Source of the DNA: Methylobacterium tardum | Lineage (GTDB): Bacteria; Pseudomonadota; Alphaproteobacteria; Rhizobiales; Beijerinckiaceae | Assembly (NCBI RefSeq): GCF_023546765.1 | Contig: NZ_CP097484.1 | Location: 5,029,501-5,093,500 of the forward strand | Direction of reading: 5' to 3' | Length of the DNA stretch: 64,000 nucleotides | Part shown: piece after piece, positions 1-64,000 of the stretch | Position numbering within the stretch: position 1 is the first letter of the stretch | Layout of the letters: every line of letters begins with the position of its first letter | Position numbers and translations under genes: made by a program | The notes under the pieces: generated by a model | Told to the model about the DNA's origin: nothing | Seen by the model: only the letters and a program-made list of their open reading frames with translations | Databases searched by the model: none

Positions 1-213
1 GTGCCCTCCGACAACGTGCTGTTCGCCTCGGAGATGGTGGGTGCGGTGAACGGGATCGATCCTGAAACGGGGCACGCCTACGACGACACCAAGCGCTACG
101 TCGAAGCCGCCGCCCTGTCCGACGCGGATCGGGCCAAGGTCTTTGCGGGCAACGCGCTCAAGGTCTATCCGCGCCTCCCGGACAAGCTCCGGGCGGCCGG
201 TCTGGTCCCATGA
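1..213 (+). CDS. Amidohydrolase family protein, C-terminal fragment (4-oxalomesaconate hydratase-like)
   Basis: The window opens inside this gene; only the last 70 residues are present and the true start lies upstream. The segment NVLFASEMVGAVNGIDPETG followed by a DDTKRY stretch resembles the C-terminus of amidohydrolase-2 enzymes of the LigJ/4-oxalomesaconate hydratase type, which act in the protocatechuate 4,5-cleavage (gallate) branch of aromatic catabolism. The barrel core with its metal ligands is outside the window, so the substrate is inferred only from this tail. The next gene, a P450 on the same strand, is 263 bp away, so there is no sign of an operon on this side. Confidence 0.6.
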   Translation: MPSDNVLFASEMVGAVNGIDPETGHAYDDTKRYVEAAALSDADRAKVFAGNALKVYPRLPDKLRAAGLVP

Positions 214-476
214 CAGCCGGTCCTCACCCCGGCGCCGATCGCGCGTGGCGGCCAGCGCGCGGCTGTCGCGGCAACTGGCCCCGCTCAGCCTCAGGCCGAG
301 CGGCATAGCGTTGGCGTCCACGCTGAGCGGGCGCTTCGCACCGAAGCAGCGGTCGGCCTGTAACCGCGCCTGAGAAGCCGGTACGGATCCCGGCATGCCC
401 GCTGCACGTCGGAACCGGCCCGGCACCGGTCAGGGGAGCGACGCACGGCCGCCGTCGCCTTCAACGAGGACACCCG

Positions 477-1853
477 ATGGACACCGTCATCACGGCGACC
501 GACACGCCCGGGCAAGCCTGCTTCACACCGCCCATGCCGCCGCTGGCGCCGGACCGCGTGGGCGCCCTCGGCGTCCTGGCCGGCCTGCGCCGCAACGCCT
601 ACTCCGCCTTTCCGCCCCGGTGCCGCGAGCAGGCGGTCCTCGTTCTGCCGATGCTCGGCCGCGACGTCGTCGTCGCCGCCGGCCCGCAGGCGATGCGCGA
701 CGTGCTGGCCACGCGCCCGGACCTCTACCGGCGCATCGCGGCCGGCGATCGCATCTTCGGGGCTCTCATCGGGCGCGGCGTCGCCGCCAGCGAGGGTCAG
801 GCCCGGCGCCGGCAGCGCCGGACTCTGGCGCCGGCCTTCACGCCCCGCACCGTGACCCTGCTGGCCCCGCACATGGCCGCTTGCGCCGAGGCGGCCTTCG
901 CCCAGCTGGAGGCGTCTCGCGGCGAACCCGTGAACCTGCTCGGGGTGATGCAGGACCTCAGCCCCGCCGTCGCCTGCACGAGCATGTTCTCCCTGGAGGT
1001 CGACGCGTTCGGACCGCAGCTGCGCGCCCTGCTCCTGTCCTACGCCGACGGCGTCGGACGGCCGCGGGCGAGTGACTTCATCCTGCCGCCTCGGGTGCCG
1101 ACGCTCGCCACCCTCCGCCGCGCGCGCTTCCGCCGGCGCTGGCGGGCGCTCATCCTCGCGATCATCGCCCGGCGCCGGGCCGCGCATCACCCGGGTGCGC
1201 CGCGCGATCTCTTCGACCTTCTGTCCGAGGCTTACGGGGATCGGGAGGAGGACCTCCTGGCCGACGAGGTGTCGGCGATGATCTTCGCCGGGCACGAGAC
1301 GACGGGCCTGACGCTGTTCTGGGCCTGCTACCTGCTGGCCAACGCACCCGATTGGCGCCGCGCCGTCCGGCGGGAAGCGCGGCGGGTGGACCTGTCCCCG
1401 GGCGGGGCCGGGTCGGCCGTCGGCGCTCTGCCGCAGACGCGCGCCGTGGTGGATGAGGCGCTGCGTCTCTACCCGCCGGCCTACATGACGGCACGCCAGG
1501 CAGTGGCGGATCACGCGCTGTGCGGCGTCCCGGTCAAGCGTGGGGCCATCGTGCTGATGCCGTTCACCCTGCTGCACACCGACCCGCGCCTGTGGACGTC
1601 GCCAGAGCGTTTCGACCCCGGGCGCTTCCTCGGACCCGAGAAGCCGGATCGCTACAGCTTCCTGCCGTTCGGCGCGGGTCCCCGCGTGTGCATCGGGGCG
1701 CAACTGGCCACGTCGGAGGCGGTGCTGGTCCTGGCGCGGTTGCTGCGGGACAACGACCTCGTCCTGGACGATGACGGGCCGGTGCTGCCGGTCGGCTCAT
1801 TCGCCACCCGGCCGAGCCGTTCCCCGACCTTCCGCCTGCTTCCGGCCGCGTGA
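477..1853 (+). CDS. Cytochrome P450
   Basis: A 458-residue protein of normal length for a soluble bacterial P450, a haem monooxygenase. The I-helix oxygen-activation motif AGHETT lies at about residues 271-276, the K-helix ExxR at E327/R330 (EALRLYPP), and the haem-binding loop FGAGPRVCIG has the thiolate ligand at Cys405. There is no N-terminal membrane anchor, so it is probably cytosolic and needs separate redox partners; no ferredoxin or ferredoxin reductase gene is adjacent. The ATG at 477 follows a GAGGA ribosome-binding sequence about 9 bp upstream. The gene converges on the amidase, whose stop is 65 bp downstream. The substrate cannot be inferred. Confidence 0.93.
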   Translation: MDTVITATDTPGQACFTPPMPPLAPDRVGALGVLAGLRRNAYSAFPPRCREQAVLVLPMLGRDVVVAAGPQAMRDVLATRPDLYRRIAAGDRIFGALIGRGVAASEGQARRRQRRTLAPAFTPRTVTLLAPHMAACAEAAFAQLEASRGEPVNLLGVMQDLSPAVACTSMFSLEVDAFGPQLRALLLSYADGVGRPRASDFILPPRVPTLATLRRARFRRRWRALILAIIARRRAAHHPGAPRDLFDLLSEAYGDREEDLLADEVSAMIFAGHETTGLTLFWACYLLANAPDWRRAVRREARRVDLSPGGAGSAVGALPQTRAVVDEALRLYPPAYMTARQAVADHALCGVPVKRGAIVLMPFTLLHTDPRLWTSPERFDPGRFLGPEKPDRYSFLPFGAGPRVCIGAQLATSEAVLVLARLLRDNDLVLDDDGPVLPVGSFATRPSRSPTFRLLPAA

Positions 1854-1918
1854 CGGTGCCGGCGACCTGCGCCCGCGGCGCGCGTCCTCGCCCCGCCCCG
1901 CAGGTTTCCTCTCTCTCG

Positions 1919-3328
1919 TCAGAGGCTCGGGTGCAGCCCGCGGACCGGGCTCAGGCCCTCCAGCAGCGATGCGGCGTGCAGCACGGTCGTCTCCGCCTGC
2001 CAGCGTCCCACCACCTGCACGTTGATCGGCAGCCCGTCGCGGCTGGTCCCAAACCGCATCGACAGGCCCGGTAGGCCGGTCACGTTGAGAGGTACGGTCG
2101 CACCCTGCAGGTAAGTCAGGTCGACGGTCTCGCCGTTGACGACGAGGTCCCGGATGCCGTGCCTGTGCGCCGGGACCGGCAGCACGGGGGTCAGCAGGAC
2201 GTCGTGATCGCGGAAATAGGCGGCATAGCCGTCCCGGAGCCGCTCCGCCGCCTGCTCGGCCGCGACGTAATCGCCGATCGACGTGTCGGGCAGCGACAGC
2301 ATCGCCCTGGCCATTTTATAGATCTCTGTGTCGGGACGGCCCGCGGTTGCCGCGCGGAACGCCGGCTTCATCTCCATGACGTGGAGCTTGTTGAACACGT
2401 CGAGGGCGAAGTCGCGCTCCAGCGCCGGGATGCGCACCTCCTCGACGTGGTGCCCTTCGCCCTTGAGGGCCTCGGCCGCCGCCCGCACGGTCGCGGCGAC
2501 CTCCGTGTCGATGGGTCCGAAGCCCGGCCCGACCATCCAGCCGACGCGGAGCTTGCGGTCGGGGGCGGCGGCGAGGCCGGCGTCGAACGGGACGGTGCTG
2601 GTCGCGAAGCTGTCCAGCCCGTCGGGACCGGCCAATTGCGAGAGGGCGAGCGCGAGATCGCGGACGCTGCGCGCCATCGGGCCGACATGCCAGAAGCGGC
2701 GCGGCGCCCGCGGCCAGATGCCGGTCATCGGCACGCGCCCGTGGGTCGCCTTCAGCGAGACGATGCCGGTCTGGGCCGCCGGGCCGCGCACCGAGATGGC
2801 GAGGTCGGTCCCGAGGCCGAGCGGCGACATGCCCGCCGCGATCGCCGCCGATTCGCCGCCGCTTGAGCCGCCCGGCGTGCGGTCGAGGTTCCATGGGTTG
2901 TTCGACCGGCCGGAGAGGAGGTTGTCGCTCTCGATCCAGTAGGAGAATTCCGGGAGGTTGGTCTTCGCCAGGAGGATGCCGCCCGCCTTCTTCATCCGCG
3001 CGACGCTGGTGGCATCGGCATCCGGGATCCGGCCCTTGAAGATCGGCGAGCCGCGCTGGGTCAGCACGCCGGCGGTGTCGATGGAATCCTTCACGGTGAA
3101 CGGCACGCCGTGCAGGGGCCCGAGTTCCTCGCCGGCGAGGATTGCGGCTTCCGCGGCCGCCGCGGCGTCGAGCGCATCCGCCGCGACGGTGACGATGGCG
3201 TTGACCTTGGGGTCGACGGCTTCGATGCGGTCGAGATGGGCCCGCACGACCTCGACGGGCGAGAGCTGCTTCGTTCGGATCAGCTCAGCCAGTCCGGTGG
3301 CGTCCAAGAAGATGATGTCCTGCGTCAT
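1919..3328 (-). CDS. Amidase (amidase signature family)
   Basis: A 469-residue amidase-signature hydrolase, similar in size to GatA/AtzE-type enzymes. The Ser-cisSer-Lys triad is readable: Lys80 in FTVKDS, Ser155 in the GGSSGG glycine/serine loop, and Ser179 in the SVRGPAA segment. The canonical DxGGSIR is here DLAISVR, so the glycine pair is replaced, which is unusual and may alter the active-site loop. No GatC or GatB genes are nearby, so a stand-alone amidase acting on a small amide is more likely than a tRNA amidotransferase subunit. It is divergent from a TetR regulator across 99 bp containing a perfect palindrome, so repression by that regulator is likely. Confidence 0.9.
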   Translation of the reverse strand: MTQDIIFLDATGLAELIRTKQLSPVEVVRAHLDRIEAVDPKVNAIVTVAADALDAAAAAEAAILAGEELGPLHGVPFTVKDSIDTAGVLTQRGSPIFKGRIPDADATSVARMKKAGGILLAKTNLPEFSYWIESDNLLSGRSNNPWNLDRTPGGSSGGESAAIAAGMSPLGLGTDLAISVRGPAAQTGIVSLKATHGRVPMTGIWPRAPRRFWHVGPMARSVRDLALALSQLAGPDGLDSFATSTVPFDAGLAAAPDRKLRVGWMVGPGFGPIDTEVAATVRAAAEALKGEGHHVEEVRIPALERDFALDVFNKLHVMEMKPAFRAATAGRPDTEIYKMARAMLSLPDTSIGDYVAAEQAAERLRDGYAAYFRDHDVLLTPVLPVPAHRHGIRDLVVNGETVDLTYLQGATVPLNVTGLPGLSMRFGTSRDGLPINVQVVGRWQAETTVLHAASLLEGLSPVRGLHPSL

Positions 3329-3395
3329 GTCGTTTCCCTACCTGTCGTTAGGCAGACAAGAGCTAGGGCTGGATTTTCGACGCGTCAACCCCTAG

Positions 3396-3409
3396 CTAAC
3401 GATCGTTAG
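3396..3409. promoter_or_regulatory. Probable TetR operator between amidase and TetR gene
   Basis: A perfect 14-bp palindrome, CTAACGATCGTTAG, lies 19 bp upstream of the TetR start and 68 bp upstream of the divergent amidase. A matching half-site (TCGTTAGG, 3345-3352) lies immediately upstream of the amidase. The arrangement fits a TetR dimer repressing itself and its neighbour. Binding is inferred. Confidence 0.6.
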
Positions 3410-3427
3410 ATTTTCGGCGCGGATGGG

Positions 3428-4000
3428 GTGGCTGCGATGAGTTCGAATGCGCGGGAAACGATTCTGGCCGCTGCCCGGAAAACAGCCCAGGCGCACGGCT
3501 ACGGCGGGCTGAGCTACCGCGATCTCGCCGACGCGGTCGGCATCAAGGCAGCGAGCATCTACCACCACTTCGCCAGCAAGGCCGATCTCGGCGCCGCCGT
3601 GGCCAGGCGCTACTGGGAGGATACGGCGGCGGAGCTGGATGCGATGCTGACCGAGACCTCGGATCCAGTCCGCTGCCTGCGGCTTTATCCAGGCACCTTC
3701 CGCAGGTCGCTCGAGGACGGGAACAGGCTCTGCCTGTGCAGCTTCATGTCGGCGGAATACGCCAACCTGCCGGACATCGTGCAGCGGGAGGCGCAAGGCT
3801 TCGCCGACGTGAACATCGCCTGGCTCGGCAAGGTGCTGGTCATGGCGGGGGTCGTGGAGCCCGAGGACAGCGAGGCGCGGGCCCGAGCGATCTTCGCCGC
3901 CGTGTCCGGAGCCCAGCTCTACGCGCGGAGCCGCGCGGACGTCGCGCAGTTCGACAGCCTGATCGAGACCTACCGCGCCTCGGGCCTCCTGCCGGGGTAA
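3428..4000 (+). CDS. TetR/AcrR family transcriptional regulator
   Basis: A 190-residue regulator. The N-terminal helix-turn-helix covers about residues 10-60: ETILAAARKTAQAHGYGG leads into the recognition region GIKAASIYHHFASK, typical of TetR proteins. The C-terminal ligand-binding part contains a CLCSFMSAEYANLP segment like that of NemR/YdhM-related regulators that sense electrophiles. Translation may start at 3428 or at a second ATG at 3437. It is transcribed away from the amidase and is the probable owner of the palindrome at 3396-3409. The natural ligand is unknown. Confidence 0.9.
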   Translation: MAAMSSNARETILAAARKTAQAHGYGGLSYRDLADAVGIKAASIYHHFASKADLGAAVARRYWEDTAAELDAMLTETSDPVRCLRLYPGTFRRSLEDGNRLCLCSFMSAEYANLPDIVQREAQGFADVNIAWLGKVLVMAGVVEPEDSEARARAIFAAVSGAQLYARSRADVAQFDSLIETYRASGLLPG

Positions 4001-4071
4001 ATTCCGAGGCGCGGTCGGCCGGGATGCCGAACGCGCCTCGGGTTCGTCTGCGGTCCGTTCACCCCAGGGCG

Positions 4072-4755
4072 TCAGGCGCGCGCGAGCAGGCCGAGAAGGC
4101 GCTCGGCCGCGGGTCCGGACGAGGCCGGGTTCTGGCCGGTGATCAGCAGGCCGTCGGCGACCACGTACGGTTCCCAGTCGCCGGCCTTGCTGAACCGGCC
4201 GCCGTTCCGCTTGAGCTCGTCCTCGGCGAGGAACGGGACGACCTGGGTCAGGCCCACGGCCTCTTCCTCGGTGTTGGTGAAGCCGGTGACGGCCTTGCCG
4301 TCGACCAGCGGTCTGCCGTCAGGCGCCTTGGCATGACGCAGCACGCCCGGCGCGTGGCAGACGAGCGTGACGGGCCTGCCCGCCTTGAGCGTCGTCTCGA
4401 TCAACCGGACGGAAGCGGGATCTTCGGCCAGGTCCCACAGGGGGCCATGCCCGCCGGGATAGAACACCGCATCGAAGTCTTCGGGGTTTACGCCATCGAG
4501 CCGGACGGTGTCCGCCAGGACGGCGTTGGCGTCGCGGTCCGCTTCGAAGCGTCGGGTCAGGTCGGTCTGGAAGCCCGGCTCGTTGCTCTTGGGATCCAGC
4601 GGCGGCCGTCCGCCCTTGGGTGAGGCGAGGACCACCTCGGCGCCGGCGTCCTTGAACACGTAGTAGGGGGCGGCGAGTTCCTCCAGCCAGAAGCCGGTCT
4701 TCCGGCCGGTGTCGCCGAGCTGGTCGTGCGAGGTCAGCACCATCAGGATCTTCAT
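4072..4755 (-). CDS. Type 1 glutamine amidotransferase-like protein of the DJ-1/PfpI superfamily (Hsp31-like)
   Basis: A 227-residue DJ-1/PfpI protein. The nucleophile-elbow cysteine is Cys133 in LVCHAPG, the supporting glutamate lies in GFWLEEL (residues 21-27), and YPGGHGPLWDL (about 99-109) forms the neighbouring loop. Members near Hsp31 act as glyoxalase III or aldehyde-detoxifying enzymes or as chaperones. The start at 4755 was chosen over longer frames because a GGAGAA sequence precedes it at proper distance and homology begins at MKILMVLTS. It lies 52 bp downstream of a small hypothetical gene that carries a NemR-type operator, so the pair is probably one operon controlled by the adjacent NemR-like repressor. 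A role in reactive-carbonyl defence is inferred. Confidence 0.88.
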   Translation of the reverse strand: MKILMVLTSHDQLGDTGRKTGFWLEELAAPYYVFKDAGAEVVLASPKGGRPPLDPKSNEPGFQTDLTRRFEADRDANAVLADTVRLDGVNPEDFDAVFYPGGHGPLWDLAEDPASVRLIETTLKAGRPVTLVCHAPGVLRHAKAPDGRPLVDGKAVTGFTNTEEEAVGLTQVVPFLAEDELKRNGGRFSKAGDWEPYVVADGLLITGQNPASSGPAAERLLGLLARA

Positions 4756-4807
4756 CGTCGTTCTCCGGGGTTGGTGTGAGTTTGTTGTCGGTACGTGCGC
4801 GATCGGG

Positions 4808-5056
4808 TCAGTTGTGGCGGGCCACCATCCCGTCGATGGAACGCGCGGCGGTCGCCTCGCGCGCCGGCCTGGCGTCGGCTTCCCCGGGCGCCGGGTCGGC
4901 GCGCCGGACCGTCTCGGGACCGGCCATACGGACGGCACCGATGACCTCCAGGGTGATGCGCTCCTCGGCCGAGGCGGCGGTGCCACCGAACAAGGCGGCC
5001 CCGAGTTCGGCGAGCAGCAGATAGGGAGCGATGGGATTTGCGATGGGTGGGGTCAT
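4808..5056 (-). CDS. Small hypothetical protein, first gene of the NemR-like-controlled operon
   Basis: An 82-residue protein that I do not recognise. The first 30 residues are mildly hydrophobic (PYLLLAELGAALFGG) and the remainder is charged and Ala/Arg-rich, with no known motif. Translation at 5056 is well supported by a strong GGAGGAGA ribosome-binding sequence 5-6 bp upstream. A near-perfect palindrome at 5081-5095 sits 25 bp before the start, so this is probably the first gene of a repressor-controlled transcript that continues into the DJ-1/PfpI gene. It could be a small accessory protein or a leader reading frame. Confidence 0.55.
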   Translation of the reverse strand: MTPPIANPIAPYLLLAELGAALFGGTAASAEERITLEVIGAVRMAGPETVRRADPAPGEADARPAREATAARSIDGMVARHN

Positions 5057-5080
5057 GGTCTCTCCTCCGATAAATTTTAG

Positions 5081-5095
5081 TAGACTGGTCGTCTA
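5081..5095. promoter_or_regulatory. NemR-type operator upstream of the small protein/DJ-1 operon
   Basis: TAGACTGGTCGTCTA is a near-perfect inverted repeat with TAGAC/GTCTA arms. It differs in one base from the copy at 5763-5777 in front of the regulator gene itself. It lies between the TetR gene and its presumed target operon. It resembles the E. coli NemR box (TAGACC...GGTCTA) as I recall it. Confidence 0.7.
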
Positions 5096-5139
5096 AGATC
5101 CGCGCGCGGACATGCCCCGCATCGGGATCGTTCGCCCGG

Positions 5140-5742
5140 TCAGACGGGTCGCGGCTCCAGGATGCGCCGCGTCGTCGTCATCGCGGCCTCGAACGGTACG
5201 TCGGTGCGCTCGATCTTCGCCATGAGGCTCGCACCGAGCCACAGGTGGTAGAGCGTCTCGGCCGTCGCGCGAGGTTCGGCCTCGACCTTCAGCGAGCCCT
5301 CGGCAATCCCCGCCTGGATGGCGCCCGTCACACGGTCGATGATCCCGGCCGTGCCGCGCTTGAGAGCCAGCCGCATGGGCTCGGACAGGTCCGAGACTTC
5401 CGCCGCGAGCTTCACCGCAAGGCACTTGCGCTGGTAGTCGATGCTGCCCTGCGTCGCCTGCCACTTGCGCCAGTAGTTCATCAGGCGCTCGGCATGGCTG
5501 AGGCCGGGCTCGGCGAGGGTCGCGTCGATGTCGGCGAGGTACGCCTCGAAGTAGTCGGCCAGGAGGGCCTCGCCGAACGCCTCCTTCGAGCCGAAGTAGT
5601 GGTAGAAGGACCCCTTCGGGACCCCGGCCGCGACCAGGATCTCGTTGAGGCCGACGCCCGAGAACCCCTTGGCACCCACGATGCCGTGGGCGGTGTCGAG
5701 GATGCCGCGCCGGGTGTCGATGTTGCCGCTGACCTGTGCCAT
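5140..5742 (-). CDS. nemR: NemR-like TetR family repressor (electrophile/hypochlorite sensing)
   Basis: A 200-residue TetR protein closely patterned on E. coli NemR along its whole length: VPKGSFYHYFGSKEAFG in the helix-turn-helix, KCLAVKLAAEVSDLSE in the sensor core and LYHLWLGASLMAKIER near the C-terminus. Its only cysteine, Cys107, aligns with the NemR redox cysteine Cys106. The lysine in LMAKIER aligns with the lysine that, in E. coli, forms the reversible bond to that cysteine. NemR represses nemA/gloA and is released by bleach, quinones and methylglyoxal. Here matching operators stand before this gene and before the downstream small-protein/DJ-1 pair, implying autoregulation plus control of a detoxification operon. 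Confidence 0.85.
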   Translation of the reverse strand: MAQVSGNIDTRRGILDTAHGIVGAKGFSGVGLNEILVAAGVPKGSFYHYFGSKEAFGEALLADYFEAYLADIDATLAEPGLSHAERLMNYWRKWQATQGSIDYQRKCLAVKLAAEVSDLSEPMRLALKRGTAGIIDRVTGAIQAGIAEGSLKVEAEPRATAETLYHLWLGASLMAKIERTDVPFEAAMTTTRRILEPRPV

Positions 5743-5762
5743 GACCCCGACATAGGCTCGAT

Positions 5763-5777
5763 TAGACCGGTCGTCTA
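5763..5777. promoter_or_regulatory. NemR-type operator upstream of the regulator (autoregulation)
   Basis: TAGACCGGTCGTCTA, an inverted repeat with 5-bp perfect arms, lies 20 bp upstream of the NemR-like gene start. It matches the site at 5081-5095 at 14 of 15 positions, which supports autorepression. Confidence 0.7.
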
Positions 5778-5779
5778 GA

Positions 5780-6170
5780 GGGAGCGATATACTTTTTGAA
5801 CCGACGGCGCTGCGCGTGCGACGCTCCAGTCCTGGAGCCGGGCGACGAGGACGGGTGGCCAGGCGCCCAGAACGGCGATCGACCAGCGCGTCTGGCGGCA
5901 GGGGCAGATCGCCAGACTGATGAGCGTGGCATGCCCATGGCCAGGACCCAAAGGTTGGCCAGTGCCGTCGAGCCGGTTGTCACGCTCCATTCATCAAGCA
6001 TTCATCAGCAGAACCTTTGTTCTAAAGGAGAATTCGATTCCGATCAGTGCTATGATTTCCGAAAATCAAGGGCGTGGCAGCTATAATTATTCGTCCCAAC
6101 ACCTCTTAAATCCGGTCTTCCAGCGCTTACATCTCTGCCACAGCAATGATGCTGCGGAGAGGAGACGATC
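5780..6170. other. Intergenic region with an AT-rich stretch and possible promoter
   Basis: This gap of about 390 bp between the NemR-like operator and the next gene becomes clearly AT-richer than its surroundings from about 5990 to 6130. It contains a perfect TATAAT at 6082-6087, a near-palindrome GATTTCCGAAAATC at 6053-6066, and an AAAGGAG run near 6025. A 41-codon open frame (6050-6174) overlaps the next start codon, but I do not call it a gene. The rest shows nothing recognisable. Confidence 0.45.
6082..6087 (+). promoter_or_regulatory. Candidate -10 element upstream of the small glycine-rich secreted protein
   Basis: A perfect TATAAT in an otherwise very GC-rich region lies 84 bp upstream of the start at 6171. 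No convincing -35 hexamer is seen 17 bp upstream (CCGAAA), so this remains a weak call. Confidence 0.25.
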
Positions 6171-6443
6171 ATGATGAAGCGTGTCGCCACGGCCGCTCTC
6201 GCGGCGGGTGCCCTTCTGGCTGCCGGTCCGGCGGCCGAGGCGAAGGGCTGCATCAAGGGCGCCATCGTCGGCGGCATCGCCGGCCACTACGCGGGGCACG
6301 GCGTCCTCGGCGCCGTCGGAGGCTGTGCCGCCGGGCGCGCCTTGGCCAACCGCCAGGCCGAACGCCAGCAGGCCGCCCCGCCCGTGAACACCAGCGGCGC
6401 GGTCCGCCCCGGCCAGGGCGCCGGCGGCTACGTCAGCTACTGA
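6171..6443 (+). CDS. Small secreted glycine-zipper-like protein
   Basis: A 90-residue protein. The N-terminus (MMKRVATAALAAGALLAAGP then AAEA-K) is a clear Sec signal peptide cleaved at about residue 23. The mature part begins GCIKGAIVGGIAGHYAGHG and contains regular small-residue G-x3-G spacing, as in glycine-zipper envelope proteins, plus two cysteines that could form a disulfide. The C-terminus is low-complexity and ends in GGYVSY. Translation starts at 6171 or at the adjacent ATG at 6174, behind a GGAGAGGAGA ribosome-binding sequence. Similar small envelope proteins are common in Methylobacterium, but their role is unknown. Confidence 0.75.
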   Translation: MMKRVATAALAAGALLAAGPAAEAKGCIKGAIVGGIAGHYAGHGVLGAVGGCAAGRALANRQAERQQAAPPVNTSGAVRPGQGAGGYVSY

Positions 6444-6890
6444 CTCGGAGGCGCAGCATCACGGGCGGGCGCGCCGGGACCCTCGGCAATCCTGTCCCGG
6501 CTCTGGTAGCCCGCCACCGCGACCAGGCGCAGGAGAGCCATCACCGAGAGGCTCCCTCGCTCATGTGGCGCCCTCCCCGGGGCGAACCAACGGAAGCCGC
6601 CGCGCGGGCAGCTCGCGGCGGCGGCGCCACCCGGAGCGGTCAGGAGCCCCAGCGCGTGCACGGCGCCGCCGTCTTCCAGGTCTTCGGTCGCCTCCCGAGC
6701 GACGCGCTTCGCTTCCCGGAGCGAGAGGCTTTCACGGAACTCCGCACGCGCTCAGCCGTGCGATCGAGGCCGACATTGGCTCCGGGATGAGGGTGAGTCC
6801 GGCGGCGCTTGCCGATCTGCGTCGCCGCGAGCGGCGGCCGTATAACCGGAACCGACACAGCACATGGGACCAGGAGAGGCCGGACAGGCC
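6444..6890. other. Intergenic region without a supported gene
   Basis: These 447 bp lie between the small secreted protein and the convergent chemoreceptor gene. Open frames cross it on both strands, but they are arginine/proline-rich translations typical of GC-rich noncoding DNA, without a good ribosome-binding site or recognisable motif. I see no repeat or RNA gene in it. Confidence 0.5.
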
Positions 6891-8510
6891 TCAGTGCCGG
6901 TAGCGTTCGGCGAGGGCCATGAGCGCCTGAGCGAGCTCCGTCAGGTTGGCCGAGGCGGTCTCGACCTGCCGCGTGCCGGCCGCCGTCTGCTGGCTGGCCT
7001 GCCGGATGTTCTGGAGCGCACCCATCACCTGCTCGATGCCGAGCTGCTGCTGGTTCGTCGACGCGATGATCTGCTGGAAGACCTGAGCGCCCTCTTCGAC
7101 CTTCGCGGTGATTTCCTCGATGGTCCGCTGCGTCGTGTCCGAGCGCGTCTTGCCGGCGGCGGCGCGCTTGACCGCCTCCTCGGTGAGCATCACCGACGTG
7201 TTGATGCCCCGCTGGATCTCGCCCAGGATCCCGCGCACCTGGCCGGTCGCCGCCTTCGCCTGGTCGGCCAGCAGCTTCATCTCCGAGGCCACCACCGCGA
7301 AGCTGCGCCCGCTCTCGCCGGCCGCCGCCGCCTCGATCGCGGCGTTGAGCGCCAAGAGGTGCGTGCGCTCCGAGATGTCGTTGACCGTCTCGATGATGTC
7401 GCCGATCGTCTGGGTCTTCTCCGACAGGCTGACGATGTTGCCGGCCACCGCCTCGGCCTGCTCGCGGATCGCGTCCATGGCCTTGGCGGTGTCCGAGACG
7501 GCGCGCAGCCCCTGGCGGGAGGTCTGGGCGGTGGCCTGGGCGGTGGCGATCACCTCGGTGGCGCGCTTGCTGATCTGCGCGCCCGAATGGGTGATCTCGT
7601 CGACCGTGGCGGCGGTCTCCTGCACGGCGGCGAATTGCTGCTCCACCGAGGCCGCCTGCTCCTGCGCCGAGGCGCGGATCTCGGCCGCGGCCGCACTCAG
7701 GTCGGCGGTGGCGGCCCGGTTGGTGCGCGCGAGATCCGACAGCCCCGCCACCATCGCGTTCAGCGTCGTGCCGAGGCGGCCGACCTCGCCGGCCACGCCC
7801 GCCTCCAGCCGTCCCGACAGATCGCCCTCGCCGACCTGCGCGACGAAGGCCATGACGCGCACGAGGGGACGGACGATCAGGCGGTTGATGGCGATCCAGA
7901 TACCCGCGCAGATCAGGAGCGTCAGCAAGGTGCCGCCCCACAAGGCGACGCTCTCGTCGCGCTGTGCCTGCGCGACACGTCCGACCAGCGCGGTGCGCAC
8001 CGCATCCTCAAGGGTCTCGATGGCCGCGAGCTTCTCGCGCACCGTGTCGAAGAACTGCTTGCCTTTGCCGTCCGCCTCGATGCGGACCGCTTCGGCCCGG
8101 GTCGACGGGTCGGCCGCATTGCGGACGGCCGCCTCGCCGATGTCGGCCTGCCAGCTCCGCGCGGCGGCCACGGCGTCGGCCAGGAGACGCGTGCGCTCGG
8201 CATCGTTGCCGATCATCACCTTGAGCCGGCTGATGGCCTCATCGAGAGCCAAGCGTCCGGACCTGTACGGCTCCAGGCTGCCCTCGCGCCCGGTGAGCAG
8301 GTAGCCGCGCAGCCCGGTCTCCTGATTGAGCATGGCGGTCCGGAAATTATCGAGGCCGCGGGTCAGCTGACTGGAGCGGTTTCGGGCGTCCGTTGCCTCC
8401 TGCAGCTGGTTGCCGGTGATCAGGACCGCGCCGCTGCTGAGGACCGACACTAGGGCGATGACGCCGATGGCGCTGCCCAGCGTGCGGTTCAGGCCAAACG
8501 TGCTCGGCAT
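6891..8510 (-). CDS. Methyl-accepting chemotaxis protein with CHASE3-like sensor
   Basis: A 539-residue inner-membrane chemoreceptor. Transmembrane helix 1 is at about residues 12-33. The periplasmic helical domain at 40-180 contains MLNQETGLRGYLLTG, characteristic of CHASE3. Transmembrane helix 2 is at about 187-207, a HAMP linker follows to about 260, and a methyl-accepting signalling domain fills 290-520. The hairpin region is readable as ISERTHLLALNAAIEAAAAG and SFAVVASEMKLLADQ. It would transmit a periplasmic signal to CheA/CheW. No che core genes flank it, so it is an orphan receptor. The C-terminus LAERYRH is not the NWETF-type pentapeptide that tethers CheR/CheB. Confidence 0.92.
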   Translation of the reverse strand: MPSTFGLNRTLGSAIGVIALVSVLSSGAVLITGNQLQEATDARNRSSQLTRGLDNFRTAMLNQETGLRGYLLTGREGSLEPYRSGRLALDEAISRLKVMIGNDAERTRLLADAVAAARSWQADIGEAAVRNAADPSTRAEAVRIEADGKGKQFFDTVREKLAAIETLEDAVRTALVGRVAQAQRDESVALWGGTLLTLLICAGIWIAINRLIVRPLVRVMAFVAQVGEGDLSGRLEAGVAGEVGRLGTTLNAMVAGLSDLARTNRAATADLSAAAAEIRASAQEQAASVEQQFAAVQETAATVDEITHSGAQISKRATEVIATAQATAQTSRQGLRAVSDTAKAMDAIREQAEAVAGNIVSLSEKTQTIGDIIETVNDISERTHLLALNAAIEAAAAGESGRSFAVVASEMKLLADQAKAATGQVRGILGEIQRGINTSVMLTEEAVKRAAAGKTRSDTTQRTIEEITAKVEEGAQVFQQIIASTNQQQLGIEQVMGALQNIRQASQQTAAGTRQVETASANLTELAQALMALAERYRH

Positions 8511-8701
8511 GCGCGGATCCCTTGCTCAGTCCGGAAAGCAGACGTGAGCGGCAAAGCTGCTCATCACGTGCAGGCATGGCCGATACCAGCGACCGGCCAC
8601 CGGAGGAACCCGCTACCCCATGCGTTCGAAGGCGTTCGCGCGGCGGATGCAGCCCACCGCCATTCGCGGATTCCGTGAGGCGGGCCCGCGCCGCTGCGGG
8701 A

Positions 8702-9637
8702 TCACGCGCCGATCAGGGCGTCCCAGAGGGTCGGCGACGGGAAGACTTCGCCGAGGAAGGCCAGGAACGCCTTGACGTTCGGGTTGCCGCGCCGGCTCTC
8801 CGGCCAGAGCGCCGTGACGGCCGAGCGCTCGACCGCGAAATCCCGCAGGATCGGCACCAGCGCGCCGCGCGCGACGAGGGGCGCGACCACGTAGGTCGGC
8901 GAGATGCCGATGCCGCCGCCGGCGACCAGGATCGCCGCCACCGCGTCGCTGGAATCCGTGACGAGGCCGGCATCGGGCGTGACATCCAAGACCTTTGCGC
9001 CGATCCGGAACGGCCAGCGCAGCGTCTGGCCCGTGCTCTGGAAGCGGAAGTTCACGCACGCATGGCCGGCCAGCTCGTCGGGATGCGCCGGGGTGCCGCG
9101 ACGGGCCAGGTAGTCCGGCGACGCGAAGGCGCAGAGCCGGTGCGGCGCGAGACGGCGGGAGACGAGGCGCGAATCGGCGAGATCGCCCACCCGGATGGCG
9201 ACGTCGATGCCCTCCTCGATCAGGTCGACGAAGCGGTCGCCCAGGCGCAGGTCGACCGCGAGCTTCGGGTGGCGCGCCCGGAACCGCGGCAGGGCCGGGG
9301 CGAGCAGGTGCACGCCGATCGGCAACGGCGCCGTGACCTTCAGGGTGCCGGCCGGCTCGGAGCGCGCCGCGACGGCGGCCTGCTCGATCGCCTCGGCCTC
9401 GCGCAGGAGCCGCAGCGCCCGCTCGTGCAGGTCGCGGCCTTCCGGCGTCAGGGTGAGCGAGCGCGTGGTGCGCGTGAACAGGCTGAGGCCGAGGCGCGCC
9501 TCCAGCCGCTGCACGCTCTTGCTCACCGCCGAAGGCGAGACGCCGAGGACGCGGGCGGCGGCCGTGTAGCTCCCGAGCGACGCCGCGCGCGCGAACGCGA
9601 TGAGGCCGGTGAGGCGGTCGAGGCCGATCTGTTCCAT
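8702..9637 (-). CDS. LysR family transcriptional regulator
   Basis: A 311-residue LysR regulator. The N-terminal winged helix-turn-helix covers about residues 5-65 ([20 protein letters not shown]), followed by the substrate-binding effector domain from about residue 90 ([20 protein letters not shown]), the pattern of the CrgA/DhaR-like branch. The start at 9637 (MEQIGLDRL) was preferred to longer frames because homology begins there. It is divergent from an SDR gene whose start is 104 bp away, the usual layout in which a LysR protein controls the opposing operon. The likely targets are the SDR and SnoaL-like genes; the inducer is unknown. Confidence 0.9.
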
Positions 9638-9740
9638 GACGGCACGACTGAACCGAGAACGAGCCCGATTATCAAGCGTCCGGGCTGGTCCCAGTCTGTG
9701 GTCCACAGGCGCCGCCGGGGCGCCGCACGGGACCAGCGTC

Positions 9741-10463
9741 ATGAGCAGCACCCTTCAGGATCGCACCGTCGTCATCTTCGGCGGCACCTCGGGCATCGGC
9801 CTCGCCGCCGCCCGGCAGGCCCAGGCCTCCGGCGCCAGGGTATTCGTGGTCGGCTTCGACGCCGCGGGCGCCGAGCGCGTCGCCGCCGCGCACGGCTTCG
9901 CCGGCTGGCGCGCCGCGGACGTGACCCGGCCCGAGACCATCGCGGCGGCGCTCGCCGACATCCCGCAGGTCGACCACCTCGTGCTCCTCGCCGGCACCTT
10001 CGTGGCCGGGAAGGTGCTGGAGGCCGACGTCGATTACCTGAAGCGCGCCTTCGACGAGCGGGTCTGGGCGGCGGTGCACGCCCTGCGAGCCCTCGGCGAC
10101 CGGCTGGCCCGGGACGGCTCCGTCACCCTCATCTCCGGCGCCCTGGCGGATCGCCCGAGCGCCCAGGGCACCGCGGTGCTGGCGGCGGCCTCGGCCGCCA
10201 TGGAGGCCCTCGCCCGCGGCCTCGCTCTCGAACTGGCGCCGGTGCGGGTCAACACCCTGTCGCCCGGCACCACCGACACGCCGCTCCTCGCCCGCACCCT
10301 CGGCGCCCACCGCGAGGCCTATGTGGCCGCGCTGACCGAGAAACTGCCGCAGCGCCGGCTCGGCACGGCCGAGGAGGCGGGCGCGGCAATCGTCTTCCTC
10401 ATGAGCAACGGCTTCATGAACGGCGAGACCCTGCACGTTGACGGCGGCGCCCGCCTCGTCTGA
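9741..10463 (+). CDS. SDR family oxidoreductase, atypical (catalytic Tyr/Lys absent)
   Basis: A 240-residue Rossmann-fold protein. The dinucleotide-binding motif [11 protein letters not shown] is intact at about residues 14-24, and the C-terminus has [13 protein letters not shown] and the final GGARL typical of short-chain dehydrogenases. The usual catalytic YxxxK is missing: the segment aligned to it reads LAAAS, so tyrosine becomes leucine and lysine becomes serine. Either it belongs to the divergent SDR group that binds cofactor with altered or no classical chemistry, or it is non-catalytic. It starts at 9741, divergent from LysR and 50 bp upstream of a SnoaL-like gene that is probably co-transcribed. 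Confidence 0.85.
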
Positions 10464-10513
10464 CGAACGAACCGGACGGATCCGAGCGCCCGCCTGCGGA
10501 TGGAGATGACCCG

Positions 10514-10915
10514 ATGCCCGAGACCAGCGACACCGTCCGGCCCGAGGCGGAGCCGGATTACGACCGGTTGCTGCGCGCCAACCTGGAGCGCGTCTTCAAC
10601 GAGCGCGACGCCGGCAGGCGGGCGGCGGCGCTGGCGGAGCTCTTCGTGGACGAGCCGGTCCTGTACGAGCCCGCCGATATCGTACGGGGCCAGGCCGCCA
10701 TCGCCGCTCTGGCCGGCAGGCTGCTGGATCAGTTCGGGCCGACATTCCGGTTCACGCCCGTCGGCCCGGCCGTCGGGCACCACGGGCTGGGTTCGCTGCA
10801 GTGGCAGGCCGGTCCGGACGGCGGACCGGTCGCGGTCACCGGAGCGGATGTGGCCGAGATCGTCGGCGGCCGGATCGCGCGGCTCTGGGTGCTGCTCAAC
10901 CCGCCCGGCCTGTGA
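10514..10915 (+). CDS. SnoaL-like/NTF2-fold nuclear transport factor 2 family protein
   Basis: A 133-residue protein with the pattern of SnoaL-like NTF2-fold domains: an N-terminal helix (DYDRLLRANLERVFNERD), an acidic loop (ALAELFVDEPVLYEP), and C-terminal strands ending RIARLWVLLNPPG. Such folds serve as isomerases or hydrolases of small molecules or as ligand-binding accessories, and they often sit beside SDR enzymes under LysR control, as here. It begins 50 bp after the SDR stop on the same strand, so it is probably in the same transcript. No substrate can be assigned. It converges on the NAD-kinase-like gene 15 bp downstream. Confidence 0.75.
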   Translation: MPETSDTVRPEAEPDYDRLLRANLERVFNERDAGRRAAALAELFVDEPVLYEPADIVRGQAAIAALAGRLLDQFGPTFRFTPVGPAVGHHGLGSLQWQAGPDGGPVAVTGADVAEIVGGRIARLWVLLNPPGL

Positions 10916-10930
10916 CCGGACCGCGGCGGC

Positions 10931-11821
10931 TCAGGCGGCCACGAGATTGAGGGTCCGCGACGCGGGCGCCGCGACGCGCCGGCCCCAATCGAAGGCGACG
11001 AAGTCCTGCTCGATCCCGTCCGCGAACACCACGCCGCCCTCGTTCATGCGCGACGTCACGGTGAGCGGGGCGCCGGCGAACCGGCCCGCGCGCATCGCCG
11101 TGCCGGTGGCGACGCTCGGGAACGGCTCGCGCACCCAGTAGCCGAAGGCCGCCTCCTCGATGCCCACCTCCAGGGTGAGATGCGTCGCCTCGCTGATCGA
11201 GCGCGCCCACCCGGTCAGGCCGGTGCCCGACGCCACGATCAGCCCGCTCGGCGACTGGTCCTCCGCCCGCGCGCCGTCGTCGATCCGGTAGCGCGCGGAT
11301 TGATGGCTGCGGTGGCCGACGAAGATCTCGTTCAGGGCGAGCAGCCGCGCGCCGTCGTCGAACAGGGCCTGCACCATGGTGCGCCGCTGGAGCGGCACCG
11401 TGCCGGCGGCGCTGGCGGGCAGGAGGGCGCGCAAGCTCCCCACCCCGGCCCGGGCGAGGACGCCGTCGTAGAGGTCGGGCGCCGGATTGACGCCGACGAC
11501 CGGCTGGCCGTCCAGGTACTTGGCGACGTTGGCCACGAGCCCGTCCTGCCCCACCGCCACCACGATGTCCTCGGGGGCGAACAGGAAGCGGTCGAGATCG
11601 GGACGCCGCACCAGCGCCTGTCGCCAGTCCAGGGGCACGCTGCCGCGGGCCTCGGCCAGCACCGCGTGGAACTGCGCGTGGCGGGCCTCGACCTCGGCGA
11701 TCGACTGCCCGCGGCTCTCCAGGAAGAACCGGATCTGGCCGCGCGTCGCGTGCCGGGCGAGGAGCAGCTCGTAATCGGTGTCGCGGATCACGAAGACCAC
11801 GCGGGGCGTCGCGGCCGGCAT
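10931..11821 (-). CDS. NAD(+) kinase-like (diacylglycerol/NAD kinase fold) protein
   Basis: A 296-residue protein whose central segment resembles NAD kinases: EDIVVAVGQDGLVANVAKYL (about 84-103) corresponds to the conserved GGDGT loop, here GQDGL. NEIFVGHRSHQSARYRI and a GTGLTGW segment correspond to the second and third kinase motifs. The altered glycine loop makes catalysis uncertain; it could be a divergent NAD kinase or a non-catalytic nucleotide sensor. It is the last gene of a tight minus-strand operon, 11 bp after an SPFH gene that itself follows an NrtR-like Nudix gene by 10 bp. That context points to NAD metabolism or its regulation. Confidence 0.72.
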   Translation of the reverse strand: MPAATPRVVFVIRDTDYELLLARHATRGQIRFFLESRGQSIAEVEARHAQFHAVLAEARGSVPLDWRQALVRRPDLDRFLFAPEDIVVAVGQDGLVANVAKYLDGQPVVGVNPAPDLYDGVLARAGVGSLRALLPASAAGTVPLQRRTMVQALFDDGARLLALNEIFVGHRSHQSARYRIDDGARAEDQSPSGLIVASGTGLTGWARSISEATHLTLEVGIEEAAFGYWVREPFPSVATGTAMRAGRFAGAPLTVTSRMNEGGVVFADGIEQDFVAFDWGRRVAAPASRTLNLVAA

Positions 11822-11832
11822 GGCGCCGCGCC

Positions 11833-12819
11833 TCAGCGCACCGCGGCCGGCGCGGGAAGCGCGCCGCGGACCTCGCCCAGAACGGCGGCGAGCAGGTCGG
11901 GGGTGACGTTGAGGTGCTCGATCGTCTCGAGCTTGCCGGCGAGCTCGCGCGCGGCCAGCCCGAGCAGCACGGCCGGCGGCATGTCCCGGTAGACCGCCGC
12001 GCGGCGCTGCTCGGCCTCGGCCCGGGCGCCCTCGACCAGCCGGATGCGCTCGGCCTCTGCGGCCGCCTCCAGGCCGCGCGCCTCCGCGAGGCCGGCCGCG
12101 CGGTCGCGGGCGTTCTCCGCCTCCTGGGCGATCAGCACCGTCTCGCGCCGCGCCAGCTCGGTCTTCGTCGCGAGTTCGTTCTCCGCGATGGCGCGCTCCT
12201 TCTCCACCGCCAGGGCGCGCCGGGCGAAGGTCGCCGCGTCGGCCTTCTGCTGCAGGGCCTCGAAGGTCGGTGTCTGCAGGGCCCGCTCCAGCTCGCTGGT
12301 CGGCGCCAGGTTGGTCAGCCGCACCGACACGGCCGCGAGGCCGATCTCGGCCAGAGCCGGGGCGGCGGCCAGAACCGCCTCGAGGGCGGCGCGCAGGGGC
12401 TCCGGCCCTGCGTCGAGGAGCGCGCCGATCGGGCTCGCCCCGAGATACTGCAGGGCCGCTTGACCCGCGATGCCGCCGAGGCGCGCCTCGATCCGCTCCA
12501 GCGGCTCGCCCTGCAGGCGCCCGGTCGCAAGATTGATCGAGAAGTCGACCCGGCGCGCCAGCAACTCGGGATCGACCACGTGCCAGCCGATCGTCCCCTG
12601 CACCACGACGGTCTGGAAGTCCCGGCTGCGGCCGCGGACGAACAGGGTCATCTCGCGGTCGTCCACCGGCACCTCGCTGATGCTCGCGGTCTCGGGCCGG
12701 AACCAGAACACCAGCCCCCGCCCGCTCTGGCGGACGCGGCCGTTCTGGAAGCGGATGATGTGGCTGCTCGCCTCGCTCCGGAGCTGGGCGATCACACCGA
12801 TGTTGCGGATCGTGGCCAT
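11833..12819 (-). CDS. SPFH/Band 7 domain-containing protein
   Basis: A 328-residue stomatin/prohibitin/flotillin-like protein. A Band 7 core spans about residues 20-200 (SGRGLVFWFRPETASISEVP; TVVVQGTIGWHVVDPELLA), followed by an alanine/glutamate-rich coiled coil to about 290 (KERAIAENELATKTELARRE). Unlike classical flotillins it lacks an obvious N-terminal transmembrane helix, so membrane attachment would be peripheral. The start at 12819 is set by a GAGGAG ribosome-binding sequence just upstream. It is the middle gene of the Nudix-SPFH-NAD-kinase-like operon and may scaffold the other products into oligomeric assemblies; that role is inferred only from the family. Confidence 0.82.
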   Translation of the reverse strand: MATIRNIGVIAQLRSEASSHIIRFQNGRVRQSGRGLVFWFRPETASISEVPVDDREMTLFVRGRSRDFQTVVVQGTIGWHVVDPELLARRVDFSINLATGRLQGEPLERIEARLGGIAGQAALQYLGASPIGALLDAGPEPLRAALEAVLAAAPALAEIGLAAVSVRLTNLAPTSELERALQTPTFEALQQKADAATFARRALAVEKERAIAENELATKTELARRETVLIAQEAENARDRAAGLAEARGLEAAAEAERIRLVEGARAEAEQRRAAVYRDMPPAVLLGLAARELAGKLETIEHLNVTPDLLAAVLGEVRGALPAPAAVR

Positions 12820-12829
12820 GGGGGTCTCC

Positions 12830-13557
12830 TCAAGACTGACGTGACCTGTCGAAGCGGAAGAGTTCGGCCGGGCGGAACGCCGTGCCGGCCTCACGGGCGC
12901 CGGTCGGCGCGATCCAGCCCCGATCGCGCATGCGGCGGCGGAAAGCGGAGGTGTTGAGAGCTGCGCCGAGCACGGCCTCGTGGACGTCCTGGAGCTGCCG
13001 CAGCGTGAACTGCTCGGGCAGCAGCGCGAAGGCGACGTCCGTGTAGTCGAGCTTGCCGCGCAGCCGCTTCACGGCCAGCGCCAGGATGTCGGCATGGTCG
13101 AAGGCGAGGGCGAGCGGCGCGCCGTCCTCCGACACGGCCGAGACCGGGCCGCCGGCCTCGCCCGCCCAGGGCACCCCGAGCACGGCCGCCGTCAGGCCGC
13201 CGCCGGCCAGGACCTCGGCGAAGGCGGCCGCGGGCAGGAGCGCCAGGTAGGCGACCGAGACGATGCGCATGCGCGGATCGCGGTCGACGGCGCCGAACGT
13301 GTAGAGCTGCTCCAACCGCGCCCGGGCGATCCCGGCCTTGTCGCGCAGGACGCGCTCCGCCGCTTCGTCGAGAGTCTCGTCGATGCCCACGAAGCCGCCG
13401 GGCAGCGCCCAGAGCCCGGGCTGCGGGAGTTGGGTCCGCCGCATCAGGAGCGCCGCCGGACGGCTGCCCGGATGCCCATCAGCACGAGGTCCACCGCCAG
13501 GGCCGGCCGCTCATAGGCCGCCGGATCGTAGCCGGCCAGGAACTCGGATTCGGTCAC
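12830..13557 (-). CDS. NrtR-like Nudix/winged-helix regulator (frameshifted near the N-terminus)
   Basis: Most of this protein reads from 13444: a Nudix-fold segment (LWALPGGFVGIDETLDEAAE) followed by a C-terminal winged helix (DYTDVAFALLPEQFTLRQLQ), the architecture of NrtR regulators of NAD biosynthesis. The Nudix box is degenerate (VLRDKAG where REuxEExGu is expected), as in regulators that bind ADP-ribose compounds without hydrolysing them. The first strands (YERPALAVDLVLMGIR) lie in another frame that starts at GTG 13557 and stops at 13444. Adding one base at about 13460-13475 joins the two into about 242 residues. It is the first gene of an operon with SPFH and NAD-kinase-like genes, its likely targets. 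Confidence 0.72.
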
Positions 13558-13576
13558 CGCAGCACCTTTTTGCTCG

Positions 13577-13616
13577 ACTTGAGCATAACTAAGATGCAAG
13601 TTGCACATAAGTCAAG
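13577..13616 (-). promoter_or_regulatory. Candidate operator/promoter of the NrtR-like operon
   Basis: This AT-rich 40-bp stretch lies 20-60 bp upstream of the GTG start. On the minus strand it contains two similar direct repeats, TTATGTGCAACTT and TTATGCTCAAGTC, about 23 bp apart. An outer CTTGA...TCAAG pair (13578-13582 and 13612-13616) brackets it. It could be the self-operator of the NrtR-like protein; this is inferred from position only. Confidence 0.35.
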
Positions 13617-13647
13617 GCGCTTAGTAGGCATTCATGGATGTGAATGC

Positions 13648-13761
13648 CGTCATTCCGGGGCGCCGCAGGCGAGCCCGGAATCCAGAACCGCCGACCATGA
13701 CAGGCTAAGCACGCGGTGCGGATCTAGATTCCGGGCCCTGCTCCGCAGTTCCGGAATGACG
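13648..13761. repeat. 114-bp palindromic intergenic repeat, copy 1
   Basis: The element starts CGTCATTCCGG and ends with its exact reverse complement. The left arm continues GGCGCCGCAGGCGAGCCCGG and the right arm carries the complementary half with several mismatches. Two other copies of exactly 114 bp lie at 17692-17805 and 18501-18614. The arms can form a long hairpin, and the copy is purely intergenic, as expected for a dispersed repetitive palindrome. Confidence 0.85.
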
Positions 13762-14002
13762 GGGTTGTCCCTCCGAACCTGAGCGAGGTCGCGTCGGCCG
13801 AAGTTCGTGGCCGTGGCTTACCCGTCAGGACGAGCCGCAGGGCGCACGGGACCGCACCGCCTCCGCACCGATCCGCCGCGGCCTGTCCGGCGCGTCCGGT
13901 TCAGGCCCGGAAAAGGGCGAAGCTTCCCGTGGCGGCGCGTCGCCCGGCGCGGGAGCCTCAGCGCTGAGCCGGCCGCGATCCGCCGGCACAGGAGGGACTC
14001 CG

Positions 14003-16177
14003 ATGCCGTTCTCCGTTCCACGATCCGCACTCGGGCAGCCGCGCGCCGCCGCGCTGTCCCCGCTCTTCCTCGGTCTGCTGGCGCTGCTCGTCATGCTCGC
14101 CTCGGCCCACGCGATGCCGGGGCCGGCACGGGGCGGCCTGATGCTGCGCGGGCCGGCCGGCACCGCGCCGGTGGAGGCCGTCCGACTGGCGACCGATATC
14201 GGCGTCGACGTGAGCGGCCCGACCGCTCGCGCCACCGTCACCCAGGCCTTCCGCAACACCACGGCCGACTGGGTCGAGGGCACCTACGTGTTTCCCCTAC
14301 CGGAGGATGCGGCCGTCGACGGGATGAAGCTCGTCGTGGGCACCCGCGTGATCGTCGCCGATATCCGCGAGCGGGCGGCGGCCAAGCGCGCCTACGAGGC
14401 CGCGAAGGCGGCCGGGCAATCGGCGGCCCTCACCGAGCAGGAGCGGCCGAACGTCTTCACCAACACGGTCGCCAATATCGGCCCCGGGGAGACGGTGCTG
14501 GTCCAGATCACCTATCAGCAGACGATCCCCGTCTCCGGCGAGACGCGGATGCTGCGCCTGCCGCTGGTGGTGGCGCCGCGCTACAATCCGGCGCCGTCGA
14601 CCGTGGGCACGGTCGCCCTCGACGGTTCGGCCGAGGCGGCGCGCGATCCCGTTCCGGATCGCGCCCGGATCAGCCCGCCCGTGCTCGACCCGGCCGCGTC
14701 CCTGCCGGTCAATCCGGTCGCCGTCACGGTGCGGCTCAAGGCGGGCTTCGCCATCGGCGCCGTCCACAGCGCGACCCACGCGATCCGCGTGACCGAGGCC
14801 GGCCCGGAAGCCCGCACCGTCACCCTGGCCGACGGCGCGGTGCCGGCCGACCGCGACCTCGAACTGACCTGGGAGCCTGTCCCGAGCCGGATGCCGGGTC
14901 TCGGCCTGTTCCGCGAGACCGTCGCCGGCCGGACCTACCTGCTCGCCACCCTGACCCCGCCGACGGTCGAGGCCGAGGCCGCCGCCCGGCCGGCCCGCGA
15001 CGTCACCTTCGTCATCGACAATTCCGGCTCGATGGCCGGCGCCTCGATGCGGCAGGCCAAGGCCGGGCTGCTCGCAGGCCTCGCCGGCCTGACGCCGCGG
15101 GACCGGTTCAACGTCATCCGCTTCGACGACACCTGGGACGCGCTGCATCCCGCGCCCGTCCCGGCGACCCCGGAGGCCTTGTCGGAGGCCGAGCGCTTCG
15201 TCGCCGCCCTGGAGGCGCGCGGCGGCACCGAGATGCTGGCGCCCCTGAAGGCGGCCCTGGCCGATCCCCACCCGGAGGACGGGCGCGTGCGCCAGGTCGT
15301 GTTCCTCACCGACGGCGCGGTCGGCGACGAGGAGCGGATCTTCGCGGCGATCCACGCGAATCTCGGACGCTCGCGCCTGTTCATGGTCGGCATCGGCTCG
15401 GCACCCAACGGCCACCTGATGCGCCACGCCGCCGCCATCGGCCGCGGCAGCTTCACGGAGATCCGCGACCTCGCCCAGGTCGACGCGCGCACCCGTGAGC
15501 TCTACGCCAAGCTCGAATCCCCGGCCGTGACCGACCTCACCGCGACCTTCTCGGGTCCCGGCGCCGAGGTGACGCCGGGCGCGCTGCCCGATCTCTATCG
15601 CGGCGAGCCGCTGGTCTTCGCCGCCCGGCTCCCCGAGATCGGCGGGTCTGTGACCGTCTCGGGCCGGGTCGGCGGCCGGCGCTGGAGCCGCACGCTGGCC
15701 CTTTCCGGGGCCGCGCCGGGCGCCGGCATCTCGAAGGTGTGGGCGCGCTCCCGGATCGGCGAGACCGAGACGGCGCGCATCACCGGGCGCCTCGGCACCG
15801 ACGCGGCCGATGCCGCGATCCTCGCCCTCGCCCTGGAGCACGGGCTGACGACGCGCCTGACCAGCCTCGTGGCGGTCGACGCCACCCCGCGCCGTGCCCC
15901 GGGCACGCCGCTCGTGGCCGCCGATCTGCCGCTGAACCTGCCGGCGGGCTGGGACTTCGCCAAGGTGTTCGGAACGGATCGGAGCGTTGCGCCCGCGGAC
16001 GGCGCCGGAGCCCGCATCGTGCCGATCAACGCCGCCGGGGACGGCATCGACCTGCCTCAGACGGGGGCCGGGATCCTGCCGCAGCTCGGCCTCGGCCTGC
16101 TGCTCGCCCTCCTGGGCGTGCTGCTGAGCGCCGGCCTGCGCCGGTCCGGCGGCCGGCGGATCGGGGAGGCCCGATGA
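14003..16177 (+). CDS. Sortase target protein with VIT and vWA domains and LPQTG anchor
   Basis: A 724-residue envelope protein. An N-terminal signal/anchor (LFLGLLALLVMLASAHA) is followed by a VIT domain (about 55-165, VTQAFRNTTADWVEGTYVFP), then a von Willebrand A domain from about 330 with an intact MIDAS (DNSGSM). At the C-terminus an LPQTG sorting signal at residues 684-688 precedes a hydrophobic helix (LGLGLLLALLGVLLSAGLRR) and a basic tail. This is the layout of proteobacterial sortase targets (TIGR03788-like). The stop overlaps the ATG of the dedicated sortase gene by the ATGA arrangement, so substrate and enzyme are translationally coupled. The protein is probably inner-membrane-anchored, facing the periplasm. 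Confidence 0.93.
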   Translation: MPFSVPRSALGQPRAAALSPLFLGLLALLVMLASAHAMPGPARGGLMLRGPAGTAPVEAVRLATDIGVDVSGPTARATVTQAFRNTTADWVEGTYVFPLPEDAAVDGMKLVVGTRVIVADIRERAAAKRAYEAAKAAGQSAALTEQERPNVFTNTVANIGPGETVLVQITYQQTIPVSGETRMLRLPLVVAPRYNPAPSTVGTVALDGSAEAARDPVPDRARISPPVLDPAASLPVNPVAVTVRLKAGFAIGAVHSATHAIRVTEAGPEARTVTLADGAVPADRDLELTWEPVPSRMPGLGLFRETVAGRTYLLATLTPPTVEAEAAARPARDVTFVIDNSGSMAGASMRQAKAGLLAGLAGLTPRDRFNVIRFDDTWDALHPAPVPATPEALSEAERFVAALEARGGTEMLAPLKAALADPHPEDGRVRQVVFLTDGAVGDEERIFAAIHANLGRSRLFMVGIGSAPNGHLMRHAAAIGRGSFTEIRDLAQVDARTRELYAKLESPAVTDLTATFSGPGAEVTPGALPDLYRGEPLVFAARLPEIGGSVTVSGRVGGRRWSRTLALSGAAPGAGISKVWARSRIGETETARITGRLGTDAADAAILALALEHGLTTRLTSLVAVDATPRRAPGTPLVAADLPLNLPAGWDFAKVFGTDRSVAPADGAGARIVPINAAGDGIDLPQTGAGILPQLGLGLLLALLGVLLSAGLRRSGGRRIGEAR

Positions 16178-16752
16178 GCGGCCGTCCCGGAACCGGACTG
16201 GGGAGGGCCCTCGCGGCCCTCCTCACCCTGGCGGGCCTGGGGCTCGCCGCGCAGGCCGCCTGGATCCCCGCCAAGGCCATTCTGGCGCAGGTGCTGCTGG
16301 AGCGCGCCTTCGCCCGCACCCTGGCCGAGGGGCGCCCGATGAAGCCGTGGCCCTGGGCCGATACGGAGCCGGTCGCCCGGCTCGACCTGGCCGGCCGCAG
16401 CTTCGTGGTTCTGCGCGGCGGCAGCGGGCAGGCGCTGGCCTTCGGTCCCGGCCAGCTCGACGGCACGCCCGAGGCCGGTGAGCCCGGCATCGCGGTCTTC
16501 GCCGCGCACCGCGACACGCAGTTCGCGGTGCTGGGGGATCTCGCGCCGGGCGACCCCGTCACGGTCACGCGCCGCGACGGCCGGGCCGTCCGCTTCCGCG
16601 TCACCGGCGCGCGGGTGGCGCCGTGGGATGCGTCGGGGCTCGACCCGCAGGCCCCCGGCCGGCATCTCGCCCTGGTCACCTGCTGGCCGCTCGCGGCCCT
16701 GCGCTCCGGACCCTTGCGGCTGATCGTCGAGGCGGAGGCGGAAACGCCCTGA
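16174..16752 (+). CDS. Class GN sortase
   Basis: A 192-residue sortase of the Gram-negative (GN) class. An N-terminal membrane helix (residues 9-30) precedes the catalytic domain, with His112 in FAAHRDTQF, Cys170 in LVTCWPL and a following arginine (Arg177 or Arg182). CWPL after the catalytic cysteine is typical of this class. It is 4 bp overlapped with the preceding LPQTG/vWA gene, which is therefore its most likely substrate. What GN sortases attach their targets to is not well established. No other LPxTG protein was recognised in the window. Confidence 0.93.
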   Translation: MSGRPGTGLGRALAALLTLAGLGLAAQAAWIPAKAILAQVLLERAFARTLAEGRPMKPWPWADTEPVARLDLAGRSFVVLRGGSGQALAFGPGQLDGTPEAGEPGIAVFAAHRDTQFAVLGDLAPGDPVTVTRRDGRAVRFRVTGARVAPWDASGLDPQAPGRHLALVTCWPLAALRSGPLRLIVEAEAETP

Positions 16753-16788
16753 CGAGCCACAGGGATCGGCACGGCGACGCTTGCGCAA

Positions 16789-17595
16789 ATGTGCGGTTCC
16801 GTGCGGATCTGTGCGGGTCGAGCCCCTGCGAGCCTGCCCGTGAGCGAGATCGAGCTGTCGGAGGCGCAGAGCCGCGCCATTGCCCAGACCGTGCGGGAGG
16901 CCCTGGCTCGTCGCCGCATCTCCCGACAGACCCTGGCCGAGGAGGCCCGGATCAGCCTCTCGACGCTGGAGAAGGCGCTGGCCGGCCGCCGCCCCTTCAC
17001 CCTGGCGACCACGATCCGGCTCGAGGAGGCTCTGGGCCAGTCCCTGCGCCAGGAGACGGGCCGGCCGGCACCGGAGGCGGCGCGCCACGCGCCCGACGCC
17101 CTGGGATCCTACTCGCGGGAGAGCGTGGCCTGGATCGAGGGGCGCTACCTCACCCTGCGGCCCTCTTTCGGCGACGCGGGCGCGATCTTCGCCTACCGGA
17201 CCGAGATCGCCTGGGACGCCGACAGCGCCCGCTTGGTGTTCCGCGAGGCCGAGCGGATCGACGCCCCGTTCGCGCAATCCGGCAGCGTCGCCGTGCCGAG
17301 CCAGTCGGGCATGATCTATCTGGTGACCAACTGGCACGGGCAGCACCGGCTCGCGGTGCTGTGCCGCCCGAACATCCAGGGCGAGATGTACGGGATCCTG
17401 ACGACGCTGGTCGCCGGCCGCGGCACCCAGCTCACGCCGGCCTCCGCGCCGCTGGCGCTGCTTCCCGAGCAGGCGGGCGCGGAGTTCGGCTACGGGCGCA
17501 TCGGGCCGGAGGCGCCGGGCCACGCCCGGTACCGGGACTATCTCCGCCGGGTCCACGAGGACGGCTACGCGACGTTCTTCCCGGGCGCGCTCTAG
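16789..17595 (+). CDS. Helix-turn-helix domain protein (XRE-like) with unknown C-terminal sensor
   Basis: A protein of 251-268 residues, depending on whether translation starts at 16789 (ATG) or 16840 (GTG, VSEIELSEAQ); the latter fits the beginning of the helix-turn-helix better. The N-terminal 70 residues have an XRE/Cro pattern (RQTLAEEARISLSTLEKALA). The C-terminal 170 residues (WIEGRYLTLRPSF; GMIYLVTNWHGQHRLAVLC) look like a beta-rich ligand-binding or dimerisation domain that I do not recognise. It follows the sortase gene by 36 bp on the same strand, so it may be co-transcribed, but the functional link is unknown. Confidence 0.75.
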   Translation: MCGSVRICAGRAPASLPVSEIELSEAQSRAIAQTVREALARRRISRQTLAEEARISLSTLEKALAGRRPFTLATTIRLEEALGQSLRQETGRPAPEAARHAPDALGSYSRESVAWIEGRYLTLRPSFGDAGAIFAYRTEIAWDADSARLVFREAERIDAPFAQSGSVAVPSQSGMIYLVTNWHGQHRLAVLCRPNIQGEMYGILTTLVAGRGTQLTPASAPLALLPEQAGAEFGYGRIGPEAPGHARYRDYLRRVHEDGYATFFPGAL

Positions 17596-17691
17596 CATCA
17601 CGGCGGGGCCTCCTCGACCCGCGCGGGCCTAGGGCTGCGCGCCTGAGGAGATCCATCGTCACGCGTAAAGTCGGCAAACAGTACGCCGCAC

Positions 17692-17805
17692 CGTCATTCC
17701 GGGGCGCCGCAGGCGAGCCCGGAATCCAGAACCGCTGTCGGCGCAGGATCTTGGCGCGGCGGCGGGTCTGGATTCCGGGCTCCGCTGCGCGGCCCCGGAA
17801 TGACG
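17692..17805. repeat. 114-bp palindromic intergenic repeat, copy 2
   Basis: CGTCATTCCGGGG...CCCCGGAATGACG, the same length as copies 1 and 3 and nearly identical to copy 1 over its first 45 bp. It lies between two convergent genes (HTH protein and small hypothetical), where a long hairpin could act as a bidirectional terminator. Confidence 0.88.
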
Positions 17806-17827
17806 GGTCTTCCCCGCCGCCCGGCCG

Positions 17828-18043
17828 CTACAGCCAGCGCTCGCCGAGGTCGGTGGCGTTGCGCGCGGCGATCGGCTGCGTGTCGTCGCCCTCGGCGAAG
17901 ACCACGATGTCGTCGGGACCGACGTCGCGGGTCGCGTAGAAGTCCCAGCGGCGGTGGATCACCCGCGGGCCGCCGAAGATCCGGAACGCGTTCCAGTAGC
18001 GGTCGTCCCGGAAGCCGACATAGTGGACGCAGCGCGTCGCCAC
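17828..18043 (-). CDS. Small conserved-looking hypothetical protein
   Basis: A 71-residue protein with well-ordered composition (CVHYVGFRDDRYWNAFRIFG; IHRRWDFYATRDVGPDDIVVF) that looks real rather than random for this GC content, but I do not recognise the family. It begins with GTG at 18043, 4 bp after the stop of the DCC-family gene, so the two are probably one operon. It is rich in aromatic and charged residues, without signal peptide or membrane segment, so probably cytosolic. The downstream end abuts repeat copy 2. Confidence 0.65.
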   Translation of the reverse strand: MATRCVHYVGFRDDRYWNAFRIFGGPRVIHRRWDFYATRDVGPDDIVVFAEGDDTQPIAARNATDLGERWL

Positions 18044-18047
18044 CGGG

Positions 18048-18455
18048 TCACGCCCCGGATCGCCGGGCGACCAGCCGCGCCAGCCGGGGCCGCACGGTCA
18101 GGGACAGGCGGTAGGCGGCCTCGGCGACCGGCAGCACGGGCCGGACACCCAGCACGCGCCAATCGATCAGCCGTCCGAGCCAGCGCCAGCCCGGCAGACT
18201 CTGCCAGAGGCGCGCAAAGGCCGCCGCGCCGGAGACCAGCTGGCCCTCCGCGGTGCGGACGTGGAAGCGCCGCAGGGCGGCGTCGCGCGGGAGATCCGGC
18301 CCGAGCGCCGGCTCCGGCACGCCGCGGCCGACATCGACGAAGGCGAGCCGCTCCGCGCCCGCGCAGCGGCGGTACTGGTCGATCTCGGCCCGGCACAGCG
18401 GGCAGCCGCCATCGTAGTAGACGCTGAGGGTCTGTCCGGGCGCGTCGTCGCTCAT
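18048..18455 (-). CDS. DCC family thiol-disulfide oxidoreductase-like protein (DUF393)
   Basis: A 135-residue protein with the DUF393 signature YYDGGCPLC, which contains the CxxC-like pair near the N-terminus (about residues 13-21), followed by the conserved RFHVRTAEGQLVSGAAAFARL segment. The family is named for its DCC/DxxCxxC motif and resembles thioredoxin-fold proteins; its physiological substrate is not known. The start at 18455 (MSDDAPG) was chosen over a longer frame because homology starts at LSVYYDGG. It lies 4 bp upstream of the small hypothetical gene and 46 bp from repeat copy 3. Confidence 0.85.
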   Translation of the reverse strand: MSDDAPGQTLSVYYDGGCPLCRAEIDQYRRCAGAERLAFVDVGRGVPEPALGPDLPRDAALRRFHVRTAEGQLVSGAAAFARLWQSLPGWRWLGRLIDWRVLGVRPVLPVAEAAYRLSLTVRPRLARLVARRSGA

Positions 18456-18500
18456 GGCCGGTCTCGAAGCCCCCTCCCCATCCCCGGCCTGCAGCGCCAC

Positions 18501-18614
18501 CGTCATCCCGGGGCCGCGCAGCGGAGCCCGGGATCCAGACCCGCCGAGGTGCCGATGATTTGCTCCGACAGTGGTTCTGGATCCCGGGCTCGCCTGCGGC
18601 GCCCCGGGATGACG
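18501..18614. repeat. 114-bp palindromic intergenic repeat, copy 3
   Basis: CGTCATCCCGGGG...CCCCGGGATGACG, again exactly 114 bp. It carries compensating T-to-C and A-to-G changes in both terminal arms relative to copy 2, so pairing is preserved. It lies between msrA (stop at 18639) and the DCC gene (start at 18455), both on the minus strand, and could terminate the msr operon. Confidence 0.88.
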
Positions 18615-18638
18615 GCGCCCCCAAGGTGCGCCGGTTCC

Positions 18639-19144
18639 TCAGGCCGCGTCGGAGCGTTGCGGCAGCCGCCAGCCCGGCCGCACGAAGTGGCAGGTGTAGC
18701 CGTTCGGAATCCGCTCCAGGTAATCCTGGTGCTCGGGCTCCGCCTCCCAGAAATCGCCCGCCGGCGCGACCTCGGTCACGACCTTGCCCGGCCAGAGGCC
18801 CGACGCGTCGACATCCGCGATCGTGTCCTCGGCGACCCGCTTCTGCTCGGGCGTGACGTAGAAGATCGCGGAGCGGTAGCTCAGGCCGCGGTCGTTGCCC
18901 TGGCGGTTCGGCGTGGTCGGGTCGTGGATCTGGAAGAAGAATTCGAGCAGGCGGCGGAAGCTGATCGTCGCGGGATCGAACGTGATCTCGATCCCCTCCG
19001 CATGCGTGCCGTGGTTGCGGTAGGTCGCGTGCGGGACGTCCCCGCCCGTGTAGCCGACCCGGGTCGAGACCACGCCGGGCAGCTTGCGGATCAGATCCTG
19101 CATGCCCCAGAAGCAGCCGCCGGCGAGAACTGCGCGTTCGATGC

Positions 19145-19148
<4 letters not shown>
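18639..19148 (-). CDS. msrA: Peptide methionine-(S)-S-oxide reductase MsrA
   Basis: A 169-residue MsrA that reduces the S epimer of methionine sulfoxide. The catalytic Cys12 lies in AGGCFWG, and the conserved segments [20 protein letters not shown] and [20 protein letters not shown] are complete. There is no export signal, so it acts in the cytosol. The C-terminal extension lacks the usual resolving cysteines seen in longer MsrA proteins. The gene starts inside the end of msrB (4-bp ATGA overlap), giving translational coupling and coordinated repair of both sulfoxide epimers. Confidence 0.95.
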
Positions 19149-19594
<446 letters not shown>

Positions 19595-19713
19595 GGCGGA
19601 CGTCCTTTGTTGCCGCCAAGATGGTGAGCGCGTGCCGGGTTGTCGAGCGGGCGACCGCGCCGCAGCCCGGCCCGCGCGGGCGTTGCGGCCTCACCGATCC
19701 CGGTGCGGCCCGC

Positions 19714-20100
19714 TCAGGCGCGGCTCTCGGCGAGAATCGCGGTCAGGGCGCGCACCAGCTCCCGCGCGAGGAACGGCTTCTCCAGCCGCGGCCGGTCCCG
19801 GTAGATCGAGGTATCGGCGAGGCGCACATCGCCCGTGGCGAACAGGTATGGCACCCCCAGCGCTCCCAGCCGGTCGGCGAGCGGGTAGGCGTCATCGCCC
19901 GCCCCGGGATTGACGTCGAGCACCGCCACGTCGGGGCGGCGCGCCTCGATCAGGTCCAGGGCCTTGTCCACGCTCGGCACCGGGCCCAGCACCTCGGACC
20001 CGGCCGCCAGCAGCCAGCGCTTCACCTCGCTGGCGATCAGGTACTCGTCCTCGGCGACCAGGACGCGGCGACCGGTCAGGGGAGCATCAGCGCGGGACAT
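19714..20100 (-). CDS. Stand-alone response regulator (REC domain)
   Basis: A 128-residue single-domain receiver. The acidic pocket is AEDE near residue 16, the phosphoacceptor aspartate is in VAVLDVN, the switch threonine in FATGD and the conserved lysine in LEKPF. There is no output domain, so it probably works as a phosphate sink, a phosphorelay intermediate or an HWE-kinase partner. It lies 62 bp downstream of the large CheB-CheR-PAS-HWE kinase gene on the same strand, which makes that kinase its likely phosphodonor. Single-domain receivers paired with HWE kinases are common in Rhizobiales. Confidence 0.9.
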   Translation of the reverse strand: MSRADAPLTGRRVLVAEDEYLIASEVKRWLLAAGSEVLGPVPSVDKALDLIEARRPDVAVLDVNPGAGDDAYPLADRLGALGVPYLFATGDVRLADTSIYRDRPRLEKPFLARELVRALTAILAESRA

Positions 20101-20162
20101 GGGCTCTCCCGGGGGGAACGATCAGGACGTACAAGGTTCAACAGGACGGCGTGGCCGAGGGT

Positions 20163-23100
20163 TCACACCGGTGAGGACACCGGCATCTCGATCCGGCAGC
20201 GCACGCCGTCCGATTCGAGGACGTACGCGACCTCGGCCTGCAGCGCGTAGGCGAGCGCCTCCTGGATCAGCTCCGTGCCGTAGCCGCGCCGGGGCGCCGC
20301 GTCCCGTGGGATGGCGACCCCGCTCTCGATCCAGCTCAGCGCGAGCCGTTGGCCCGCGCGCGGGTCCTGCGCGACGTCCCACGTGACCGACAGGCGCCCG
20401 GAGCCGTCCCTCAGGGCGCCGTACTTCACCGCATTGGTGGTGAGCTCGTGCAGGGCCAGGGCGAAGTTCTGCACCTGCCGCGCCCTGAGCCGGACCTCCG
20501 GTCCTTCGATCGCGACGGCCGGTGAGGCCTCGTCGGTGTAGGCGGCCAGCTCGGCCCGCACCAAGTCGCCGACCGCGACGGTGTCGTTGCCGCCCTGGCT
20601 GAGCAGGGCCTGGGCCCGGCCGAGGGCCTGCAGCCGTTCCTCGAACGCCTCCACCGATCCGCCCTGCTTCACCGTCCGGTCGGCGACGGCCGAGACCACG
20701 CCGAGCAGGTTGCGCGCCCGGTGCTGCAGCTCGTTGACCAGGACCTCCTGCCGGGCCTGGAGCTGGCGGATGGCGTCGATGTCGGTCGAGGTGCCGAGCC
20801 ACTCCAGGGCGCGGCCCGCGGCGTCCCGCACCGGCAGCGAGCGGGTATGATGCCAGAGCCAAGCCCCGTCGGCGGCGCGGCGCACGCGGTACTCGACATT
20901 GAGAACCCCATCGGGTCCGGCCCGGTCCCAGGCCTCCAGGGCGGCGCCGCGGTCATCCGGGTGCACGGCCTCGAGCCAGCCCATGCCGGTGCTCTCCTCC
21001 TGGGTCTGCCCGGTGAAGGACAGCCATTGCGGGCTGCCCCAGGTCCATTGGCCATCGTCGGCCGAGCGCCAGACGAGCTGCGGGATGCCCTCGATCAGCG
21101 CGCGCTGGCGCGTCTCGCTGGCGCGCAGGGCCTCGTGGGTCTCCCGCCGGTTCGTGGTGTCCTGGCCGATCTTCAGGAAGCCGCGGAGCGACCCGTCCGC
21201 GTGATGCAGGGCCCGGGTCGTGCCCTCGATGAACACGCGCGCGCCGTCCTTGCGCAAGTGCCAGCGGACATTGAGCGCCGAGCCCTCCCGGCGCGCCTCC
21301 TCCAGCTCCTTCTCGTCCTCCCCGTGCCGCCGGTCCGCCGGCGTGTACAGGATGCTGCCGGTCTGCCCGATGGCCTCGTCGGCGGTCCAGCCAAACACAG
21401 CCTCGGCGCTCGGATACCAGTCGGTGATCCGGTTCTCGGGATCGACGGTGAAGATGGCGTAGTCCCGGGCGTTCTCGGCGACGAGGCGGAAGCGTTCCTG
21501 GCTCTCGCGCAGGTCGGTCTCGGCCCGCTTGCGCGCCGTGATGTCGGCGAAGGTGATGACCACGCCGGCGATGAAATTGTCGATGCTCCGGTAGGGCAGG
21601 ACCCGCACCATGTAGTGCGCGCCCGTCACCACGCTCTCGATTTCCCGCTCGGCCGCCGCCAGGGTCCGCAGCACCCGCCGGGCGTCGGCCTGGAGGTCGT
21701 CGTAGGCGAGGCGCGACTTGATGTGGCCGATCGGGCGGCCGGCATCGGTCTCGGCGAGGTGGAAGATCTCGGTGACCGCCGGGGTGTAGTTCGTCACCCG
21801 CAGCTCGTTGTCGAGGAAGATCGTGGCGATCTGCGTGCTCTCGAGGAAGTTCTTCAGGTCGCTGTTGGTCCGGCCGAGTTCCTGCACCCGCAGGCTGAGC
21901 TCGCCATTGACGGTGGTCAATTCCTCGTTGAGCGACTGCAGCTCCTCCTTGGAGGTCTGCAACTCCTCGTTGGCGGATTGCAGCTCCTCATTGAGAGACT
22001 GGTACTCCTCGTTGGAGGCCTTCAGCTCCTCGCTGGTGGTCTCGGCCTCCTCGGCGGTCGCCTGGAGCCGCTCCCGGGTCTCGCGCAGCTCGGCTTCGAG
22101 CTGCTGGATATAGGCCTGCTGGTCGGAGGAGGCGGTCGTGGCCGCGATCTGCTCCGGTCCCGGCGCCGCGTGCCCGTCCTTGAACAGGACGAAGTAGCTC
22201 CGCACCGGTCCGGACGCGTGCTTGACCGGCTCGACCACGAGGTCGGCGACCAGGCTGTGGCCGTTGAGCCCGATGCGCCGGTTCTCGAGCTCGACGGTCT
22301 CCTCCGCCTCGGCGGCCCGCGACAGCGCCTCGCGCACGTCAAAGCGCAGGTCGGGGTGGATCAGTTGCAGGAGGTTCAGCGTCGCCGCCCCGCCGACCGG
22401 ATCGAGGTAGCGGCCCGTCCGGGCGGAGAAATGCAGGACGTTGTAGCCCTCATCGAGGATCACGTAGGCCGGCGCGTAGCGCTCCGCGAAGCGCTCGGCC
22501 CGCTGCGCCAGCGACGGCTCGATCGTGCTGGGCGGGGCGTTGCGCGCGGGCAGCTTCTCGGCGGGCAGCGACGCCACCGTGAACGGGAAGTTGGGCAGCA
22601 GCCGGTTGGGCGCTTCGAGCCGGCGGAACACCCGTGAGCGGTTCTCGAGCGGGGCGAACAGGTTCGTGTGGCGGGAGACGTTCTCGGAATTGCCCAGGAA
22701 CAGCACGCCGTCCGGCCGCAGCGCGAAGTGGAACAGCGGGATCACTTGGTTCTGCAGCTCGGCGTCGAGATAGATCAGCAGGTTGCGGCAGGAGACGATG
22801 TCGAGGCGTGAGAACGGGGCGTCCTTGATGATGCTGTGCTGGGAGAAGATGCACATCTCCCGCAGCTCCTTGACCACGCAGTAGGTGTTGCCTTCCTTGA
22901 CGAACCAGCGCGCCAGCCGCTCCGGCGACATGTCGTCGGCGATCGTGGCCGCGTAGCGCGCGGCGCGCGCCGCCGCGAGCGCCCGGCCGTCGAGGTCCGT
23001 GGCGAAGATCTGCACCAGCGGCGCGTCGCCGAGGGTGGCCATGTGCTCGCGCAGCAGGATGCCGAGGGAATAGGCCTCCTCGCCGGTGGAACAGCCGATC

Positions 23101-24051
23101 ACCCAGACCCGAGGCGGTCGTTCTGCGTCTTGCCGGCGAACAGCTTCGGGACGACCTCGCGGGCGAGCAGGTCGAACTCGTGCGGATCGCGGAAGAATTG
23201 CGTGACGCCGATCAGGAGATCGTTGAACAGCTCCTGGGCCTCGTCGGGCCGTTCGCGCAGCAGGTCCAGATAGGCGCCGATGGAGGTCACCTGGACGACC
23301 TGCACCCGCCGCTGGACCCGGCGCAGGAAGGTGCCGGGCTTGTAGCCGTGGAAGTCGTGTCCGGTCCGCTTGCGCAGGACCGCCGCGATGCTTGCCAGCG
23401 CCGCCGAGACATCCGCGTCGTCGGGCCGGGCAAGCCCGGCGGCGGCGGGTCGGACTGGCGGACGCCATCCTTGATCCGCTCGGCGAGCTGATCGATCGGC
23501 AGAACCGCGTCGGCCAGGGCGGCGGGATGATTGCTGCGCGCGAGCTCGCTGGACCGGGATTCCTCCGTCTCCTCCGCGAGCGCCAGTCCGCCCGCCGCCT
23601 TCACGGCCTTGAGGCCGAGCGTGCCGTCGGCGCCGGTGCCGGCCAGGATGACCGCGATGCTGTGGCCGTCCTCGTCGCTGGCCAGCGCCACCAGGAAGCT
23701 GTCGATGGTTCCGCGCGCCCCGGGCTGCTCCTCGGCGGGCTGGACCCGGAACCGGCCGTTCTCCAGGCTCACGATCACGTCCGGATCGGGCAGGTAGGTT
23801 TTTCCCGGCTCGAGCGGAGCATCGGGCGCGATCGGGCTCGGCACATGGCCGGCCTCGCGCAGGGCCTGCATGAACGGCTCCGTGTCCAGCGCCTCCCGGT
23901 GCTGCAGCACGATGACCAGCGCCATGTCGGATTGCGGCGTCAGCGCGCGCAGGAGTTGCAGCAGCGGCTGCGGGCTCGCGGCCGAGGCACAGACCGCGAC
24001 GACGGCGGGCCGGCCGTCGGGGGCGGCCGCATCGGGGGAGGCTGTCACCAT
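20163..24051 (-). pseudogene. CheB-CheR-PAS-HWE histidine kinase 1 (two single-base frameshifts)
   Basis: One gene read in three frames, restored to about 1296 residues by adding one base near 23418-23430 and one near 23108-23120. The order is a CheB methylesterase domain (SIAVILAGTGADG), a CheR methyltransferase (HDFHGYKPGTF; VWVIGCSTGEEAYSLG), a long coiled coil of repeated SLNEELQSANEELQ units, three PAS domains (one has SAEAVFGWTADEAIGQ), and a C-terminal HWE kinase with phospho-histidine in NELQHRARNLL and an N-box HELTTNAVKYGAL. It is cytosolic, without membrane helices. The start at 24051 (MVTASPD) is tentative. It follows a stand-alone CheB gene and precedes a receiver gene. If the shifts are sequencing errors the kinase is intact. 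Confidence 0.85.
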
Positions 24052-24160
24052 CGCGGCGCTGATCCGGGGCTCATGGACGCGTGCGGACGGGCGGTCGTTA
24101 CCCGCCAGAATGGGGGCCAAGACCCCGCTCCTGTCGCGGACATTGCAGCCGGCGTGCGCA

Positions 24161-25183
24161 TCACTCCTCCTGTGCTCCCTCATTACCCGAGGGCTCGGGC
24201 GAGGGAAGCGTCTGCAGCACGGCTTTTCGGATCGTCTCGGCATAGGCGCGGTACTCGGCCGCGCGCTCGTCGTACATCTCGGCCAGCGCCCGCCGCCCGG
24301 CCTCGCGGCCGTCGGCGGCCATGCGCCGGACGAGCTCGGCCCGCTCCTCGATGATGCGCAAAGCCACCCGCATGGCCTCGTCGACCGAGTTCTCCTGCTC
24401 CTTGGCGACGAGCTCGGCCGTGTAGCCGTGGCCGACCTGACAGCGGAAGCGGAGCGGCTTGCCGTCCTTCATCGTCGAGAGGACGCCGCCGCATTGCGGG
24501 CACGAGAGGGCGGCGGGGCTGCCCAGACGGCCGATCACGTCACTGTCGACCCGGGCGCCCGCCGCGATGTCGACCTCCAGCCGCAGCTCCGGCGGCACCG
24601 GCCGCGGCGGGCCAGCGGGGTCGCGCACGAGATCGGCGAGGACGTCGCCGATGCGGGTCGCCGACAGGGTGAGATCGACCTCCAGGGCCGAGAGCGCGCT
24701 GCGCGGCATCTCGTCGGCAATGGCGTCGGTCGGATCCTGCACGAGGGCGAGGCCGCCGCAGCGCTTGATCGCGTCCAGGCCGGCGGTCCCGTCGTTGAGG
24801 AGGCCGCTCAGGAGCACGCCGATCACCCGGGGGCCATACGACACGGCGGCCGAGCGGAACAGCGGATCGATCGACGGTCGCGCCATGTTCTCGCGGGGGC
24901 CGCGCCCGAGCCGGATCCGTCCGTCCGCCAGGATGAGGTGGTAGTCCGGCACGCCGAGGTAGATGTTGCCGGGGGTGATCGCCATGCCGTCCGCCGCCGG
25001 ATGGACCGGCATGTGGGCCGCCGCGGCCGTCACGGTCGCGAGCAGGCCGAGGCTCCGGGCCGGGATGTGGACCACGACGAACACCGCCGCCGGCAGATCC
25101 TTCGGTAGCGTGCCCAGGATCGTCTTGAGCGGCAGGGTCGCACCGGACGAGCCGCCGATGACGATGATGTCGCGATTGGTCAT
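24161..25183 (-). CDS. Chemotaxis response-type methylesterase CheB domain with zinc ribbon
   Basis: A 340-residue protein. Residues 5-185 form a CheB methylesterase domain, with the catalytic serine in VIGGSSGATL, the histidine in VVHIPARSLG and the aspartate in the LSGLLNDGTAGLDA loop. The C-terminus carries a zinc-ribbon-like CPQCGG...RCQVGHGY followed by a helical tail (MRVALRIIEERAELVRRMAA). The N-terminal receiver of classical CheB is missing, so phosphorylation cannot activate it directly. The start at 25183 is preceded by GGAGGAG; its stop lies 110 bp before the presumed start of the CheB-CheR kinase. Possible roles are receptor de-amidation or a non-chemotactic pathway. Confidence 0.9.
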   Translation of the reverse strand: MTNRDIIVIGGSSGATLPLKTILGTLPKDLPAAVFVVVHIPARSLGLLATVTAAAAHMPVHPAADGMAITPGNIYLGVPDYHLILADGRIRLGRGPRENMARPSIDPLFRSAAVSYGPRVIGVLLSGLLNDGTAGLDAIKRCGGLALVQDPTDAIADEMPRSALSALEVDLTLSATRIGDVLADLVRDPAGPPRPVPPELRLEVDIAAGARVDSDVIGRLGSPAALSCPQCGGVLSTMKDGKPLRFRCQVGHGYTAELVAKEQENSVDEAMRVALRIIEERAELVRRMAADGREAGRRALAEMYDERAAEYRAYAETIRKAVLQTLPSPEPSGNEGAQEE

Positions 25184-25515
25184 GCTACGCCGCTCCTCCA
25201 CGCCCGGGGGGAACACTGCGGCGGGCGGCTTGGATCTCCAGGCGGATCATGGCGCGGTCTGTTCCAGAAGCGCGCGCGACCGCCGGATCGCCTCCCGGGC
25301 GCTCTCAATCAACCACCGGTCGTACGCGGCCGGGGACCGGAGCGGCGATCAGGTCCGGCAAGAGAGCCTCCGTGAGAGCCTCCGTGCGACCAGGGAGAAG
25401 ACCGTCCCGCTCAGCCACGACGATCCGGGTGTGCCATCGACGCTCGAGCGGGAGCATGCGCCGCCTCAGCCGGGAAGTCCAATCCGGCTCCTGCGTCCCC
25501 GTCAGAGCGCGCGCT
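25184..25515. other. Intergenic region without a supported gene
   Basis: These 332 bp separate the CheB gene from a small coiled-coil protein gene. An open frame crosses it on the minus strand, but its translation has no recognisable order and lacks a ribosome-binding site. I see no repeat here. Confidence 0.5.
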
Positions 25516-25779
25516 CTAGGAGCCTTCCAGCCTGCGGATTGCCCGCAGGATCTCCGCGCGGTGCGCGTGCCACTGCAGGAGCGTCTGGCGCAGGCGATCC
25601 AGGAGTTCCTCGGCGCGGCCGGTGTCATGCCCGCGCAGGCGCATCCTCTGGATCCGCAATTCCTGCGCGGTGATCCGCATCTGGCCCGCGGCGATGTCCT
25701 GCTCGGCCTTGGCGAGGTGCGCCCGCTCCTGGTCCAGACTGAGCATGCGGTGCGCCCGCGTTTCCCGACGGCGCAGCAT
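25516..25779 (-). CDS. Small helical (coiled-coil) hypothetical protein
   Basis: An 87-residue protein made almost entirely of charged and leucine-rich helix (SLDQERAHLAKAEQDIAAGQ; RAEELLDRLRQTLLQWHAHR) with heptad spacing, so a short coiled-coil dimer is likely. I do not recognise a family. Translation may start at ATG 25779 or, more conservatively, at ATG 25746 (MLSLDQE). It is soluble, with no signal peptide. It lies between the CheB gene and ruvB, 61 bp downstream of the ruvB stop on the same strand. Similar small helical proteins occur near signalling genes in Methylobacterium, but no function is assigned. Confidence 0.6.
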   Translation of the reverse strand: MLRRRETRAHRMLSLDQERAHLAKAEQDIAAGQMRITAQELRIQRMRLRGHDTGRAEELLDRLRQTLLQWHAHRAEILRAIRRLEGS

Positions 25780-25840
25780 CAACCGCCGCCGGCCCCGCCG
25801 GGATCCGGTGCTCCCTACCCCGGCGCGCTCGGTCCCGGCG

Positions 25841-26887
25841 CTAGGCCGCCGCCGCGGCGGTCTCGTCCTGCGGCACGGCGAGGCCGAGATGGCGGTAGGC
25901 GTGCTTGGTGAGGATGCGGCCGCGCGGGGTGCGCTGCACGAAGCCGCGCTGGATCAGGTAGGGCTCGATGATGTCCTCGATCGCGTCGCGCGGCTCCGAC
26001 AACGCCGCCCCGATCGTCTCGATGCCCACAGGCCCGCCCCCGAACGAGCGCGCGATCAGGCTCAGGTACTTGCGGTCCATCACGTCGAGACCCGCCCCGT
26101 CCACGTCGAGCAGCTGCAGCGCCCGGTCGGCGATCGCCCGCGTCACCGTCTCGGCCTCCGCCACCACCGCAAAGTCCCGCACCCGCCGCAGCAGCCGCCC
26201 CGCGATCCGCGGCGTGCCCCGCGCCCGCCGGGCGATCTCGTTGGCGCCCTCCGCCGACATCCCTAAGCCCAGCACCCGCGCGCCGCGCGCCACGATCTGC
26301 TCCAGCTCGTCGATCTCGTAGAACTCCAGCCGGATCGGGATCCCGAACCGGTCGCGCAGCGGCGTGGTCAGCAGGCCCGCCCGCGTCGTGGCGCCGACCA
26401 GCGTGAACTTGGGCAGCTCGATCTTGACCGAGCGCGCCGCCGGGCCCTCGCCGATGATCAAGTCGAGCTGGTAATCCTCCATGGCCGGGTAGAGGATCTC
26501 CTCGACCGCCGGGTTGAGCCGGTGGATCTCGCCGATGAACAGCACGTCGCGCTCGTCGAGGTTGGTCAGCTGCGCGGCGAGATCCCCGGCCTTGGCGATC
26601 ACCGGACCCGACGTCGAGCGGAAGTTCACCCCGAGCTCGCGCGCCACGATCTGGGCCAGCGTGGTCTTGCCCAGGCCCGGCGGGCCGACGAACAGCACGT
26701 GGTCGAGCGCCTGACCGGTCTTCTTCGCCGCCTCGATGAAGATCTGCATGTTCGCCCGCGCCGCCCGCTGGCCGATGAACTCGGACAGGCTCAGCGGGCG
26801 AATCGTCTGATCCGGCTCTCCGGCGGTCGCGGATGGCCGCGGCGGGACCGGCGGTCCCTGCCGGACCGTCCTGATCGGCGCGGCCAT
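25841..26887 (-). CDS. ruvB: Holliday junction branch migration ATPase RuvB, Walker B Asp replaced by Gly
   Basis: A 348-residue RuvB, the AAA+ motor that with RuvA drives branch migration of Holliday junctions. Walker A GPPGLGKT (68-75), sensor 1 GATTRAG, the arginine-finger region TPLRDRFG and the C-terminal winged helix ([18 protein letters not shown]) are all present. Walker B should read LFIDEIH but reads LFIGEIH: residue 119 is Gly (GGC, plus-strand gcc at 26531-26533), a loss of the Mg-coordinating aspartate. ruvC and ruvA are not adjacent, so this may be a solitary or second copy. A small DUF6894-like gene ends 1 bp upstream, suggesting co-transcription. Confidence 0.92.
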
Positions 26888-26888
26888 C

Positions 26889-27134
26889 TCAGGCCGCCAC
26901 CTTGATCCGGTCCGCCGCCGGCTCGAACGGCTGCACGAGGACGCGCCGGCCCGAGAGGTCGTGCACGCTCACCCGCCACTCGGACCAGTCGGTCCGGTTC
27001 GCCAGGGATTGCCGCACGTCGGCCGCAACCTTCCGGGCGCGTGTGATCAGGCGGGACGCGGCGCGCACCTCCGTGCCGCGCGCGTCGAACACGCATTCGA
27101 GACCGTTGGTGCAGTGGAACCGGTACCGAGCCAT
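26889..27134 (-). CDS. DUF6894-like small protein
   Basis: An 81-residue protein of the type widespread in Methylobacterium and Bradyrhizobium: [20 protein letters not shown], then an alpha-helical middle ([18 protein letters not shown]) and a W-containing C-terminal strand ([19 protein letters not shown]). The start at 27134 is preceded by a strong GGAGGAG. It ends 1 bp before ruvB, so the two are very likely co-transcribed. The function of the family is unknown. It is soluble, without a signal peptide. Confidence 0.7.
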
Positions 27135-27337
27135 CCCTCGCTCCTCCTCGTCCGCCACGCGCGGCGTTCCTATACGTTCACTATATGTTCTCATTTCCGC
27201 GGGATCCAGCCCCGGCGAACGGTCGCAGCCCCGTTTGGGTGCGGCGCCGGTCGGGTGCGGCCGATCGGGGCGGCACGGAACAGGGCCCACCCGGCAGGCT
27301 TACCGCCCAGACCGTTTCTCGCCGGACCCGGACCCCC

Positions 27338-28441
27338 ATGATGCGCGCCGCGATCCTCGCCCTCCTGCTGGCCGCCGGCCTGGCGGCGCCCGGTCGCGCC
27401 GCGGAGGCCCCGGCCGGGTCCGATGCGCTCAAGCCGATGATCCAGTCGGACAACCTCGTCTTCAACGGCATCACCCGATCCCAGGACGGCCGGCTGTTCT
27501 CGCCGTTCCAGCGCCAGAGTCCGGACACGGGGATCGAACTCGGCGAGTGGCGGGACGGCAAGGCCGTGCCGTTCCCGGACGCGGGCTGGAACGCCTGGAA
27601 GCAGGGCGATGACCCGGCCAAGGCGTTCGTGGCGGTCAACGCCATCCGGATCGGCCCGGACGGCGATCTCTGGGTGGTCGACAAGGGTGCGCCCGGCATG
27701 GGCGCGGCGCCGCTGCCGGGCGGCCCCAAGCTCGTGCAGATCGACCTCGCCCGGAACGCCGTGCACAAGGTCTATCCGCTCCAGGCAGCCACCACCGACA
27801 AGAGCTTCATCGACGATTTCCGCTTCAACGGCCGCAGCGTCTACCTGACGGATGCCGGCCAGCCCGGGCTGATCGTGCTCGACCTCGAGACCGGGACCCT
27901 GCGCCGGGTTCTCGACGGCCATTGGTCGACCATCGCGCAGCGCCCGCTCACCGGCCAGGGCCGGGTGCTCCGGGACGACAAGGGCAAGCTGCTGTTCATC
28001 CACGCCGACCAGCTGGAGGTCTCCCCGGACGGCAAGACCTTCTACTACCAGGCCTGCACCGGCCCGCTCTACAGCATCGAGACCCGCTACCTCGACGACG
28101 CCGCCCTGAGCGACGCCGAGCGGGCCACGCACGTGAAGCTCCATGCGGCCACCGTGGCGACGGGCGGCACCGCGATCGACGCGGCGGGCACGATCTACGC
28201 GAGCGACACGGACGGCCTGCGCATCCTCAAGATCGCTCCGGACGGGACGATGAGCACCCTGGTGCAGGATCCCCGGCTGGTCTGGGTCGACGCGATGTGG
28301 ATCGACGAGCAGGGCGGCCTGTGGATCCCGGCTGCGCAGATGAACCGCACCCCGGCGATGAATGGCGGCGAGGCCTCGGCCGTGAAGTTTCCGACGACGA
28401 TCTACCGGATGCAGATCGACGCCAAGCCGCTGCGCAACTGA
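27338..28441 (+). CDS. Secreted SMP-30/major royal jelly-like beta-propeller protein
   Basis: A 367-residue protein. The N-terminus (MMRAAILALLLAAGLAAPGR, then AAEA) is a signal peptide, so it is periplasmic or secreted. The body resembles bacterial major-royal-jelly/SMP-30 propeller proteins: NGITRSQDGRLFSPFQR, RIGPDGDLWVVDKGAPG, DFRFNGRSVYLTDAGQPGLI and AMWIDEQGGLWIPAAQMNR are successive blades. Family members bind metal and some are lactonases; the catalytic ligands are not assignable by eye. It is transcribed alone, divergent from the DUF6894/ruvB pair, with an ATG at 27338 or 27341. A small secreted protein gene follows on the same strand after 110 bp. Confidence 0.82.
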   Translation: MMRAAILALLLAAGLAAPGRAAEAPAGSDALKPMIQSDNLVFNGITRSQDGRLFSPFQRQSPDTGIELGEWRDGKAVPFPDAGWNAWKQGDDPAKAFVAVNAIRIGPDGDLWVVDKGAPGMGAAPLPGGPKLVQIDLARNAVHKVYPLQAATTDKSFIDDFRFNGRSVYLTDAGQPGLIVLDLETGTLRRVLDGHWSTIAQRPLTGQGRVLRDDKGKLLFIHADQLEVSPDGKTFYYQACTGPLYSIETRYLDDAALSDAERATHVKLHAATVATGGTAIDAAGTIYASDTDGLRILKIAPDGTMSTLVQDPRLVWVDAMWIDEQGGLWIPAAQMNRTPAMNGGEASAVKFPTTIYRMQIDAKPLRN

Positions 28442-28551
28442 GCGGCGGCCAAGGCAGGCCTTCCGGCCGGAGACCCGGACGGGCAGTCCGGCGTTGATCG
28501 AGGGCGGCATCGGTGCCGCGGCCCGGCGCGCGACGGAGGATGGGACGGATC

Positions 28552-28911
28552 ATGCAAGGCTTGCGGTACGCACGGTTGTTTCCCGCCCTCCTGGCGGCCG
28601 GCGCCGGCCTCGGGGCCGCCTCGCCGGTGCGGGCCGACGGCGCCCTCGCCGTCCAGGAGACCCGGCTTCACACGCCACCGGACTCGCACGAGCCGCAGCG
28701 CGCCCTGTTCACGGTGCGGAACACGGGGCCGGATCCGGTGACGCAGGCGACCGTCGAGTGCACGTTCACGGGGGCCGGCGGGGCGGTCCTCGACACGCCC
28801 ACGGCCGCGGTCCCGGAAGTTGCCGTCGGTGCGACCGCGCAGGCCGAGACGATCTACTACGGCTGGCCCCGGGCAAGCGGCGCGGCCTGCCGGCTCGCCG
28901 CGCCGCGCTAG
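28552..28911 (+). CDS. Small secreted hypothetical protein
   Basis: A 119-residue protein with a signal peptide (LRYARLFPALLAAGAGLG, cleavage near ASPVRADG) and a mature beta-rich domain. FTVRNTGPDPVTQATVECTF resembles the immunoglobulin-like folds of periplasmic accessory proteins. Two cysteines (in ATVECTF and GAACRLA) could form a disulfide. The start at 28552 was preferred because the signal sequence begins there; an ATG at 28540 is the alternative behind GGAGG. I do not recognise the family. The gene follows the SMP-30-like gene by 110 bp and may share its promoter. Confidence 0.65.
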   Translation: MQGLRYARLFPALLAAGAGLGAASPVRADGALAVQETRLHTPPDSHEPQRALFTVRNTGPDPVTQATVECTFTGAGGAVLDTPTAAVPEVAVGATAQAETIYYGWPRASGAACRLAAPR

Positions 28912-29378
28912 GGCCGCGCCGGGGACGGATCGCGGAAGATGCAGCGCAGCCGCTTCAGCCCCGTCATTCCGGGCTCCGCTGCGCGGCCTCCTTATTCCGG
29001 GGCGATTGACCGGTCGTAGAACATCCGCGCGGAGACGGATCGTCGCGAGCATGTCGTCCCAAGCCCGTGCCGGAGAAGGCCCGGATCCGGGCTTCGATGA
29101 TGCCGGATCCTCGCGGACAGGGCGCTCCCGGAGCCGGCCGGGATGGCCGCGCGTTAAGCTTCACCCGCTGTGGCGCTGCGGGCCGGTTTCCGGCAGAAGG
29201 CGCCCACGCGACGCCCGCCCTCCGCACGACAAGCTCCTCCCGCAAGACGGACCCGCCCGCCCGTGCCCGCCGCCACCGCTGCCCCGACCGAGACCGGCCG
29301 CGCCCCGCGCAGAGACGCCGGCGCGCGCGTGTCCGGGTGGCGGCCGGCGGATCCGATAGCACGGCGCGGGATCTGACC
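28912..29378. other. Intergenic region with a degenerate palindromic repeat
   Basis: A gap of about 467 bp upstream of a PAS hybrid kinase. It contains a truncated copy of the 114-bp repeat (28962-28999). The remainder is arginine/proline-rich in all frames, and I see no gene. A promoter for the kinase should lie near 29300-29370 but cannot be recognised. Confidence 0.5.
28962..28999. repeat. Truncated fragment of the 114-bp palindromic repeat
   Basis: CGTCATTCCGG runs directly into GGCTCCGCTGCGCGGCC, the inner part of the right arm of copy 2, and then into TTATTCCGGGGCG. The element therefore appears to have lost its middle and one terminus. Confidence 0.6.
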
Positions 29379-32302
29379 ATGGGCGAGGCCGGGATCGACG
29401 ATCTCCTGCAGCGCGCCCGCGCCCTGGAGGAGGAGGCCGCCGGGCTCCGCACACGGGCGCGGGCGCCGCCTCCGCGGCGGACCAGGACGGGCCCGCTTCG
29501 CGCGCGCGGCAGCAGCGGGCGATCCTGGACAGCACGACCCAGTTCGCCATCATCGCCACGAACCAGGACGGACGGGTCACCGACTGGAATTCCGGCGCGG
29601 AACACATCCTTGGCTGGACGGCGGACGCGATGCGCGGCCAGTCCATCGCCCAAATCTTCACCCCCGAGGACCGGGCCGCGGGCCGCCCGGAGCGCGCGAT
29701 GCGCGCCGCGCTGGACCACGGCCGGGCCGAGGACGAGGGCTGGCACCTGCGCGCCGACGGGTCGCGCCTCTGGACCTCCGGCGAGGTCATGCCGCTGCGC
29801 GACGAAGCCGGGTCTCACATCGGCTACGTGAAGATCCTGCGGGACCGCACGGACCTGCGCGCCACCGGGCAGGCGCTCGGCGCCGCCGAGGCGCGCCTGC
29901 TGCGGGCGCAGGAGGCAGGCGGGATCGGCCTGTTCTCGGTCGATATCGGCGACCAGATCCTGCACCCGACCTCGCATTTCTGCCGCCTCTACGGATTGCC
30001 GGAGCGCGCGACCTACCCGGCCGAGATGGTCGAGGCTCTGGTCATTCCGGACGACCAGAGCCTCGTCTCGACGGCGGAGAGCCGGCGGGACGGGCGGGTC
30101 CTCGGCGACGTCACGTACCGCATCCGCCGCCCGGATACGGGGGCGATCCGCTGGATCGCCCGCCGCGGCGAGATCGAGCGCGACGCGGAGGGACGGCCGG
30201 TCCGGTTCTCCGGGGTCGCGCGCGACGTCACAGAGCAGTGGCAGGCCCGCGAGGCCCTGCGCGCCAGCGAGGAGCGCTACCGGTCGCTGTTCGAGGCCAT
30301 CGGCGACGGCTTCTGCGTCATCACCTTCCTCGACGGCCCGCACGGCCCGCTGAGCGACTACGTCCATGTCGAGGCCAATCCGGGCTACGAGCGCCACACC
30401 GGCATCGCCGACATCGTCGGGCGGACGCTGCGCGATCTCGTCCCGGCCGACGACGCGGAGGCCTGGCTCGACCTCTACGGCGGCGTGCTCCGCACCGGCA
30501 GCCCGATTCGCTTCGAGCGCTACTTCGCGCTGGTGGAGCGTACCATCGAGGTCTCGGCGGTCCGGATCGAGCCGCCGAGCCGGCGGCAGGTCTCGGTGCT
30601 GTTCCGGGACATCACCGCGCGCCGGCAGGCGGAGGACGCCCTGCGCACCAGCGAGGCGGTCGCCCGGACCAATGTCGAGCGCGTCCAGCTCGCGCTGGCG
30701 GCGGGCGCGATTATCGGCACCTGGTTGTGGGACCTGCCGAGCGACCGCTTCACCGTGGACGAGGCCTTTGCGAAGAGCTTCGGCCTCGATCCCGTCCTCG
30801 GGCGCGACGGCCTGAGCCTCGCCCAGGTGGTGGCGACCGTCCATCCGGACGACCGGGCGGGATTGGCCGAGGCGATCGAGGCCGCGATTGCCCGGGGCGG
30901 GGCCTACGCGCACCAGTACCGCGTCCGCCGGGCCGACGGGCGCTACTACTGGCTGGAGGCGAACGGCCGCGTCGACCACGGGCCGGACGGGACGCCGCTC
31001 AGCTTCCCGGGCGTCCTCCTCGACGTCGACGAGCGCCGGGCCGTCGCGGCGGAGCGGGACCGCGTCACTGCGGCCCTGCGCAGCCTCAACGAGACCCTGG
31101 AGCAGCGGGTCGCCGAGCGGACGCGCGAGCTGATGCGCGCCGAGGAGGCCCTGCGGCAATCGCAGAAGATGGAGGCGGTCGGGCAGCTGACCGGCGGCCT
31201 CGCCCACGACTTCAACAACATGCTGGCCGGGGTGGTGGGCTCGCTGGAGCTGATGCAGACCCGGATGCTGCAGGGCCGGGTCGGCGACCTCGACCGCTAT
31301 ATCGGCGCGGCGCAGGGCGCAGCCAAGCGCGCCGCCGCCCTGACCCACCGCCTGCTGGCCTTCTCGCGCCGCCAGACCCTCGACCCGAAGCCTACCGACG
31401 TGAACCGCCTGATCGAGGGGATGATGGACCTCGTGCGCCGCACCGTCGGCCCGGCGGTGACGATCGAGTCGGTGGGCGCCGGCGGCCTGTGGCCGACGCT
31501 CGCCGATCCGAGCCAGCTCGAGAACGCCCTGCTCAATCTCTGCCTCAACGCCCGGGACGCGATGCCGGCGGGCGGGCGCATCGTCATCGAAACGGCCAAT
31601 CGCTGGCTCGATCACCGCTCCGCGCAGGAGCGCGATCTGGAGCCCGGGCAGTACGTGACGCTGTGCGTCTCGGACAACGGCACCGGCATGACCCCCGACG
31701 TGATCACCAAGGCGTTCGACCCGTTCTTCACGACGAAGCCGATCGGCGAGGGCACCGGCCTCGGCCTGTCGATGATCTACGGCTTCGCCAAGCAATCGGG
31801 CGGGCATGTCCGGATCTACTCGGAGGTCGGCCAGGGCACGATGGTCTGCCTGTACCTGCCGCGTCATCTCGGCGAGGCAGAGGGCGACGGGCTGTTGCCC
31901 GACCTCGCCCACGCGCCCCGCGCCGAGCAGGGCGAGACGGTCCTGGTGGTGGACGACGAGCCCACCGTGCGGATGCTGGTCACCGAGGTGCTGGAGGATC
32001 TCGGCTACGCGGCGATCGAGGCGGCGGACGGGTCCTCGGGCCTGAAGGTGCTCCAGTCGGACGTGCGCATCGACATGCTCATCACCGATGTCGGCCTGCC
32101 CGGCGGCATGAACGGCCGCCAGATGGCCGATGCCGGCCGCCAGCACCGCCCGGACCTGAAGGTGCTGTTCATCACCGGCTACGCCGAGAACGCCGCGCTC
32201 AACCACGGCCATCTCGGGCCGGGCATGCAGGTGATGACCAAGCCCTTCGCCCTGGAGGCCTTGGCCACCCGCATCCGCGGCATCATCGCGGGCGAGGCCT
32301 AA
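29379..32302 (+). CDS. PAS-domain hybrid histidine kinase with C-terminal receiver (frameshift near the N-terminus)
   Basis: Most of the protein is one open frame (at least 890 residues to 32302). It has a PAS domain from about 29520 (VTDWNSGAEHILGWTADAMR), then three further PAS/PAC units, a HisKA dimerisation helix with phospho-histidine in GGLAHDFNNML, a HATPase domain (LNLCLNARDAMPAGG; GLGLSMIYGFAKQSGG) and a receiver (VLVVDDEPTVRML, phosphoacceptor in LITDVGLP). The likely N-terminus MGEAGIDDLLQRARALEEE starts at 29379 in another frame; one extra base at about 29455-29465 joins them into about 974 residues. It is cytosolic and orphan, and the sensed signal is unknown. The receiver makes it a phosphorelay hybrid. 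Confidence 0.85.
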
Positions 32303-32500
32303 GAGCCGGGGGCGCCACCGTCCAGGGCCCGGAGCGACATCGACGCCGCGCCGGTCATTGCCTTGCGCGGCCCGGGCGTTCACGACGGCACGTCGCCCGA
32401 GGAGACGCGGCGGGCGGCGCGTGCCATGGGGATGGACCGCGCTAGTTGGACCGACCGGACGCACCGCGTCGGACCGATCGGAGGCGACAGGGAACCTGCC

Positions 32501-33061
32501 GTGGACACGCAGACCATTCCGGCCGAACTCAAGGCCTACTTCGCGAGCACGCACATCGCGCTCGCCCTGGCCGCCGTCGGCGACGACAACCCGCTGCTAC
32601 TGGTGAACGAGCCGTTCCACCGGCTGACCGGCTACGCGGACGCGGATGTCGTCGGGCGCAACTGCCGCCTCCTGCAGCGCCAGGCACCGAACGAGGAGGC
32701 GCGGGCCAAGATCCGCGCGTTCCTCGAGAACGGCCGGCTGGACTCGGTGCGTACGCCGATCGTGAACTTCCGCAAGGACGGCCAGCCGTTCGTCAATCTT
32801 CTGTACATGTCGAAGTTGAAGTCCCTGTCGGGCGAGGTGCGCTTTCTTTTCGCATCCCAATTCGACGTCAGCCGCTCGCAACCGGAGCTGCTTTCTGCGT
32901 ACGATACCGAACTGAGCCGGACCCTGACCCGGCTGAGCCCGACGCTTGCTGAGAGTGGCCTCGTCATCGAAGGGTCCCTGATGACGATCGCCAACACCGT
33001 CGCCACCGTCGCGCAGGCGAAGCTCACCCTCGCGGATCTCGATGCACCAGGATTTCCTTAA
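32501..33061 (+). CDS. Short LOV blue-light photoreceptor protein
   Basis: A 186-residue protein with one LOV domain. The flavin-adduct motif is GRNCRLLQ at residues 52-59 (canonical GxNCRFLQ), with photoactive Cys55. NFRKDGQPFVN supplies the FMN-contacting asparagines and ASQFDV the terminal glutamine region. The C-terminal 70 residues are helical (ELLSAYDTELSRTLTRLSPT), as in Jalpha-type output helices; there is no kinase or DNA-binding domain. The GTG at 32501 is the preferred start, with ATG 32438 possible. The coding region overlaps the start of the following CheB-CheR-HWE kinase gene by 20 bp, so light signalling is probably passed to that kinase. Confidence 0.88.
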   Translation: MDTQTIPAELKAYFASTHIALALAAVGDDNPLLLVNEPFHRLTGYADADVVGRNCRLLQRQAPNEEARAKIRAFLENGRLDSVRTPIVNFRKDGQPFVNLLYMSKLKSLSGEVRFLFASQFDVSRSQPELLSAYDTELSRTLTRLSPTLAESGLVIEGSLMTIANTVATVAQAKLTLADLDAPGFP

Positions 33062-36000
33062 CGCGCCGGGGGCGGAAGCCTCGGAGATCCTGGACGGCCC
33101 CGGGCAGGTCGTGCCCCCGCCCTTCACCGGGCCGGTGGTGGGGATCGGCGCCTCGGCGGGCGGGCTCGAAGCCCTGCGCGAGATGCTGGCCCGGGCCCGG
33201 GCCCCGACCGGGATGGCCTTCGTCATCGTCCAGCATCTCGATCCCAACCACGAGAGCATGCTGGCCCAGCTCCTCGACCGGCACACCGAGCTGGCGGTGC
33301 ACCAGTGCGAGGGCGGCGAGCGGCTCGCCGGCGACCGGGTCTACATCATCCCGCCGGGCCGGGGCCTGGTCATCCAGAACGGCGTCCTCGAACTCACGCA
33401 TTTCGTGCAGCCGCGGGGGCTGCGGCGGCCGATCGACGATTTCTTCCTGTCGCTCGCCGTCGACCAGCAGGCCAACGCGGCCTGCGTGATCCTGTCGGGC
33501 ACGGGGGCCGACGGGACGACCGGCCTGCGCGCCGTGAAGGAGCATGGCGGCGTCTGCGTGGTGCAGCAACCGGACACGGCGCGCTACGACGGCATGCCGC
33601 TCTCCGCCGTCGGAACCGGCCTCGCCGATTTCGTGCAGCCGCCGGGCGAGATCGTGGATTGCCTCACGGCGTTCTTCCGCCGCCGCGGCACCGACGCCGC
33701 CGGCGCGGAGGCGGGCCCGGTCGCCGACCACATCGACGACCTCTGCCGGGTGCTCCGCGCGACGGTGGGCCATGACTTCGCCGGCTACAAACGGACCACC
33801 CTGGTGCGCCGGGTCGAGCGGCGCATGCACGTCCTCGGCCTCGATTCGGGCCGGGCCTATCTCGCCCGCGTCCGCGCCGACAAGGCCGAGTGCGAGGCGC
33901 TGTTCCGCGACCTCCTGATCAACGTCACCCGCTTCTTCCGCGACGCCGAGCTGTTCGAGCTCCTCCGGGAGCGGGCGATCGAGCCGCTGCTGCGCGGCCG
34001 CGATCCGGACGAGGACATCCGGGTCTGGATTCCGGGCTGCTCCAGCGGCGAGGAGGCCTACAGCATCGCCATGCTGTTCGCCGACGCCGCCCGCAGCCTC
34101 GGCCAGGTTCCGGCGGTCCAGATCTTCGCCACCGACATCGACGAGCGCATGCTCCAGATCGCCCGGGAGGCGAGCTACCCGGCGGCGGCGCTCGCCGACA
34201 TCCCGGCGCCCCTGCGGGAGCGCTACGTCATCCCGCATGCCGAGCGCTTCACCATCGCGGCCGAGATCCGCGACCTGATCCGCTTCTCCAGCCACAGCCT
34301 GGTCAAGGATCCGCCCTTCTCCCGGGTCGACCTGCTCTCCTGCCGCAACCTGCTGATCTACTTCGACGAGCGCCTGCAGCAATCTGTGGTGCCGCTGTTC
34401 CACTACGCGGTGCGGCCAGGCGGATACCTGTTCCTCGGCCCCTCCGAGAGCGTGAGCCGCTTCGAGCACCTGTTCCCGGCGATCGACCAGCACGCGCGCC
34501 TGTTCGAGCGGCCGCCGGGCTCGCCGCAATACCCGATCGACCTGCCCGGGAGCGCCCGGCGCGGCGAGGCCCGGCGCGGCGGCCGCGAGGAGCGCCGCGG
34601 CGAGCCCTCCATCGCCGACGAGACCGTGGCGGTGCGCCGCGTCATCGAGCGCTACGCCCCACCCAGCATGGTGCTGAACGAAGATGGCGGCATCATCGCC
34701 GCCTACGGGCGCCTGAGCCGCTACTTCGACTTCCCGGTGACGCGCACCGGCGGCACCAGTGCGATCACCCTGGCGCGGCCCGGCCTGCGCGACGTGATCG
34801 GCCCGCTGCTGCGCCAGACCCGGGACGCCCGCAAGCGCGTCGTCGTCAAGACCGTGGAGATCCGCTCGGAATATGGCCTGCAGCCGGTCGAGCTGATCTG
34901 CGATCCCCTGCCGGACGGCTCGATGCTGCTCGTCCTGCGCGACATCGGCGCCTTCCAGCCGGCGAGCGACCTCGACCTGGTCGAGATGGATGCGGGCGGC
35001 GACCATGTCGAGGCGCTGGAAGAGGAGCTGCTGCGCACGCGCTACAAGCTGCGGTCCGCCGTCGAGGAGCTGGAGACTACGAACGAGGAGCTGAAGAGCT
35101 CCAATGAAGAAATGATGTCGATGAACGAGGAGCTCCAGTCGGCGAACGAGGAGCTGTCCACGGTCAACGACGAGCTGAAGACGAAGGTCGAGCAGCTCAC
35201 CGTCGCCAACGCCGACCTGCGCAACTTCTTCGAATCCACCGACCTCGCGGTGATCGTGCTCGATCGCGAGCTGAAGGTGCGCAGCTTCACCACGTCGGCC
35301 ACGACGATCTTCCCGCTGCAGCCGGGCGACCGCGGGCGGCCGCTGGCCGACGTCGCGAGCCGCCTGGCCGGGCAGGACTACCTGCACGACGCGCAGGAGG
35401 TCTGCGCCGGCGGCTCGGTGATCCAGCGGCGCGTCGCCACCCGGGACGGCGACCGGACGCTATCCCTGCGGGTGCTGCCCTACCGCCTGCAGAACGGCAG
35501 CGTCGACGGTGCCACCCTGGTGCTCACCGACATCACCGACGCCCTGTCGTTGGAGCGCCAGCTCGCGGCGGAGCGGGAGCGGCTGGAGCTGGCCGTCAAG
35601 GCCGGGGGCATCGGCGTCTGGGAATACAGCCCGGATGCCGGGACCGTCCTGGTCGACAGCACGGCCGGCACGATGTTCGGCCTCGCCCCGGGTGTCGCCC
35701 ACACCACCGCGGCCCTGACCGCCTGCGTGATCCCCGAGGACCGCCCCGGCCTGGAGGCGGCGCTCGCCAAGGCGGCACACGGGCTGGACGAGTTCGAGGC
35801 GCGCCTGCGCATCCGCGCGGCCGAGCACGGACCCCGGCACATCCGCAGCTACGGGCGCCTGACCCGGAGCGGTGACCGGAAGCGGATCGTCGGCGTCTGC
35901 ATCGACGTCTCGCCCGAATACGCGCTGGCCGAGACCCGCGATCTGATGCTGCGGGAGATGAACCACCGGGTGAAGAACCTGTTCGCGATCATCGGCGGCA

Positions 36001-36518
36001 TGATCTCGGCGGGCGCCCGGACGCACCGGGAGATCGGCGTCTTCGCCTCCGATATGCGCGACCGCATCTCGGCCCTGGGGCGGGCGCATTCCCTGGCCGA
36101 TCCCTCGGACGGCCAGGGCATGAGCGACCTCGCGGGCCTGATCGGCGCGACGCTTCGGCCCTACCGCGACCATGTCCCGACCGTGATCGAGGGCCCGCTC
36201 GTGGCGATCCACTGGCGCCACGTCTCGTCGCTGGCGATGATCCTGCACGAATGGGCGACGAACTCGGTGAAGTACGGGGCGCTCGGGTCCGACGACGGGT
36301 CGCTGTCGGTGACCTGGGACCGGGATGCGGCGGGGCTCGTCCTGGTCTGGTGCGAGCGCATGGCCCGCGTAGCCGAGCCGCGGCCCGGGCGCGGCTTCGG
36401 CTCGCTGCTGGTGGAGATGTCCCTGCGGCAGCTCGAGGCGAATGTGGAGCGCCGCCACGACGCGTCCGAATACCGGATCACCCTGACCCTGCCGGACGCG
36501 GCGCTCACCCGCAGCTGA
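33042..36518 (+). CDS. CheB-CheR-PAS-HWE histidine kinase 2
   Basis: An intact 1158-residue fusion. Residues 20-200 form a CheB methylesterase (GIGASAGGLEALREML; VILSGTGADGTTG). Residues 225-480 form a CheR methyltransferase (GHDFAGYKRTTLVRRVERRM; WIPGCSSGEEAYSIAMLF). A coiled coil of SANEELSTVNDEL type follows at about 650-730, then two PAS domains, and an HWE kinase with phospho-histidine His975 in REMNHRVKNLFAII and the N-box HEWATNSVKYGAL. There are no membrane helices. Its start lies inside the LOV gene, giving translational coupling. It is a paralogue of the frameshifted kinase at 20163-24051. Which receptors it methylates, if any, is unknown. Confidence 0.93.
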   Translation: MHQDFLNAPGAEASEILDGPGQVVPPPFTGPVVGIGASAGGLEALREMLARARAPTGMAFVIVQHLDPNHESMLAQLLDRHTELAVHQCEGGERLAGDRVYIIPPGRGLVIQNGVLELTHFVQPRGLRRPIDDFFLSLAVDQQANAACVILSGTGADGTTGLRAVKEHGGVCVVQQPDTARYDGMPLSAVGTGLADFVQPPGEIVDCLTAFFRRRGTDAAGAEAGPVADHIDDLCRVLRATVGHDFAGYKRTTLVRRVERRMHVLGLDSGRAYLARVRADKAECEALFRDLLINVTRFFRDAELFELLRERAIEPLLRGRDPDEDIRVWIPGCSSGEEAYSIAMLFADAARSLGQVPAVQIFATDIDERMLQIAREASYPAAALADIPAPLRERYVIPHAERFTIAAEIRDLIRFSSHSLVKDPPFSRVDLLSCRNLLIYFDERLQQSVVPLFHYAVRPGGYLFLGPSESVSRFEHLFPAIDQHARLFERPPGSPQYPIDLPGSARRGEARRGGREERRGEPSIADETVAVRRVIERYAPPSMVLNEDGGIIAAYGRLSRYFDFPVTRTGGTSAITLARPGLRDVIGPLLRQTRDARKRVVVKTVEIRSEYGLQPVELICDPLPDGSMLLVLRDIGAFQPASDLDLVEMDAGGDHVEALEEELLRTRYKLRSAVEELETTNEELKSSNEEMMSMNEELQSANEELSTVNDELKTKVEQLTVANADLRNFFESTDLAVIVLDRELKVRSFTTSATTIFPLQPGDRGRPLADVASRLAGQDYLHDAQEVCAGGSVIQRRVATRDGDRTLSLRVLPYRLQNGSVDGATLVLTDITDALSLERQLAAERERLELAVKAGGIGVWEYSPDAGTVLVDSTAGTMFGLAPGVAHTTAALTACVIPEDRPGLEAALAKAAHGLDEFEARLRIRAAEHGPRHIRSYGRLTRSGDRKRIVGVCIDVSPEYALAETRDLMLREMNHRVKNLFAIIGGMISAGARTHREIGVFASDMRDRISALGRAHSLADPSDGQGMSDLAGLIGATLRPYRDHVPTVIEGPLVAIHWRHVSSLAMILHEWATNSVKYGALGSDDGSLSVTWDRDAAGLVLVWCERMARVAEPRPGRGFGSLLVEMSLRQLEANVERRHDASEYRITLTLPDAALTRS

Positions 36519-36549
36519 CGCAGGCGCCGCGCCGCCCCGGTCGCGATCC

Positions 36550-36641
36550 CGTCCCTGCGAGCGCAGCGAAGCAACCCAGTGCGGCGGCACGCCTCTGAAC
36601 GCAGCGCCACCCTGGATTGCTTCGCTGCGCTCGCAAGGACG
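36550..36641. repeat. 92-bp palindromic intergenic repeat of a second type
   Basis: The left arm (CGTCCCTGCGAGCGCAGCGA then AGCAACCCAG) and the right arm (reverse complement CGTCCTTGCGAGCGCAGCGA then AGCAATCCAG) match at 28 of 30 positions, with a 32-bp loop. It lies 32 bp after the CheB-CheR kinase stop, between convergent genes. It is unrelated in sequence to the 114-bp family. Confidence 0.85.
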
Positions 36642-36717
36642 TGGAAGCCTCTTGCGGACAGGTCGAATTGGTGGCGGGCGCCGGAAGGTCCGGCGCCCGC
36701 CACCTGTCCGTCGATCG

Positions 36718-37134
36718 TCAGTCGATGACTTCGACGATGCGGTGGGTGCGATCGACCAGGACCGGCTGGTCGTTCACGATCGTGTAGCGGTAGCCCGGAC
36801 GCACCCGGTACTCGCTGGGCACGTCGTAATAGGTCACGCTGTCCTCCGGCAGCACGGTGCCGACCCGGACCGGGCCGCCCCAGCTGTACGAGCGCGCGCC
36901 GCGCTCGCGGACGTAGCTGCGGAAGCGCGGGCGGTCGCCGACGCCCAGGATGCCGCCGACCGTACCGGTGGCCGCGCCGACCGCGCCGCCGACGATGCCG
37001 CCGACCGGGCCCGCTGCCGCCGAGCCCGCCTCGGCGCCTTCGGCGGCCCCGCGCAGGGTGCCCTGCGCCTGGGCGGCCATCGGCAGGGAGAAGAGGCCGG
37101 CGGTCGCCAGCGCGAGGAGGAGCTTGTTGGTCAT
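36718..37134 (-). CDS. DUF1236 domain-containing secreted protein
   Basis: A 138-residue protein. The signal peptide (MTNKLLLALATAGLFSLPMA, then AQAQ) is followed by a glycine-zipper stretch (GPVGGIVGGAVGAATGTVGG) and a C-terminal DUF1236-like module (LPEDSVTYYDVPSEY; YRYTIVNDQPVLVDRTHRIV). These small envelope proteins are abundant in Rhizobiales, and their function is unknown. The YTIVNDQPVLVD segment is typical of proteins that pair this module with a signal peptide. The start at 37134 follows a GGAGA sequence. It is transcribed in the same direction as the next small secreted protein gene, 44 bp away. Confidence 0.82.
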   Translation of the reverse strand: MTNKLLLALATAGLFSLPMAAQAQGTLRGAAEGAEAGSAAAGPVGGIVGGAVGAATGTVGGILGVGDRPRFRSYVRERGARSYSWGGPVRVGTVLPEDSVTYYDVPSEYRVRPGYRYTIVNDQPVLVDRTHRIVEVID

Positions 37135-37178
37135 GTGTGAGTCTCCGTGAGCGTCAGAATGATGTGAGCCGCGGGATC

Positions 37179-37409
37179 TCAGTTGCAGCCTTCCTTGTGG
37201 ACGGTCTTGGAGTTGCCCATGCCGTCCTCCTTGTGGACGGTCTTTGAGCCGCAATCGACGCTGCCGGTGGTGACCTCACGGCGCTCGACCGTGGTGTCGC
37301 GGTGATCGACGACGGCGGGCCCGTCGCGGCGAACGACGGTGGTCTCCTCGGCGCTCGCCGCACCGCACAGAGCCGCGAACAGGGCGCCCGAGAGAATGAT
37401 GTTCCGCAT
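37179..37409 (-). CDS. Small secreted protein with KTVHKE repeats
   Basis: A 76-residue protein with a signal peptide (MRNIILSGALFAALCGAASA) and a charged mature part. SKTVHKE occurs twice, separated by DGMGN, and two cysteines (CGSKTVHKE and the C-terminal KEGCN) flank the repeats. The ribosome-binding sequence AGGAGG lies 7 bp upstream of the start. I do not recognise the family; similar small secreted repeat proteins occur in Methylobacterium. It lies 44 bp upstream of the DUF1236 gene, so the two may be co-transcribed. Confidence 0.68.
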   Translation of the reverse strand: MRNIILSGALFAALCGAASAEETTVVRRDGPAVVDHRDTTVERREVTTGSVDCGSKTVHKEDGMGNSKTVHKEGCN

Positions 37410-37834
37410 AGGTTAGCCTCCTGAGTTCAATCGAAGGCAGCAACGGCAAGCGCGGAAAAGGGTTCCACACAAAACCGCCCGTACAACACCGCACGGTCAG
37501 CGTTGAAGACACGTATTGATTGCGGGCAATCGAGTACATCCTGACCGAGCCGTCAGGTCTCATGTGCCGTTTGCATCGGCACGCCGAGGCGGCGCCTGGC
37601 GCTCTGGTGTGCGGTCGCTCGGCGCACGATGGGAGTTGTGCCGCTCGACGTGGCATCCCGCGCGGTTCCCACGCGTGACGACGGGTCGCGGCGCCGTCCC
37701 CGACCAGCCGGCCATGACCCCGTTGCCGCGCCCTGTGCGAGTCCCGATCTTCAACTCTCGGGTGAGAACCCTCGGATGTGAACTCTCAGATCTGAACTTT
37801 TGGGCGCGCCCGCCCGGGTGCAGCCGGTCCGGGC
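37410..37834. other. Intergenic region upstream of the RecD2-like helicase
   Basis: A gap of 425 bp between divergent genes. It includes a small inverted repeat (GATTGCGGGCAATC near 37517) and a tandem 14-bp repeat at 37753-37803 just before the helicase gene. No open frame in it is convincing. Confidence 0.5.
37753..37803. repeat. Tandem 14-bp repeat (about 3.5 units) upstream of the helicase
   Basis: Consecutive units are AACTCTCGGGTGAG, AACCCTCGGATGTG, AACTCTCAGATCTG and a partial AACTTTTGGG. GAAC recurs every 14 bp. The array ends about 30 bp before the helicase start, a position suited to a regulatory protein. It does not match the alphaproteobacterial LexA spacing. Confidence 0.6.
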
Positions 37835-40029
37835 ATGAACCAGCGCGCGACGCCACAGACTGTCGACCGCCATCAGCCCGTCGAGGCGCTGGCCGGCACG
37901 ATCGAGCGCGTCACCTTCCACAGCCCGGAGACCGGCTTCTGCGTCCTCAAGGTCCAGGCGCGCGGCAAGCGCGACCTCGTGCCGGTGATCGGCCACGCGC
38001 CGGCGATCGGCGCGGGCGAGTGGATCACCGCCACCGGCATCTGGCACACGGACCGCCAGCACGGCCTGCAGTTCAAGGCCGACACGCTCAAGGTGACGCC
38101 GCCCACGGGCGTCGAGGGCATCGAGAAGTATCTCGCCTCCGGCCACATGCGCGGCATCGGCCCCGCCATGGCCAAGCGCATCGTGGCGGCCTTCGGGGAA
38201 GGCACCTTCGAGATCATCGAGGCCGAGCCCGGCCGCCTCACCGAGGTGGAAGGGATCGGGCCCAAGCGCGCCGCCCGCATCGTCGCCGGCTGGGCCGAGC
38301 AGAAGGCCGTGCGCGAGATCATGCTGTTCCTGCACGCCCACGGCGTCGGGACGGCCCGGGCGGTGCGGATTTTCAAGACCTACGGCCACGAGGCCATCGC
38401 GGTCATGACCGAGGATCCCTACCGGCTGGCGAAGGACATCCGCGGCATCGGCTTCAAGACCGCGGACGCTATCGCGATGCGGCTCGGGCTGACCCGGGAG
38501 GCGCCCCAGCGCCTGCGGGCCGGGATCTCCTTCGCGCTGCAGACCGCCACCGATGCCGGCCACTGCGCCCTGCCGGTGGCGGAACTCGTGTCGCTGGCGG
38601 TCGACCTCCTCGGGGTGGAGGCGCCTCTGATCCGCACGGCGCTCCTCGACGTGCTGGAAACCGGGGAGGTCGTCCAGGACATCATCGGTGACAAGGCCTG
38701 CATCTTCCTCGCCGGCCTGCACGCCGCCGAGCGCGCCATCGCCGAGCGGCTCCGGCGGCGGGCGGCGGGCGGCCCGCCCTGGCCGGAGATCGACCTCGTC
38801 CGGGCCCTGCCCTGGGTGGCGGAGAAGACCGGCAAGACGCTCTCGCCGTCGCAGGAGGCGGCCGTACGGCTCGTGCTCGGCGCCAAGCTCGCGGTGGTGA
38901 CCGGCGGGCCGGGCGTGGGCAAGACCTCGACCCTCGACACGATCCTGCGGGTCCTGCGGGCCAAGGGGGTCCGGGTGCTGCTGGCCGCCCCGACCGGCCG
39001 GGCCGCCAAGCGGATGAGCGAGCAGACGGGGCTCGAGGCCAAGACCCTCCATCGGCTGCTGGAGATCGACCCCAAGCACGGCGGCTTCTCGCGCAACGAG
39101 GAGAACCCCTCCCCTGCGATCTGCTCGTGATCGACGAGACGTCGATGGTCGACGTGCCGCTGATGAACGCGCTGACCAAGGCGGTCCCGGAGCATGCAGG
39201 CCTGCTCCTCGTGGGCGACGTCGACCAGCTGCCCTCGGTCGGGCCCGGCCAGGTGCTCGCCGACGTGATCGCGTCCGGCGCGGTGCCGGTGGCGCGGCTC
39301 ACGGAGGTGTTCCGGCAGGCGGCCGAGAGCCGGATCGTGGTCAACGCCCACCGGATCAACGCGGGCACGATGCCCGAGCCCGCCCCGCGCGGCGCCGAGA
39401 GCGACTTCCACTGGATCGCGATCGACGAACCCGAGCCGGCGGTGCAGACGCTGATCGAGGTGGTGACCCGGCGGATCCCGGCCCGGTTCGGCCTCGATCC
39501 GGTCCGCGACGTGCAGGTGCTCACCCCGATGCAGCGCGGCGTACTCGGCGCGCGCAACCTCAACCACGAACTCCAGGCCGTGCTGAACCCGAACCCGCCG
39601 GTCTCGGTGGAGCGCTTCGGCTGGCGCTTCTCCCCGGGCGACCGGGTGATGGAGAGCCAGAACGACTACGACCGGGAGGTGTTCAACGGCGACCTCGGCA
39701 CGGTCGCGCGGATCGACGCGGACGAGGGCGCGGTGATCGCCGATTTCGAGGGCCGGGAGGTAATCTACCCCTACGGCGAGCTCGACACGCTGGTGCCGGC
39801 CTACGCCACCACCATCCACAAATCGCAGGGCTCGGAATATCCGGCGGTGGTGATCCCGCTGGCGATGCAGCACTGGACGATGCTGGCGCGCAACCTCCTC
39901 TACACGGGCGTGACCCGCGGCAAGCGGCTCGTGGTGCTGCTCGGGCAGCGGAAGGCCGTGGCGGTGGCGGTCCGCGGCGGCACCATGAAGCCGCGCTGGA
40001 CCAAGCTGCGGGACTGGCTGAGCCGGTGA
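37835..40029 (+). pseudogene. recD2: RecD2-like ATP-dependent DNA helicase (frameshifted)
   Basis: A superfamily 1 helicase of the RecD2 type, about 731 residues once one base is added near 39106-39115. The first part (37835-39130) has an OB-like N-terminal region, helix-hairpin-helix motifs (YLASGHMRGIGPAMAKRI; EVEGIGPKRAARIVAG) and Walker [10 protein letters not shown] (from residue 357). The second (39127-40029) has Walker [10 protein letters not shown], the [17 protein letters not shown] motif III and the C-terminal UvrD-like TIHKSQGSE. The break falls in a run of C residues (AACCCCTCCCC), with both halves otherwise perfect. RecD2 proteins unwind DNA without RecBC. The gene is preceded by the tandem 14-bp repeat. 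Confidence 0.88.
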
Positions 40030-40096
40030 AGCCTTCCAGAGGCGGACACTCCATTTACGGGGGAACTGGGGTCCTGGCTGCCTTGGGGCACGCCGA

Positions 40097-41231
40097 TCAC
40101 CGCCCGCACGCTACCCCATGATGGCGCGCATCCCGCGCCGAGTGCAGCGTCTCGCGCCGGATGATCCATTCATTGCGCCGACCGCTCGGGATCAGTAGGC
40201 CTTGCAGCGAGAGCGCCGTCGCCCAGGCCGCAATCGCCATGTCGGGCAGCGCGAACGAGGACGATGCGGTCCGCAGGCTCGCGACCTCGGCCGGTTGAAG
40301 GCGGCTGAAGCGCCGCCGCACCCAGCCCCGCTCCCGCACCTGCCGCAGCGCCGTCTCGACCTTCACCGCGCCGGGGCCGCGCACCAGCGCGCGATCGAGC
40401 GCAGACATGAGGATCAGAGCCTGCCAGTCCCGAGGCGAGACGCTGAAGCAGCCGAACCCGGCAACCTCAAGCCCGATGGCGTGGGACAGGCCGTCGGCCT
40501 CGATCCGGGCCGGCGCCAAGCCCGCGACAGGCATCGCGCGCACCTCTCGGCAGGCTGCGGCGTAGGCGCGCTCCAGAGCGGCAGAGGTCCGGTCCGGCCG
40601 GACGGGGCGGTCGACCGCCTCCGCCAGCGCGGCGGAAACGCGTTGAAGTTTCGGGTTGTGCAGCCATCGACGGGGCGACCGGAAGAGGATGGCATCCTCA
40701 AGGTCTCGGCGCCCTGCGCTCTGCAGCAAGCCGGACAGGTCGATCTCGACCGCGGCGAGCCCGAGGTTCGCGATCCCGGCGATCTTATCGGGGCCGCACG
40801 CGTGCGTGACCTGAAACTCGACCAGCAGATCCCGGTCTGCGCGGCGCACGATCACGTCAGGCACGATGGTACCGAGCCGGTGCTCCAAGAGCGCCGAATC
40901 GAACCGGTAGGGTCCGCCCGGGTGAAGAGGCTGCCGCTCACCATCGCGGAGCACGGGAGGGGGCGAGCGTCAGCTTGGAGGCGAGCAGTTCCTTGGCGAA
41001 CCGGTGCAAGGCTGTCTCCGGGCCGCCGTGACAGGAGCGCTCCCCAGCCGCGCCGTGATGCCCGAAATGGTGTTGGACCCGGTCACCTCTGCGGGCCACC
41101 AGCGGCGTTCCACAGCGTGGGCACCGACAGCCGCACGCCAAGCCGGAGCCGACCTCCGAGATGTGGGCGAGAGTACCGTCGGCACGGACGCCGAAGACGA
41201 GGCCCTCAGAGACCGCAATGCCGCCTCGCAT
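40097..41231 (-). pseudogene. CoiA-like competence/nuclease family protein (frameshifted)
   Basis: The N-terminal part (41231 to about 40960) reads FGVRADGTLAHISEVGSGLA, then a zinc-ribbon CRCPRCGTPLVARRG and HHFGHHG. The remainder (40954 to 40097) reads PDVIVRRADRDLLVEFQVTH, typical of the nuclease core of CoiA family proteins. Removing one base from the five-G run at 40959-40963 joins them into about 377 residues. CoiA in Streptococcus is needed for competence and recombination; related proteins in alphaproteobacteria are uncharacterised. It converges on the RecD2 gene and is divergent from a topoisomerase gene, in a DNA-processing neighbourhood. Confidence 0.75.
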
Positions 41232-41441
41232 GTCGCTCCCCCTCGCACGGACCCATCTTCCGCTGCGTCGGCGGAAGCGTCAGACTTGCGTCACGATCTC
41301 TCATGCCGTTGGAGCGGCATCGGCTCGCGTTCGGCATGAGCGGCAGCTGTCCCATCCCTTGTGCCTGTTGCGTGCGGAGCCCGACTAGAACAAAATGCGA
41401 ACCCGCTGCCAAGGGCAGCGAGCGTCTTCGCGGTCAGCGAC

Positions 41442-43826
41442 ATGTCACCTCCGAATTCCGGTCGCACGCTGTTCTTCTTCGAGAAGCCCTCGGCCATGCG
41501 TCAGCTGCAGCGCTTCTTCCGCTCGCCGACGACCGTCTGCGTGGCTGCCGAGGGGCACCTGCTGTCGGCCGAGGAGCCGGGCAGCATCCGGCCCGAGTGG
41601 AAGCCCTGGCGCTTCGAGGCCTTGCCGATCGTGCTCGATACGATCCCGGTCAGCCACGGCACGAACCGGTCCGGCCAGTCGCACGCGCCGAAGATCGCGT
41701 CGATCCGGCAGGCCCTGAGCGGCGTCGACCGGGTGATCATCGCCACCGACCCGGGGCGCGAGGGCTCCATGATCGCCTGGGAGGTGCTGGAGCACCTCGG
41801 CTGGCGCGGGCGCGTCGACCGGCTCAAGCTCGGTGCGCTCGACGATGTCTCGATCCGCCGCGCCTTCGCGGCCCTGGCCAAGGAGCCCGGTTCAGGCGAG
41901 CGCGACTACGCCGCCTACCTGGAGGCGCTCTGCAGGCAGTACGAGGATTACCACCTCGGTCTGAACGGCACACGGGCCATTTCGCTGCGGCTGCGTCCGC
42001 CGGCCTTCGGTGAGCCCTGGCGCTTCGGCGGCGTGCAGACACCCACCCTCGCCATCCTGGCCGACTTGGAGGCGCGCATCCGCTCCTTCGTGCCGCAGGA
42101 TTTCTTCAAGGTCGCCCTGCACCTGGGCACCCGGTCCGGCGCCGAGCTGGTCCTGTGGCATGCGCCCAAGGAGCGGATCTTCGACCCGGCGGTCGCCGAG
42201 ACGATCCGTGCCGCCGCGGCGACGTGGTCGGGTCCCCTGGCCGTCGAGCACAAGGACGTGCGGCGCGCGCCGCCGCGGCTGTTCTCGAAAGACACCTTGG
42301 CGCGGCGCTGCGCCAAGTGGTTCGGCTGGGATCCGCAGCACACGGCCGGTCTCGCCCAGGAGCTGTACGATCAGGGCTATCTCAGCTACCCGCGGACCGA
42401 GTCCGAATACCTGCCGGACGGACAGGCGGGCGATGCCGCTGCGGTCATGACGGCCGTGGTTTCCGTGCTGACCGATCTGCGCAGCGTCATACCCGGGACC
42501 GAGGCACCCTTGATCCGACGCGGGGCCAAGGGACACTACGTCAAGGACCCGGGCGAGCACCACGCCATCGTGCCCTTGCGCAAGGTTCCTGAGCGCGGCC
42601 GCCTCTCGGCCGACCAGTTCCGGCTGTGGGAACTCGTCGCGAAGGCCTATCTGGCCGCCCACCTTCCCGACGGCATCGATGCCCGAACGAGTGTCGCGGC
42701 CGAGGTCGGGACCCCTTTGGGAACGAAGCGCTTCGCCGTGTCGGGCAGCGTCATACGCGCGCCGGGTTGGCGCGCGATCTACGGCAGCGAGGCTGACCTC
42801 GAGACCGATGCCGTCCCCGGTAAGGCGAAACGCGACGCCGAGGCCACGTCCGCGCGCCTGCCGGCCGTGGACGACGGCGAGGGCGCCTCGGCCACGAAGG
42901 CAGGCGTCGCCACCGCGATGACCGAACCGCCGCGGCGGATCAGCCGCGGCGAGCTACCGGTGGTGATGGGCCGGCTGATCGACCAGGTGGATGATCCGGC
43001 GGTCAAGCGCGCGCTGGAGAATCCGGTCAACCCGAACGAACCCAAGGGCCTCGGCACCGCCGCGACCCGCGACACGATCCTGCCCAAGCTGCTGAAGAGC
43101 CGCTACGTCACGCTGTCCAGCGGCAAGGATCCAGCCATCGCGGTGACCGAGGTAGGGCTGGCCTTCATCACGGCGGTGCGGCGCGTATTCCCGGCCTACG
43201 GTGACCCGGTCGGGCGCGCCATGTTCGAGGCCGAGCTGGCGGAGATCGGTCGCGCGGCCACGCGTGCCGAGGCCGTCGATCGTGCGAACGCGTTCCGGCA
43301 GCGGACCCGCGCGCGCCTCGATGAGCTGATCGCCGCGATCGCGGACTCACCGGTGGTCAGCCTCGATCCGAGCCTGATCCCGCCCGGTCAGGCCGACAAT
43401 CGGCCGCCGACCTCGGCCATGATGTCGTTCGCCGTCAGCTTGGCCGAGCGAAAAGGCGTGACGCTGCCCCGCGGCTGCAAGAGCAGCATCAGCATCTGCC
43501 GATCCTTCCTGGACACCCATGCCGGGCCACGCGTGCCCCAGACGGACAGCGCCGGCGAGCCTCGTGATCGGCGTATCCCGAGCGCCGCGATGCTCCGTTA
43601 CGCGCGCAGTCTGGCAGAGCAGCGAGGCGTCCCCTGTCCGCCGGAGACAGAGACGGATTTCGACGCGTGCCGGCGCTTCCTCGACGCGCACGTCCCCCAG
43701 CCGCAGGAGCGACCCGGAGCCGGCAACCCTGGCGCGAGAAAAGGCAAAGCGCCGGTTGATCGTGGGAAGCGGCGGGGCAGAGTGGCGGGAAAGCCGAGAC
43801 AGGCAGCAGCGCGACGCCAAGCCTGA
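41442..43826 (+). CDS. Type IA DNA topoisomerase (TopB/topoisomerase III-like) with C-terminal repeats
   Basis: A 794-residue type IA topoisomerase. The TOPRIM domain begins TLFFFEKPSA. The acidic motif reads ATDPGREGS, with Asp103 and Glu107 kept but the second aspartate (position 105) replaced by Gly. The active-site tyrosine is Tyr316 in LSYPRTESEYL. Fold domains III-IV follow, with the conserved KGLGTAATRDTILPKLLK. The C-terminus has two tandem modules of about 45 residues (MMSFAVSLAERKGVTLP and MLRYARSLAEQRGVPCP, each ending FLDxH) and a basic tail instead of zinc fingers. The start at 41442 (MSPPNSG) is preferred to the GTG at 41361. It is divergent from the CoiA-like gene. Confidence 0.9.
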   Translation: MSPPNSGRTLFFFEKPSAMRQLQRFFRSPTTVCVAAEGHLLSAEEPGSIRPEWKPWRFEALPIVLDTIPVSHGTNRSGQSHAPKIASIRQALSGVDRVIIATDPGREGSMIAWEVLEHLGWRGRVDRLKLGALDDVSIRRAFAALAKEPGSGERDYAAYLEALCRQYEDYHLGLNGTRAISLRLRPPAFGEPWRFGGVQTPTLAILADLEARIRSFVPQDFFKVALHLGTRSGAELVLWHAPKERIFDPAVAETIRAAAATWSGPLAVEHKDVRRAPPRLFSKDTLARRCAKWFGWDPQHTAGLAQELYDQGYLSYPRTESEYLPDGQAGDAAAVMTAVVSVLTDLRSVIPGTEAPLIRRGAKGHYVKDPGEHHAIVPLRKVPERGRLSADQFRLWELVAKAYLAAHLPDGIDARTSVAAEVGTPLGTKRFAVSGSVIRAPGWRAIYGSEADLETDAVPGKAKRDAEATSARLPAVDDGEGASATKAGVATAMTEPPRRISRGELPVVMGRLIDQVDDPAVKRALENPVNPNEPKGLGTAATRDTILPKLLKSRYVTLSSGKDPAIAVTEVGLAFITAVRRVFPAYGDPVGRAMFEAELAEIGRAATRAEAVDRANAFRQRTRARLDELIAAIADSPVVSLDPSLIPPGQADNRPPTSAMMSFAVSLAERKGVTLPRGCKSSISICRSFLDTHAGPRVPQTDSAGEPRDRRIPSAAMLRYARSLAEQRGVPCPPETETDFDACRRFLDAHVPQPQERPGAGNPGARKGKAPVDRGKRRGRVAGKPRQAAARRQA

Positions 43827-43940
43827 AGGTGCCGGCTGCAATCGTCCAAGAGCGCAGGTCTCGATCCTGGCTCTTCAGGTGGTGCGCGGTCCTTTCACCG
43901 AGTCGCTGCGGGTCTCAGCACAGTTCGGGAACGCGTCGCG

Positions 43941-44303
43941 TCACGCGCCATCGACGCTCTGGGAACGCAGCCAGCGCGCGATCGCCTCGATCACGTGAGC
44001 CTGCTCGGAACCGGTCAAGGCCCGCCCCGCCGGTATGGCGTACCACTTGGCCAGACAGCCACGGCAGCACGTTGCCGTCGCATGCTGCGCCGTGAAGACC
44101 GGATGACCGCGAAAGGGCGTCTGCTTACCGTCATTCATCGGCTCGGCGGGCGCGAGGCGCCGTTTGACGAAGTCCCGAGCATGCTCGAGAACCGTCGAGA
44201 GGCCCTTGTCGCGCAGGTAGGTCCGGTCGGCGGCCGCCAGCCGGAATCGCTGACGGAATGCGGATTGTGGCAGGCGATCGAAGACCTCTTCAAGCGCGCG
44301 CAT
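43941..44303 (-). CDS. DUF4186 family protein
   Basis: A 120-residue protein with the order typical of DUF4186 members: an N-terminal helix (ALEEVFDRLPQSAFRQRFRL), DRTYLRDKGLSTVLEHARDF, a GHPVFTAQHATATCCRGCL segment carrying clustered histidine and cysteines (possible metal site), and YAIPAGRALTGSEQAHVIEA. The family is uncharacterised. Translation may start at ATG 44303 or GTG 44315. It is divergent from a DUF72 protein whose likely start is 68 bp away; long alternative starts of the two genes would overlap. Confidence 0.78.
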   Translation of the reverse strand: MRALEEVFDRLPQSAFRQRFRLAAADRTYLRDKGLSTVLEHARDFVKRRLAPAEPMNDGKQTPFRGHPVFTAQHATATCCRGCLAKWYAIPAGRALTGSEQAHVIEAIARWLRSQSVDGA

Positions 44304-44370
44304 GCGTATCGACACCCGTTCAACCGCCGCGCATCTGACGGGCGCGGCTCACGAGCCTCCGCGGCAGCCG

Positions 44371-45213
44371 ATGCGCACACCAGAGTCTATCATGATCGGC
44401 ACTGCGGGCTGGAGCCTGCCGAAAGCCTACGCGCCGCACTTCCCGGGAGACGGCAGCCATCTGGAGCGGTACGCGCAGCGCCTCTCCGCCGTCGAGATCA
44501 ACACGTCCTTCTACCGGCCGCATCGCGTTGCAACCTACGAAAAATGGGCTGCTGCGGTGCCGGCCGGATTCCGGTTCGCCGTGAAGGTGCCGCGGGCCAT
44601 CACGCATGAGCGGCGCCTGACCGATGTGGACGAGGTCCTCGCCCGCTTCCTGGGTGAGGTGGCGGGCCTCGGGTCCAAGCTCGGGCCGCTGCTGCTTCAG
44701 CTTCCGCCAAGCCTGGCGTTCGACTGCGCGTCCGCCGCGCGATTCCTGGCGACTTTCAGGCGGTGCTTCGCGGGCGACATCGTCTGTGAACCGCGCCACG
44801 CGACTTGGTTTACCCAGGACGTCGATAAGGTCCTTTGCGACCATGCGATCGCTCGGGTCGCTGCCGATCCCGCGCCCGTCCGGGAGGCGGGCAGGCCCGG
44901 GGGTTGGCTGGATCTCGCCTATTACCGGCTCCATGGCTCCCCACGCATGTACCGTTCGGCCTATGAGCCGCCCGTTCTCACCCGGATCGCCGAGCGCCTG
45001 CACCAGAAGACAATCCAAGGACGTCGCGCGTGGTGTATCTTCGACAACACCGCGGAGTTCGCGGCCCTTGGGAATGCTCTCGAGACACTTGCGCTCTCCA
45101 CACGGAGCAAGCCTCACGAGCCATCAGCCTTGAACGGGGAGAGCGGCACATCAAAGCCTGGACAGGGCTTTTCATCAATGGATGAGCGTCGTGACGACGG
45201 CAACGCTGCGTGA
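44371..45213 (+). CDS. DUF72 domain-containing protein
   Basis: A 280-residue TIM-barrel protein of the DUF72 family (YecE-like). It shows IGTAGWSLPKAYAPHFPG at the N-terminus, then EINTSFYRPHRVATYEKWA, FAVKVPRAITHERRL, LGPLLLQLPPSLAFD, a CEPRHATWF loop and the terminal YYRLHGSPRMYR plus WCIFDNTAEFAA. The family has no established enzymatic role. Starts at 44371 (MRTPESI) or 44392 (MIGTAGWS) are more plausible than the upstream ATG at 44302. The protein is soluble. The C-terminal 40 residues are variable and probably disordered. Confidence 0.87.
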   Translation: MRTPESIMIGTAGWSLPKAYAPHFPGDGSHLERYAQRLSAVEINTSFYRPHRVATYEKWAAAVPAGFRFAVKVPRAITHERRLTDVDEVLARFLGEVAGLGSKLGPLLLQLPPSLAFDCASAARFLATFRRCFAGDIVCEPRHATWFTQDVDKVLCDHAIARVAADPAPVREAGRPGGWLDLAYYRLHGSPRMYRSAYEPPVLTRIAERLHQKTIQGRRAWCIFDNTAEFAALGNALETLALSTRSKPHEPSALNGESGTSKPGQGFSSMDERRDDGNAA

Positions 45214-45590
45214 GCGCGAAAAGATGTCCCATCGACCATGCGACGGGGAACGCCCCGTACGGTCAACGGCGAGCCGAGCGCTACGTGGGCGCCGGCACCT
45301 CGCGACGGATCGACGGGTGGGGCGCCGTCCTACGCCGGCTCGCTCGCCAACGCGTCCAGAGCCTGGGCAAGTCCGCGGAAGGGCCGAAGACGGTTGGCGG
45401 GCACCGCGCCGTCATCCTACGCTGCGAATTGGCCGGGCCCGTTCAACGACCTTCAATGGAATGTCGCGTGGCCGCGAGCGTAGCTTTTCGTAAGCGTCTG
45501 GTTCGACTGTGCTTCAAGAAATCGGCGCTTGTCACAAGCCAAGTATCTGGCAAGAGCGCTCAAAAGCGATCACAGCGTCCGGGGCGAGGA
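45214..45590. other. Intergenic region without a supported gene
   Basis: These 377 bp lie between the convergent DUF72 and TPR genes. Several short open frames cross it, but none has a ribosome-binding site or ordered translation. The 3' end of the Srf operon (TPR stop at 45591) is here; no strong terminator hairpin is recognised. Confidence 0.5.
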
Positions 45591-46178
45591 CTAATTGCAT
45601 CCCATGCTGCCGCAGAGCGAATTGTTTGCGTTCAGCGATGGTGATGTGCCCGCAGTGCCGCGCAGCACGTTAAGAGCGCTCTTAGCTTCTTCGTTATCAG
45701 GCTTCAGACGAAGAACCTCTTCGTAATCTCGGATTGCCGCCTGCGTGTTTCCCAGGGTGACATAAGCCTTCGCCCTGTTCATGAGCGTGTTCGAGAAGGT
45801 CGGCCGCATCGCCAGCGCACGGTTGAAGTCCGTGATCGCCGCGATCGGGTTCTGCAGGCCCGCATAGGCGATCCCGCGATTGTGGAAGGCATAGGGGTAC
45901 TGATCGTCCGCCCGGATGGCGCCGTTGCAATCCGTCAGGGCGTCCGCGAACGCGCCCCGGTCGATATTCGCCCAGCACCGTCCATCGAGGGCGATCGCGC
46001 GCTGCCGCGGCGTCCGGGCCTCGGCGAGGAGGCGGCTGCATCCGCCGACGCGCATCTCCGGGCTCCCGGACCGACAATCCTGGGCGGGATCGGCCAGAGC
46101 GGAGGAACACGGGAGCGTCATCGCCGCGATCAGGCCGGCGTGGCCCCATGCAATGAGGGCGAGCAAGGGGGCGCGCAT
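45591..46178 (-). CDS. Secreted TPR repeat protein
   Basis: A 195-residue protein. The signal peptide (APLLALIAWGHAGLIAAMTL, then ALADP) is followed by about three TPR units, readable as YAFHNRGIAYAGLQNPIAAI, NTLMNRAKAYVTLGNTQAAI and DYEEVLRLKPDNEEAKSALN. Paired cysteines near both ends (CRSGSPEMRVGGC; LCGSMGC) suggest disulfides in the periplasm. It probably provides a protein-binding scaffold. It is the last gene of the long minus-strand Srf-type cluster, 44 bp after the caspase-like gene. The start at 46178 (MRAPLL) is chosen because the signal peptide begins there. Confidence 0.82.
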   Translation of the reverse strand: MRAPLLALIAWGHAGLIAAMTLPCSSALADPAQDCRSGSPEMRVGGCSRLLAEARTPRQRAIALDGRCWANIDRGAFADALTDCNGAIRADDQYPYAFHNRGIAYAGLQNPIAAITDFNRALAMRPTFSNTLMNRAKAYVTLGNTQAAIRDYEEVLRLKPDNEEAKSALNVLRGTAGTSPSLNANNSLCGSMGCN

Positions 46179-46222
46179 GGTCGATCCGTCCTGCTTCCGG
46201 CTTCTCGGGCGGCTCATCGCTG

Positions 46223-48073
46223 TCAGCCGCAGCGATTGTTGAAGACATCGCGGCCGGGCAGCTGCATCGAGTTCATCATGCGCAGCAGTTCGGCCCGGTA
46301 CAGGTCGCTGAACTCGGCGGGGAAACGCCCGCCGATATTCGTGATCGTGCTGCGGTCGTCGCGCCGGATCGCCGCGAAGTCGTAGAAGCTTCTGTCGTCG
46401 AAGCTGCCTTGGGCGACGGCCGTCCCGCGGCCTTCGAGCACGAACCCGGCGCGGACCGGCGAGGTGTTGACCTCCTGCGCGCGGCTGATCTGGCTCCGTC
46501 GCGGCCGGATCTGCTCCGTGATGAACTGTTGCGCGCTGCCGCAACGCTCGTTCGGGCTGACCTGCACGTACATCACCACCTGCTCGCCGTGCTGCCGCGA
46601 GTGCCAGATCGTCGTGTAGGTCTGCTTCTGCGGATCGTACTGGTCGTTGGCCATCGGCGAGATCTCGAGCAGGTTGGTCGAGTAGTTCAGCGTCCAGCCG
46701 GAGGCGCTTCCGACCGTGGTGCGCTGCTGCAGCTCACGCTGGCGCCGCTCCTCCTCCAGGCGGCGCTGCTCGTCCTGCTCCCGCTGACGTCGGGCGTCCG
46801 CCCATTGCCGATCCATCTCCTCCTGCCGTCTGCGCCTGTCCTCCTCTTGACGTCGGGAATCGTCCGCCTGCTGCCGTCGGGCCTCGTCCTGGCGATCCCG
46901 CGCGCGGCCGCACTCAACCGCGAAGGTGTCGACCAGGGCGCGGAAGCGACCCGCCGGGTAGGACGCGCTGTAGCTCGCGGTGGCCGTGGCATCGTCGCAG
47001 GAGGCGACCGCCCGCTGATAGGCCCGCTGCTCCCGCCCGGCCTGCAGCCGGTCCTCGAAGGGCCGTGCATAGGGATAGGTCCCCGTCATCGCCTCGCAGG
47101 CGCGGATCGCGGGATCGAGATTCGCCCCGCGCAGCGCGGCCGGCTCGGCATTCGGGTCGATCTTGTTGCACTCGGTCCACAGGCCCGCGAAGAACCCCTG
47201 CGGGATGAAGGCGAACGAGGTGGTGAGCGCGCCGCTCGCCCGGGGCTCCAGATCGCTGCCGGCGAGGCCCCGCTTCAGGGTTTCGTGCGACTGCAGGAAG
47301 GTCTCGCCCTCCTGCGCCATCGCGGCGAGCATGGGATCGCGCAGCGAGGCGCGGCCCGCGAGCGGTGCGCCCGATGCGTTGCGGCGACCGGCGCGTTCGC
47401 CGCCGATGACGCTCGCGCCCGAACTTCCCGCTGCTGCATCGAAATCGCAGTGCCCGCCCGACGCGGGTTGACACTCGTCGATCACGACGACGAGTTCGCG
47501 GGTCCGGCGTCGGGCGACGCGGCGCAGCACGTCGCTCAGCCGCACGCCCTCGCTGTCGAGCAGGCCCGGGCGCTGTCCGGCATCGGACGGGGCGTCCTGC
47601 GGCATCAGATAGATGTCGTCGGCGCCGCCGATGGTCGGCCCGAGGGCGAAGACCGCCACCTGGGCCTCCTCCGGCAGGCGGCCGACGGCCTCGCGCAATC
47701 CGCGATCCAGCTGCGGGCGGTCGGCCGGCCCGACCGTCCACACCTCGAATCCGATGTCGCGCAGGCGCTTGCGATAGGCCTCCTCGTCGGCGTTGGCCGT
47801 CGCCGCCCGGCCGCCGGAGGACGAGGCTTGCGGCACGATCAGCAGCGCGATCCGCTGTCCGGTGACGGCGCTGCTGCGCGCGGCGGCGGCCTGGACCGTC
47901 AGCCCGGGCGAGGCCGCGTGCCCGGCGGTGGCGGCGACACCGAGCGCGGTCGCGGCGGCCAGGCGCCTCCAGCGACGGTCGGTTCGGGCGGGCGGGGCCA
48001 TGTCGGGAATCCTCGGCATCGGAGAGTGTGAGAGTCGCGGCCGGACGGACATCGTGGGGCGCGCCGGGGCCAT
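46223..48073 (-). CDS. Secreted caspase-fold protein with degenerate active site
   Basis: A 616-residue protein. A basic N-terminal extension and signal sequence (RRLAAATALGVAATAGHA) precede a caspase/metacaspase p20-like domain at about 72-205: RIALLIV, then RKRLRDIGFEVWTVG, VAVFALGPTIGG and LVVVIDECQPA. The usual catalytic GHG is replaced by PTIGG, while the cysteine equivalent (Cys201, DEC for DAC) remains, so the fold is clear but proteolysis is doubtful. A very charged coiled coil (about 425-490, RRQEEDRRRRQEEMDRQW) links to a beta-rich C-terminal domain with paired cysteines. The ATG at 48073 overlaps the previous stop (TGATG), indicating coupling within the Srf-type operon. Confidence 0.78.
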   Translation of the reverse strand: MAPARPTMSVRPRLSHSPMPRIPDMAPPARTDRRWRRLAAATALGVAATAGHAASPGLTVQAAAARSSAVTGQRIALLIVPQASSSGGRAATANADEEAYRKRLRDIGFEVWTVGPADRPQLDRGLREAVGRLPEEAQVAVFALGPTIGGADDIYLMPQDAPSDAGQRPGLLDSEGVRLSDVLRRVARRRTRELVVVIDECQPASGGHCDFDAAAGSSGASVIGGERAGRRNASGAPLAGRASLRDPMLAAMAQEGETFLQSHETLKRGLAGSDLEPRASGALTTSFAFIPQGFFAGLWTECNKIDPNAEPAALRGANLDPAIRACEAMTGTYPYARPFEDRLQAGREQRAYQRAVASCDDATATASYSASYPAGRFRALVDTFAVECGRARDRQDEARRQQADDSRRQEEDRRRRQEEMDRQWADARRQREQDEQRRLEEERRQRELQQRTTVGSASGWTLNYSTNLLEISPMANDQYDPQKQTYTTIWHSRQHGEQVVMYVQVSPNERCGSAQQFITEQIRPRRSQISRAQEVNTSPVRAGFVLEGRGTAVAQGSFDDRSFYDFAAIRRDDRSTITNIGGRFPAEFSDLYRAELLRMMNSMQLPGRDVFNNRCG

Positions 48074-49083
48074 CAGGGACGACAGATCGCCCGGAGGCGG
48101 TCGCTGGCGGCACTGCCCTCGCACAGCGCCCGGAGCGCCTCGGTGTGGCGGGGGGAGCGGTTGCGCCAGAGGGCGTAGTAGTAGGCTGCCCGCACGATGT
48201 CGGGCCGCGCCGCCTCGCGGTACGCCGCGTCGGCGTTGCCGGGGTCGTAGAAGCGCGCGAGCTGCCAGGCCGCGTCCGCGCTCGTGACCGGATCGGCCTC
48301 CTCGAAGGCGCGGAAGGCCGCGCTCCCCTGCCGGGAGGCGAGCGCCGTCTCGCCGAGCGCCAGGAAAGCGCCGGCCGGCGCGCGCTCGTCGACGAGGCGG
48401 GCGTAGCGCTGCCGCAGCTCGGCGGCCGTCAGGCGGGAATCCGGCTCGGGAGGAGCCGGCGGCGGGCTCGGCTCCTGGGGGGGCGCCTCGCGGCGGGCCA
48501 CGAGGTCGGGCAGCCGGTCGCGGTACAGGTAGGCGCCGCCAGCGGCCAGCGCGAGGAGCATCAGCGCGACCAGAGGCCAGAGCAGCCGGCTCTTGCGCGC
48601 AGCCGGCGCGGGCGCCGGCGGAGCCGCGGGCGCGGCGTCCTGCGGCGGGGCCGGCTCCGGTTCCGGGAGCGGCACCGCCTCGGTGGCCGCGACGGACGGA
48701 CCACCGATGCCGTCCCGGGTCAGCGTCGGAGCCGCTGCCGGAAGGCCGGCGAGGATGCCCCCGCCGGACGGCGCGGGCGAAATGGTCGGCCACGCGACCA
48801 CGCCGAAAGAGGTGCCGTCCTGCGCGACGATCTCGATCGGGACCAGCTCCTCGATGCGGTCGGCGACGTTGGGGCCGAAGCGCGCGACGGCCCGCCCGTC
48901 CCGCTCGGTCACCGCGAGCGGCGCGAGCCACGCGACCTCCGGCTGCCAGCCCTCCGCCCCGAGATGCCGCGGCTCGGTATCCTGGCGGCGGAACGAGAGC
49001 AGCGGCGACGCCAGCGGGCGACCGAGATCGATGAAGGCGTAGCCGCCGGACTCGTCCTCGTCCTCGGTGATGCGGATCGTCAT
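48073..49083 (-). CDS. Membrane protein of the Srf cluster with a TPR/Sel1-like C-terminal region
   Basis: A 336-residue protein. Residues 1-100 form a beta-rich cytoplasmic domain (YAFIDLGRPLASPLLSFRRQ; ELVPIEIVAQDG), followed by a proline-rich linker (about 138-162) and one transmembrane helix (168-187, LLWPLVALMLLALAAGGAYL). A second proline-rich stretch leads to a helical region (AAFRAFEEADPVTSADAAWQ) resembling TPR/Sel1 units and ending in a Cys-containing tail. I do not recognise a named family. Predicted topology is a cytoplasmic N-terminus with a periplasmic C-terminus, so it could couple SrfB/SrfC to the caspase-like protein, whose start overlaps this stop by one base. Confidence 0.72.
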   Translation of the reverse strand: MTIRITEDEDESGGYAFIDLGRPLASPLLSFRRQDTEPRHLGAEGWQPEVAWLAPLAVTERDGRAVARFGPNVADRIEELVPIEIVAQDGTSFGVVAWPTISPAPSGGGILAGLPAAAPTLTRDGIGGPSVAATEAVPLPEPEPAPPQDAAPAAPPAPAPAARKSRLLWPLVALMLLALAAGGAYLYRDRLPDLVARREAPPQEPSPPPAPPEPDSRLTAAELRQRYARLVDERAPAGAFLALGETALASRQGSAAFRAFEEADPVTSADAAWQLARFYDPGNADAAYREAARPDIVRAAYYYALWRNRSPRHTEALRALCEGSAASDRLRAICRP

Positions 49084-49127
49084 GGCGAAGGCTTCATGCG
49101 TACAGCGGAGCGAGCGGGCGGGGGCGG

Positions 49128-51743
49128 TCAGGCGGCGCGCGCCTGGAGACCGGCGAGGATCGCGCCGATCCGGGCGTTCTGCGCGAGGTCGATCGTGACG
49201 CCGGACGCGCTCTTGGCGTTGTCCTCGACGATCCGGTAGAAGCCGTGGAACCAGTCGGTGGCGTAGGTATGGGCGAAGGTCGCGGGGGCCTGCCCGATGC
49301 TGCGGGCGTCGTAGCTGACCGGTCGCTGGGCGAAGGCGACCCGATCCCCCGCCTCGTCCTGGATCGCGGGGCGCTCGCCGGCCGGCGGGACGAGGGTGAA
49401 CCCGAGGCTGCCGGTCAGCCGGTTGAGGCGGGTCGCGGCGATCAGCGCGAGCTTGACCGTCGACTGCTCGGAGCGCTCGACGGTTGCCGTGTCCCGCAGA
49501 TCGGACGCGATGCCACCCTCGATGTCGGCGCGGCGGGCCAGGATGATCAGCTCGCTGACCACGATCTCCAAGGCGGTCAGCGGCACGGCGAAGCGGCGCG
49601 CGAAGTCCTCGGTCTCGATCGTACGGCGCAAGGCCACAATCCAGGCGGCGACCACGGCCCGCGCCATCGCGCGCTCCCGGTCGTTGCCCAGGCTCGACGG
49701 CTCGGCTCGAGGCGCCGGCGCCGCGCCCGGCCGCGGGATCGCCCCGGGGCGGGCGATGCGCGGCGCCGCGACGGGGGGCGCGGCCTCGGTGGTCACGCTC
49801 TCCGCCCCGTGCAGGGCCTGCGCGAGCGCCGCGGGATCCACCATGAGCGCCCGGAGGAGCGAGCCGAACTGGCCGGCCGCCACGACCGCATCGAGCGCGT
49901 CGAAGACCTCGCCGGCCGCCTCGCGCCGTTCGGCCAGCCGCGTCTCGATGTCGAGGGCGACGTGGAAGCGGGCAAGCCGCTCCCGCATCTCGGCGCGCAG
50001 GGCCTCCAGCCGGGAGGCGATCTGCTGCGCCTTCAGCGCCGGCCGGCAGACCCGCGACAGGTTCTCGGCGAGGTAGCTCACGCCGCCGTCGTTGAGGCGG
50101 AGGGCCTCATCGAAGGCGCGGCCCGGATCCGCGAAATGCGCGGTCGCCTCCGGCAGGGCGGCGAAGCCGGCGCGCAGCTCGGCGATCCGCTCCTGCTTCT
50201 CGGGCAGGAACGCCACCTCGCGCCGTCCGTCGTAACGGATGACCGATTCCGCCGGGTAGTTCGGGTTCCGGAACCAGTAGGTGTTGCGGAACGGCGCGCC
50301 CGGAATCCATTGCCGCGGCCACGTGTGCGCCTTCCCGAAGAAGCCGAGCAGCGAGGCTTCGATCCGGTTGCGGAAGCGCAGGCCCGCATCCTGGCCGACG
50401 TCGCCGGCCTTGTCGGCGAAGTGGCTGTCGAACCACGTGAGCACGAGGAACAGCAGGTTCGGCAGCTGCGCCCGCGCCTCCGGGCTCGATCCGTGCGTGA
50501 GCGTGATCCAGCGCTCCACGAGGTCGGGCAGCGTCACGACCTCCTGGTTGGAGGGGCGGACGCACAGCATCATCGCGGTCAATTCCTGCTCGGCGACGTA
50601 GCGGTCGAACAGGTAGGCGACCTTGCCGCGCAGGAAGGTCTCCTTCAGCGCGTCCGGGTGCGCGGTCAGGAAATGGGCGAGATCGACCTTCTGACGGCTG
50701 CGGGCGCCGGGGAAGTCGAGCAGGTCCGCCTCCTGGAGAAAGGCCCGGGGCGTGTCGGCGATCTCGATGCGCAGCTCCGCGGTGATCGCCGCCACCGTGG
50801 CGCGCGCCAGCGTGACGGCCCTGCCGCCGGCCGCGTGCACCGTCAGGGTATCGTCCGAGCGAGCCGCCCCGAGACCCGCCAGGGTCGCCACATCGAGGAT
50901 GCTGCCCTCGCGGGGCACCAGAGCGGCGAGCGGCGCGAAGATCTCCTCCGGATGGTCGAGGCGTTCCAGCGCCTCCGCGAGCTGGCGGTAGACGGCCGTG
51001 AAGGCCGCGTGGCCGCCCCAGAGGGGCGCGAACAAGCGGGCGCGCCCGTCGAGGTCGAGGCCTCCGGCCAAGCTGCGGGCCTCATCCCAGTAGCGGGCGA
51101 GATCGTCGAGAGGCCGCGTGCCGCGGGCCTGGTCGCGCACATAATCCTGCAGGTCGTCGATCGCGACGTCGCCGAAGCGCGACGTGCCGGGTCGGGCCTG
51201 GGCCTTCAAGCTCGCCAGCAGCGCGGCAATGGCCTCGGGGCCCGGCGGCGTCTCCTTGGTGGCGTCGCCGTCGTGCAGGAAGGTGTTGCACAGGACCTTG
51301 ACGAGATCGACCTCGCTGAGGACCCGCAGGCGGACCGGCGCACCGGGCGGCGTCTGCCCGGCCGTAGCTCCTGCACCGGCCGTGAAGCGGGTGACCAGCC
51401 CCGTCGCCTCCTTCTCGCCGATCGGGTTGATCTCGGCCAGGAAATCCACCGGCTCGTGCCCGTCGAAGCGGGCCCGCAGGGCACCGTCCTCCGGACGCGC
51501 CAGGACCTCGACCAGGTAGGATTTGCCCGCCTGGCTCGGCCCGAACACGCCCGCGCACATCGGCCGGGCCGCCGCGCGGGCCAGCCGCTCGGCCCGGTTG
51601 GCCGCCTTCCGGACGTAGCGGATGAGATCCGCACGCTCGCGTCCGACCGCGCCGGCATTGGCCTCGTCGCCGAGCCACTGCTCGGCGTCCTCGGCCAGCC
51701 GGCCCGTATTCCTGCAATCCTGCGCCAGATGTTCGGTCGACAT
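49128..51743 (-). CDS. srfC: SrfC-like P-loop (GTPase-like) protein
   Basis: An 871-residue protein matching the putative virulence factor SrfC. The P-loop GPSQAGKS is at residues 68-75, and a possible switch motif LLDFPGARSRQ, like the DxxG of GTPases, is near residue 345. Long helical segments and a proline-rich linker (IPRPGAAPAPRAEP) precede the C-terminal domain. The overall organisation resembles dynamin-like GTPases that act at membranes, but no transmembrane helix is evident. ATG 51743 was preferred to TTG 51755, which would overlap the srfB stop. Salmonella SrfC is an SsrB-regulated candidate effector of unknown activity. Its coupling to srfB (8 bp gap) is conserved. Confidence 0.87.
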   Translation of the reverse strand: MSTEHLAQDCRNTGRLAEDAEQWLGDEANAGAVGRERADLIRYVRKAANRAERLARAAARPMCAGVFGPSQAGKSYLVEVLARPEDGALRARFDGHEPVDFLAEINPIGEKEATGLVTRFTAGAGATAGQTPPGAPVRLRVLSEVDLVKVLCNTFLHDGDATKETPPGPEAIAALLASLKAQARPGTSRFGDVAIDDLQDYVRDQARGTRPLDDLARYWDEARSLAGGLDLDGRARLFAPLWGGHAAFTAVYRQLAEALERLDHPEEIFAPLAALVPREGSILDVATLAGLGAARSDDTLTVHAAGGRAVTLARATVAAITAELRIEIADTPRAFLQEADLLDFPGARSRQKVDLAHFLTAHPDALKETFLRGKVAYLFDRYVAEQELTAMMLCVRPSNQEVVTLPDLVERWITLTHGSSPEARAQLPNLLFLVLTWFDSHFADKAGDVGQDAGLRFRNRIEASLLGFFGKAHTWPRQWIPGAPFRNTYWFRNPNYPAESVIRYDGRREVAFLPEKQERIAELRAGFAALPEATAHFADPGRAFDEALRLNDGGVSYLAENLSRVCRPALKAQQIASRLEALRAEMRERLARFHVALDIETRLAERREAAGEVFDALDAVVAAGQFGSLLRALMVDPAALAQALHGAESVTTEAAPPVAAPRIARPGAIPRPGAAPAPRAEPSSLGNDRERAMARAVVAAWIVALRRTIETEDFARRFAVPLTALEIVVSELIILARRADIEGGIASDLRDTATVERSEQSTVKLALIAATRLNRLTGSLGFTLVPPAGERPAIQDEAGDRVAFAQRPVSYDARSIGQAPATFAHTYATDWFHGFYRIVEDNAKSASGVTIDLAQNARIGAILAGLQARAA

Positions 51744-51751
51744 GCGTGATC

Positions 51752-54700
51752 TCAATTCAGGGCGAGGATGCCGGTGTCGAGCCAGTATCCCTGCTCCGAG
51801 GCCAGGGTATCGAGCACGAGCTCGATCTTGCGTCCGACGTCGAGACCGTCCGCGTCGTAGGCGTCGGTGATCTCGAACTCTTCCTTCATCGACTCCGAGC
51901 GCAGCAGGGCATCCGGCCCTTCGTCGTCGGGCCGGCCGTCGCCGCTGCGCTCCAGGGTGATCTCGAGGGGCAGCCGCAGCTGCGTCGCCTCCTGGCCGGC
52001 GCGCATCCGCAAGCGGTAGAGCGGCGTCGCGATCCAGCGCTCCACCGGCAATTGCCGGTACCCCAGGCGCATCGGCGCGTAGTACCGGAGCTTCGCGCTC
52101 ATCGCCGGTCCCTGGCGCCGGGCCGAGGCCGGCGCGTCGAGATCGACTTCGCGGAAGACGAGGCCGGCGTCGCGGAGCTGGCCGCTCAGCTCAAGCTCGC
52201 CGATGTAGCGGGCCGTGGAGCGCAGCGCGAGTCGGCGGGTGAACAGGGTGAAGTTGGTGAGCTGGCCCTCCGCGAGCGCGCAGAGCATGCCGCCCACAGC
52301 CGTGGTGGTCTTGGGATCGCCGATGCGGCGGTTGTCCCGCTCCCGGAACGGGTACCACGTGCCGGCCTGATACTGGTGGAGCGGCACGATCCGGTCCGGC
52401 GAGACCGCCAGCTTGTCGGCGAGGCAGTCGGCGAAGGCCTGGAGCCGGGACGGGCGGCCCGAGAGCAGGACCACGTCGACGTCGAGGGCGTGCACGGCCT
52501 CGCACAGGTTGTCGAGGACGAGGTCGAGCGTCGCGACCACGCAGGCGCCGACCACGTCGGCCCGGCTCTCGAAGACGCAGTCGGTCAGGGCGAAGTCCGC
52601 CGCGCCGCCGGTGCGGGCCGGGATCTCGAGGAAGTCGAGCAGGCGCTGCTGCGGCAGGGCGCGCCGCAGGATCCGGCCGCCGCGTTCGGGGAAGAACTCG
52701 GCGAAGGGGCGGGCGGTGGTCTCCGCGCCCGCCTCGACGTCGCCGAGGATGCGCAGGCCGATCGGCTCCAGCACCCGCGACACGAATTGCCGGCGCAGAT
52801 GCTTCTCCTGCTCGGCCATGTTGGCGCGGTCGCCGCCGAAGCGCTCCAGCAGCAGGGCGTGTGGGTCCGGATGCCCGGCCGAGCGCAGGGCCGCCTCGAT
52901 CGTGGGCAGGACGAGGCGCTCGATCACCCGCTTGAGGATATCGTCGCCGGCGATCCGGAACCCCTCGCGGAAGTTCTGCACCGGTTTGATCGCCCGGTTG
53001 CCCTCCGCGTAGTAGGTCGTGATCATCAGGTCGGTGGTGCCGCCGCCGACATCGATGCTGGCGATCCGCACCGACGGCTCCGGGCGTATTTCCGGGCCGG
53101 GTGTGGTGTCGGGCTCCGCGAACGGCCGGGGGCGGCCGACGAGCCTCAGGAAGCCGTCAACGGCACCGCCGAGCTTCTGGGTGATCTCCCCGTACAGGTA
53201 GACGAACTGGACGCAGCTCGCCTCGTCCCACGCGACGTGGACCTCGGGCTGGGTCAGGCCGGGGGGCGGATTGTCGGCCCAGCCCATGAGCTGCCAGATC
53301 AGCTTCACCGCACCCTCGGCGCGGGACCGGAGCAGGCGCTGCTCTTGGACCGGCATGGCGGGCGGCAGGGTCAGGATGATTCGGCGCAGCTTGCGCGGGG
53401 CATCCTTCGTGCGCCGGCGCTCGCGCACCCCGGCATTGTTGATGGTCGACAGGGCGTGGCAGACCACCTCGGCGACCATGAAGGTGAAGTAGGACGAGCG
53501 CGAGAAGGTCAGGCGCGAGGCGCCGACGCGGTCGTCCGGCAGGACCCGAATCCCGTAGCGCTTCCGGTCGGCGTCGAGCTGCGCGATGACGTCGCCGCGG
53601 CTGTTGACGAACTGCCGGATCGTGCGGTCGATCAGCGGGCTTGTCCCGTCGGCGCCGTAGTCGCGATCGGGGAAGCGCCATTCCTGGTTCACCGGGCGGA
53701 CGTCGCACAAGTAGCGCTTCGGGCTCGACAGGCCGCCCACCGCCTCGGTGCCCTGGGCGAGCTCGCGGAACCGGCTGGCCTCGGGCCCGACCCGGACGGG
53801 GCTCGGCCAGAAGAACGCCCGCGGGCGCGCCGACAGGCGCGAGAGGTGATCGCGGCCGAACCGGGCGTGCGACAGCTCGACATGGCTCTCGAACGGCTCG
53901 GTGTAGACCTGCTCGGGCTCGGACAGGTCGCGGAGCTGCAGCACGAACGAGTTGTTGAGGTCGACCCGATCCTCGTTCGGGTGGGACTCGATCAGGATCC
54001 CGCAGGTGCGGCTGTTGCCGATGTCGAGGATCAGGTCGACCGTGACCGGCCGGATCGCCGGCTCTGCCGTCACCGTATCGGTCAGCCGCAGGGTCCGGGG
54101 CCGGACCGCCATCTGCAGGTACTCGAGGAAGACCAGATAGCGCGCGTAGTGCTCGAGCGTGTTCGGGAAGTCCGTATCGCGCAGGGGGCGATCCGGCCGC
54201 TGTGCCGCCTTGAACTCGCGGAACTGCTCCAGCAGCCATGCGGGCACCCATTCCTGGAAGCCGGCCAGCCGGCGGGTCTCCTCGCCCTCCCCGGCCGCGC
54301 CCAGGAACCAGCCGATGTCGCGGAAGCGATGGGCGAAGCGGAACTCGTGCTCGTTGGCGGCATCCTCCAGGCAGGGCGCCGTGTACGGCCGGTTCGGGCG
54401 CCGCTCGAGCAGCTCGGTGTCGAAGGCGAAGATCACCCGGTGGCTGATCGGGCTGTCCGGCGCCCGGTCGGCGACCTCGACGATCCGCACGCGCGCCCAG
54501 TTGGTCGGTCCGAGGTCGAGCTCCTCGCCGCCCTCGACGCCGGCCTTGACCCGCAGCATCGGTACCGGGGTCCATTTCTCCAGGAAGACCTCGAGGGCGC
54601 CGCGCTCGCCGACCGCGTATTCCCGGTCGTCACCGCGGGCGGTCTCGACCGCGTCGGCGCCCGGGTCGTCCTCGTTCCAGGTCGGAAGCAGGCTGTAGGT

Positions 54701-54862
54701 CCGCCGCCCGTCCCCCTGGGGCGCGCCCGTGACCGCGCGCTCGGCGAAGCGGCGGGACAGGCGCCCGACCGTGTCGATGTGGAAGGCGTATTCCACGAAC
54801 TGAACGCCGCTGTGCGGGACCAGCCGGATCGTGGGGCCGAAGGGGACGGGATCGACAAACAT
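51752..54862 (-). CDS. srfB: SrfB-like actin/Hsp70-fold ATPase
   Basis: A 1036-residue SrfB-family protein. The N-terminal 270 residues are unique to the family. From residue 275 it has the signatures of the actin/Hsp70/sugar-kinase ATPase fold: phosphate-1 DIGNSRTCGILIES (from D280), phosphate-2 SIDVGGGTTDLM (D604) and adenosine motif VVLLSGRPSRLQAF (about 793-808). This suggests a nucleotide-dependent cytosolic scaffold or chaperone, perhaps filament forming. It has no signal peptide. It sits between an SrfA-like membrane protein gene (65 bp upstream) and srfC (8 bp downstream), reproducing the srfA-B-C order of enterobacteria. The biological output is not established in any species I can name. 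Confidence 0.88.
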   Translation of the reverse strand: MFVDPVPFGPTIRLVPHSGVQFVEYAFHIDTVGRLSRRFAERAVTGAPQGDGRRTYSLLPTWNEDDPGADAVETARGDDREYAVGERGALEVFLEKWTPVPMLRVKAGVEGGEELDLGPTNWARVRIVEVADRAPDSPISHRVIFAFDTELLERRPNRPYTAPCLEDAANEHEFRFAHRFRDIGWFLGAAGEGEETRRLAGFQEWVPAWLLEQFREFKAAQRPDRPLRDTDFPNTLEHYARYLVFLEYLQMAVRPRTLRLTDTVTAEPAIRPVTVDLILDIGNSRTCGILIESHPNEDRVDLNNSFVLQLRDLSEPEQVYTEPFESHVELSHARFGRDHLSRLSARPRAFFWPSPVRVGPEASRFRELAQGTEAVGGLSSPKRYLCDVRPVNQEWRFPDRDYGADGTSPLIDRTIRQFVNSRGDVIAQLDADRKRYGIRVLPDDRVGASRLTFSRSSYFTFMVAEVVCHALSTINNAGVRERRRTKDAPRKLRRIILTLPPAMPVQEQRLLRSRAEGAVKLIWQLMGWADNPPPGLTQPEVHVAWDEASCVQFVYLYGEITQKLGGAVDGFLRLVGRPRPFAEPDTTPGPEIRPEPSVRIASIDVGGGTTDLMITTYYAEGNRAIKPVQNFREGFRIAGDDILKRVIERLVLPTIEAALRSAGHPDPHALLLERFGGDRANMAEQEKHLRRQFVSRVLEPIGLRILGDVEAGAETTARPFAEFFPERGGRILRRALPQQRLLDFLEIPARTGGAADFALTDCVFESRADVVGACVVATLDLVLDNLCEAVHALDVDVVLLSGRPSRLQAFADCLADKLAVSPDRIVPLHQYQAGTWYPFRERDNRRIGDPKTTTAVGGMLCALAEGQLTNFTLFTRRLALRSTARYIGELELSGQLRDAGLVFREVDLDAPASARRQGPAMSAKLRYYAPMRLGYRQLPVERWIATPLYRLRMRAGQEATQLRLPLEITLERSGDGRPDDEGPDALLRSESMKEEFEITDAYDADGLDVGRKIELVLDTLASEQGYWLDTGILALN

Positions 54863-54927
54863 CGGGGAGACGGATCTCGTGGGGCGCGTGGCGGCGGATC
54901 GGGGGGCAGCTCTGGGCGTCGGGTCGG

Positions 54928-56301
54928 TCAGGGCACGGCCGCGCTCCCGGTCGGGGCCTGGAGGCCGCTCTGCGGCGGTGCCGCGATCGGCAGGTCGAAT
55001 GACAGCACGGCTTGCGCGACCCGCTCCGCCGAGATCCGGCCGGCGCGCTGCTCGGCGATCTCGCCGTGGCGCGACAGGATGACCTGGAACGGGATCTCCG
55101 GCCGGGCCTCACCGTGACGGGCGAACAGCCCGACCTCGACGCCGTAGCGGCCCTCGGGGGCGGGGGCGTCGTCCCAGATCACGTGCTCCACCGGCCGGCT
55201 GGCGCTGCTCCCACCCTTCTCGTTCTGGTCGGCCACGAGGCGGGCGCCGCAGGAGGCCCGGTGCTCGAAGCTGATGCGCGTGCGGTCCGGACAGACGACC
55301 TGGAGGTCGAGATCGGACGCGCCTTCCCACGCGAGCGTCAGTTCGAGACCCTGCCCGCGCTCGATGCCGGCGAGACGCCGCGCGAGGTCGGGGGGGAGTA
55401 CCTGCGGGGCCTCGAGCGCGGCCCGGCGCGGCGGCACCGGGCAGCTCGCGTCGCAGGTGAGCGCCTGGCGCGTGAGGGCGAGTTCGGCGGCCCGCACGGC
55501 GTCGTCCGTGGTCTGGATCGTCGCGAGGATCGCGCTGCCGTCGGGATCAAGGGCCACCGACGGCGCGGGGCAGTGATCGGGCAGCACCGCGCGCATCCAG
55601 GCGGGCCAGTCGCCGCTGCCGACGGCGCAGGCGCGCAGGAGCCGGTCCGCCAGGACGCCGCAGAGCAGCACGAAGACGAGCCAGAGGATCGGCGCGAGCC
55701 ATGGCCGCCGCGCGGGCGCGAGCCGGACGCCGGGCCGCGCCGGCGCCGCTCCGGCCATGTCGGGAAGCGGCGCCGGCGGCGCCCAGAGATTGGCCGGGGC
55801 TTCCACCGCCGCGGCGCTCGCCGTGATCGCGGCGCCGCGCGCGACGGCCGGGCCGTCCGAGCCGGCGCGCCGGTAGCCCCAGGCCACCAGGACCGGCTGG
55901 CCGTCGACCGACCACAGGTGGTCGGCGTCCGGGACAACGAGCGCGTCCCGCAGCAGACGGGCGAGGTCACGCGAGGCCTCGCCCTCGCGCTCCAGGCCGT
56001 CCGCGAAGGTGGTGATCTCGGCGACCAGACGGGCCGCGGTCTCGCGCAGGGTCGTGGCGGCGGCGGGATCGAGCGCGGTCACGGGCCGCGCGTCGCCGTC
56101 GACCGCGGCGAACCACGCGAAGCCGGGACGTCCGGTGCCGGCGACCGCGACGGGGGCCGGTTCGGCGAACAGGTGCGCGTGCGCCGGGCTCAGACGGCGC
56201 GCCAGCAGGTCGACGAGCTGCTCGTATTGCTGCGCGAGCTTCGGATTGACCGGGTCGAGGCCGAGGCGCGGCGTCTCGGTAAGCTTCGTGGTCGCGGACA
56301 T
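54928..56301 (-). CDS. srfA: SrfA-like membrane protein
   Basis: A 457-residue protein. The N-terminal module (residues 1-150) resembles SrfA: LFAEPAPVAV, FAWFAAVDGDARPVTALDP and VPDADHLWSVDGQPVLVAWG. A single transmembrane helix is at about 203-224. The C-terminal part contains a cysteine-rich segment (LTCDASCPVPPRR) and a beta domain (DLDLQVVCPDRTRISFEH) likely to lie in the periplasm. The same N-terminal module recurs in the adjacent SrfA-trypsin gene, 12 bp upstream. SrfA identity is inferred from remembered family features and from its position in front of srfB. It would present the periplasmic domain while its N-terminus meets cytosolic SrfB/SrfC. Confidence 0.72.
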   Translation of the reverse strand: MSATTKLTETPRLGLDPVNPKLAQQYEQLVDLLARRLSPAHAHLFAEPAPVAVAGTGRPGFAWFAAVDGDARPVTALDPAAATTLRETAARLVAEITTFADGLEREGEASRDLARLLRDALVVPDADHLWSVDGQPVLVAWGYRRAGSDGPAVARGAAITASAAAVEAPANLWAPPAPLPDMAGAAPARPGVRLAPARRPWLAPILWLVFVLLCGVLADRLLRACAVGSGDWPAWMRAVLPDHCPAPSVALDPDGSAILATIQTTDDAVRAAELALTRQALTCDASCPVPPRRAALEAPQVLPPDLARRLAGIERGQGLELTLAWEGASDLDLQVVCPDRTRISFEHRASCGARLVADQNEKGGSSASRPVEHVIWDDAPAPEGRYGVEVGLFARHGEARPEIPFQVILSRHGEIAEQRAGRISAERVAQAVLSFDLPIAAPPQSGLQAPTGSAAVP

Positions 56302-56313
56302 GATGACGGCCCC

Positions 56314-58091
56314 TCAGCGTGCCGGCGGCCGGGCGTCGCGCCCCGGCCGTGGGGCGGTCCGCGCGTCCGGCCGCGGAGCCGTCTGGCCGGCGGGCGCGGC
56401 CGGTGCCGGGGCGGGCGGCGTCGCGGCAGCCTCGGCCGGCTCGGCCGCGGCGGTCGCCGCCGGGCGAGGCGTCGCCTGGAGATCGCAGGGACGGTCGTCG
56501 ACAGCCGCGGTCACGCCGGCGCGCGCCAGGAACGCCGCGAGACCGTCGGCGCCCAGGGCGTAGCGCGCGGTGACCGGCATGCGGTCGTCCGTGCGGCCGA
56601 AGGCGTTCACGCCGACGACGCGGCCGCAATAATCGGCGAGCGGGCCGCCGCTGTTGCCCGGCGCGATCTCGGCCCCATGCAGCACCAGCGTCACGGCGGC
56701 CTCGTCGTAGCGCTGTAGGTGGTTGACCACGCCGGTCTGGACCACCGGGACGAGGTCGCGGCTCGCCGCGGCGTCGCCGTCCCGGAGGCGCGCGAAGGTC
56801 GGGTCGGTGCCGAGATAGAGGCCCGGGAACCCGGACGCGACCACCGGCGTCAGCGGGCGGCCCGGCTTCGCGAGGGCGAGGGGCCGCCCCCTGAGCGCGG
56901 CGGGACCCGCAGCAGGGCGAAGTCGGTCAGGGTGCCCGGGGCGCCGACCTGCACCAGGGTCGCCGGAGCGACGCCGGCGTGCCGCCCGGCGATCATCAGC
57001 GTCGAGGCTCCCTCGGCGACGTGGCGATTGGTGACGACGAGATCGTCCGCGACGAAGAACCCTGACCCGGTGGCGTCGCCGGCCAGGACCAGGACCGTGC
57101 TGCGCTCCAGCCGGTCGACGAGCCCGTCGGTGGCCGGCGCGCCGGGCCGACCGGCTTCCGACGGGAGCGCCGACGGCTCGACGGCGGCGCGGGCCGCGGG
57201 GGGCGCGGCCGGATCCGCGGGCAGGCGCACGCCGGCGGGGCTCTGCGGAACGAGCCCGGGAAGTTCCGTCCGGAGGCGGGGGCAGGCGAAGCCCTCAGCC
57301 GCTGCGAGGGCGTCGCGCCGGCGGCGAAGACCGTCGAGCCAGGCCGTCTGGAAGGCCCTGGACTCAGCCGATACGGCTTGGGGCAGCGGCGGGAAGACCA
57401 GAACGCCCGGCACATAGGAGAGCGCGACCAGGGCCGCCGCAATCCCGGCGGCGACGACCGGCGCGATGCCGCCGCGCCAAGCCGGTCGCACGGGAACACC
57501 GAGCCGCGGTCCGGGAGACGCATCCTGGCCGGCCGGGGCCGCCGGCTTGAAGCGTGCGGCCCAGTCGTCACGGCCGATCGGCGGATGGGGGAGGTGATCG
57601 GGGGCGAACGCACCGAGCGTCGACACGTAGTGGCGCACGCGTCCGCGCTCGTCCGCGGCCAATCCCTGAGGGAGCAATCCCCAGTCGGCGAGGAGCGGGG
57701 CGTCCCCGACCGCCAGCACGGCGGAGGGTCCCGCGAGATTGAGGCACGCCGCCGTGAACGCGCCCGCCTCACGGTCCCGCAGCACCGGCTCCAGCGCCGC
57801 CAGCGCGGCGCCAAGGCGGTGCCTGAGCTGGACCGCGCTGTCCGGATCAAGGTCGGCCAGCGGCCGGATCGGGCCGTCGAGATTCGTGTACCAGTCCACG
57901 CGCGCCGGGGCCGCCCCGTTGCTGCGCGAGATGACCGGCTCGGCGAAGAGTTCGGCAGCGGCTTCGCCGCCGTGCTGGCGCAGGATCCGGCGCAGCCGGT
58001 CATAGGCCTCGATGACCGGCCGGTCATCGGTGCGGACAGCATCCAGTCCGGCCAGCGTCCGGCTGGCGACGAAGCGCGTGGCGCCGGTCAT
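56314..58091 (-). pseudogene. SrfA-like module fused to a trypsin-like serine protease (frameshifted)
   Basis: About 592 residues once one base is added near 56895-56908. Residues 20-140 repeat the SrfA-like module (LFAEPVISRSNGAAPARVDW; DLDPDSAVQLRHRLGAALAA), a transmembrane helix is at about 210-232, and a trypsin-like protease occupies about 330-500, with the triad in TNRHVAEG, LTDFALLRV and APGNSGGPLAD. The protease would be periplasmic. The first frame ends at 56850 and the remainder reads from 56844 to 56314, with the serine in the second part. The gene lies between a Sel1 gene (33 bp upstream) and the SrfA-like gene (12 bp downstream). The fusion ties proteolysis to Srf proteins. Confidence 0.78.
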
Positions 58092-58124
58092 GGCCGCACC
58101 GCCTGCACTGCCCGCGGCCGCCGG

Positions 58125-58775
58125 CTAATCACAGCGGGTCCCCGTGCCGGCGCCGTCGAGTTCGAGACGCACGAGCGCGTCCCGCGCCTTCGTGGTGCCG
58201 CGCGCGGCGGCCTTTACGTACCAAGTCCTGGCCGCCGCGGCGTCGGGAGAACCGCCGATCCCGTTGTCGAGGGCGACCGCGTAGCAGTACATCCCCTCCG
58301 GGATGCCCGTCTCGGCTGCGTCGCGGAACCAGGCGCGCGCCTTGGCGTCGCTCTTCTCGAACCGGCGCCCCTGCTGGTAGAGGATCCCGATATTGACCTT
58401 GGCCGCACCGCTGCCCAGTTCGGCCGCGCGCCGATAGGCCTCGAACGCATCCTGGTTCGCGCCCTGCCGGTCGTAGGCGCGGCCGAGCTGGAAATGGAAC
58501 CGGCGCAGACGCGGGGCCTCGGCGATCGCCGCCTGGCATGCCGCTATGGCCGCGCCGGCGCGCAGATCCCGGAAGTTGACGGTCCGCTGCGCGTCGGGGG
58601 CATCCGGGTCCCACGGAGCGCTCGCGAGATGGTCGCAGGACTGCGCAGCCCCGACGCCCGGATCGCCGTCGTGCGCAGAGGACGCGCCACAGGAGATAGA
58701 ACCGACCAGCACAAGGAACCCGATACTTACCGCGGATCTTGGCCTGCCCTCGCTAGAACTGCTCAAGGTCAGCAC
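58125..58775 (-). CDS. Secreted Sel1-repeat (TPR-like) protein
   Basis: A 216-residue protein with an N-terminal hydrophobic export region (AVSIGFLVLVGSISCGASSA) whose Cys could be a lipobox, although the -3 residue is not the usual leucine. Sel1-like repeats follow: FQLGRAYDRQGANQDAFEAY, KVNIGILYQQGRRFEKSDAK and the C-terminal MYCYAVALDNGIGGSPDAAA unit. Start is a GTG at 58775. Sel1/TPR solenoids mediate protein-protein contacts. It is in the same direction as the Srf-type genes, 33 bp upstream of the SrfA-trypsin gene and 233 bp from the secreted protease gene, so it is probably the first or second gene of the core operon. Confidence 0.78.
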   Translation of the reverse strand: MLTLSSSSEGRPRSAVSIGFLVLVGSISCGASSAHDGDPGVGAAQSCDHLASAPWDPDAPDAQRTVNFRDLRAGAAIAACQAAIAEAPRLRRFHFQLGRAYDRQGANQDAFEAYRRAAELGSGAAKVNIGILYQQGRRFEKSDAKARAWFRDAAETGIPEGMYCYAVALDNGIGGSPDAAAARTWYVKAAARGTTKARDALVRLELDGAGTGTRCD

Positions 58776-59008
58776 CAGAGTGTCTCTCGAACACGATTGC
58801 CGCTTTCTACTTATACGCCAGCAGGTTAACGCGGCTACAATCTAAAGTGGTTAAGGCGCACGCGCTGAGATTGCGTGGGAAAACGCAAGGTGATTGTCGC
58901 GGGCCGTGGCAGGGCAGACACACGCGGACGGGGGATCCCCCGATCGCGGCGCGATCCCGCCCGAGCTGTCGGCTGCCGGAGAGCGGCCCTGTTACGACCG
59001 GGCCAGCC

Positions 59009-60189
59009 TCAACGGCAGGTGATCTGAACCGTGAAGTCGCGGGCCTTCTCGGCGATCGCGGCGCCGTCCATCGGGTCCGTCATGCGCACGTTGATCGGCG
59101 CCTCGACGCCGTTCGCCTCGAGGAAGTTGAGGGCGATCGCCGACTTGATGGCGAAGTTGACGTTCTGCGGCACGTCGCCGGAGGCGAAGGCGACCTGCTT
59201 GGATTGCACCACCCCGATCACGTTGCCGAACTGGTCGAGGGCGGGGCCGCCGCTATTGCCCTGCTGAACCGGTGCCGAGATCTGGATCTTGCGGGTGTCG
59301 TCGCCCGAGCCCGCCGTCGCCGTCACGCTGCCGATGGTAAAATTCCCGGTTGAAGCCAGAACATTGCTCTGCGGATAGCCGTAGACGTAGACATTCTCGC
59401 CGAGCCGCGCCCGGATCGAGAGCGGCGGCACCACCTTCTGCGGGAAATCGGTGGTCAGCACCGCGAGGTCGTTGGCGGCGTCCCGGGCGACGAGACGGGC
59501 CCGCAGGGCGGTATGGCCGGGCTGCTGCACGGAGATGTCCGAGCACGCCTCGACCACGTGGTTGTTGGTCAGCAGATGCCCGCGCTCCGACACGTAGAAG
59601 CCGGTTCCGGTGCTTGTCATGCCGGCCTCGAGCTTGCGCGGGTTATCGGGCGCGGGTTCCGCTTTCGCGGCCGCAGTCGTCACGTCCTTCTGGCAGCCGA
59701 TGACGGCGTCGAAGGCCTCCGTGGATCCGACAAGGGACAGGACGGCGATCTGCCGCCCCTGGAAGATCACGTTGATGCTGCCGGACTCGGACAGGTCGGC
59801 GACGAAACGCTCCTTCAGCCCCGACTGATACAATCCGTGCGCGTCTCCGCGCTCGAAGCCCGTGAACGTCCCGTGCCACTTCTGGCGGCCCGCAATCATG
59901 GAGAGCTCGTACTGCCCGCCGACCTCCAGCGAACGCCACTTGGTGTTGGTGAGGGCGGGTACGACGCGCCGCGGGCGCCGTTGAAGCCGAACCACAGCGT
60001 CGTCCCGTCGCCGTAGCTCGCCGCCGCCAGGCAGCCGCCGAGGCTCTCACTGTAGCCGATGGACCAGCCCGCGACCTTGCCGAAGCTCTTGTCGACCGTC
60101 AGCTTCGGGGGCGCGGGCGAGGCGGCAGCGGGGTGAGCCACGCCGCCAACGGCCGCCAGAGCGGCGAAGGCAACCTTCATTCGGGACAT
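59009..60189 (-). CDS. Secreted trypsin-like serine protease (frameshifted)
   Basis: About 393 residues after adding one base near 59961-59975. The signal peptide (AFAALAAVGGVAHPAAASPA) and a first domain with TVDKSFGKVAGWSIGYSESL are in one frame. The rest reads from 59995 to 59009 in another, including the PALTNTKWRSLEVGGQYEL segment and a trypsin-like domain with histidine in TNNHVVEAC, aspartate in ANDLAVL and serine in VQQGNSGGPALDQ. It should act in the periplasm. It is the first protease of the minus-strand Srf-type cluster, about 35 bp downstream of a glycine-zipper protein gene. HtrA-like PDZ domains are absent. Confidence 0.82.
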
Positions 60190-60224
60190 GCGCGTCGATC
60201 CGGCGTGCGTCGTGGCGCTGGGTC

Positions 60225-60611
60225 TCAGCGCGTCTGGTTGACCGAGGTCGTGGCGTTGCCCCGCGGCGAGGCGAAGGGATCTGCCGACGCGTTCACCACC
60301 TGCGCTCCCGTCGGGCCGGCGGCGGGCTGCATGGGCTGGCGGCTCGCACGAACGACCTTCCGCCGGGGAGCCGGCACGCGCCGAACCTCGTGGATAACGC
60401 GGACGGTACGGCGCGGCGCAGCATAGACGACCACGGGGCGCTCACGCGCCGCCTGCGCGGCAATCGAGCCCGCGATGACGCCGCCGAGGACACCTCCAGC
60501 CAAGCCGCCGAATACGGCACCCGCGCTTTGCGCGTGAGAGGGCGCAGGAGTCAGACTCAGTACGATGATCGCGCCGGCTGCGCCTGCCGACAACAAGAAA
60601 CGCCCTTGCAT
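60225..60611 (-). CDS. Secreted glycine-zipper protein
   Basis: A 128-residue protein with a signal peptide (LLSAGAAGAIIVLSLTPAPS, then HAQ) and a mature glycine-zipper stretch (AGAVFGGLAGGVLGGVIAGS) typical of small envelope proteins, followed by a basic Arg/Pro-rich region (APRRTVRVIHEVRRVPAPRR) and a polar tail. The start at 60611 (MQGRFLL) is chosen because the signal peptide begins there, with GGGTGAG upstream. The protein may insert into or rigidify the membrane or wall. It is the first gene of the minus-strand run that leads into the protease and Srf genes. An AT-rich segment with TATAAAT-like sequence lies about 60 bp upstream. Confidence 0.68.
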   Translation of the reverse strand: MQGRFLLSAGAAGAIIVLSLTPAPSHAQSAGAVFGGLAGGVLGGVIAGSIAAQAARERPVVVYAAPRRTVRVIHEVRRVPAPRRKVVRASRQPMQPAAGPTGAQVVNASADPFASPRGNATTSVNQTR

Positions 60612-61425
60612 CAACTCACCCTCTACAGACCAAACCCAGAAGTGACTGCGGCCTGATCGAAGCTTAGCCATATTTATAACCCTGTGAAGGGGGATCGATC
60701 ACATTTTGCGCATTTTAGGTTGCCTCTTGCTGAGCAAGGGCAACGGAAAGTTACGTAGATGGGGTCGGCGACTGCGGTGCAAATTCCAGGGCTCGCCCGG
60801 GTCTGTATGCGACTGAACCATTCCAGCGCTGCGCGGCGTCAAACGTTGAGAGTGCAGTCGAGATTCGTGCCCCATGGAGAAGCGACTTCGCCGCGCAAGC
60901 ACGTCGTGCTTGCCGGATTACAGGCATCGGCGATCCAACAAACCATCGAACCTGGTGCACACTCTCAAGCCACCGGCTCTCGCGATATTTGCTCTGAAAC
61001 GGGATCTGGATGCTGCTGCAGACCTATCAATGATGATTTGATCAACCCAGAAGTGCCCGTTTTGCTTTAAACAAAATCGAAACCAGCAAATGCAATCGAA
61101 AACATATTGCCAGAATTACTGCGCCGCCGAGCGTTCCAGTCGGCAGGGAAGCCGCTGTCGGCAAGCCAAGCGGGCAGATGGATCTGCTCAGCATGGACAT
61201 GGGCAACGCCTCGCGTTCCCGGACTCCGAACCCGCTAGGCTCAGTGGCGGAGCCGGGTCTGTATTTTGATGTTCTCGACCTGCAGGCGGCTGTAGCGGCT
61301 TCGGTGGAGGGTGGTCATCGCGTCGTGCGCCTCGCCGGTCGAGTCGCAGATTTCGTCCGTGACGACGTCGCACTAGCCGGCCCTTCGATGGGCTTCAGAG
61401 CAAAGCCTCGGGGCGACCTTGTCGG
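60612..61425. other. Long intergenic region at the head of the Srf-type cluster
   Basis: About 814 bp between the glycine-zipper gene and the phasin gene, both on the minus strand. It is clearly less GC-rich around 60655-60740 and 61010-61100. The first AT-rich patch contains TATAAAT on the minus strand near 60671 and is a plausible promoter for the cluster. No open frame in it is convincing (a 103-codon plus-strand frame at 60759-61070 has no ordered composition or ribosome-binding site). The lower GC might mark acquired or regulatory DNA. Confidence 0.5.
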
Positions 61426-61869
61426 CTAACGGCCGACCTCGTCACCATCCTCCATGGACATGCGGGACTGATCGGCACCGCTCCGTGCGGCGTTCATCGC
61501 GTGTTCCGAGTCTTGCTTCGTCGCACTCTGAGCCATGCCGCCGAACTCGGTCGCCTGCGCCTGCACGGCCGCAAGTTGGCTGCAAGCGAAGTCGGCCTGT
61601 AGCTGCAAGGCCTCTTGGAGGCTCCTGGCCCGAGTTAGCCTCTGCGCAAAGTCGAGGGTCGCTCGAACATTCTGCTCAGCAGCCCGGAGGCTGTAAGACG
61701 CCATGTCTTGCGTGCTCGCACCCGCCGTGTGCGCCCCGCCCTGGGTTGCTGCAACCGTCTGGCGCGCTTCTTCGATGAAACCCTCAAATGCCTGGCGCGC
61801 TTGGTCGATGCCCTTCTCAGCCAGCTCGCGCAACGCGTTCGGCACCTCAAGGTTCGGGGCGATGTTCAC
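61426..61869 (-). CDS. Phasin family protein
   Basis: A 147-residue amphipathic helical protein with the phasin pattern: NALRELAEKGIDQARQAFEG, then YSLRAAEQNVRATLDFAQRL and LQEALQLQADFACSQLAAVQ. Phasins coat polyhydroxyalkanoate granules and influence granule size and depolymerase access. The start is GTG at 61869 behind a GGAGG-like sequence. It is divergent from an intracellular PHB depolymerase gene across 358 bp, which fits a polymer storage locus. There is no signal peptide. Confidence 0.87.
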   Translation of the reverse strand: MNIAPNLEVPNALRELAEKGIDQARQAFEGFIEEARQTVAATQGGAHTAGASTQDMASYSLRAAEQNVRATLDFAQRLTRARSLQEALQLQADFACSQLAAVQAQATEFGGMAQSATKQDSEHAMNAARSGADQSRMSMEDGDEVGR

Positions 61870-62227
61870 GAGCGTGTCCTCCGGTCATTTCTTGTAGAGC
61901 AGCGGAAATAATTCGAGAGCCGCACTCAACGAGAACATTGTGGAGGAACCCCGGTTCAACGCGGACGTGGAAGTCGCGGCTGATCGACTGCCACCGCGAG
62001 GGGGCGCTGAAGAAGTTGCACAGGGCTCTGTTGCTCGCCGGCACCACAGCCCCTCAATTGCCGACACGAACCCCAGACAGCCATGGTCAGAACACTTCCG
62101 CGCTGGCAATTTTATGCCAATTTCGCGGGCGATTCGCCCTCGCGGGGTGCATGCAACGCATCATAGTGCCGGAGCGTTGGGCAACTCGGAGATGTGCGGC
62201 CGTGCGGCTGCCGGAGGAACTGCTCGT
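61870..62227. other. Intergenic region between phasin and PHB depolymerase genes
   Basis: These 358 bp separate two divergent genes of polymer storage and should contain both promoters. Open frames that cross it are probably accidental. Only the ribosome-binding sequence of the depolymerase (GGAGGA near 62211) is clear. Confidence 0.5.
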
Positions 62228-63547
62228 ATGCTGTACCTGATGCGTGATGCCTACGACCAGATGCTCTCGCCTATGCGGATGGCGGCAGAGATGGCCCGGA
62301 CCGCTTGCGAGAACCCGTTCAGCCCCCTCGCTTACACCCCGAACGGCCGAGCCGTCGCAGCTTCCTGCGAGCTGTTCGAGCGGGCAACGCGCACCTATCC
62401 CAAGCCGGCTTTCAACCTCCCCACATGTGAACGTGTGGTGTGGGAGCGCCCGTTCTGTCGCGTGATCGCCTTCGGTATGCCTTCGGCGAAGCCGAAATTG
62501 CTGCTGGTCGCCCCACTCTCGGGGCACTACGCGACCCTGCTCCGCGGGACGGTGGCGGCCTTCCTCGACACGCATCAGGTGTTTATCACCGACTGGGCTG
62601 ACGCCAAGAAGGTACCGCTCTCCGCCGGACGCTTCGACCTCGGCGACTACATCGACTACTGCACGGCGATCTTCGAGGCGCTCGGGCCGGACCTGCACGT
62701 CATGGCCGTGTGCCAGCCCTCAGTCCCGGTTCTGGCGGCGATAGCGCGCATGGAAGCCGAGGATCACCCACTGGTGCCGCGCTCAACCGTGCTGGTCGGC
62801 GGCCCGATCGATACCCGCCGCTCACCCACCGCGGTCAACAAGTTGCCGCAGGAGAAGCAGATTGGCTGGTTCAAGCAGCACTGCATTCACCCGGTCCCAT
62901 GGACCCACCAGGGCCACGGCCGTGACGTCTACCCCGGCTTTCTCCAGCTGGCGGGCTTCATCAGCATGAACCTTGACCGCCACCAGACGGCGCACTGGGA
63001 CATGTTCAACCACTTGGTGCAGGGCGACGGCGACTCGGCGGACAAACATCGTGAGTTCTACGACGAGTACCTCGCTGTGATGGACCTCACAGCGGAGTAC
63101 TACCTCCAGACGGTCGAGACCGTGTTCATCGAGCACCTTCTGCCGAGGGGCGAGATGCGCCATCGGGGCAAGCCTGTCGATCCCGCCGCGATCCAGCGCT
63201 GCGCGCTGATGGCGATCGAGGGCGAGAAGGACGACATCACCGGCATCGGCCAGACCCGAGCGGCACTCGACCTGACGCTCAACCTCTCAGCCGAGAAGAA
63301 AGCCTACCATCTCCAGATGGGGGCAGGTCACTACGGCATCTTCAACGGATCGCGGTTCCGAACCGAGATCGTGCCGAAGATCGTCGCGTTCATGGAAGCG
63401 CATGCCGAGCCGGCGATGATTGTGCCTCCGATTTCGCTCGGCCATCTCCTTCCGGACGCCGCTGACCCTGACCTCTCCGTTCCGGCGGCGCTGCTCACGC
63501 ACGATGCGTGCGCGGCCAGCGAGGCAGCTCGCGCGTTGCACGCGTAA
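62228..63547 (+). CDS. phaZ: Intracellular poly(3-hydroxybutyrate) depolymerase
   Basis: A 439-residue alpha/beta-hydrolase of the intracellular PHB depolymerase family. The active-site cysteine replaces the lipase serine in VMAVCQPSVPVL (Cys162), as in Cupriavidus PhaZ. Other conserved parts are LLVAPLSGHYATLLRGTV, VFITDWADAKKVPL, GFISMNLDRHQTAHWDMF, and a C-terminal catalytic His in MGAGHYGIFNG. It lacks a signal peptide, so it mobilises granule polymer in the cytosol. The start at 62228 (MLYLMRD) is set by GGAGGA 9-14 bp upstream. It is divergent from the phasin gene, consistent with a PHB granule locus. Confidence 0.94.
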   Translation: MLYLMRDAYDQMLSPMRMAAEMARTACENPFSPLAYTPNGRAVAASCELFERATRTYPKPAFNLPTCERVVWERPFCRVIAFGMPSAKPKLLLVAPLSGHYATLLRGTVAAFLDTHQVFITDWADAKKVPLSAGRFDLGDYIDYCTAIFEALGPDLHVMAVCQPSVPVLAAIARMEAEDHPLVPRSTVLVGGPIDTRRSPTAVNKLPQEKQIGWFKQHCIHPVPWTHQGHGRDVYPGFLQLAGFISMNLDRHQTAHWDMFNHLVQGDGDSADKHREFYDEYLAVMDLTAEYYLQTVETVFIEHLLPRGEMRHRGKPVDPAAIQRCALMAIEGEKDDITGIGQTRAALDLTLNLSAEKKAYHLQMGAGHYGIFNGSRFRTEIVPKIVAFMEAHAEPAMIVPPISLGHLLPDAADPDLSVPAALLTHDACAASEAARALHA

Positions 63548-63592
63548 ACGCAGCGGGCTCGCCTGACGAAGCGCGACAGGGCGCAAGGGCGG

Positions 63593-63994
63593 TCAATGGA
63601 CCGTGTCGCAGCCTGACGGGACGCGTGTTGTCGCGCGCTTCGGGTCGGGCGCCCCTCGCATCATGGCGTGTACGGCGTCCTGCTGGAGTTGCTGAAACCG
63701 CTTGTTCAGAGCCTCGCGCTGGTGCTGCCGCTTCTGCCCAAGCTGGTTCAGAACCCGATCCTTCTCGTCGGCAGAACCGGACCAGCCCTCTAGGCGCTCG
63801 CAGTCGATCTGGTAGTTGAACTCGACATCAGCCAAGGCAGCCAAGGTGGCCTGGAGTGAGCCTGTCAGGTCTTCGAGATGGAGACCTGCTGCCCGTATCT
63901 CCAGCACCGGTGCAGCCCATTCCTCGGCTGGAAGATCGGTCGGGCCGGACGCGTTCAGGTTCGTGATCTTGAGAAGGACGTTGGACGCGGCCAC
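63593..63994 (-). CDS. Hypothetical helical protein, possibly truncated by the window edge
   Basis: At least 133 residues, rich in charged and aliphatic residues with no signal peptide. VLEIRAAGLHLEDLTGSLQA and DEKDRVLNQLGQKRQHQREA suggest a mostly helical protein, perhaps a coiled coil near the C-terminus. The first codon in view is GTG at 63994, but the frame stays open to the edge of the window, so the true start may lie beyond it. It converges on the PHB depolymerase gene (45 bp apart). I do not recognise the family. Confidence 0.5.
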   Translation of the reverse strand: MAASNVLLKITNLNASGPTDLPAEEWAAPVLEIRAAGLHLEDLTGSLQATLAALADVEFNYQIDCERLEGWSGSADEKDRVLNQLGQKRQHQREALNKRFQQLQQDAVHAMMRGAPDPKRATTRVPSGCDTVH

Positions 63995-64000
63995 CAGATT

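Follow-up and report, generated by a model that had tools for sequence, protein, structure and literature searches.

The ten-gene SrfABC locus within the 64,000-nucleotide stretch of Methylobacterium tardum DNA analysed here (the window) is best explained, at slightly under even confidence, as a trans-envelope machine that answers envelope damage or perturbation by remodelling the inner membrane, and whose periplasmic input is exchangeable. The architecture of the locus is well supported, and from it we infer the function. In annotations the label "virulence factor" has long been attached to srfABC, and we know of no established mechanism for them. The genes, all on the minus strand, run from 60611 to 45591 with intergenic gaps of 8–233 nt, the 233-nt one separating the trypsin gene from the Sel1 gene; gene starts were placed by the NMS14P orthologues, and export of the small proteins was judged from their N-termini by eye and by hydropathy.

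60225..60611, minus strand: short protein of 128 aa with a glycine zipper, probably exported (hydrophobic N-terminus; no Pfam family)
59009..60189, minus strand: stand-alone trypsin-like protease, split (PF13365, E 2e-26)
58125..58775, minus strand: Sel1/TPR-repeat protein (PF08238, 30.1 bits, slightly below the cut-off of 30.7)
56850..58091, minus strand: SrfA1 N part, with an SrfA-type N domain and a trypsin domain up to the His and Asp (NF040486; first half of PF13365)
56314..56844, minus strand: SrfA1 C part in another frame, with the Ser-bearing trypsin half and a Pro-rich tail (PF13365 profile positions 97-144)
54928..56301, minus strand: SrfA2, with an SrfA-type N domain and a different C-terminal domain (NF040486 and hydropathy)
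51752..54862, minus strand: SrfB, with the actin/Hsp70-superfamily ATPase motifs DxGNS, DxGGGTTD and GRPSR (PF07520, E 7e-271)
49128..51743, minus strand: SrfC, with a predicted dynamin-superfamily GTPase fold (GPSQAGKS, DLLDFPGA, TWFD; PF10139, E 5e-228)
48073..49083, minus strand: Mem, with an N domain, one hydrophobic segment (167-185) and a Sel1/TPR-like C domain (hydropathy)
46223..48001, minus strand: pseudo-caspase with a PsbP-fold C-terminal domain, probably exported (AF2 model, pLDDT 81, pTM 0.56)
45591..46166, minus strand: TPR protein, probably exported, last of the unit (PF00515, E 6.7e-16)

The initial annotation of ten codirectional genes over about 15 kb (45591-60671), with SrfB, SrfC and two SrfA-like proteins inside, was borne out. 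A 15.4-kb block (45595-60984) matched the Methylobacterium megaplasmid pNMS14P1 in a single alignment of 15,414 bp (94.6% identity), and the flanks of the plasmid block, when fetched, were unrelated to those of the window. The alignment with its unmatched flanks, the purifying selection across the eight intact genes of the block (dN/dS 0.08-0.33), and the order Sel1-SrfA1-SrfA2-SrfB-SrfC-Mem-Casp-TPR retained in Methylobacterium sp. Leaf125 place the locus beyond chance. Within Methylobacterium the ten-gene block is mobile, passing from chromosome to plasmid or back; a search of 400-base stretches at both block ends for shared repeats of at least 10 bases gave one inverted 10-mer in the window and none on the plasmid. 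The glycine-zipper protein has a 95% identical counterpart at the same place on pNMS14P1 (dN/dS 0.08) and no match in locus L077, and the Sel1/TPR-repeat protein is 90% identical to its plasmid counterpart.

Both proteases of the window are interrupted. The secreted trypsin first described here does match PF13365, but not in one intact frame: its first ~87 residues (60189-59920) lie in a different frame from the remainder (ORF 59995-59009; frames -2 and -1). On pNMS14P1 the same protein is a single CDS of 393 aa, and in L077 the stand-alone trypsin lies downstream on the opposite strand. Likewise, the SrfA-like-trypsin fusion has both of its domains but is split between 58091-56850 (His, Asp) and 56844-56314 (Ser); it is intact as a single fusion of 606 aa in L077 and as a 592-aa CDS on pNMS14P1, and in Leaf125 the fusion occupies one frame. 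With a frame change breaking each of the two proteases, the window copy may be impaired, or its assembly may contain errors. The trypsin partner does recur with SrfB outside the genus: the fusion was found in 27 of the 47 loci with enough upstream sequence (window and L077 left out).

The duplication of SrfA held for the SrfA-like N domain, present in both copies, but not for family membership at the 150-bit cut-off of NF040486 (NCBIfam), which scored 29.6 bits for SrfA1 and 52.6 bits for SrfA2 and covered only the N-terminal ~100-120 residues. The profile of the SrfA2 C domain matched 45 of the 113 loci; DUF2135 was tried for this type of tail and rejected (E 0.25 in L088, no match in the window). 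By hydropathy the N part of SrfA1 has one hydrophobic segment (209-227), as does SrfA2 (200-218), so that with Mem these proteins look single-pass, each with a cytoplasmic domain and a distinct periplasmic head (trypsin, the other C domain, or TPR).

SrfB matched PF07520 over profile positions 7-991 of 992 at 901.9 bits (gathering cut-off 27.1). Its D280-x-G-N-S and D604-x-G-G-G-T-T-D motifs, which we take to be phosphate-1 and phosphate-2 motifs of the actin/Hsp70-superfamily type, were invariant in 15 of 15 alignment rows, as were the residues of GRPSR; a sequence search of the PDB gave no match at E 0.1. The ATPase motifs claimed for it thus stand, and "cytoskeletal-type ATPase" is better replaced, on these motifs, by actin/Hsp70-superfamily ATPase.

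SrfC (759.9 bits to PF10139, gathering cut-off 28.1) had been noted as a P-loop, GTPase-like protein; the P-loop GPSQAGKS was confirmed, and the AF2 model (mean pLDDT 89.4) sharpens the description to dynamin-like. The model contains the large-GTPase fold of the dynamin superfamily (G domain and helical bundle) and matched BDLP, Drp1, Fzo1, mitofusin and EHD, with identity of about 10% in the structural alignments. When scored for the dynamin motifs G1 (GxxxxGK[ST]), G3 (DxPG) and G4 (TKxD), the window protein fits at G1 (GPSQAGKS) and G3 (DFPG) and reads TWFD at the G4 position; among 80 aligned rows, TKxD was found in 61 and TKFD in 51. The predicted dynamin-superfamily fold of SrfC is well supported, and the model resembles mitofusin/BDLP-type dynamins in fold and, at G1 and G3, in motif. 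Its sequence gave weak matches only in the PDB (MYC2, E 0.32; Drp1 fragments, E 0.75-0.81). A conserved hydrophobic paddle was looked for in residues 690-790 and rejected there: a hydrophobic stretch occurred in 2 of 80 rows, and the window's segment 718-736, the one such stretch in SrfC, is not conserved. In the window proteins, no hydrophobic segment stands at the N-terminus of SrfB or of SrfC. No link of bacterial SrfC to dynamins was found in the openly readable literature, as judged by titles and the starts of abstracts; only one report came up for COG4458 (PMC3608642).

The secreted caspase-like protein was upheld for its predicted caspase fold but not for catalysis. Foldseek of the model returned MALT1 (E 2.2e-7; TM by target 0.65) and PsbP (2xb3, E 1.1e-5); by sequence the best PDB match (E 0.036) was unrelated and was set aside. 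Compared with MALT1 paracaspase and Peptidase C14, the N-terminal part has a like fold (as predicted) and keeps the Cys (DEC), whereas it has no Pfam match, a PsbP-fold tail is added, and the His of GHG was present in 0 of the 22 rows covering the site (window included), a site located by motif and not by residue-level structural alignment. The protein is probably not a protease, and with dN/dS of 0.17 the gene is under constraint like the other intact genes of the block. In P0018 the C domain of Mem is fused to a caspase-like protein; the caspase fold was apparently retained after loss of the catalytic His and tied to the Srf machine by gene fusion. The check for recurring partners came out the other way for the caspase-like protein than for the trypsin: it does not recur with SrfB outside the genus, and of 113 loci only the window and L077 have it.

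The system that ppkA-tagTSR encodes is a sensor of outer-membrane damage. In 45 of the 55 scorable loci (window included among those scored) the srf operon runs on into a kinase-less periplasmic half of PpkA, the vWA half, and then TagT-TagS-TagR, the order of ppkA-tagTSR; all 45 of these full-sensor loci have one Mem-type gene between SrfC and the vWA gene (a few by Sel1 profile only). Pkinase was absent from the L088 and L065 vWA proteins (the two scanned out of 70), the L173 PpkA has a kinase, and by inference from a median length of 645 aa the relatives' other vWA proteins leave no room for one. The vWA sensor profile found nothing in the window genome, although the same search recovered 4 of 4 positive controls, and a block-level search found neither TagT/S/R nor vWA genes in the window block. 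The sensor is replaced in this lineage: the pseudo-caspase and the TPR protein sit at its place. The glycine-zipper protein was considered as TagQ and rejected. NF041250 (TagQ, cut-off 300 bits) gave only 35 bits for the L088 glycine-zipper protein and no match in the window genome; because this profile matches 177 of 299 genomes (E ≤ 0.001; 4 above cut-off) and the Srf glycine-zipper profile does not match TagQ, the weak score was not used as evidence.

A signalling or effector machine for envelope stress, as first suggested from gene content, is thus partly supported, by the PpkA-vWA/TagTSR kin, the trans-envelope connectors and the dynamin-type SrfC model. In such a machine a periplasmic part would sense the insult (PpkA-vWA/TagTSR in relatives, the pseudo-caspase and TPR protein in the window); Mem and the SrfA proteins would relay it through the inner membrane, where cleavage by the trypsin may act as a switch; SrfB, Hsp70-like, would load or release SrfC; and SrfC would assemble with GTP on the inner membrane and seal, tether or shed damaged membrane. 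A bolder version, offered tentatively and as somewhat less probable, would have SrfABC be an output branch, without a kinase, of the TagQRST/PpkA sensor of outer-membrane damage, and not primarily a toxin: an Hsp70-type ATPase and a mitofusin-type dynamin would repair or tether the inner membrane at the site of injury, and the periplasmic sensors would be interchangeable cartridges (PpkA-vWA/TagTSR; in rhizobia, PAN and GH3 proteins; in Methylobacterium, a former caspase protease that now has a structural or sensing role), with the short enterobacterial srfABC a stripped-down remnant.

SrfC might instead be LeoA-like and shed membrane vesicles for secretion or waste disposal rather than repair. 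The SrfC model and the envelope-spanning connectors would suit this, and knockouts of leoA/leoB reduce vesicle release (PMC4159319); vesicle shedding by itself does not account for the relatives' damage sensor, nor for the proteases or an Hsp70-type partner, and we consider this reading unlikely. A role in anti-phage or suicide defence, as a conflict system driven by NTPs and equipped with a protease and a caspase-like component, is improbable. The block is mobile, published conflict systems mix GTPase, HSP70 and peptidase (PMC7159879), and a Bacillus dynamin guards against phage lysis (PMC8844932). Against this, PADLOC, given eight proteins (the glycine-zipper protein, SrfA1 C part and TPR protein left out), matched none of Sel1, SrfA1 N part, SrfA2, SrfB, SrfC, Mem and Casp, and matched the stand-alone trypsin only to protease domains of other systems; the main text of PMC7159879 names neither SrfB, SrfC nor their Pfam families; and the caspase-like protein lacks its His.

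Xenorhabdus SrfABC expressed in E. coli is toxic to insect and mammalian cells, and its three proteins form a complex (PMC6950479). A secreted tripartite cytotoxin against eukaryotic cells (insects, protozoa), with the neighbours aiding export, nevertheless seems quite improbable here, given SrfB and SrfC without N-terminal hydrophobic segments (the 718-736 stretch being unconserved), their ATPase motifs and dynamin-type model, an SrfA that looks membrane-bound with its head in the periplasm, the many operons that run on into kin of a self-envelope sensor, and the presence of methylotrophs, rhizobia and acetic acid bacteria among the hosts. That the module governs secretion-system firing as TagQRST-PpkA does is very improbable: TagTSR and PpkA-vWA homologues are present and VipB (the T6SS sheath gene) occurs in 26 of 51 sensor-bearing genomes, but it was not seen in the other 25, Gluconacetobacter diazotrophicus and Azospirillum halopraeferens among them, nor in the window genome or Leaf125, and on these counts T6SS control was rejected as a general role; the two vWA proteins scanned have no kinase, and T6SS machinery is found in just one of the host-associated Deltaproteobacteria of PMC3608642.

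With the favoured reading, inner-membrane remodelling in answer to envelope damage, a dynamin-type SrfC, a kinase-less damage-sensor half and a sensor swap in one lineage give the long-mysterious SrfABC a testable job, and raise the question of whether bacteria have an injury-triggered, GTP-driven machine for inner-membrane repair. Compared with known systems, SrfC has in common with bacterial dynamin-like proteins (BDLP, LeoA, IniA, SynDLP, the DLP pair) and mitofusin/Fzo1 the predicted fold and the GTPase motifs G1 and G3, and differs in that no conserved paddle was seen, and in a co-encoded Hsp70/actin-type ATPase and structural-alignment identity of only about 10%. The relatives' vWA-ABC-permease-FGE genes are kin, in the same order, of PpkA-TagTSRQ, the sensor of the threonine phosphorylation pathway, whereas in the srf-linked form no kinase was found, T6SS is not obligatory, and the window genome is without the vWA part. 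The relatives' arrangement is that of a published neighbourhood with a Hap-like gene, Hap being a protease. That ten-gene neighbourhood of srfABC, the Hap-like gene and tagQRST/ppkA genes has already been described in host-associated Deltaproteobacteria, where the gene is treated as the kinase PpkA and SrfC is regarded as an effector (PMC3608642); the vWA proteins scanned here have no kinase, SrfC is predicted to be dynamin-like, and the block of the window lineage has no tag genes. The short srfABC operon of enterobacteria, to which we assign by inference the eight family f49 loci (A-B-C, with no other sensor or Mem profiles adjoining), has an SrfA-type protein, SrfB and SrfC in the same order and the PF07520 and PF10139 families in common with the window, to which two SrfA copies, the proteases, Mem, the pseudo-caspase and the TPR protein are added.

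The ten genes that the initial annotation had read as one codirectional block were all found on the minus strand. Their start positions come from comparison with pNMS14P1, the Methylobacterium sp. NMS14P megaplasmid that carries a second copy of the block.

Genes of the block and its flanks (window coordinates, strand, product, basis)
62228-63547, PHB depolymerase, flank of block
60611-60225, minus, glycine-zipper protein (start from pNMS14P1)
60189-59009, minus, stand-alone trypsin in two frames (PF match and pNMS14P1)
58775-58125, minus, Sel1 protein (Sel1 repeat)
58091-56850 and 56844-56314, minus, SrfA1 in two frames (SrfA_fam N domain and trypsin)
56301-54928, minus, SrfA2 (SrfA_fam N domain)
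54862-51752, minus, SrfB (Pfam)
51743-49128, minus, SrfC (Pfam)
49083-48073, minus, Mem, predicted single-pass membrane protein (start from pNMS14P1)
48001-46223, minus, pseudo-caspase (start from pNMS14P1)
46166-45591, minus, TPR protein (Pfam)
44392-45213, DUF72 gene, flank of block
41442-43826, topoisomerase with Toprim, flank of block

Pfam bore out SrfB, SrfC, both trypsins and the TPR protein as annotated; the Sel1 protein held in part, its repeat scoring just below the Pfam cut-off, and the SrfA-like identity held for the N-terminal domain only, where both copies matched NCBIfam SrfA_fam below its cut-off. The SrfB motifs DxGNS, DxGGGTTD and GRPSR, which we take to be those of the actin/Hsp70 superfamily, were invariant in 15/15 aligned sequences; SrfB had no match by sequence among PDB chains. 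The folds of SrfC and of the caspase-like protein, and the membrane topologies, are predicted rather than observed.

The block is a real, conserved and mobile unit, a variant of the srfABC/tag kind. It aligned to pNMS14P1 as one piece of 15,414 bp (window 60984-45595, 94.6% identity), and the plasmid sequence beside it (4.9 and 4.8 kb, one per side) had no match in the window. In the window genome (6.94 Mb, two contigs) the block sits on the 6.9-Mb contig, between the topoisomerase/DUF72 side and the PHB depolymerase, and the flanks of the plasmid copy are unrelated; thus the ten genes seem to transfer as one piece. Comparison of the two copies shows purifying selection on each of the eight intact genes (dN/dS: glycine-zipper 0.080, Sel1 0.256, SrfA2 0.326, SrfB 0.086, SrfC 0.162, Mem 0.233, caspase-like 0.174, TPR 0.171), and the plasmid SrfB is 98.4% identical to that of the window. 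By its SrfB the window genome stands close to Methylobacterium. The closest SrfB among the named genomes fetched, where very near records may be missing, was that of Methylobacterium sp. Leaf125 (88% identity), which has eight of the genes in unchanged order, a trypsin downstream on the opposite strand, and no match to the glycine-zipper gene in its locus. The genus mate G151 lacks SrfB and holds a remnant of the block (L178, G151:C15:3300-23200): nothing of it was left in the 19.9 kb examined except the genes for the TPR protein and the trypsin and the caspase-like gene's C-terminal half. SrfB was present in 22/398 genomes of the phylum sample, where 0/5 genus mates had it, and in 22/385 of the class sample, the window's own genome being included in each. 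In the plasmid collection, SrfB homologues occurred in 142/72,556 records, 114 of the 142 being Klebsiella by organism name.

Both trypsin-bearing genes of the window contain a frame change; each is one CDS on pNMS14P1, and the SrfA1 fusion is undivided in Leaf125. Identity to the plasmid protein remains at 98.4% over the longer part of the stand-alone trypsin, so the break is either recent or an assembly error, and the split genes could represent decay of protease function or such an error. These two serine-protease genes (window 56314-58091 and 59009-60189) were the sole broken genes found in the block.

We examined the neighbourhood in relatives by a contig scan with 15 SrfB sequences, which confirmed at least 489; the best 80 by likeness to the window were kept, a sample that leans to Alphaproteobacteria and includes some near-copies. 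Among these 80 and the window, SrfC adjoined SrfB or stood one gene further in 72/81. A contiguous vWA-ABC-permease-FGE series, in that order, followed in 45 of the 55 loci with at least 6.5 kb downstream; two others had three of the four genes and eight had none. Exactly one gene separated SrfC from vWA in 45/45 full-sensor loci, and it matched the Mem profile, or in a few (e.g. L144, L145, L150, L151, L155) only the Sel1 profile. Upstream, SrfA was found in 39 of the 49 loci with at least 4 kb, two or more SrfA in 35/49, and the SrfA-trypsin fusion in 29/49 (27/47 minus the window and the Leaf125 locus, L077). Three non-alphaproteobacterial loci (L065, L069, L072) carry the same sensor-bearing module; eight loci of family f49, taken for enterobacteria, have A-B-C with no other profiles beside them. 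In L133-L138, L141 and L156 (Competibacteraceae and a few others) SrfB has other neighbours, for instance proteins of about 214 and 1416 aa in L136, and SrfC is displaced or was not found.

The four downstream genes are, by profile, kin of the T6SS threonine-phosphorylation sensor. In four genomes with TagQ above its cut-off, taken for Pseudomonas-like, the permease profile hit a gene no more than 3 kb from TagQ (378-406 bits; next best 40), and the vWA profile matched, at nearly full length and nowhere else, a 1017-1189-codon frame in its C-terminal part (673-678 bits). For the two regions that were fetched, the ABC profile matched the gene at the TagT position (266-269 bits) and the FGE profile that at the TagR position (315-320 bits); the order there, ppkA-tagT-tagS-tagR, corresponds to vWA-ABC-permease-FGE, and the Srf glycine-zipper profile did not match TagQ. 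A kinase occupies residues 35-276 of the L173 PpkA frame; none was found in either of the two Srf vWA proteins scanned, and at a median of 645 aa the Srf vWA proteins would be too short to accommodate one; the relatives therefore seem to have retained the sensor and lost its kinase output. The T6SS sheath gene VipB was present in 26/51 sensor-bearing genomes and not seen in 25/51, where draft or MAG gaps may hide some (the count leaves out the named loci L082, L105 and L129 and the class-sample loci); none was found in the window genome or Leaf125, with control G286 positive.

The vWA profile found nothing in any of seven genomes (window, Leaf125, Methylocapsa, Mesorhizobium, Rhodoblastus, Rhizobium C4, Sinorhizobium terangae), and 4/4 positive controls in the same comparison were found. 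A quick SrfB tree placed all seven in one 10-row set (support 100) together with three sensor-bearing loci, of Xanthobacter, Aureimonas and Cohaesibacter (the last without an ABC match); within this group the sensor was lost or exchanged. Near the srf locus, rhizobia have PAN-domain and GH3 proteins, Rhodoblastus an Amidase_3 gene upstream, and Methylobacterium a caspase-type protein (by predicted fold) and a TPR protein. In L180 (Mesorhizobium japonicum pMLa, typed conjugative), L079 and L095, the PAN-domain proteins and GH3 hydrolase lie downstream of SrfC/Mem.

The caspase-like protein gave an AF2 model (pLDDT 81, pTM 0.56) with a Foldseek match to MALT1 (E 2.2e-7) and a tail of PsbP fold. 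It has at least 22 homologues; among the matches listed, the four with an organism name are all Methylobacterium. The active site was covered in 22/23 aligned rows, with the Cys (DEC) kept in 22/22 and His at the GHG position in 0/22, so that the annotated caspase likeness stands for the predicted fold and fails for the catalytic His, and we read the protein as a pseudo-caspase. Among its homologues, P0018 also carries the Mem C-terminal domain as a fusion (51% identity, E 9e-35), which ties the caspase-like protein to the srf machine.

Exactly one hydrophobic segment was predicted in 26/32 SrfA-trypsin fusions, 91/100 other SrfA and 70/79 Mem (in the 113 loci for which genes had been called; some genomes are in the sample twice), compared with 4-5 in 62/66 FtsX-type permeases. 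Since the segment lies near mid-protein and its N-side flank is on average more positive, SrfA and Mem seem to be N-in/C-out connectors that differ in their periplasmic heads. The trypsin triad was complete in 30/32 fused rows, the exceptions being the window and L129 (X at Ser). In Rhodoblastus (L080), a Mem-type N domain is fused to an SrfA2-type C domain in one protein, and thus connector heads can be exchanged by domain shuffling. That locus (L080:3787-21925) has four Mem-type genes, one with the SrfA2-type C domain, and also a separate SrfA2-type C-domain protein.

Parts, kinships, gene order, selection and relocation of the locus are established here, and for its function we infer a sharp, testable scheme. 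The periplasmic part would sense damage, by analogy with TagQRST-PpkA as described in PMC11881912; the signal would pass through Mem/SrfA, and SrfC would act on the membrane. Xenorhabdus SrfA, B and C form a complex according to PMC6950479. PMC3608642 (2013) describes a ten-gene neighbourhood (srfABC, a Hap-like gene, tagQ, ppkA, ligA, tagR, tagS, tagT) in host-associated Deltaproteobacteria, with tagRST absent from two of them and T6SS machinery in only one; PMC6950479 mentions genes of this kind near Xenorhabdus srfABC. The srf-tag link itself was therefore already known from these two reports; new, as far as the literature was searched, are the missing kinase, the dynamin-type SrfC (predicted), connectors that are predicted to cross the membrane once and bear protease heads, the exchange of the sensor, and a mobile form of the locus in Methylobacterium that includes a pseudo-caspase.
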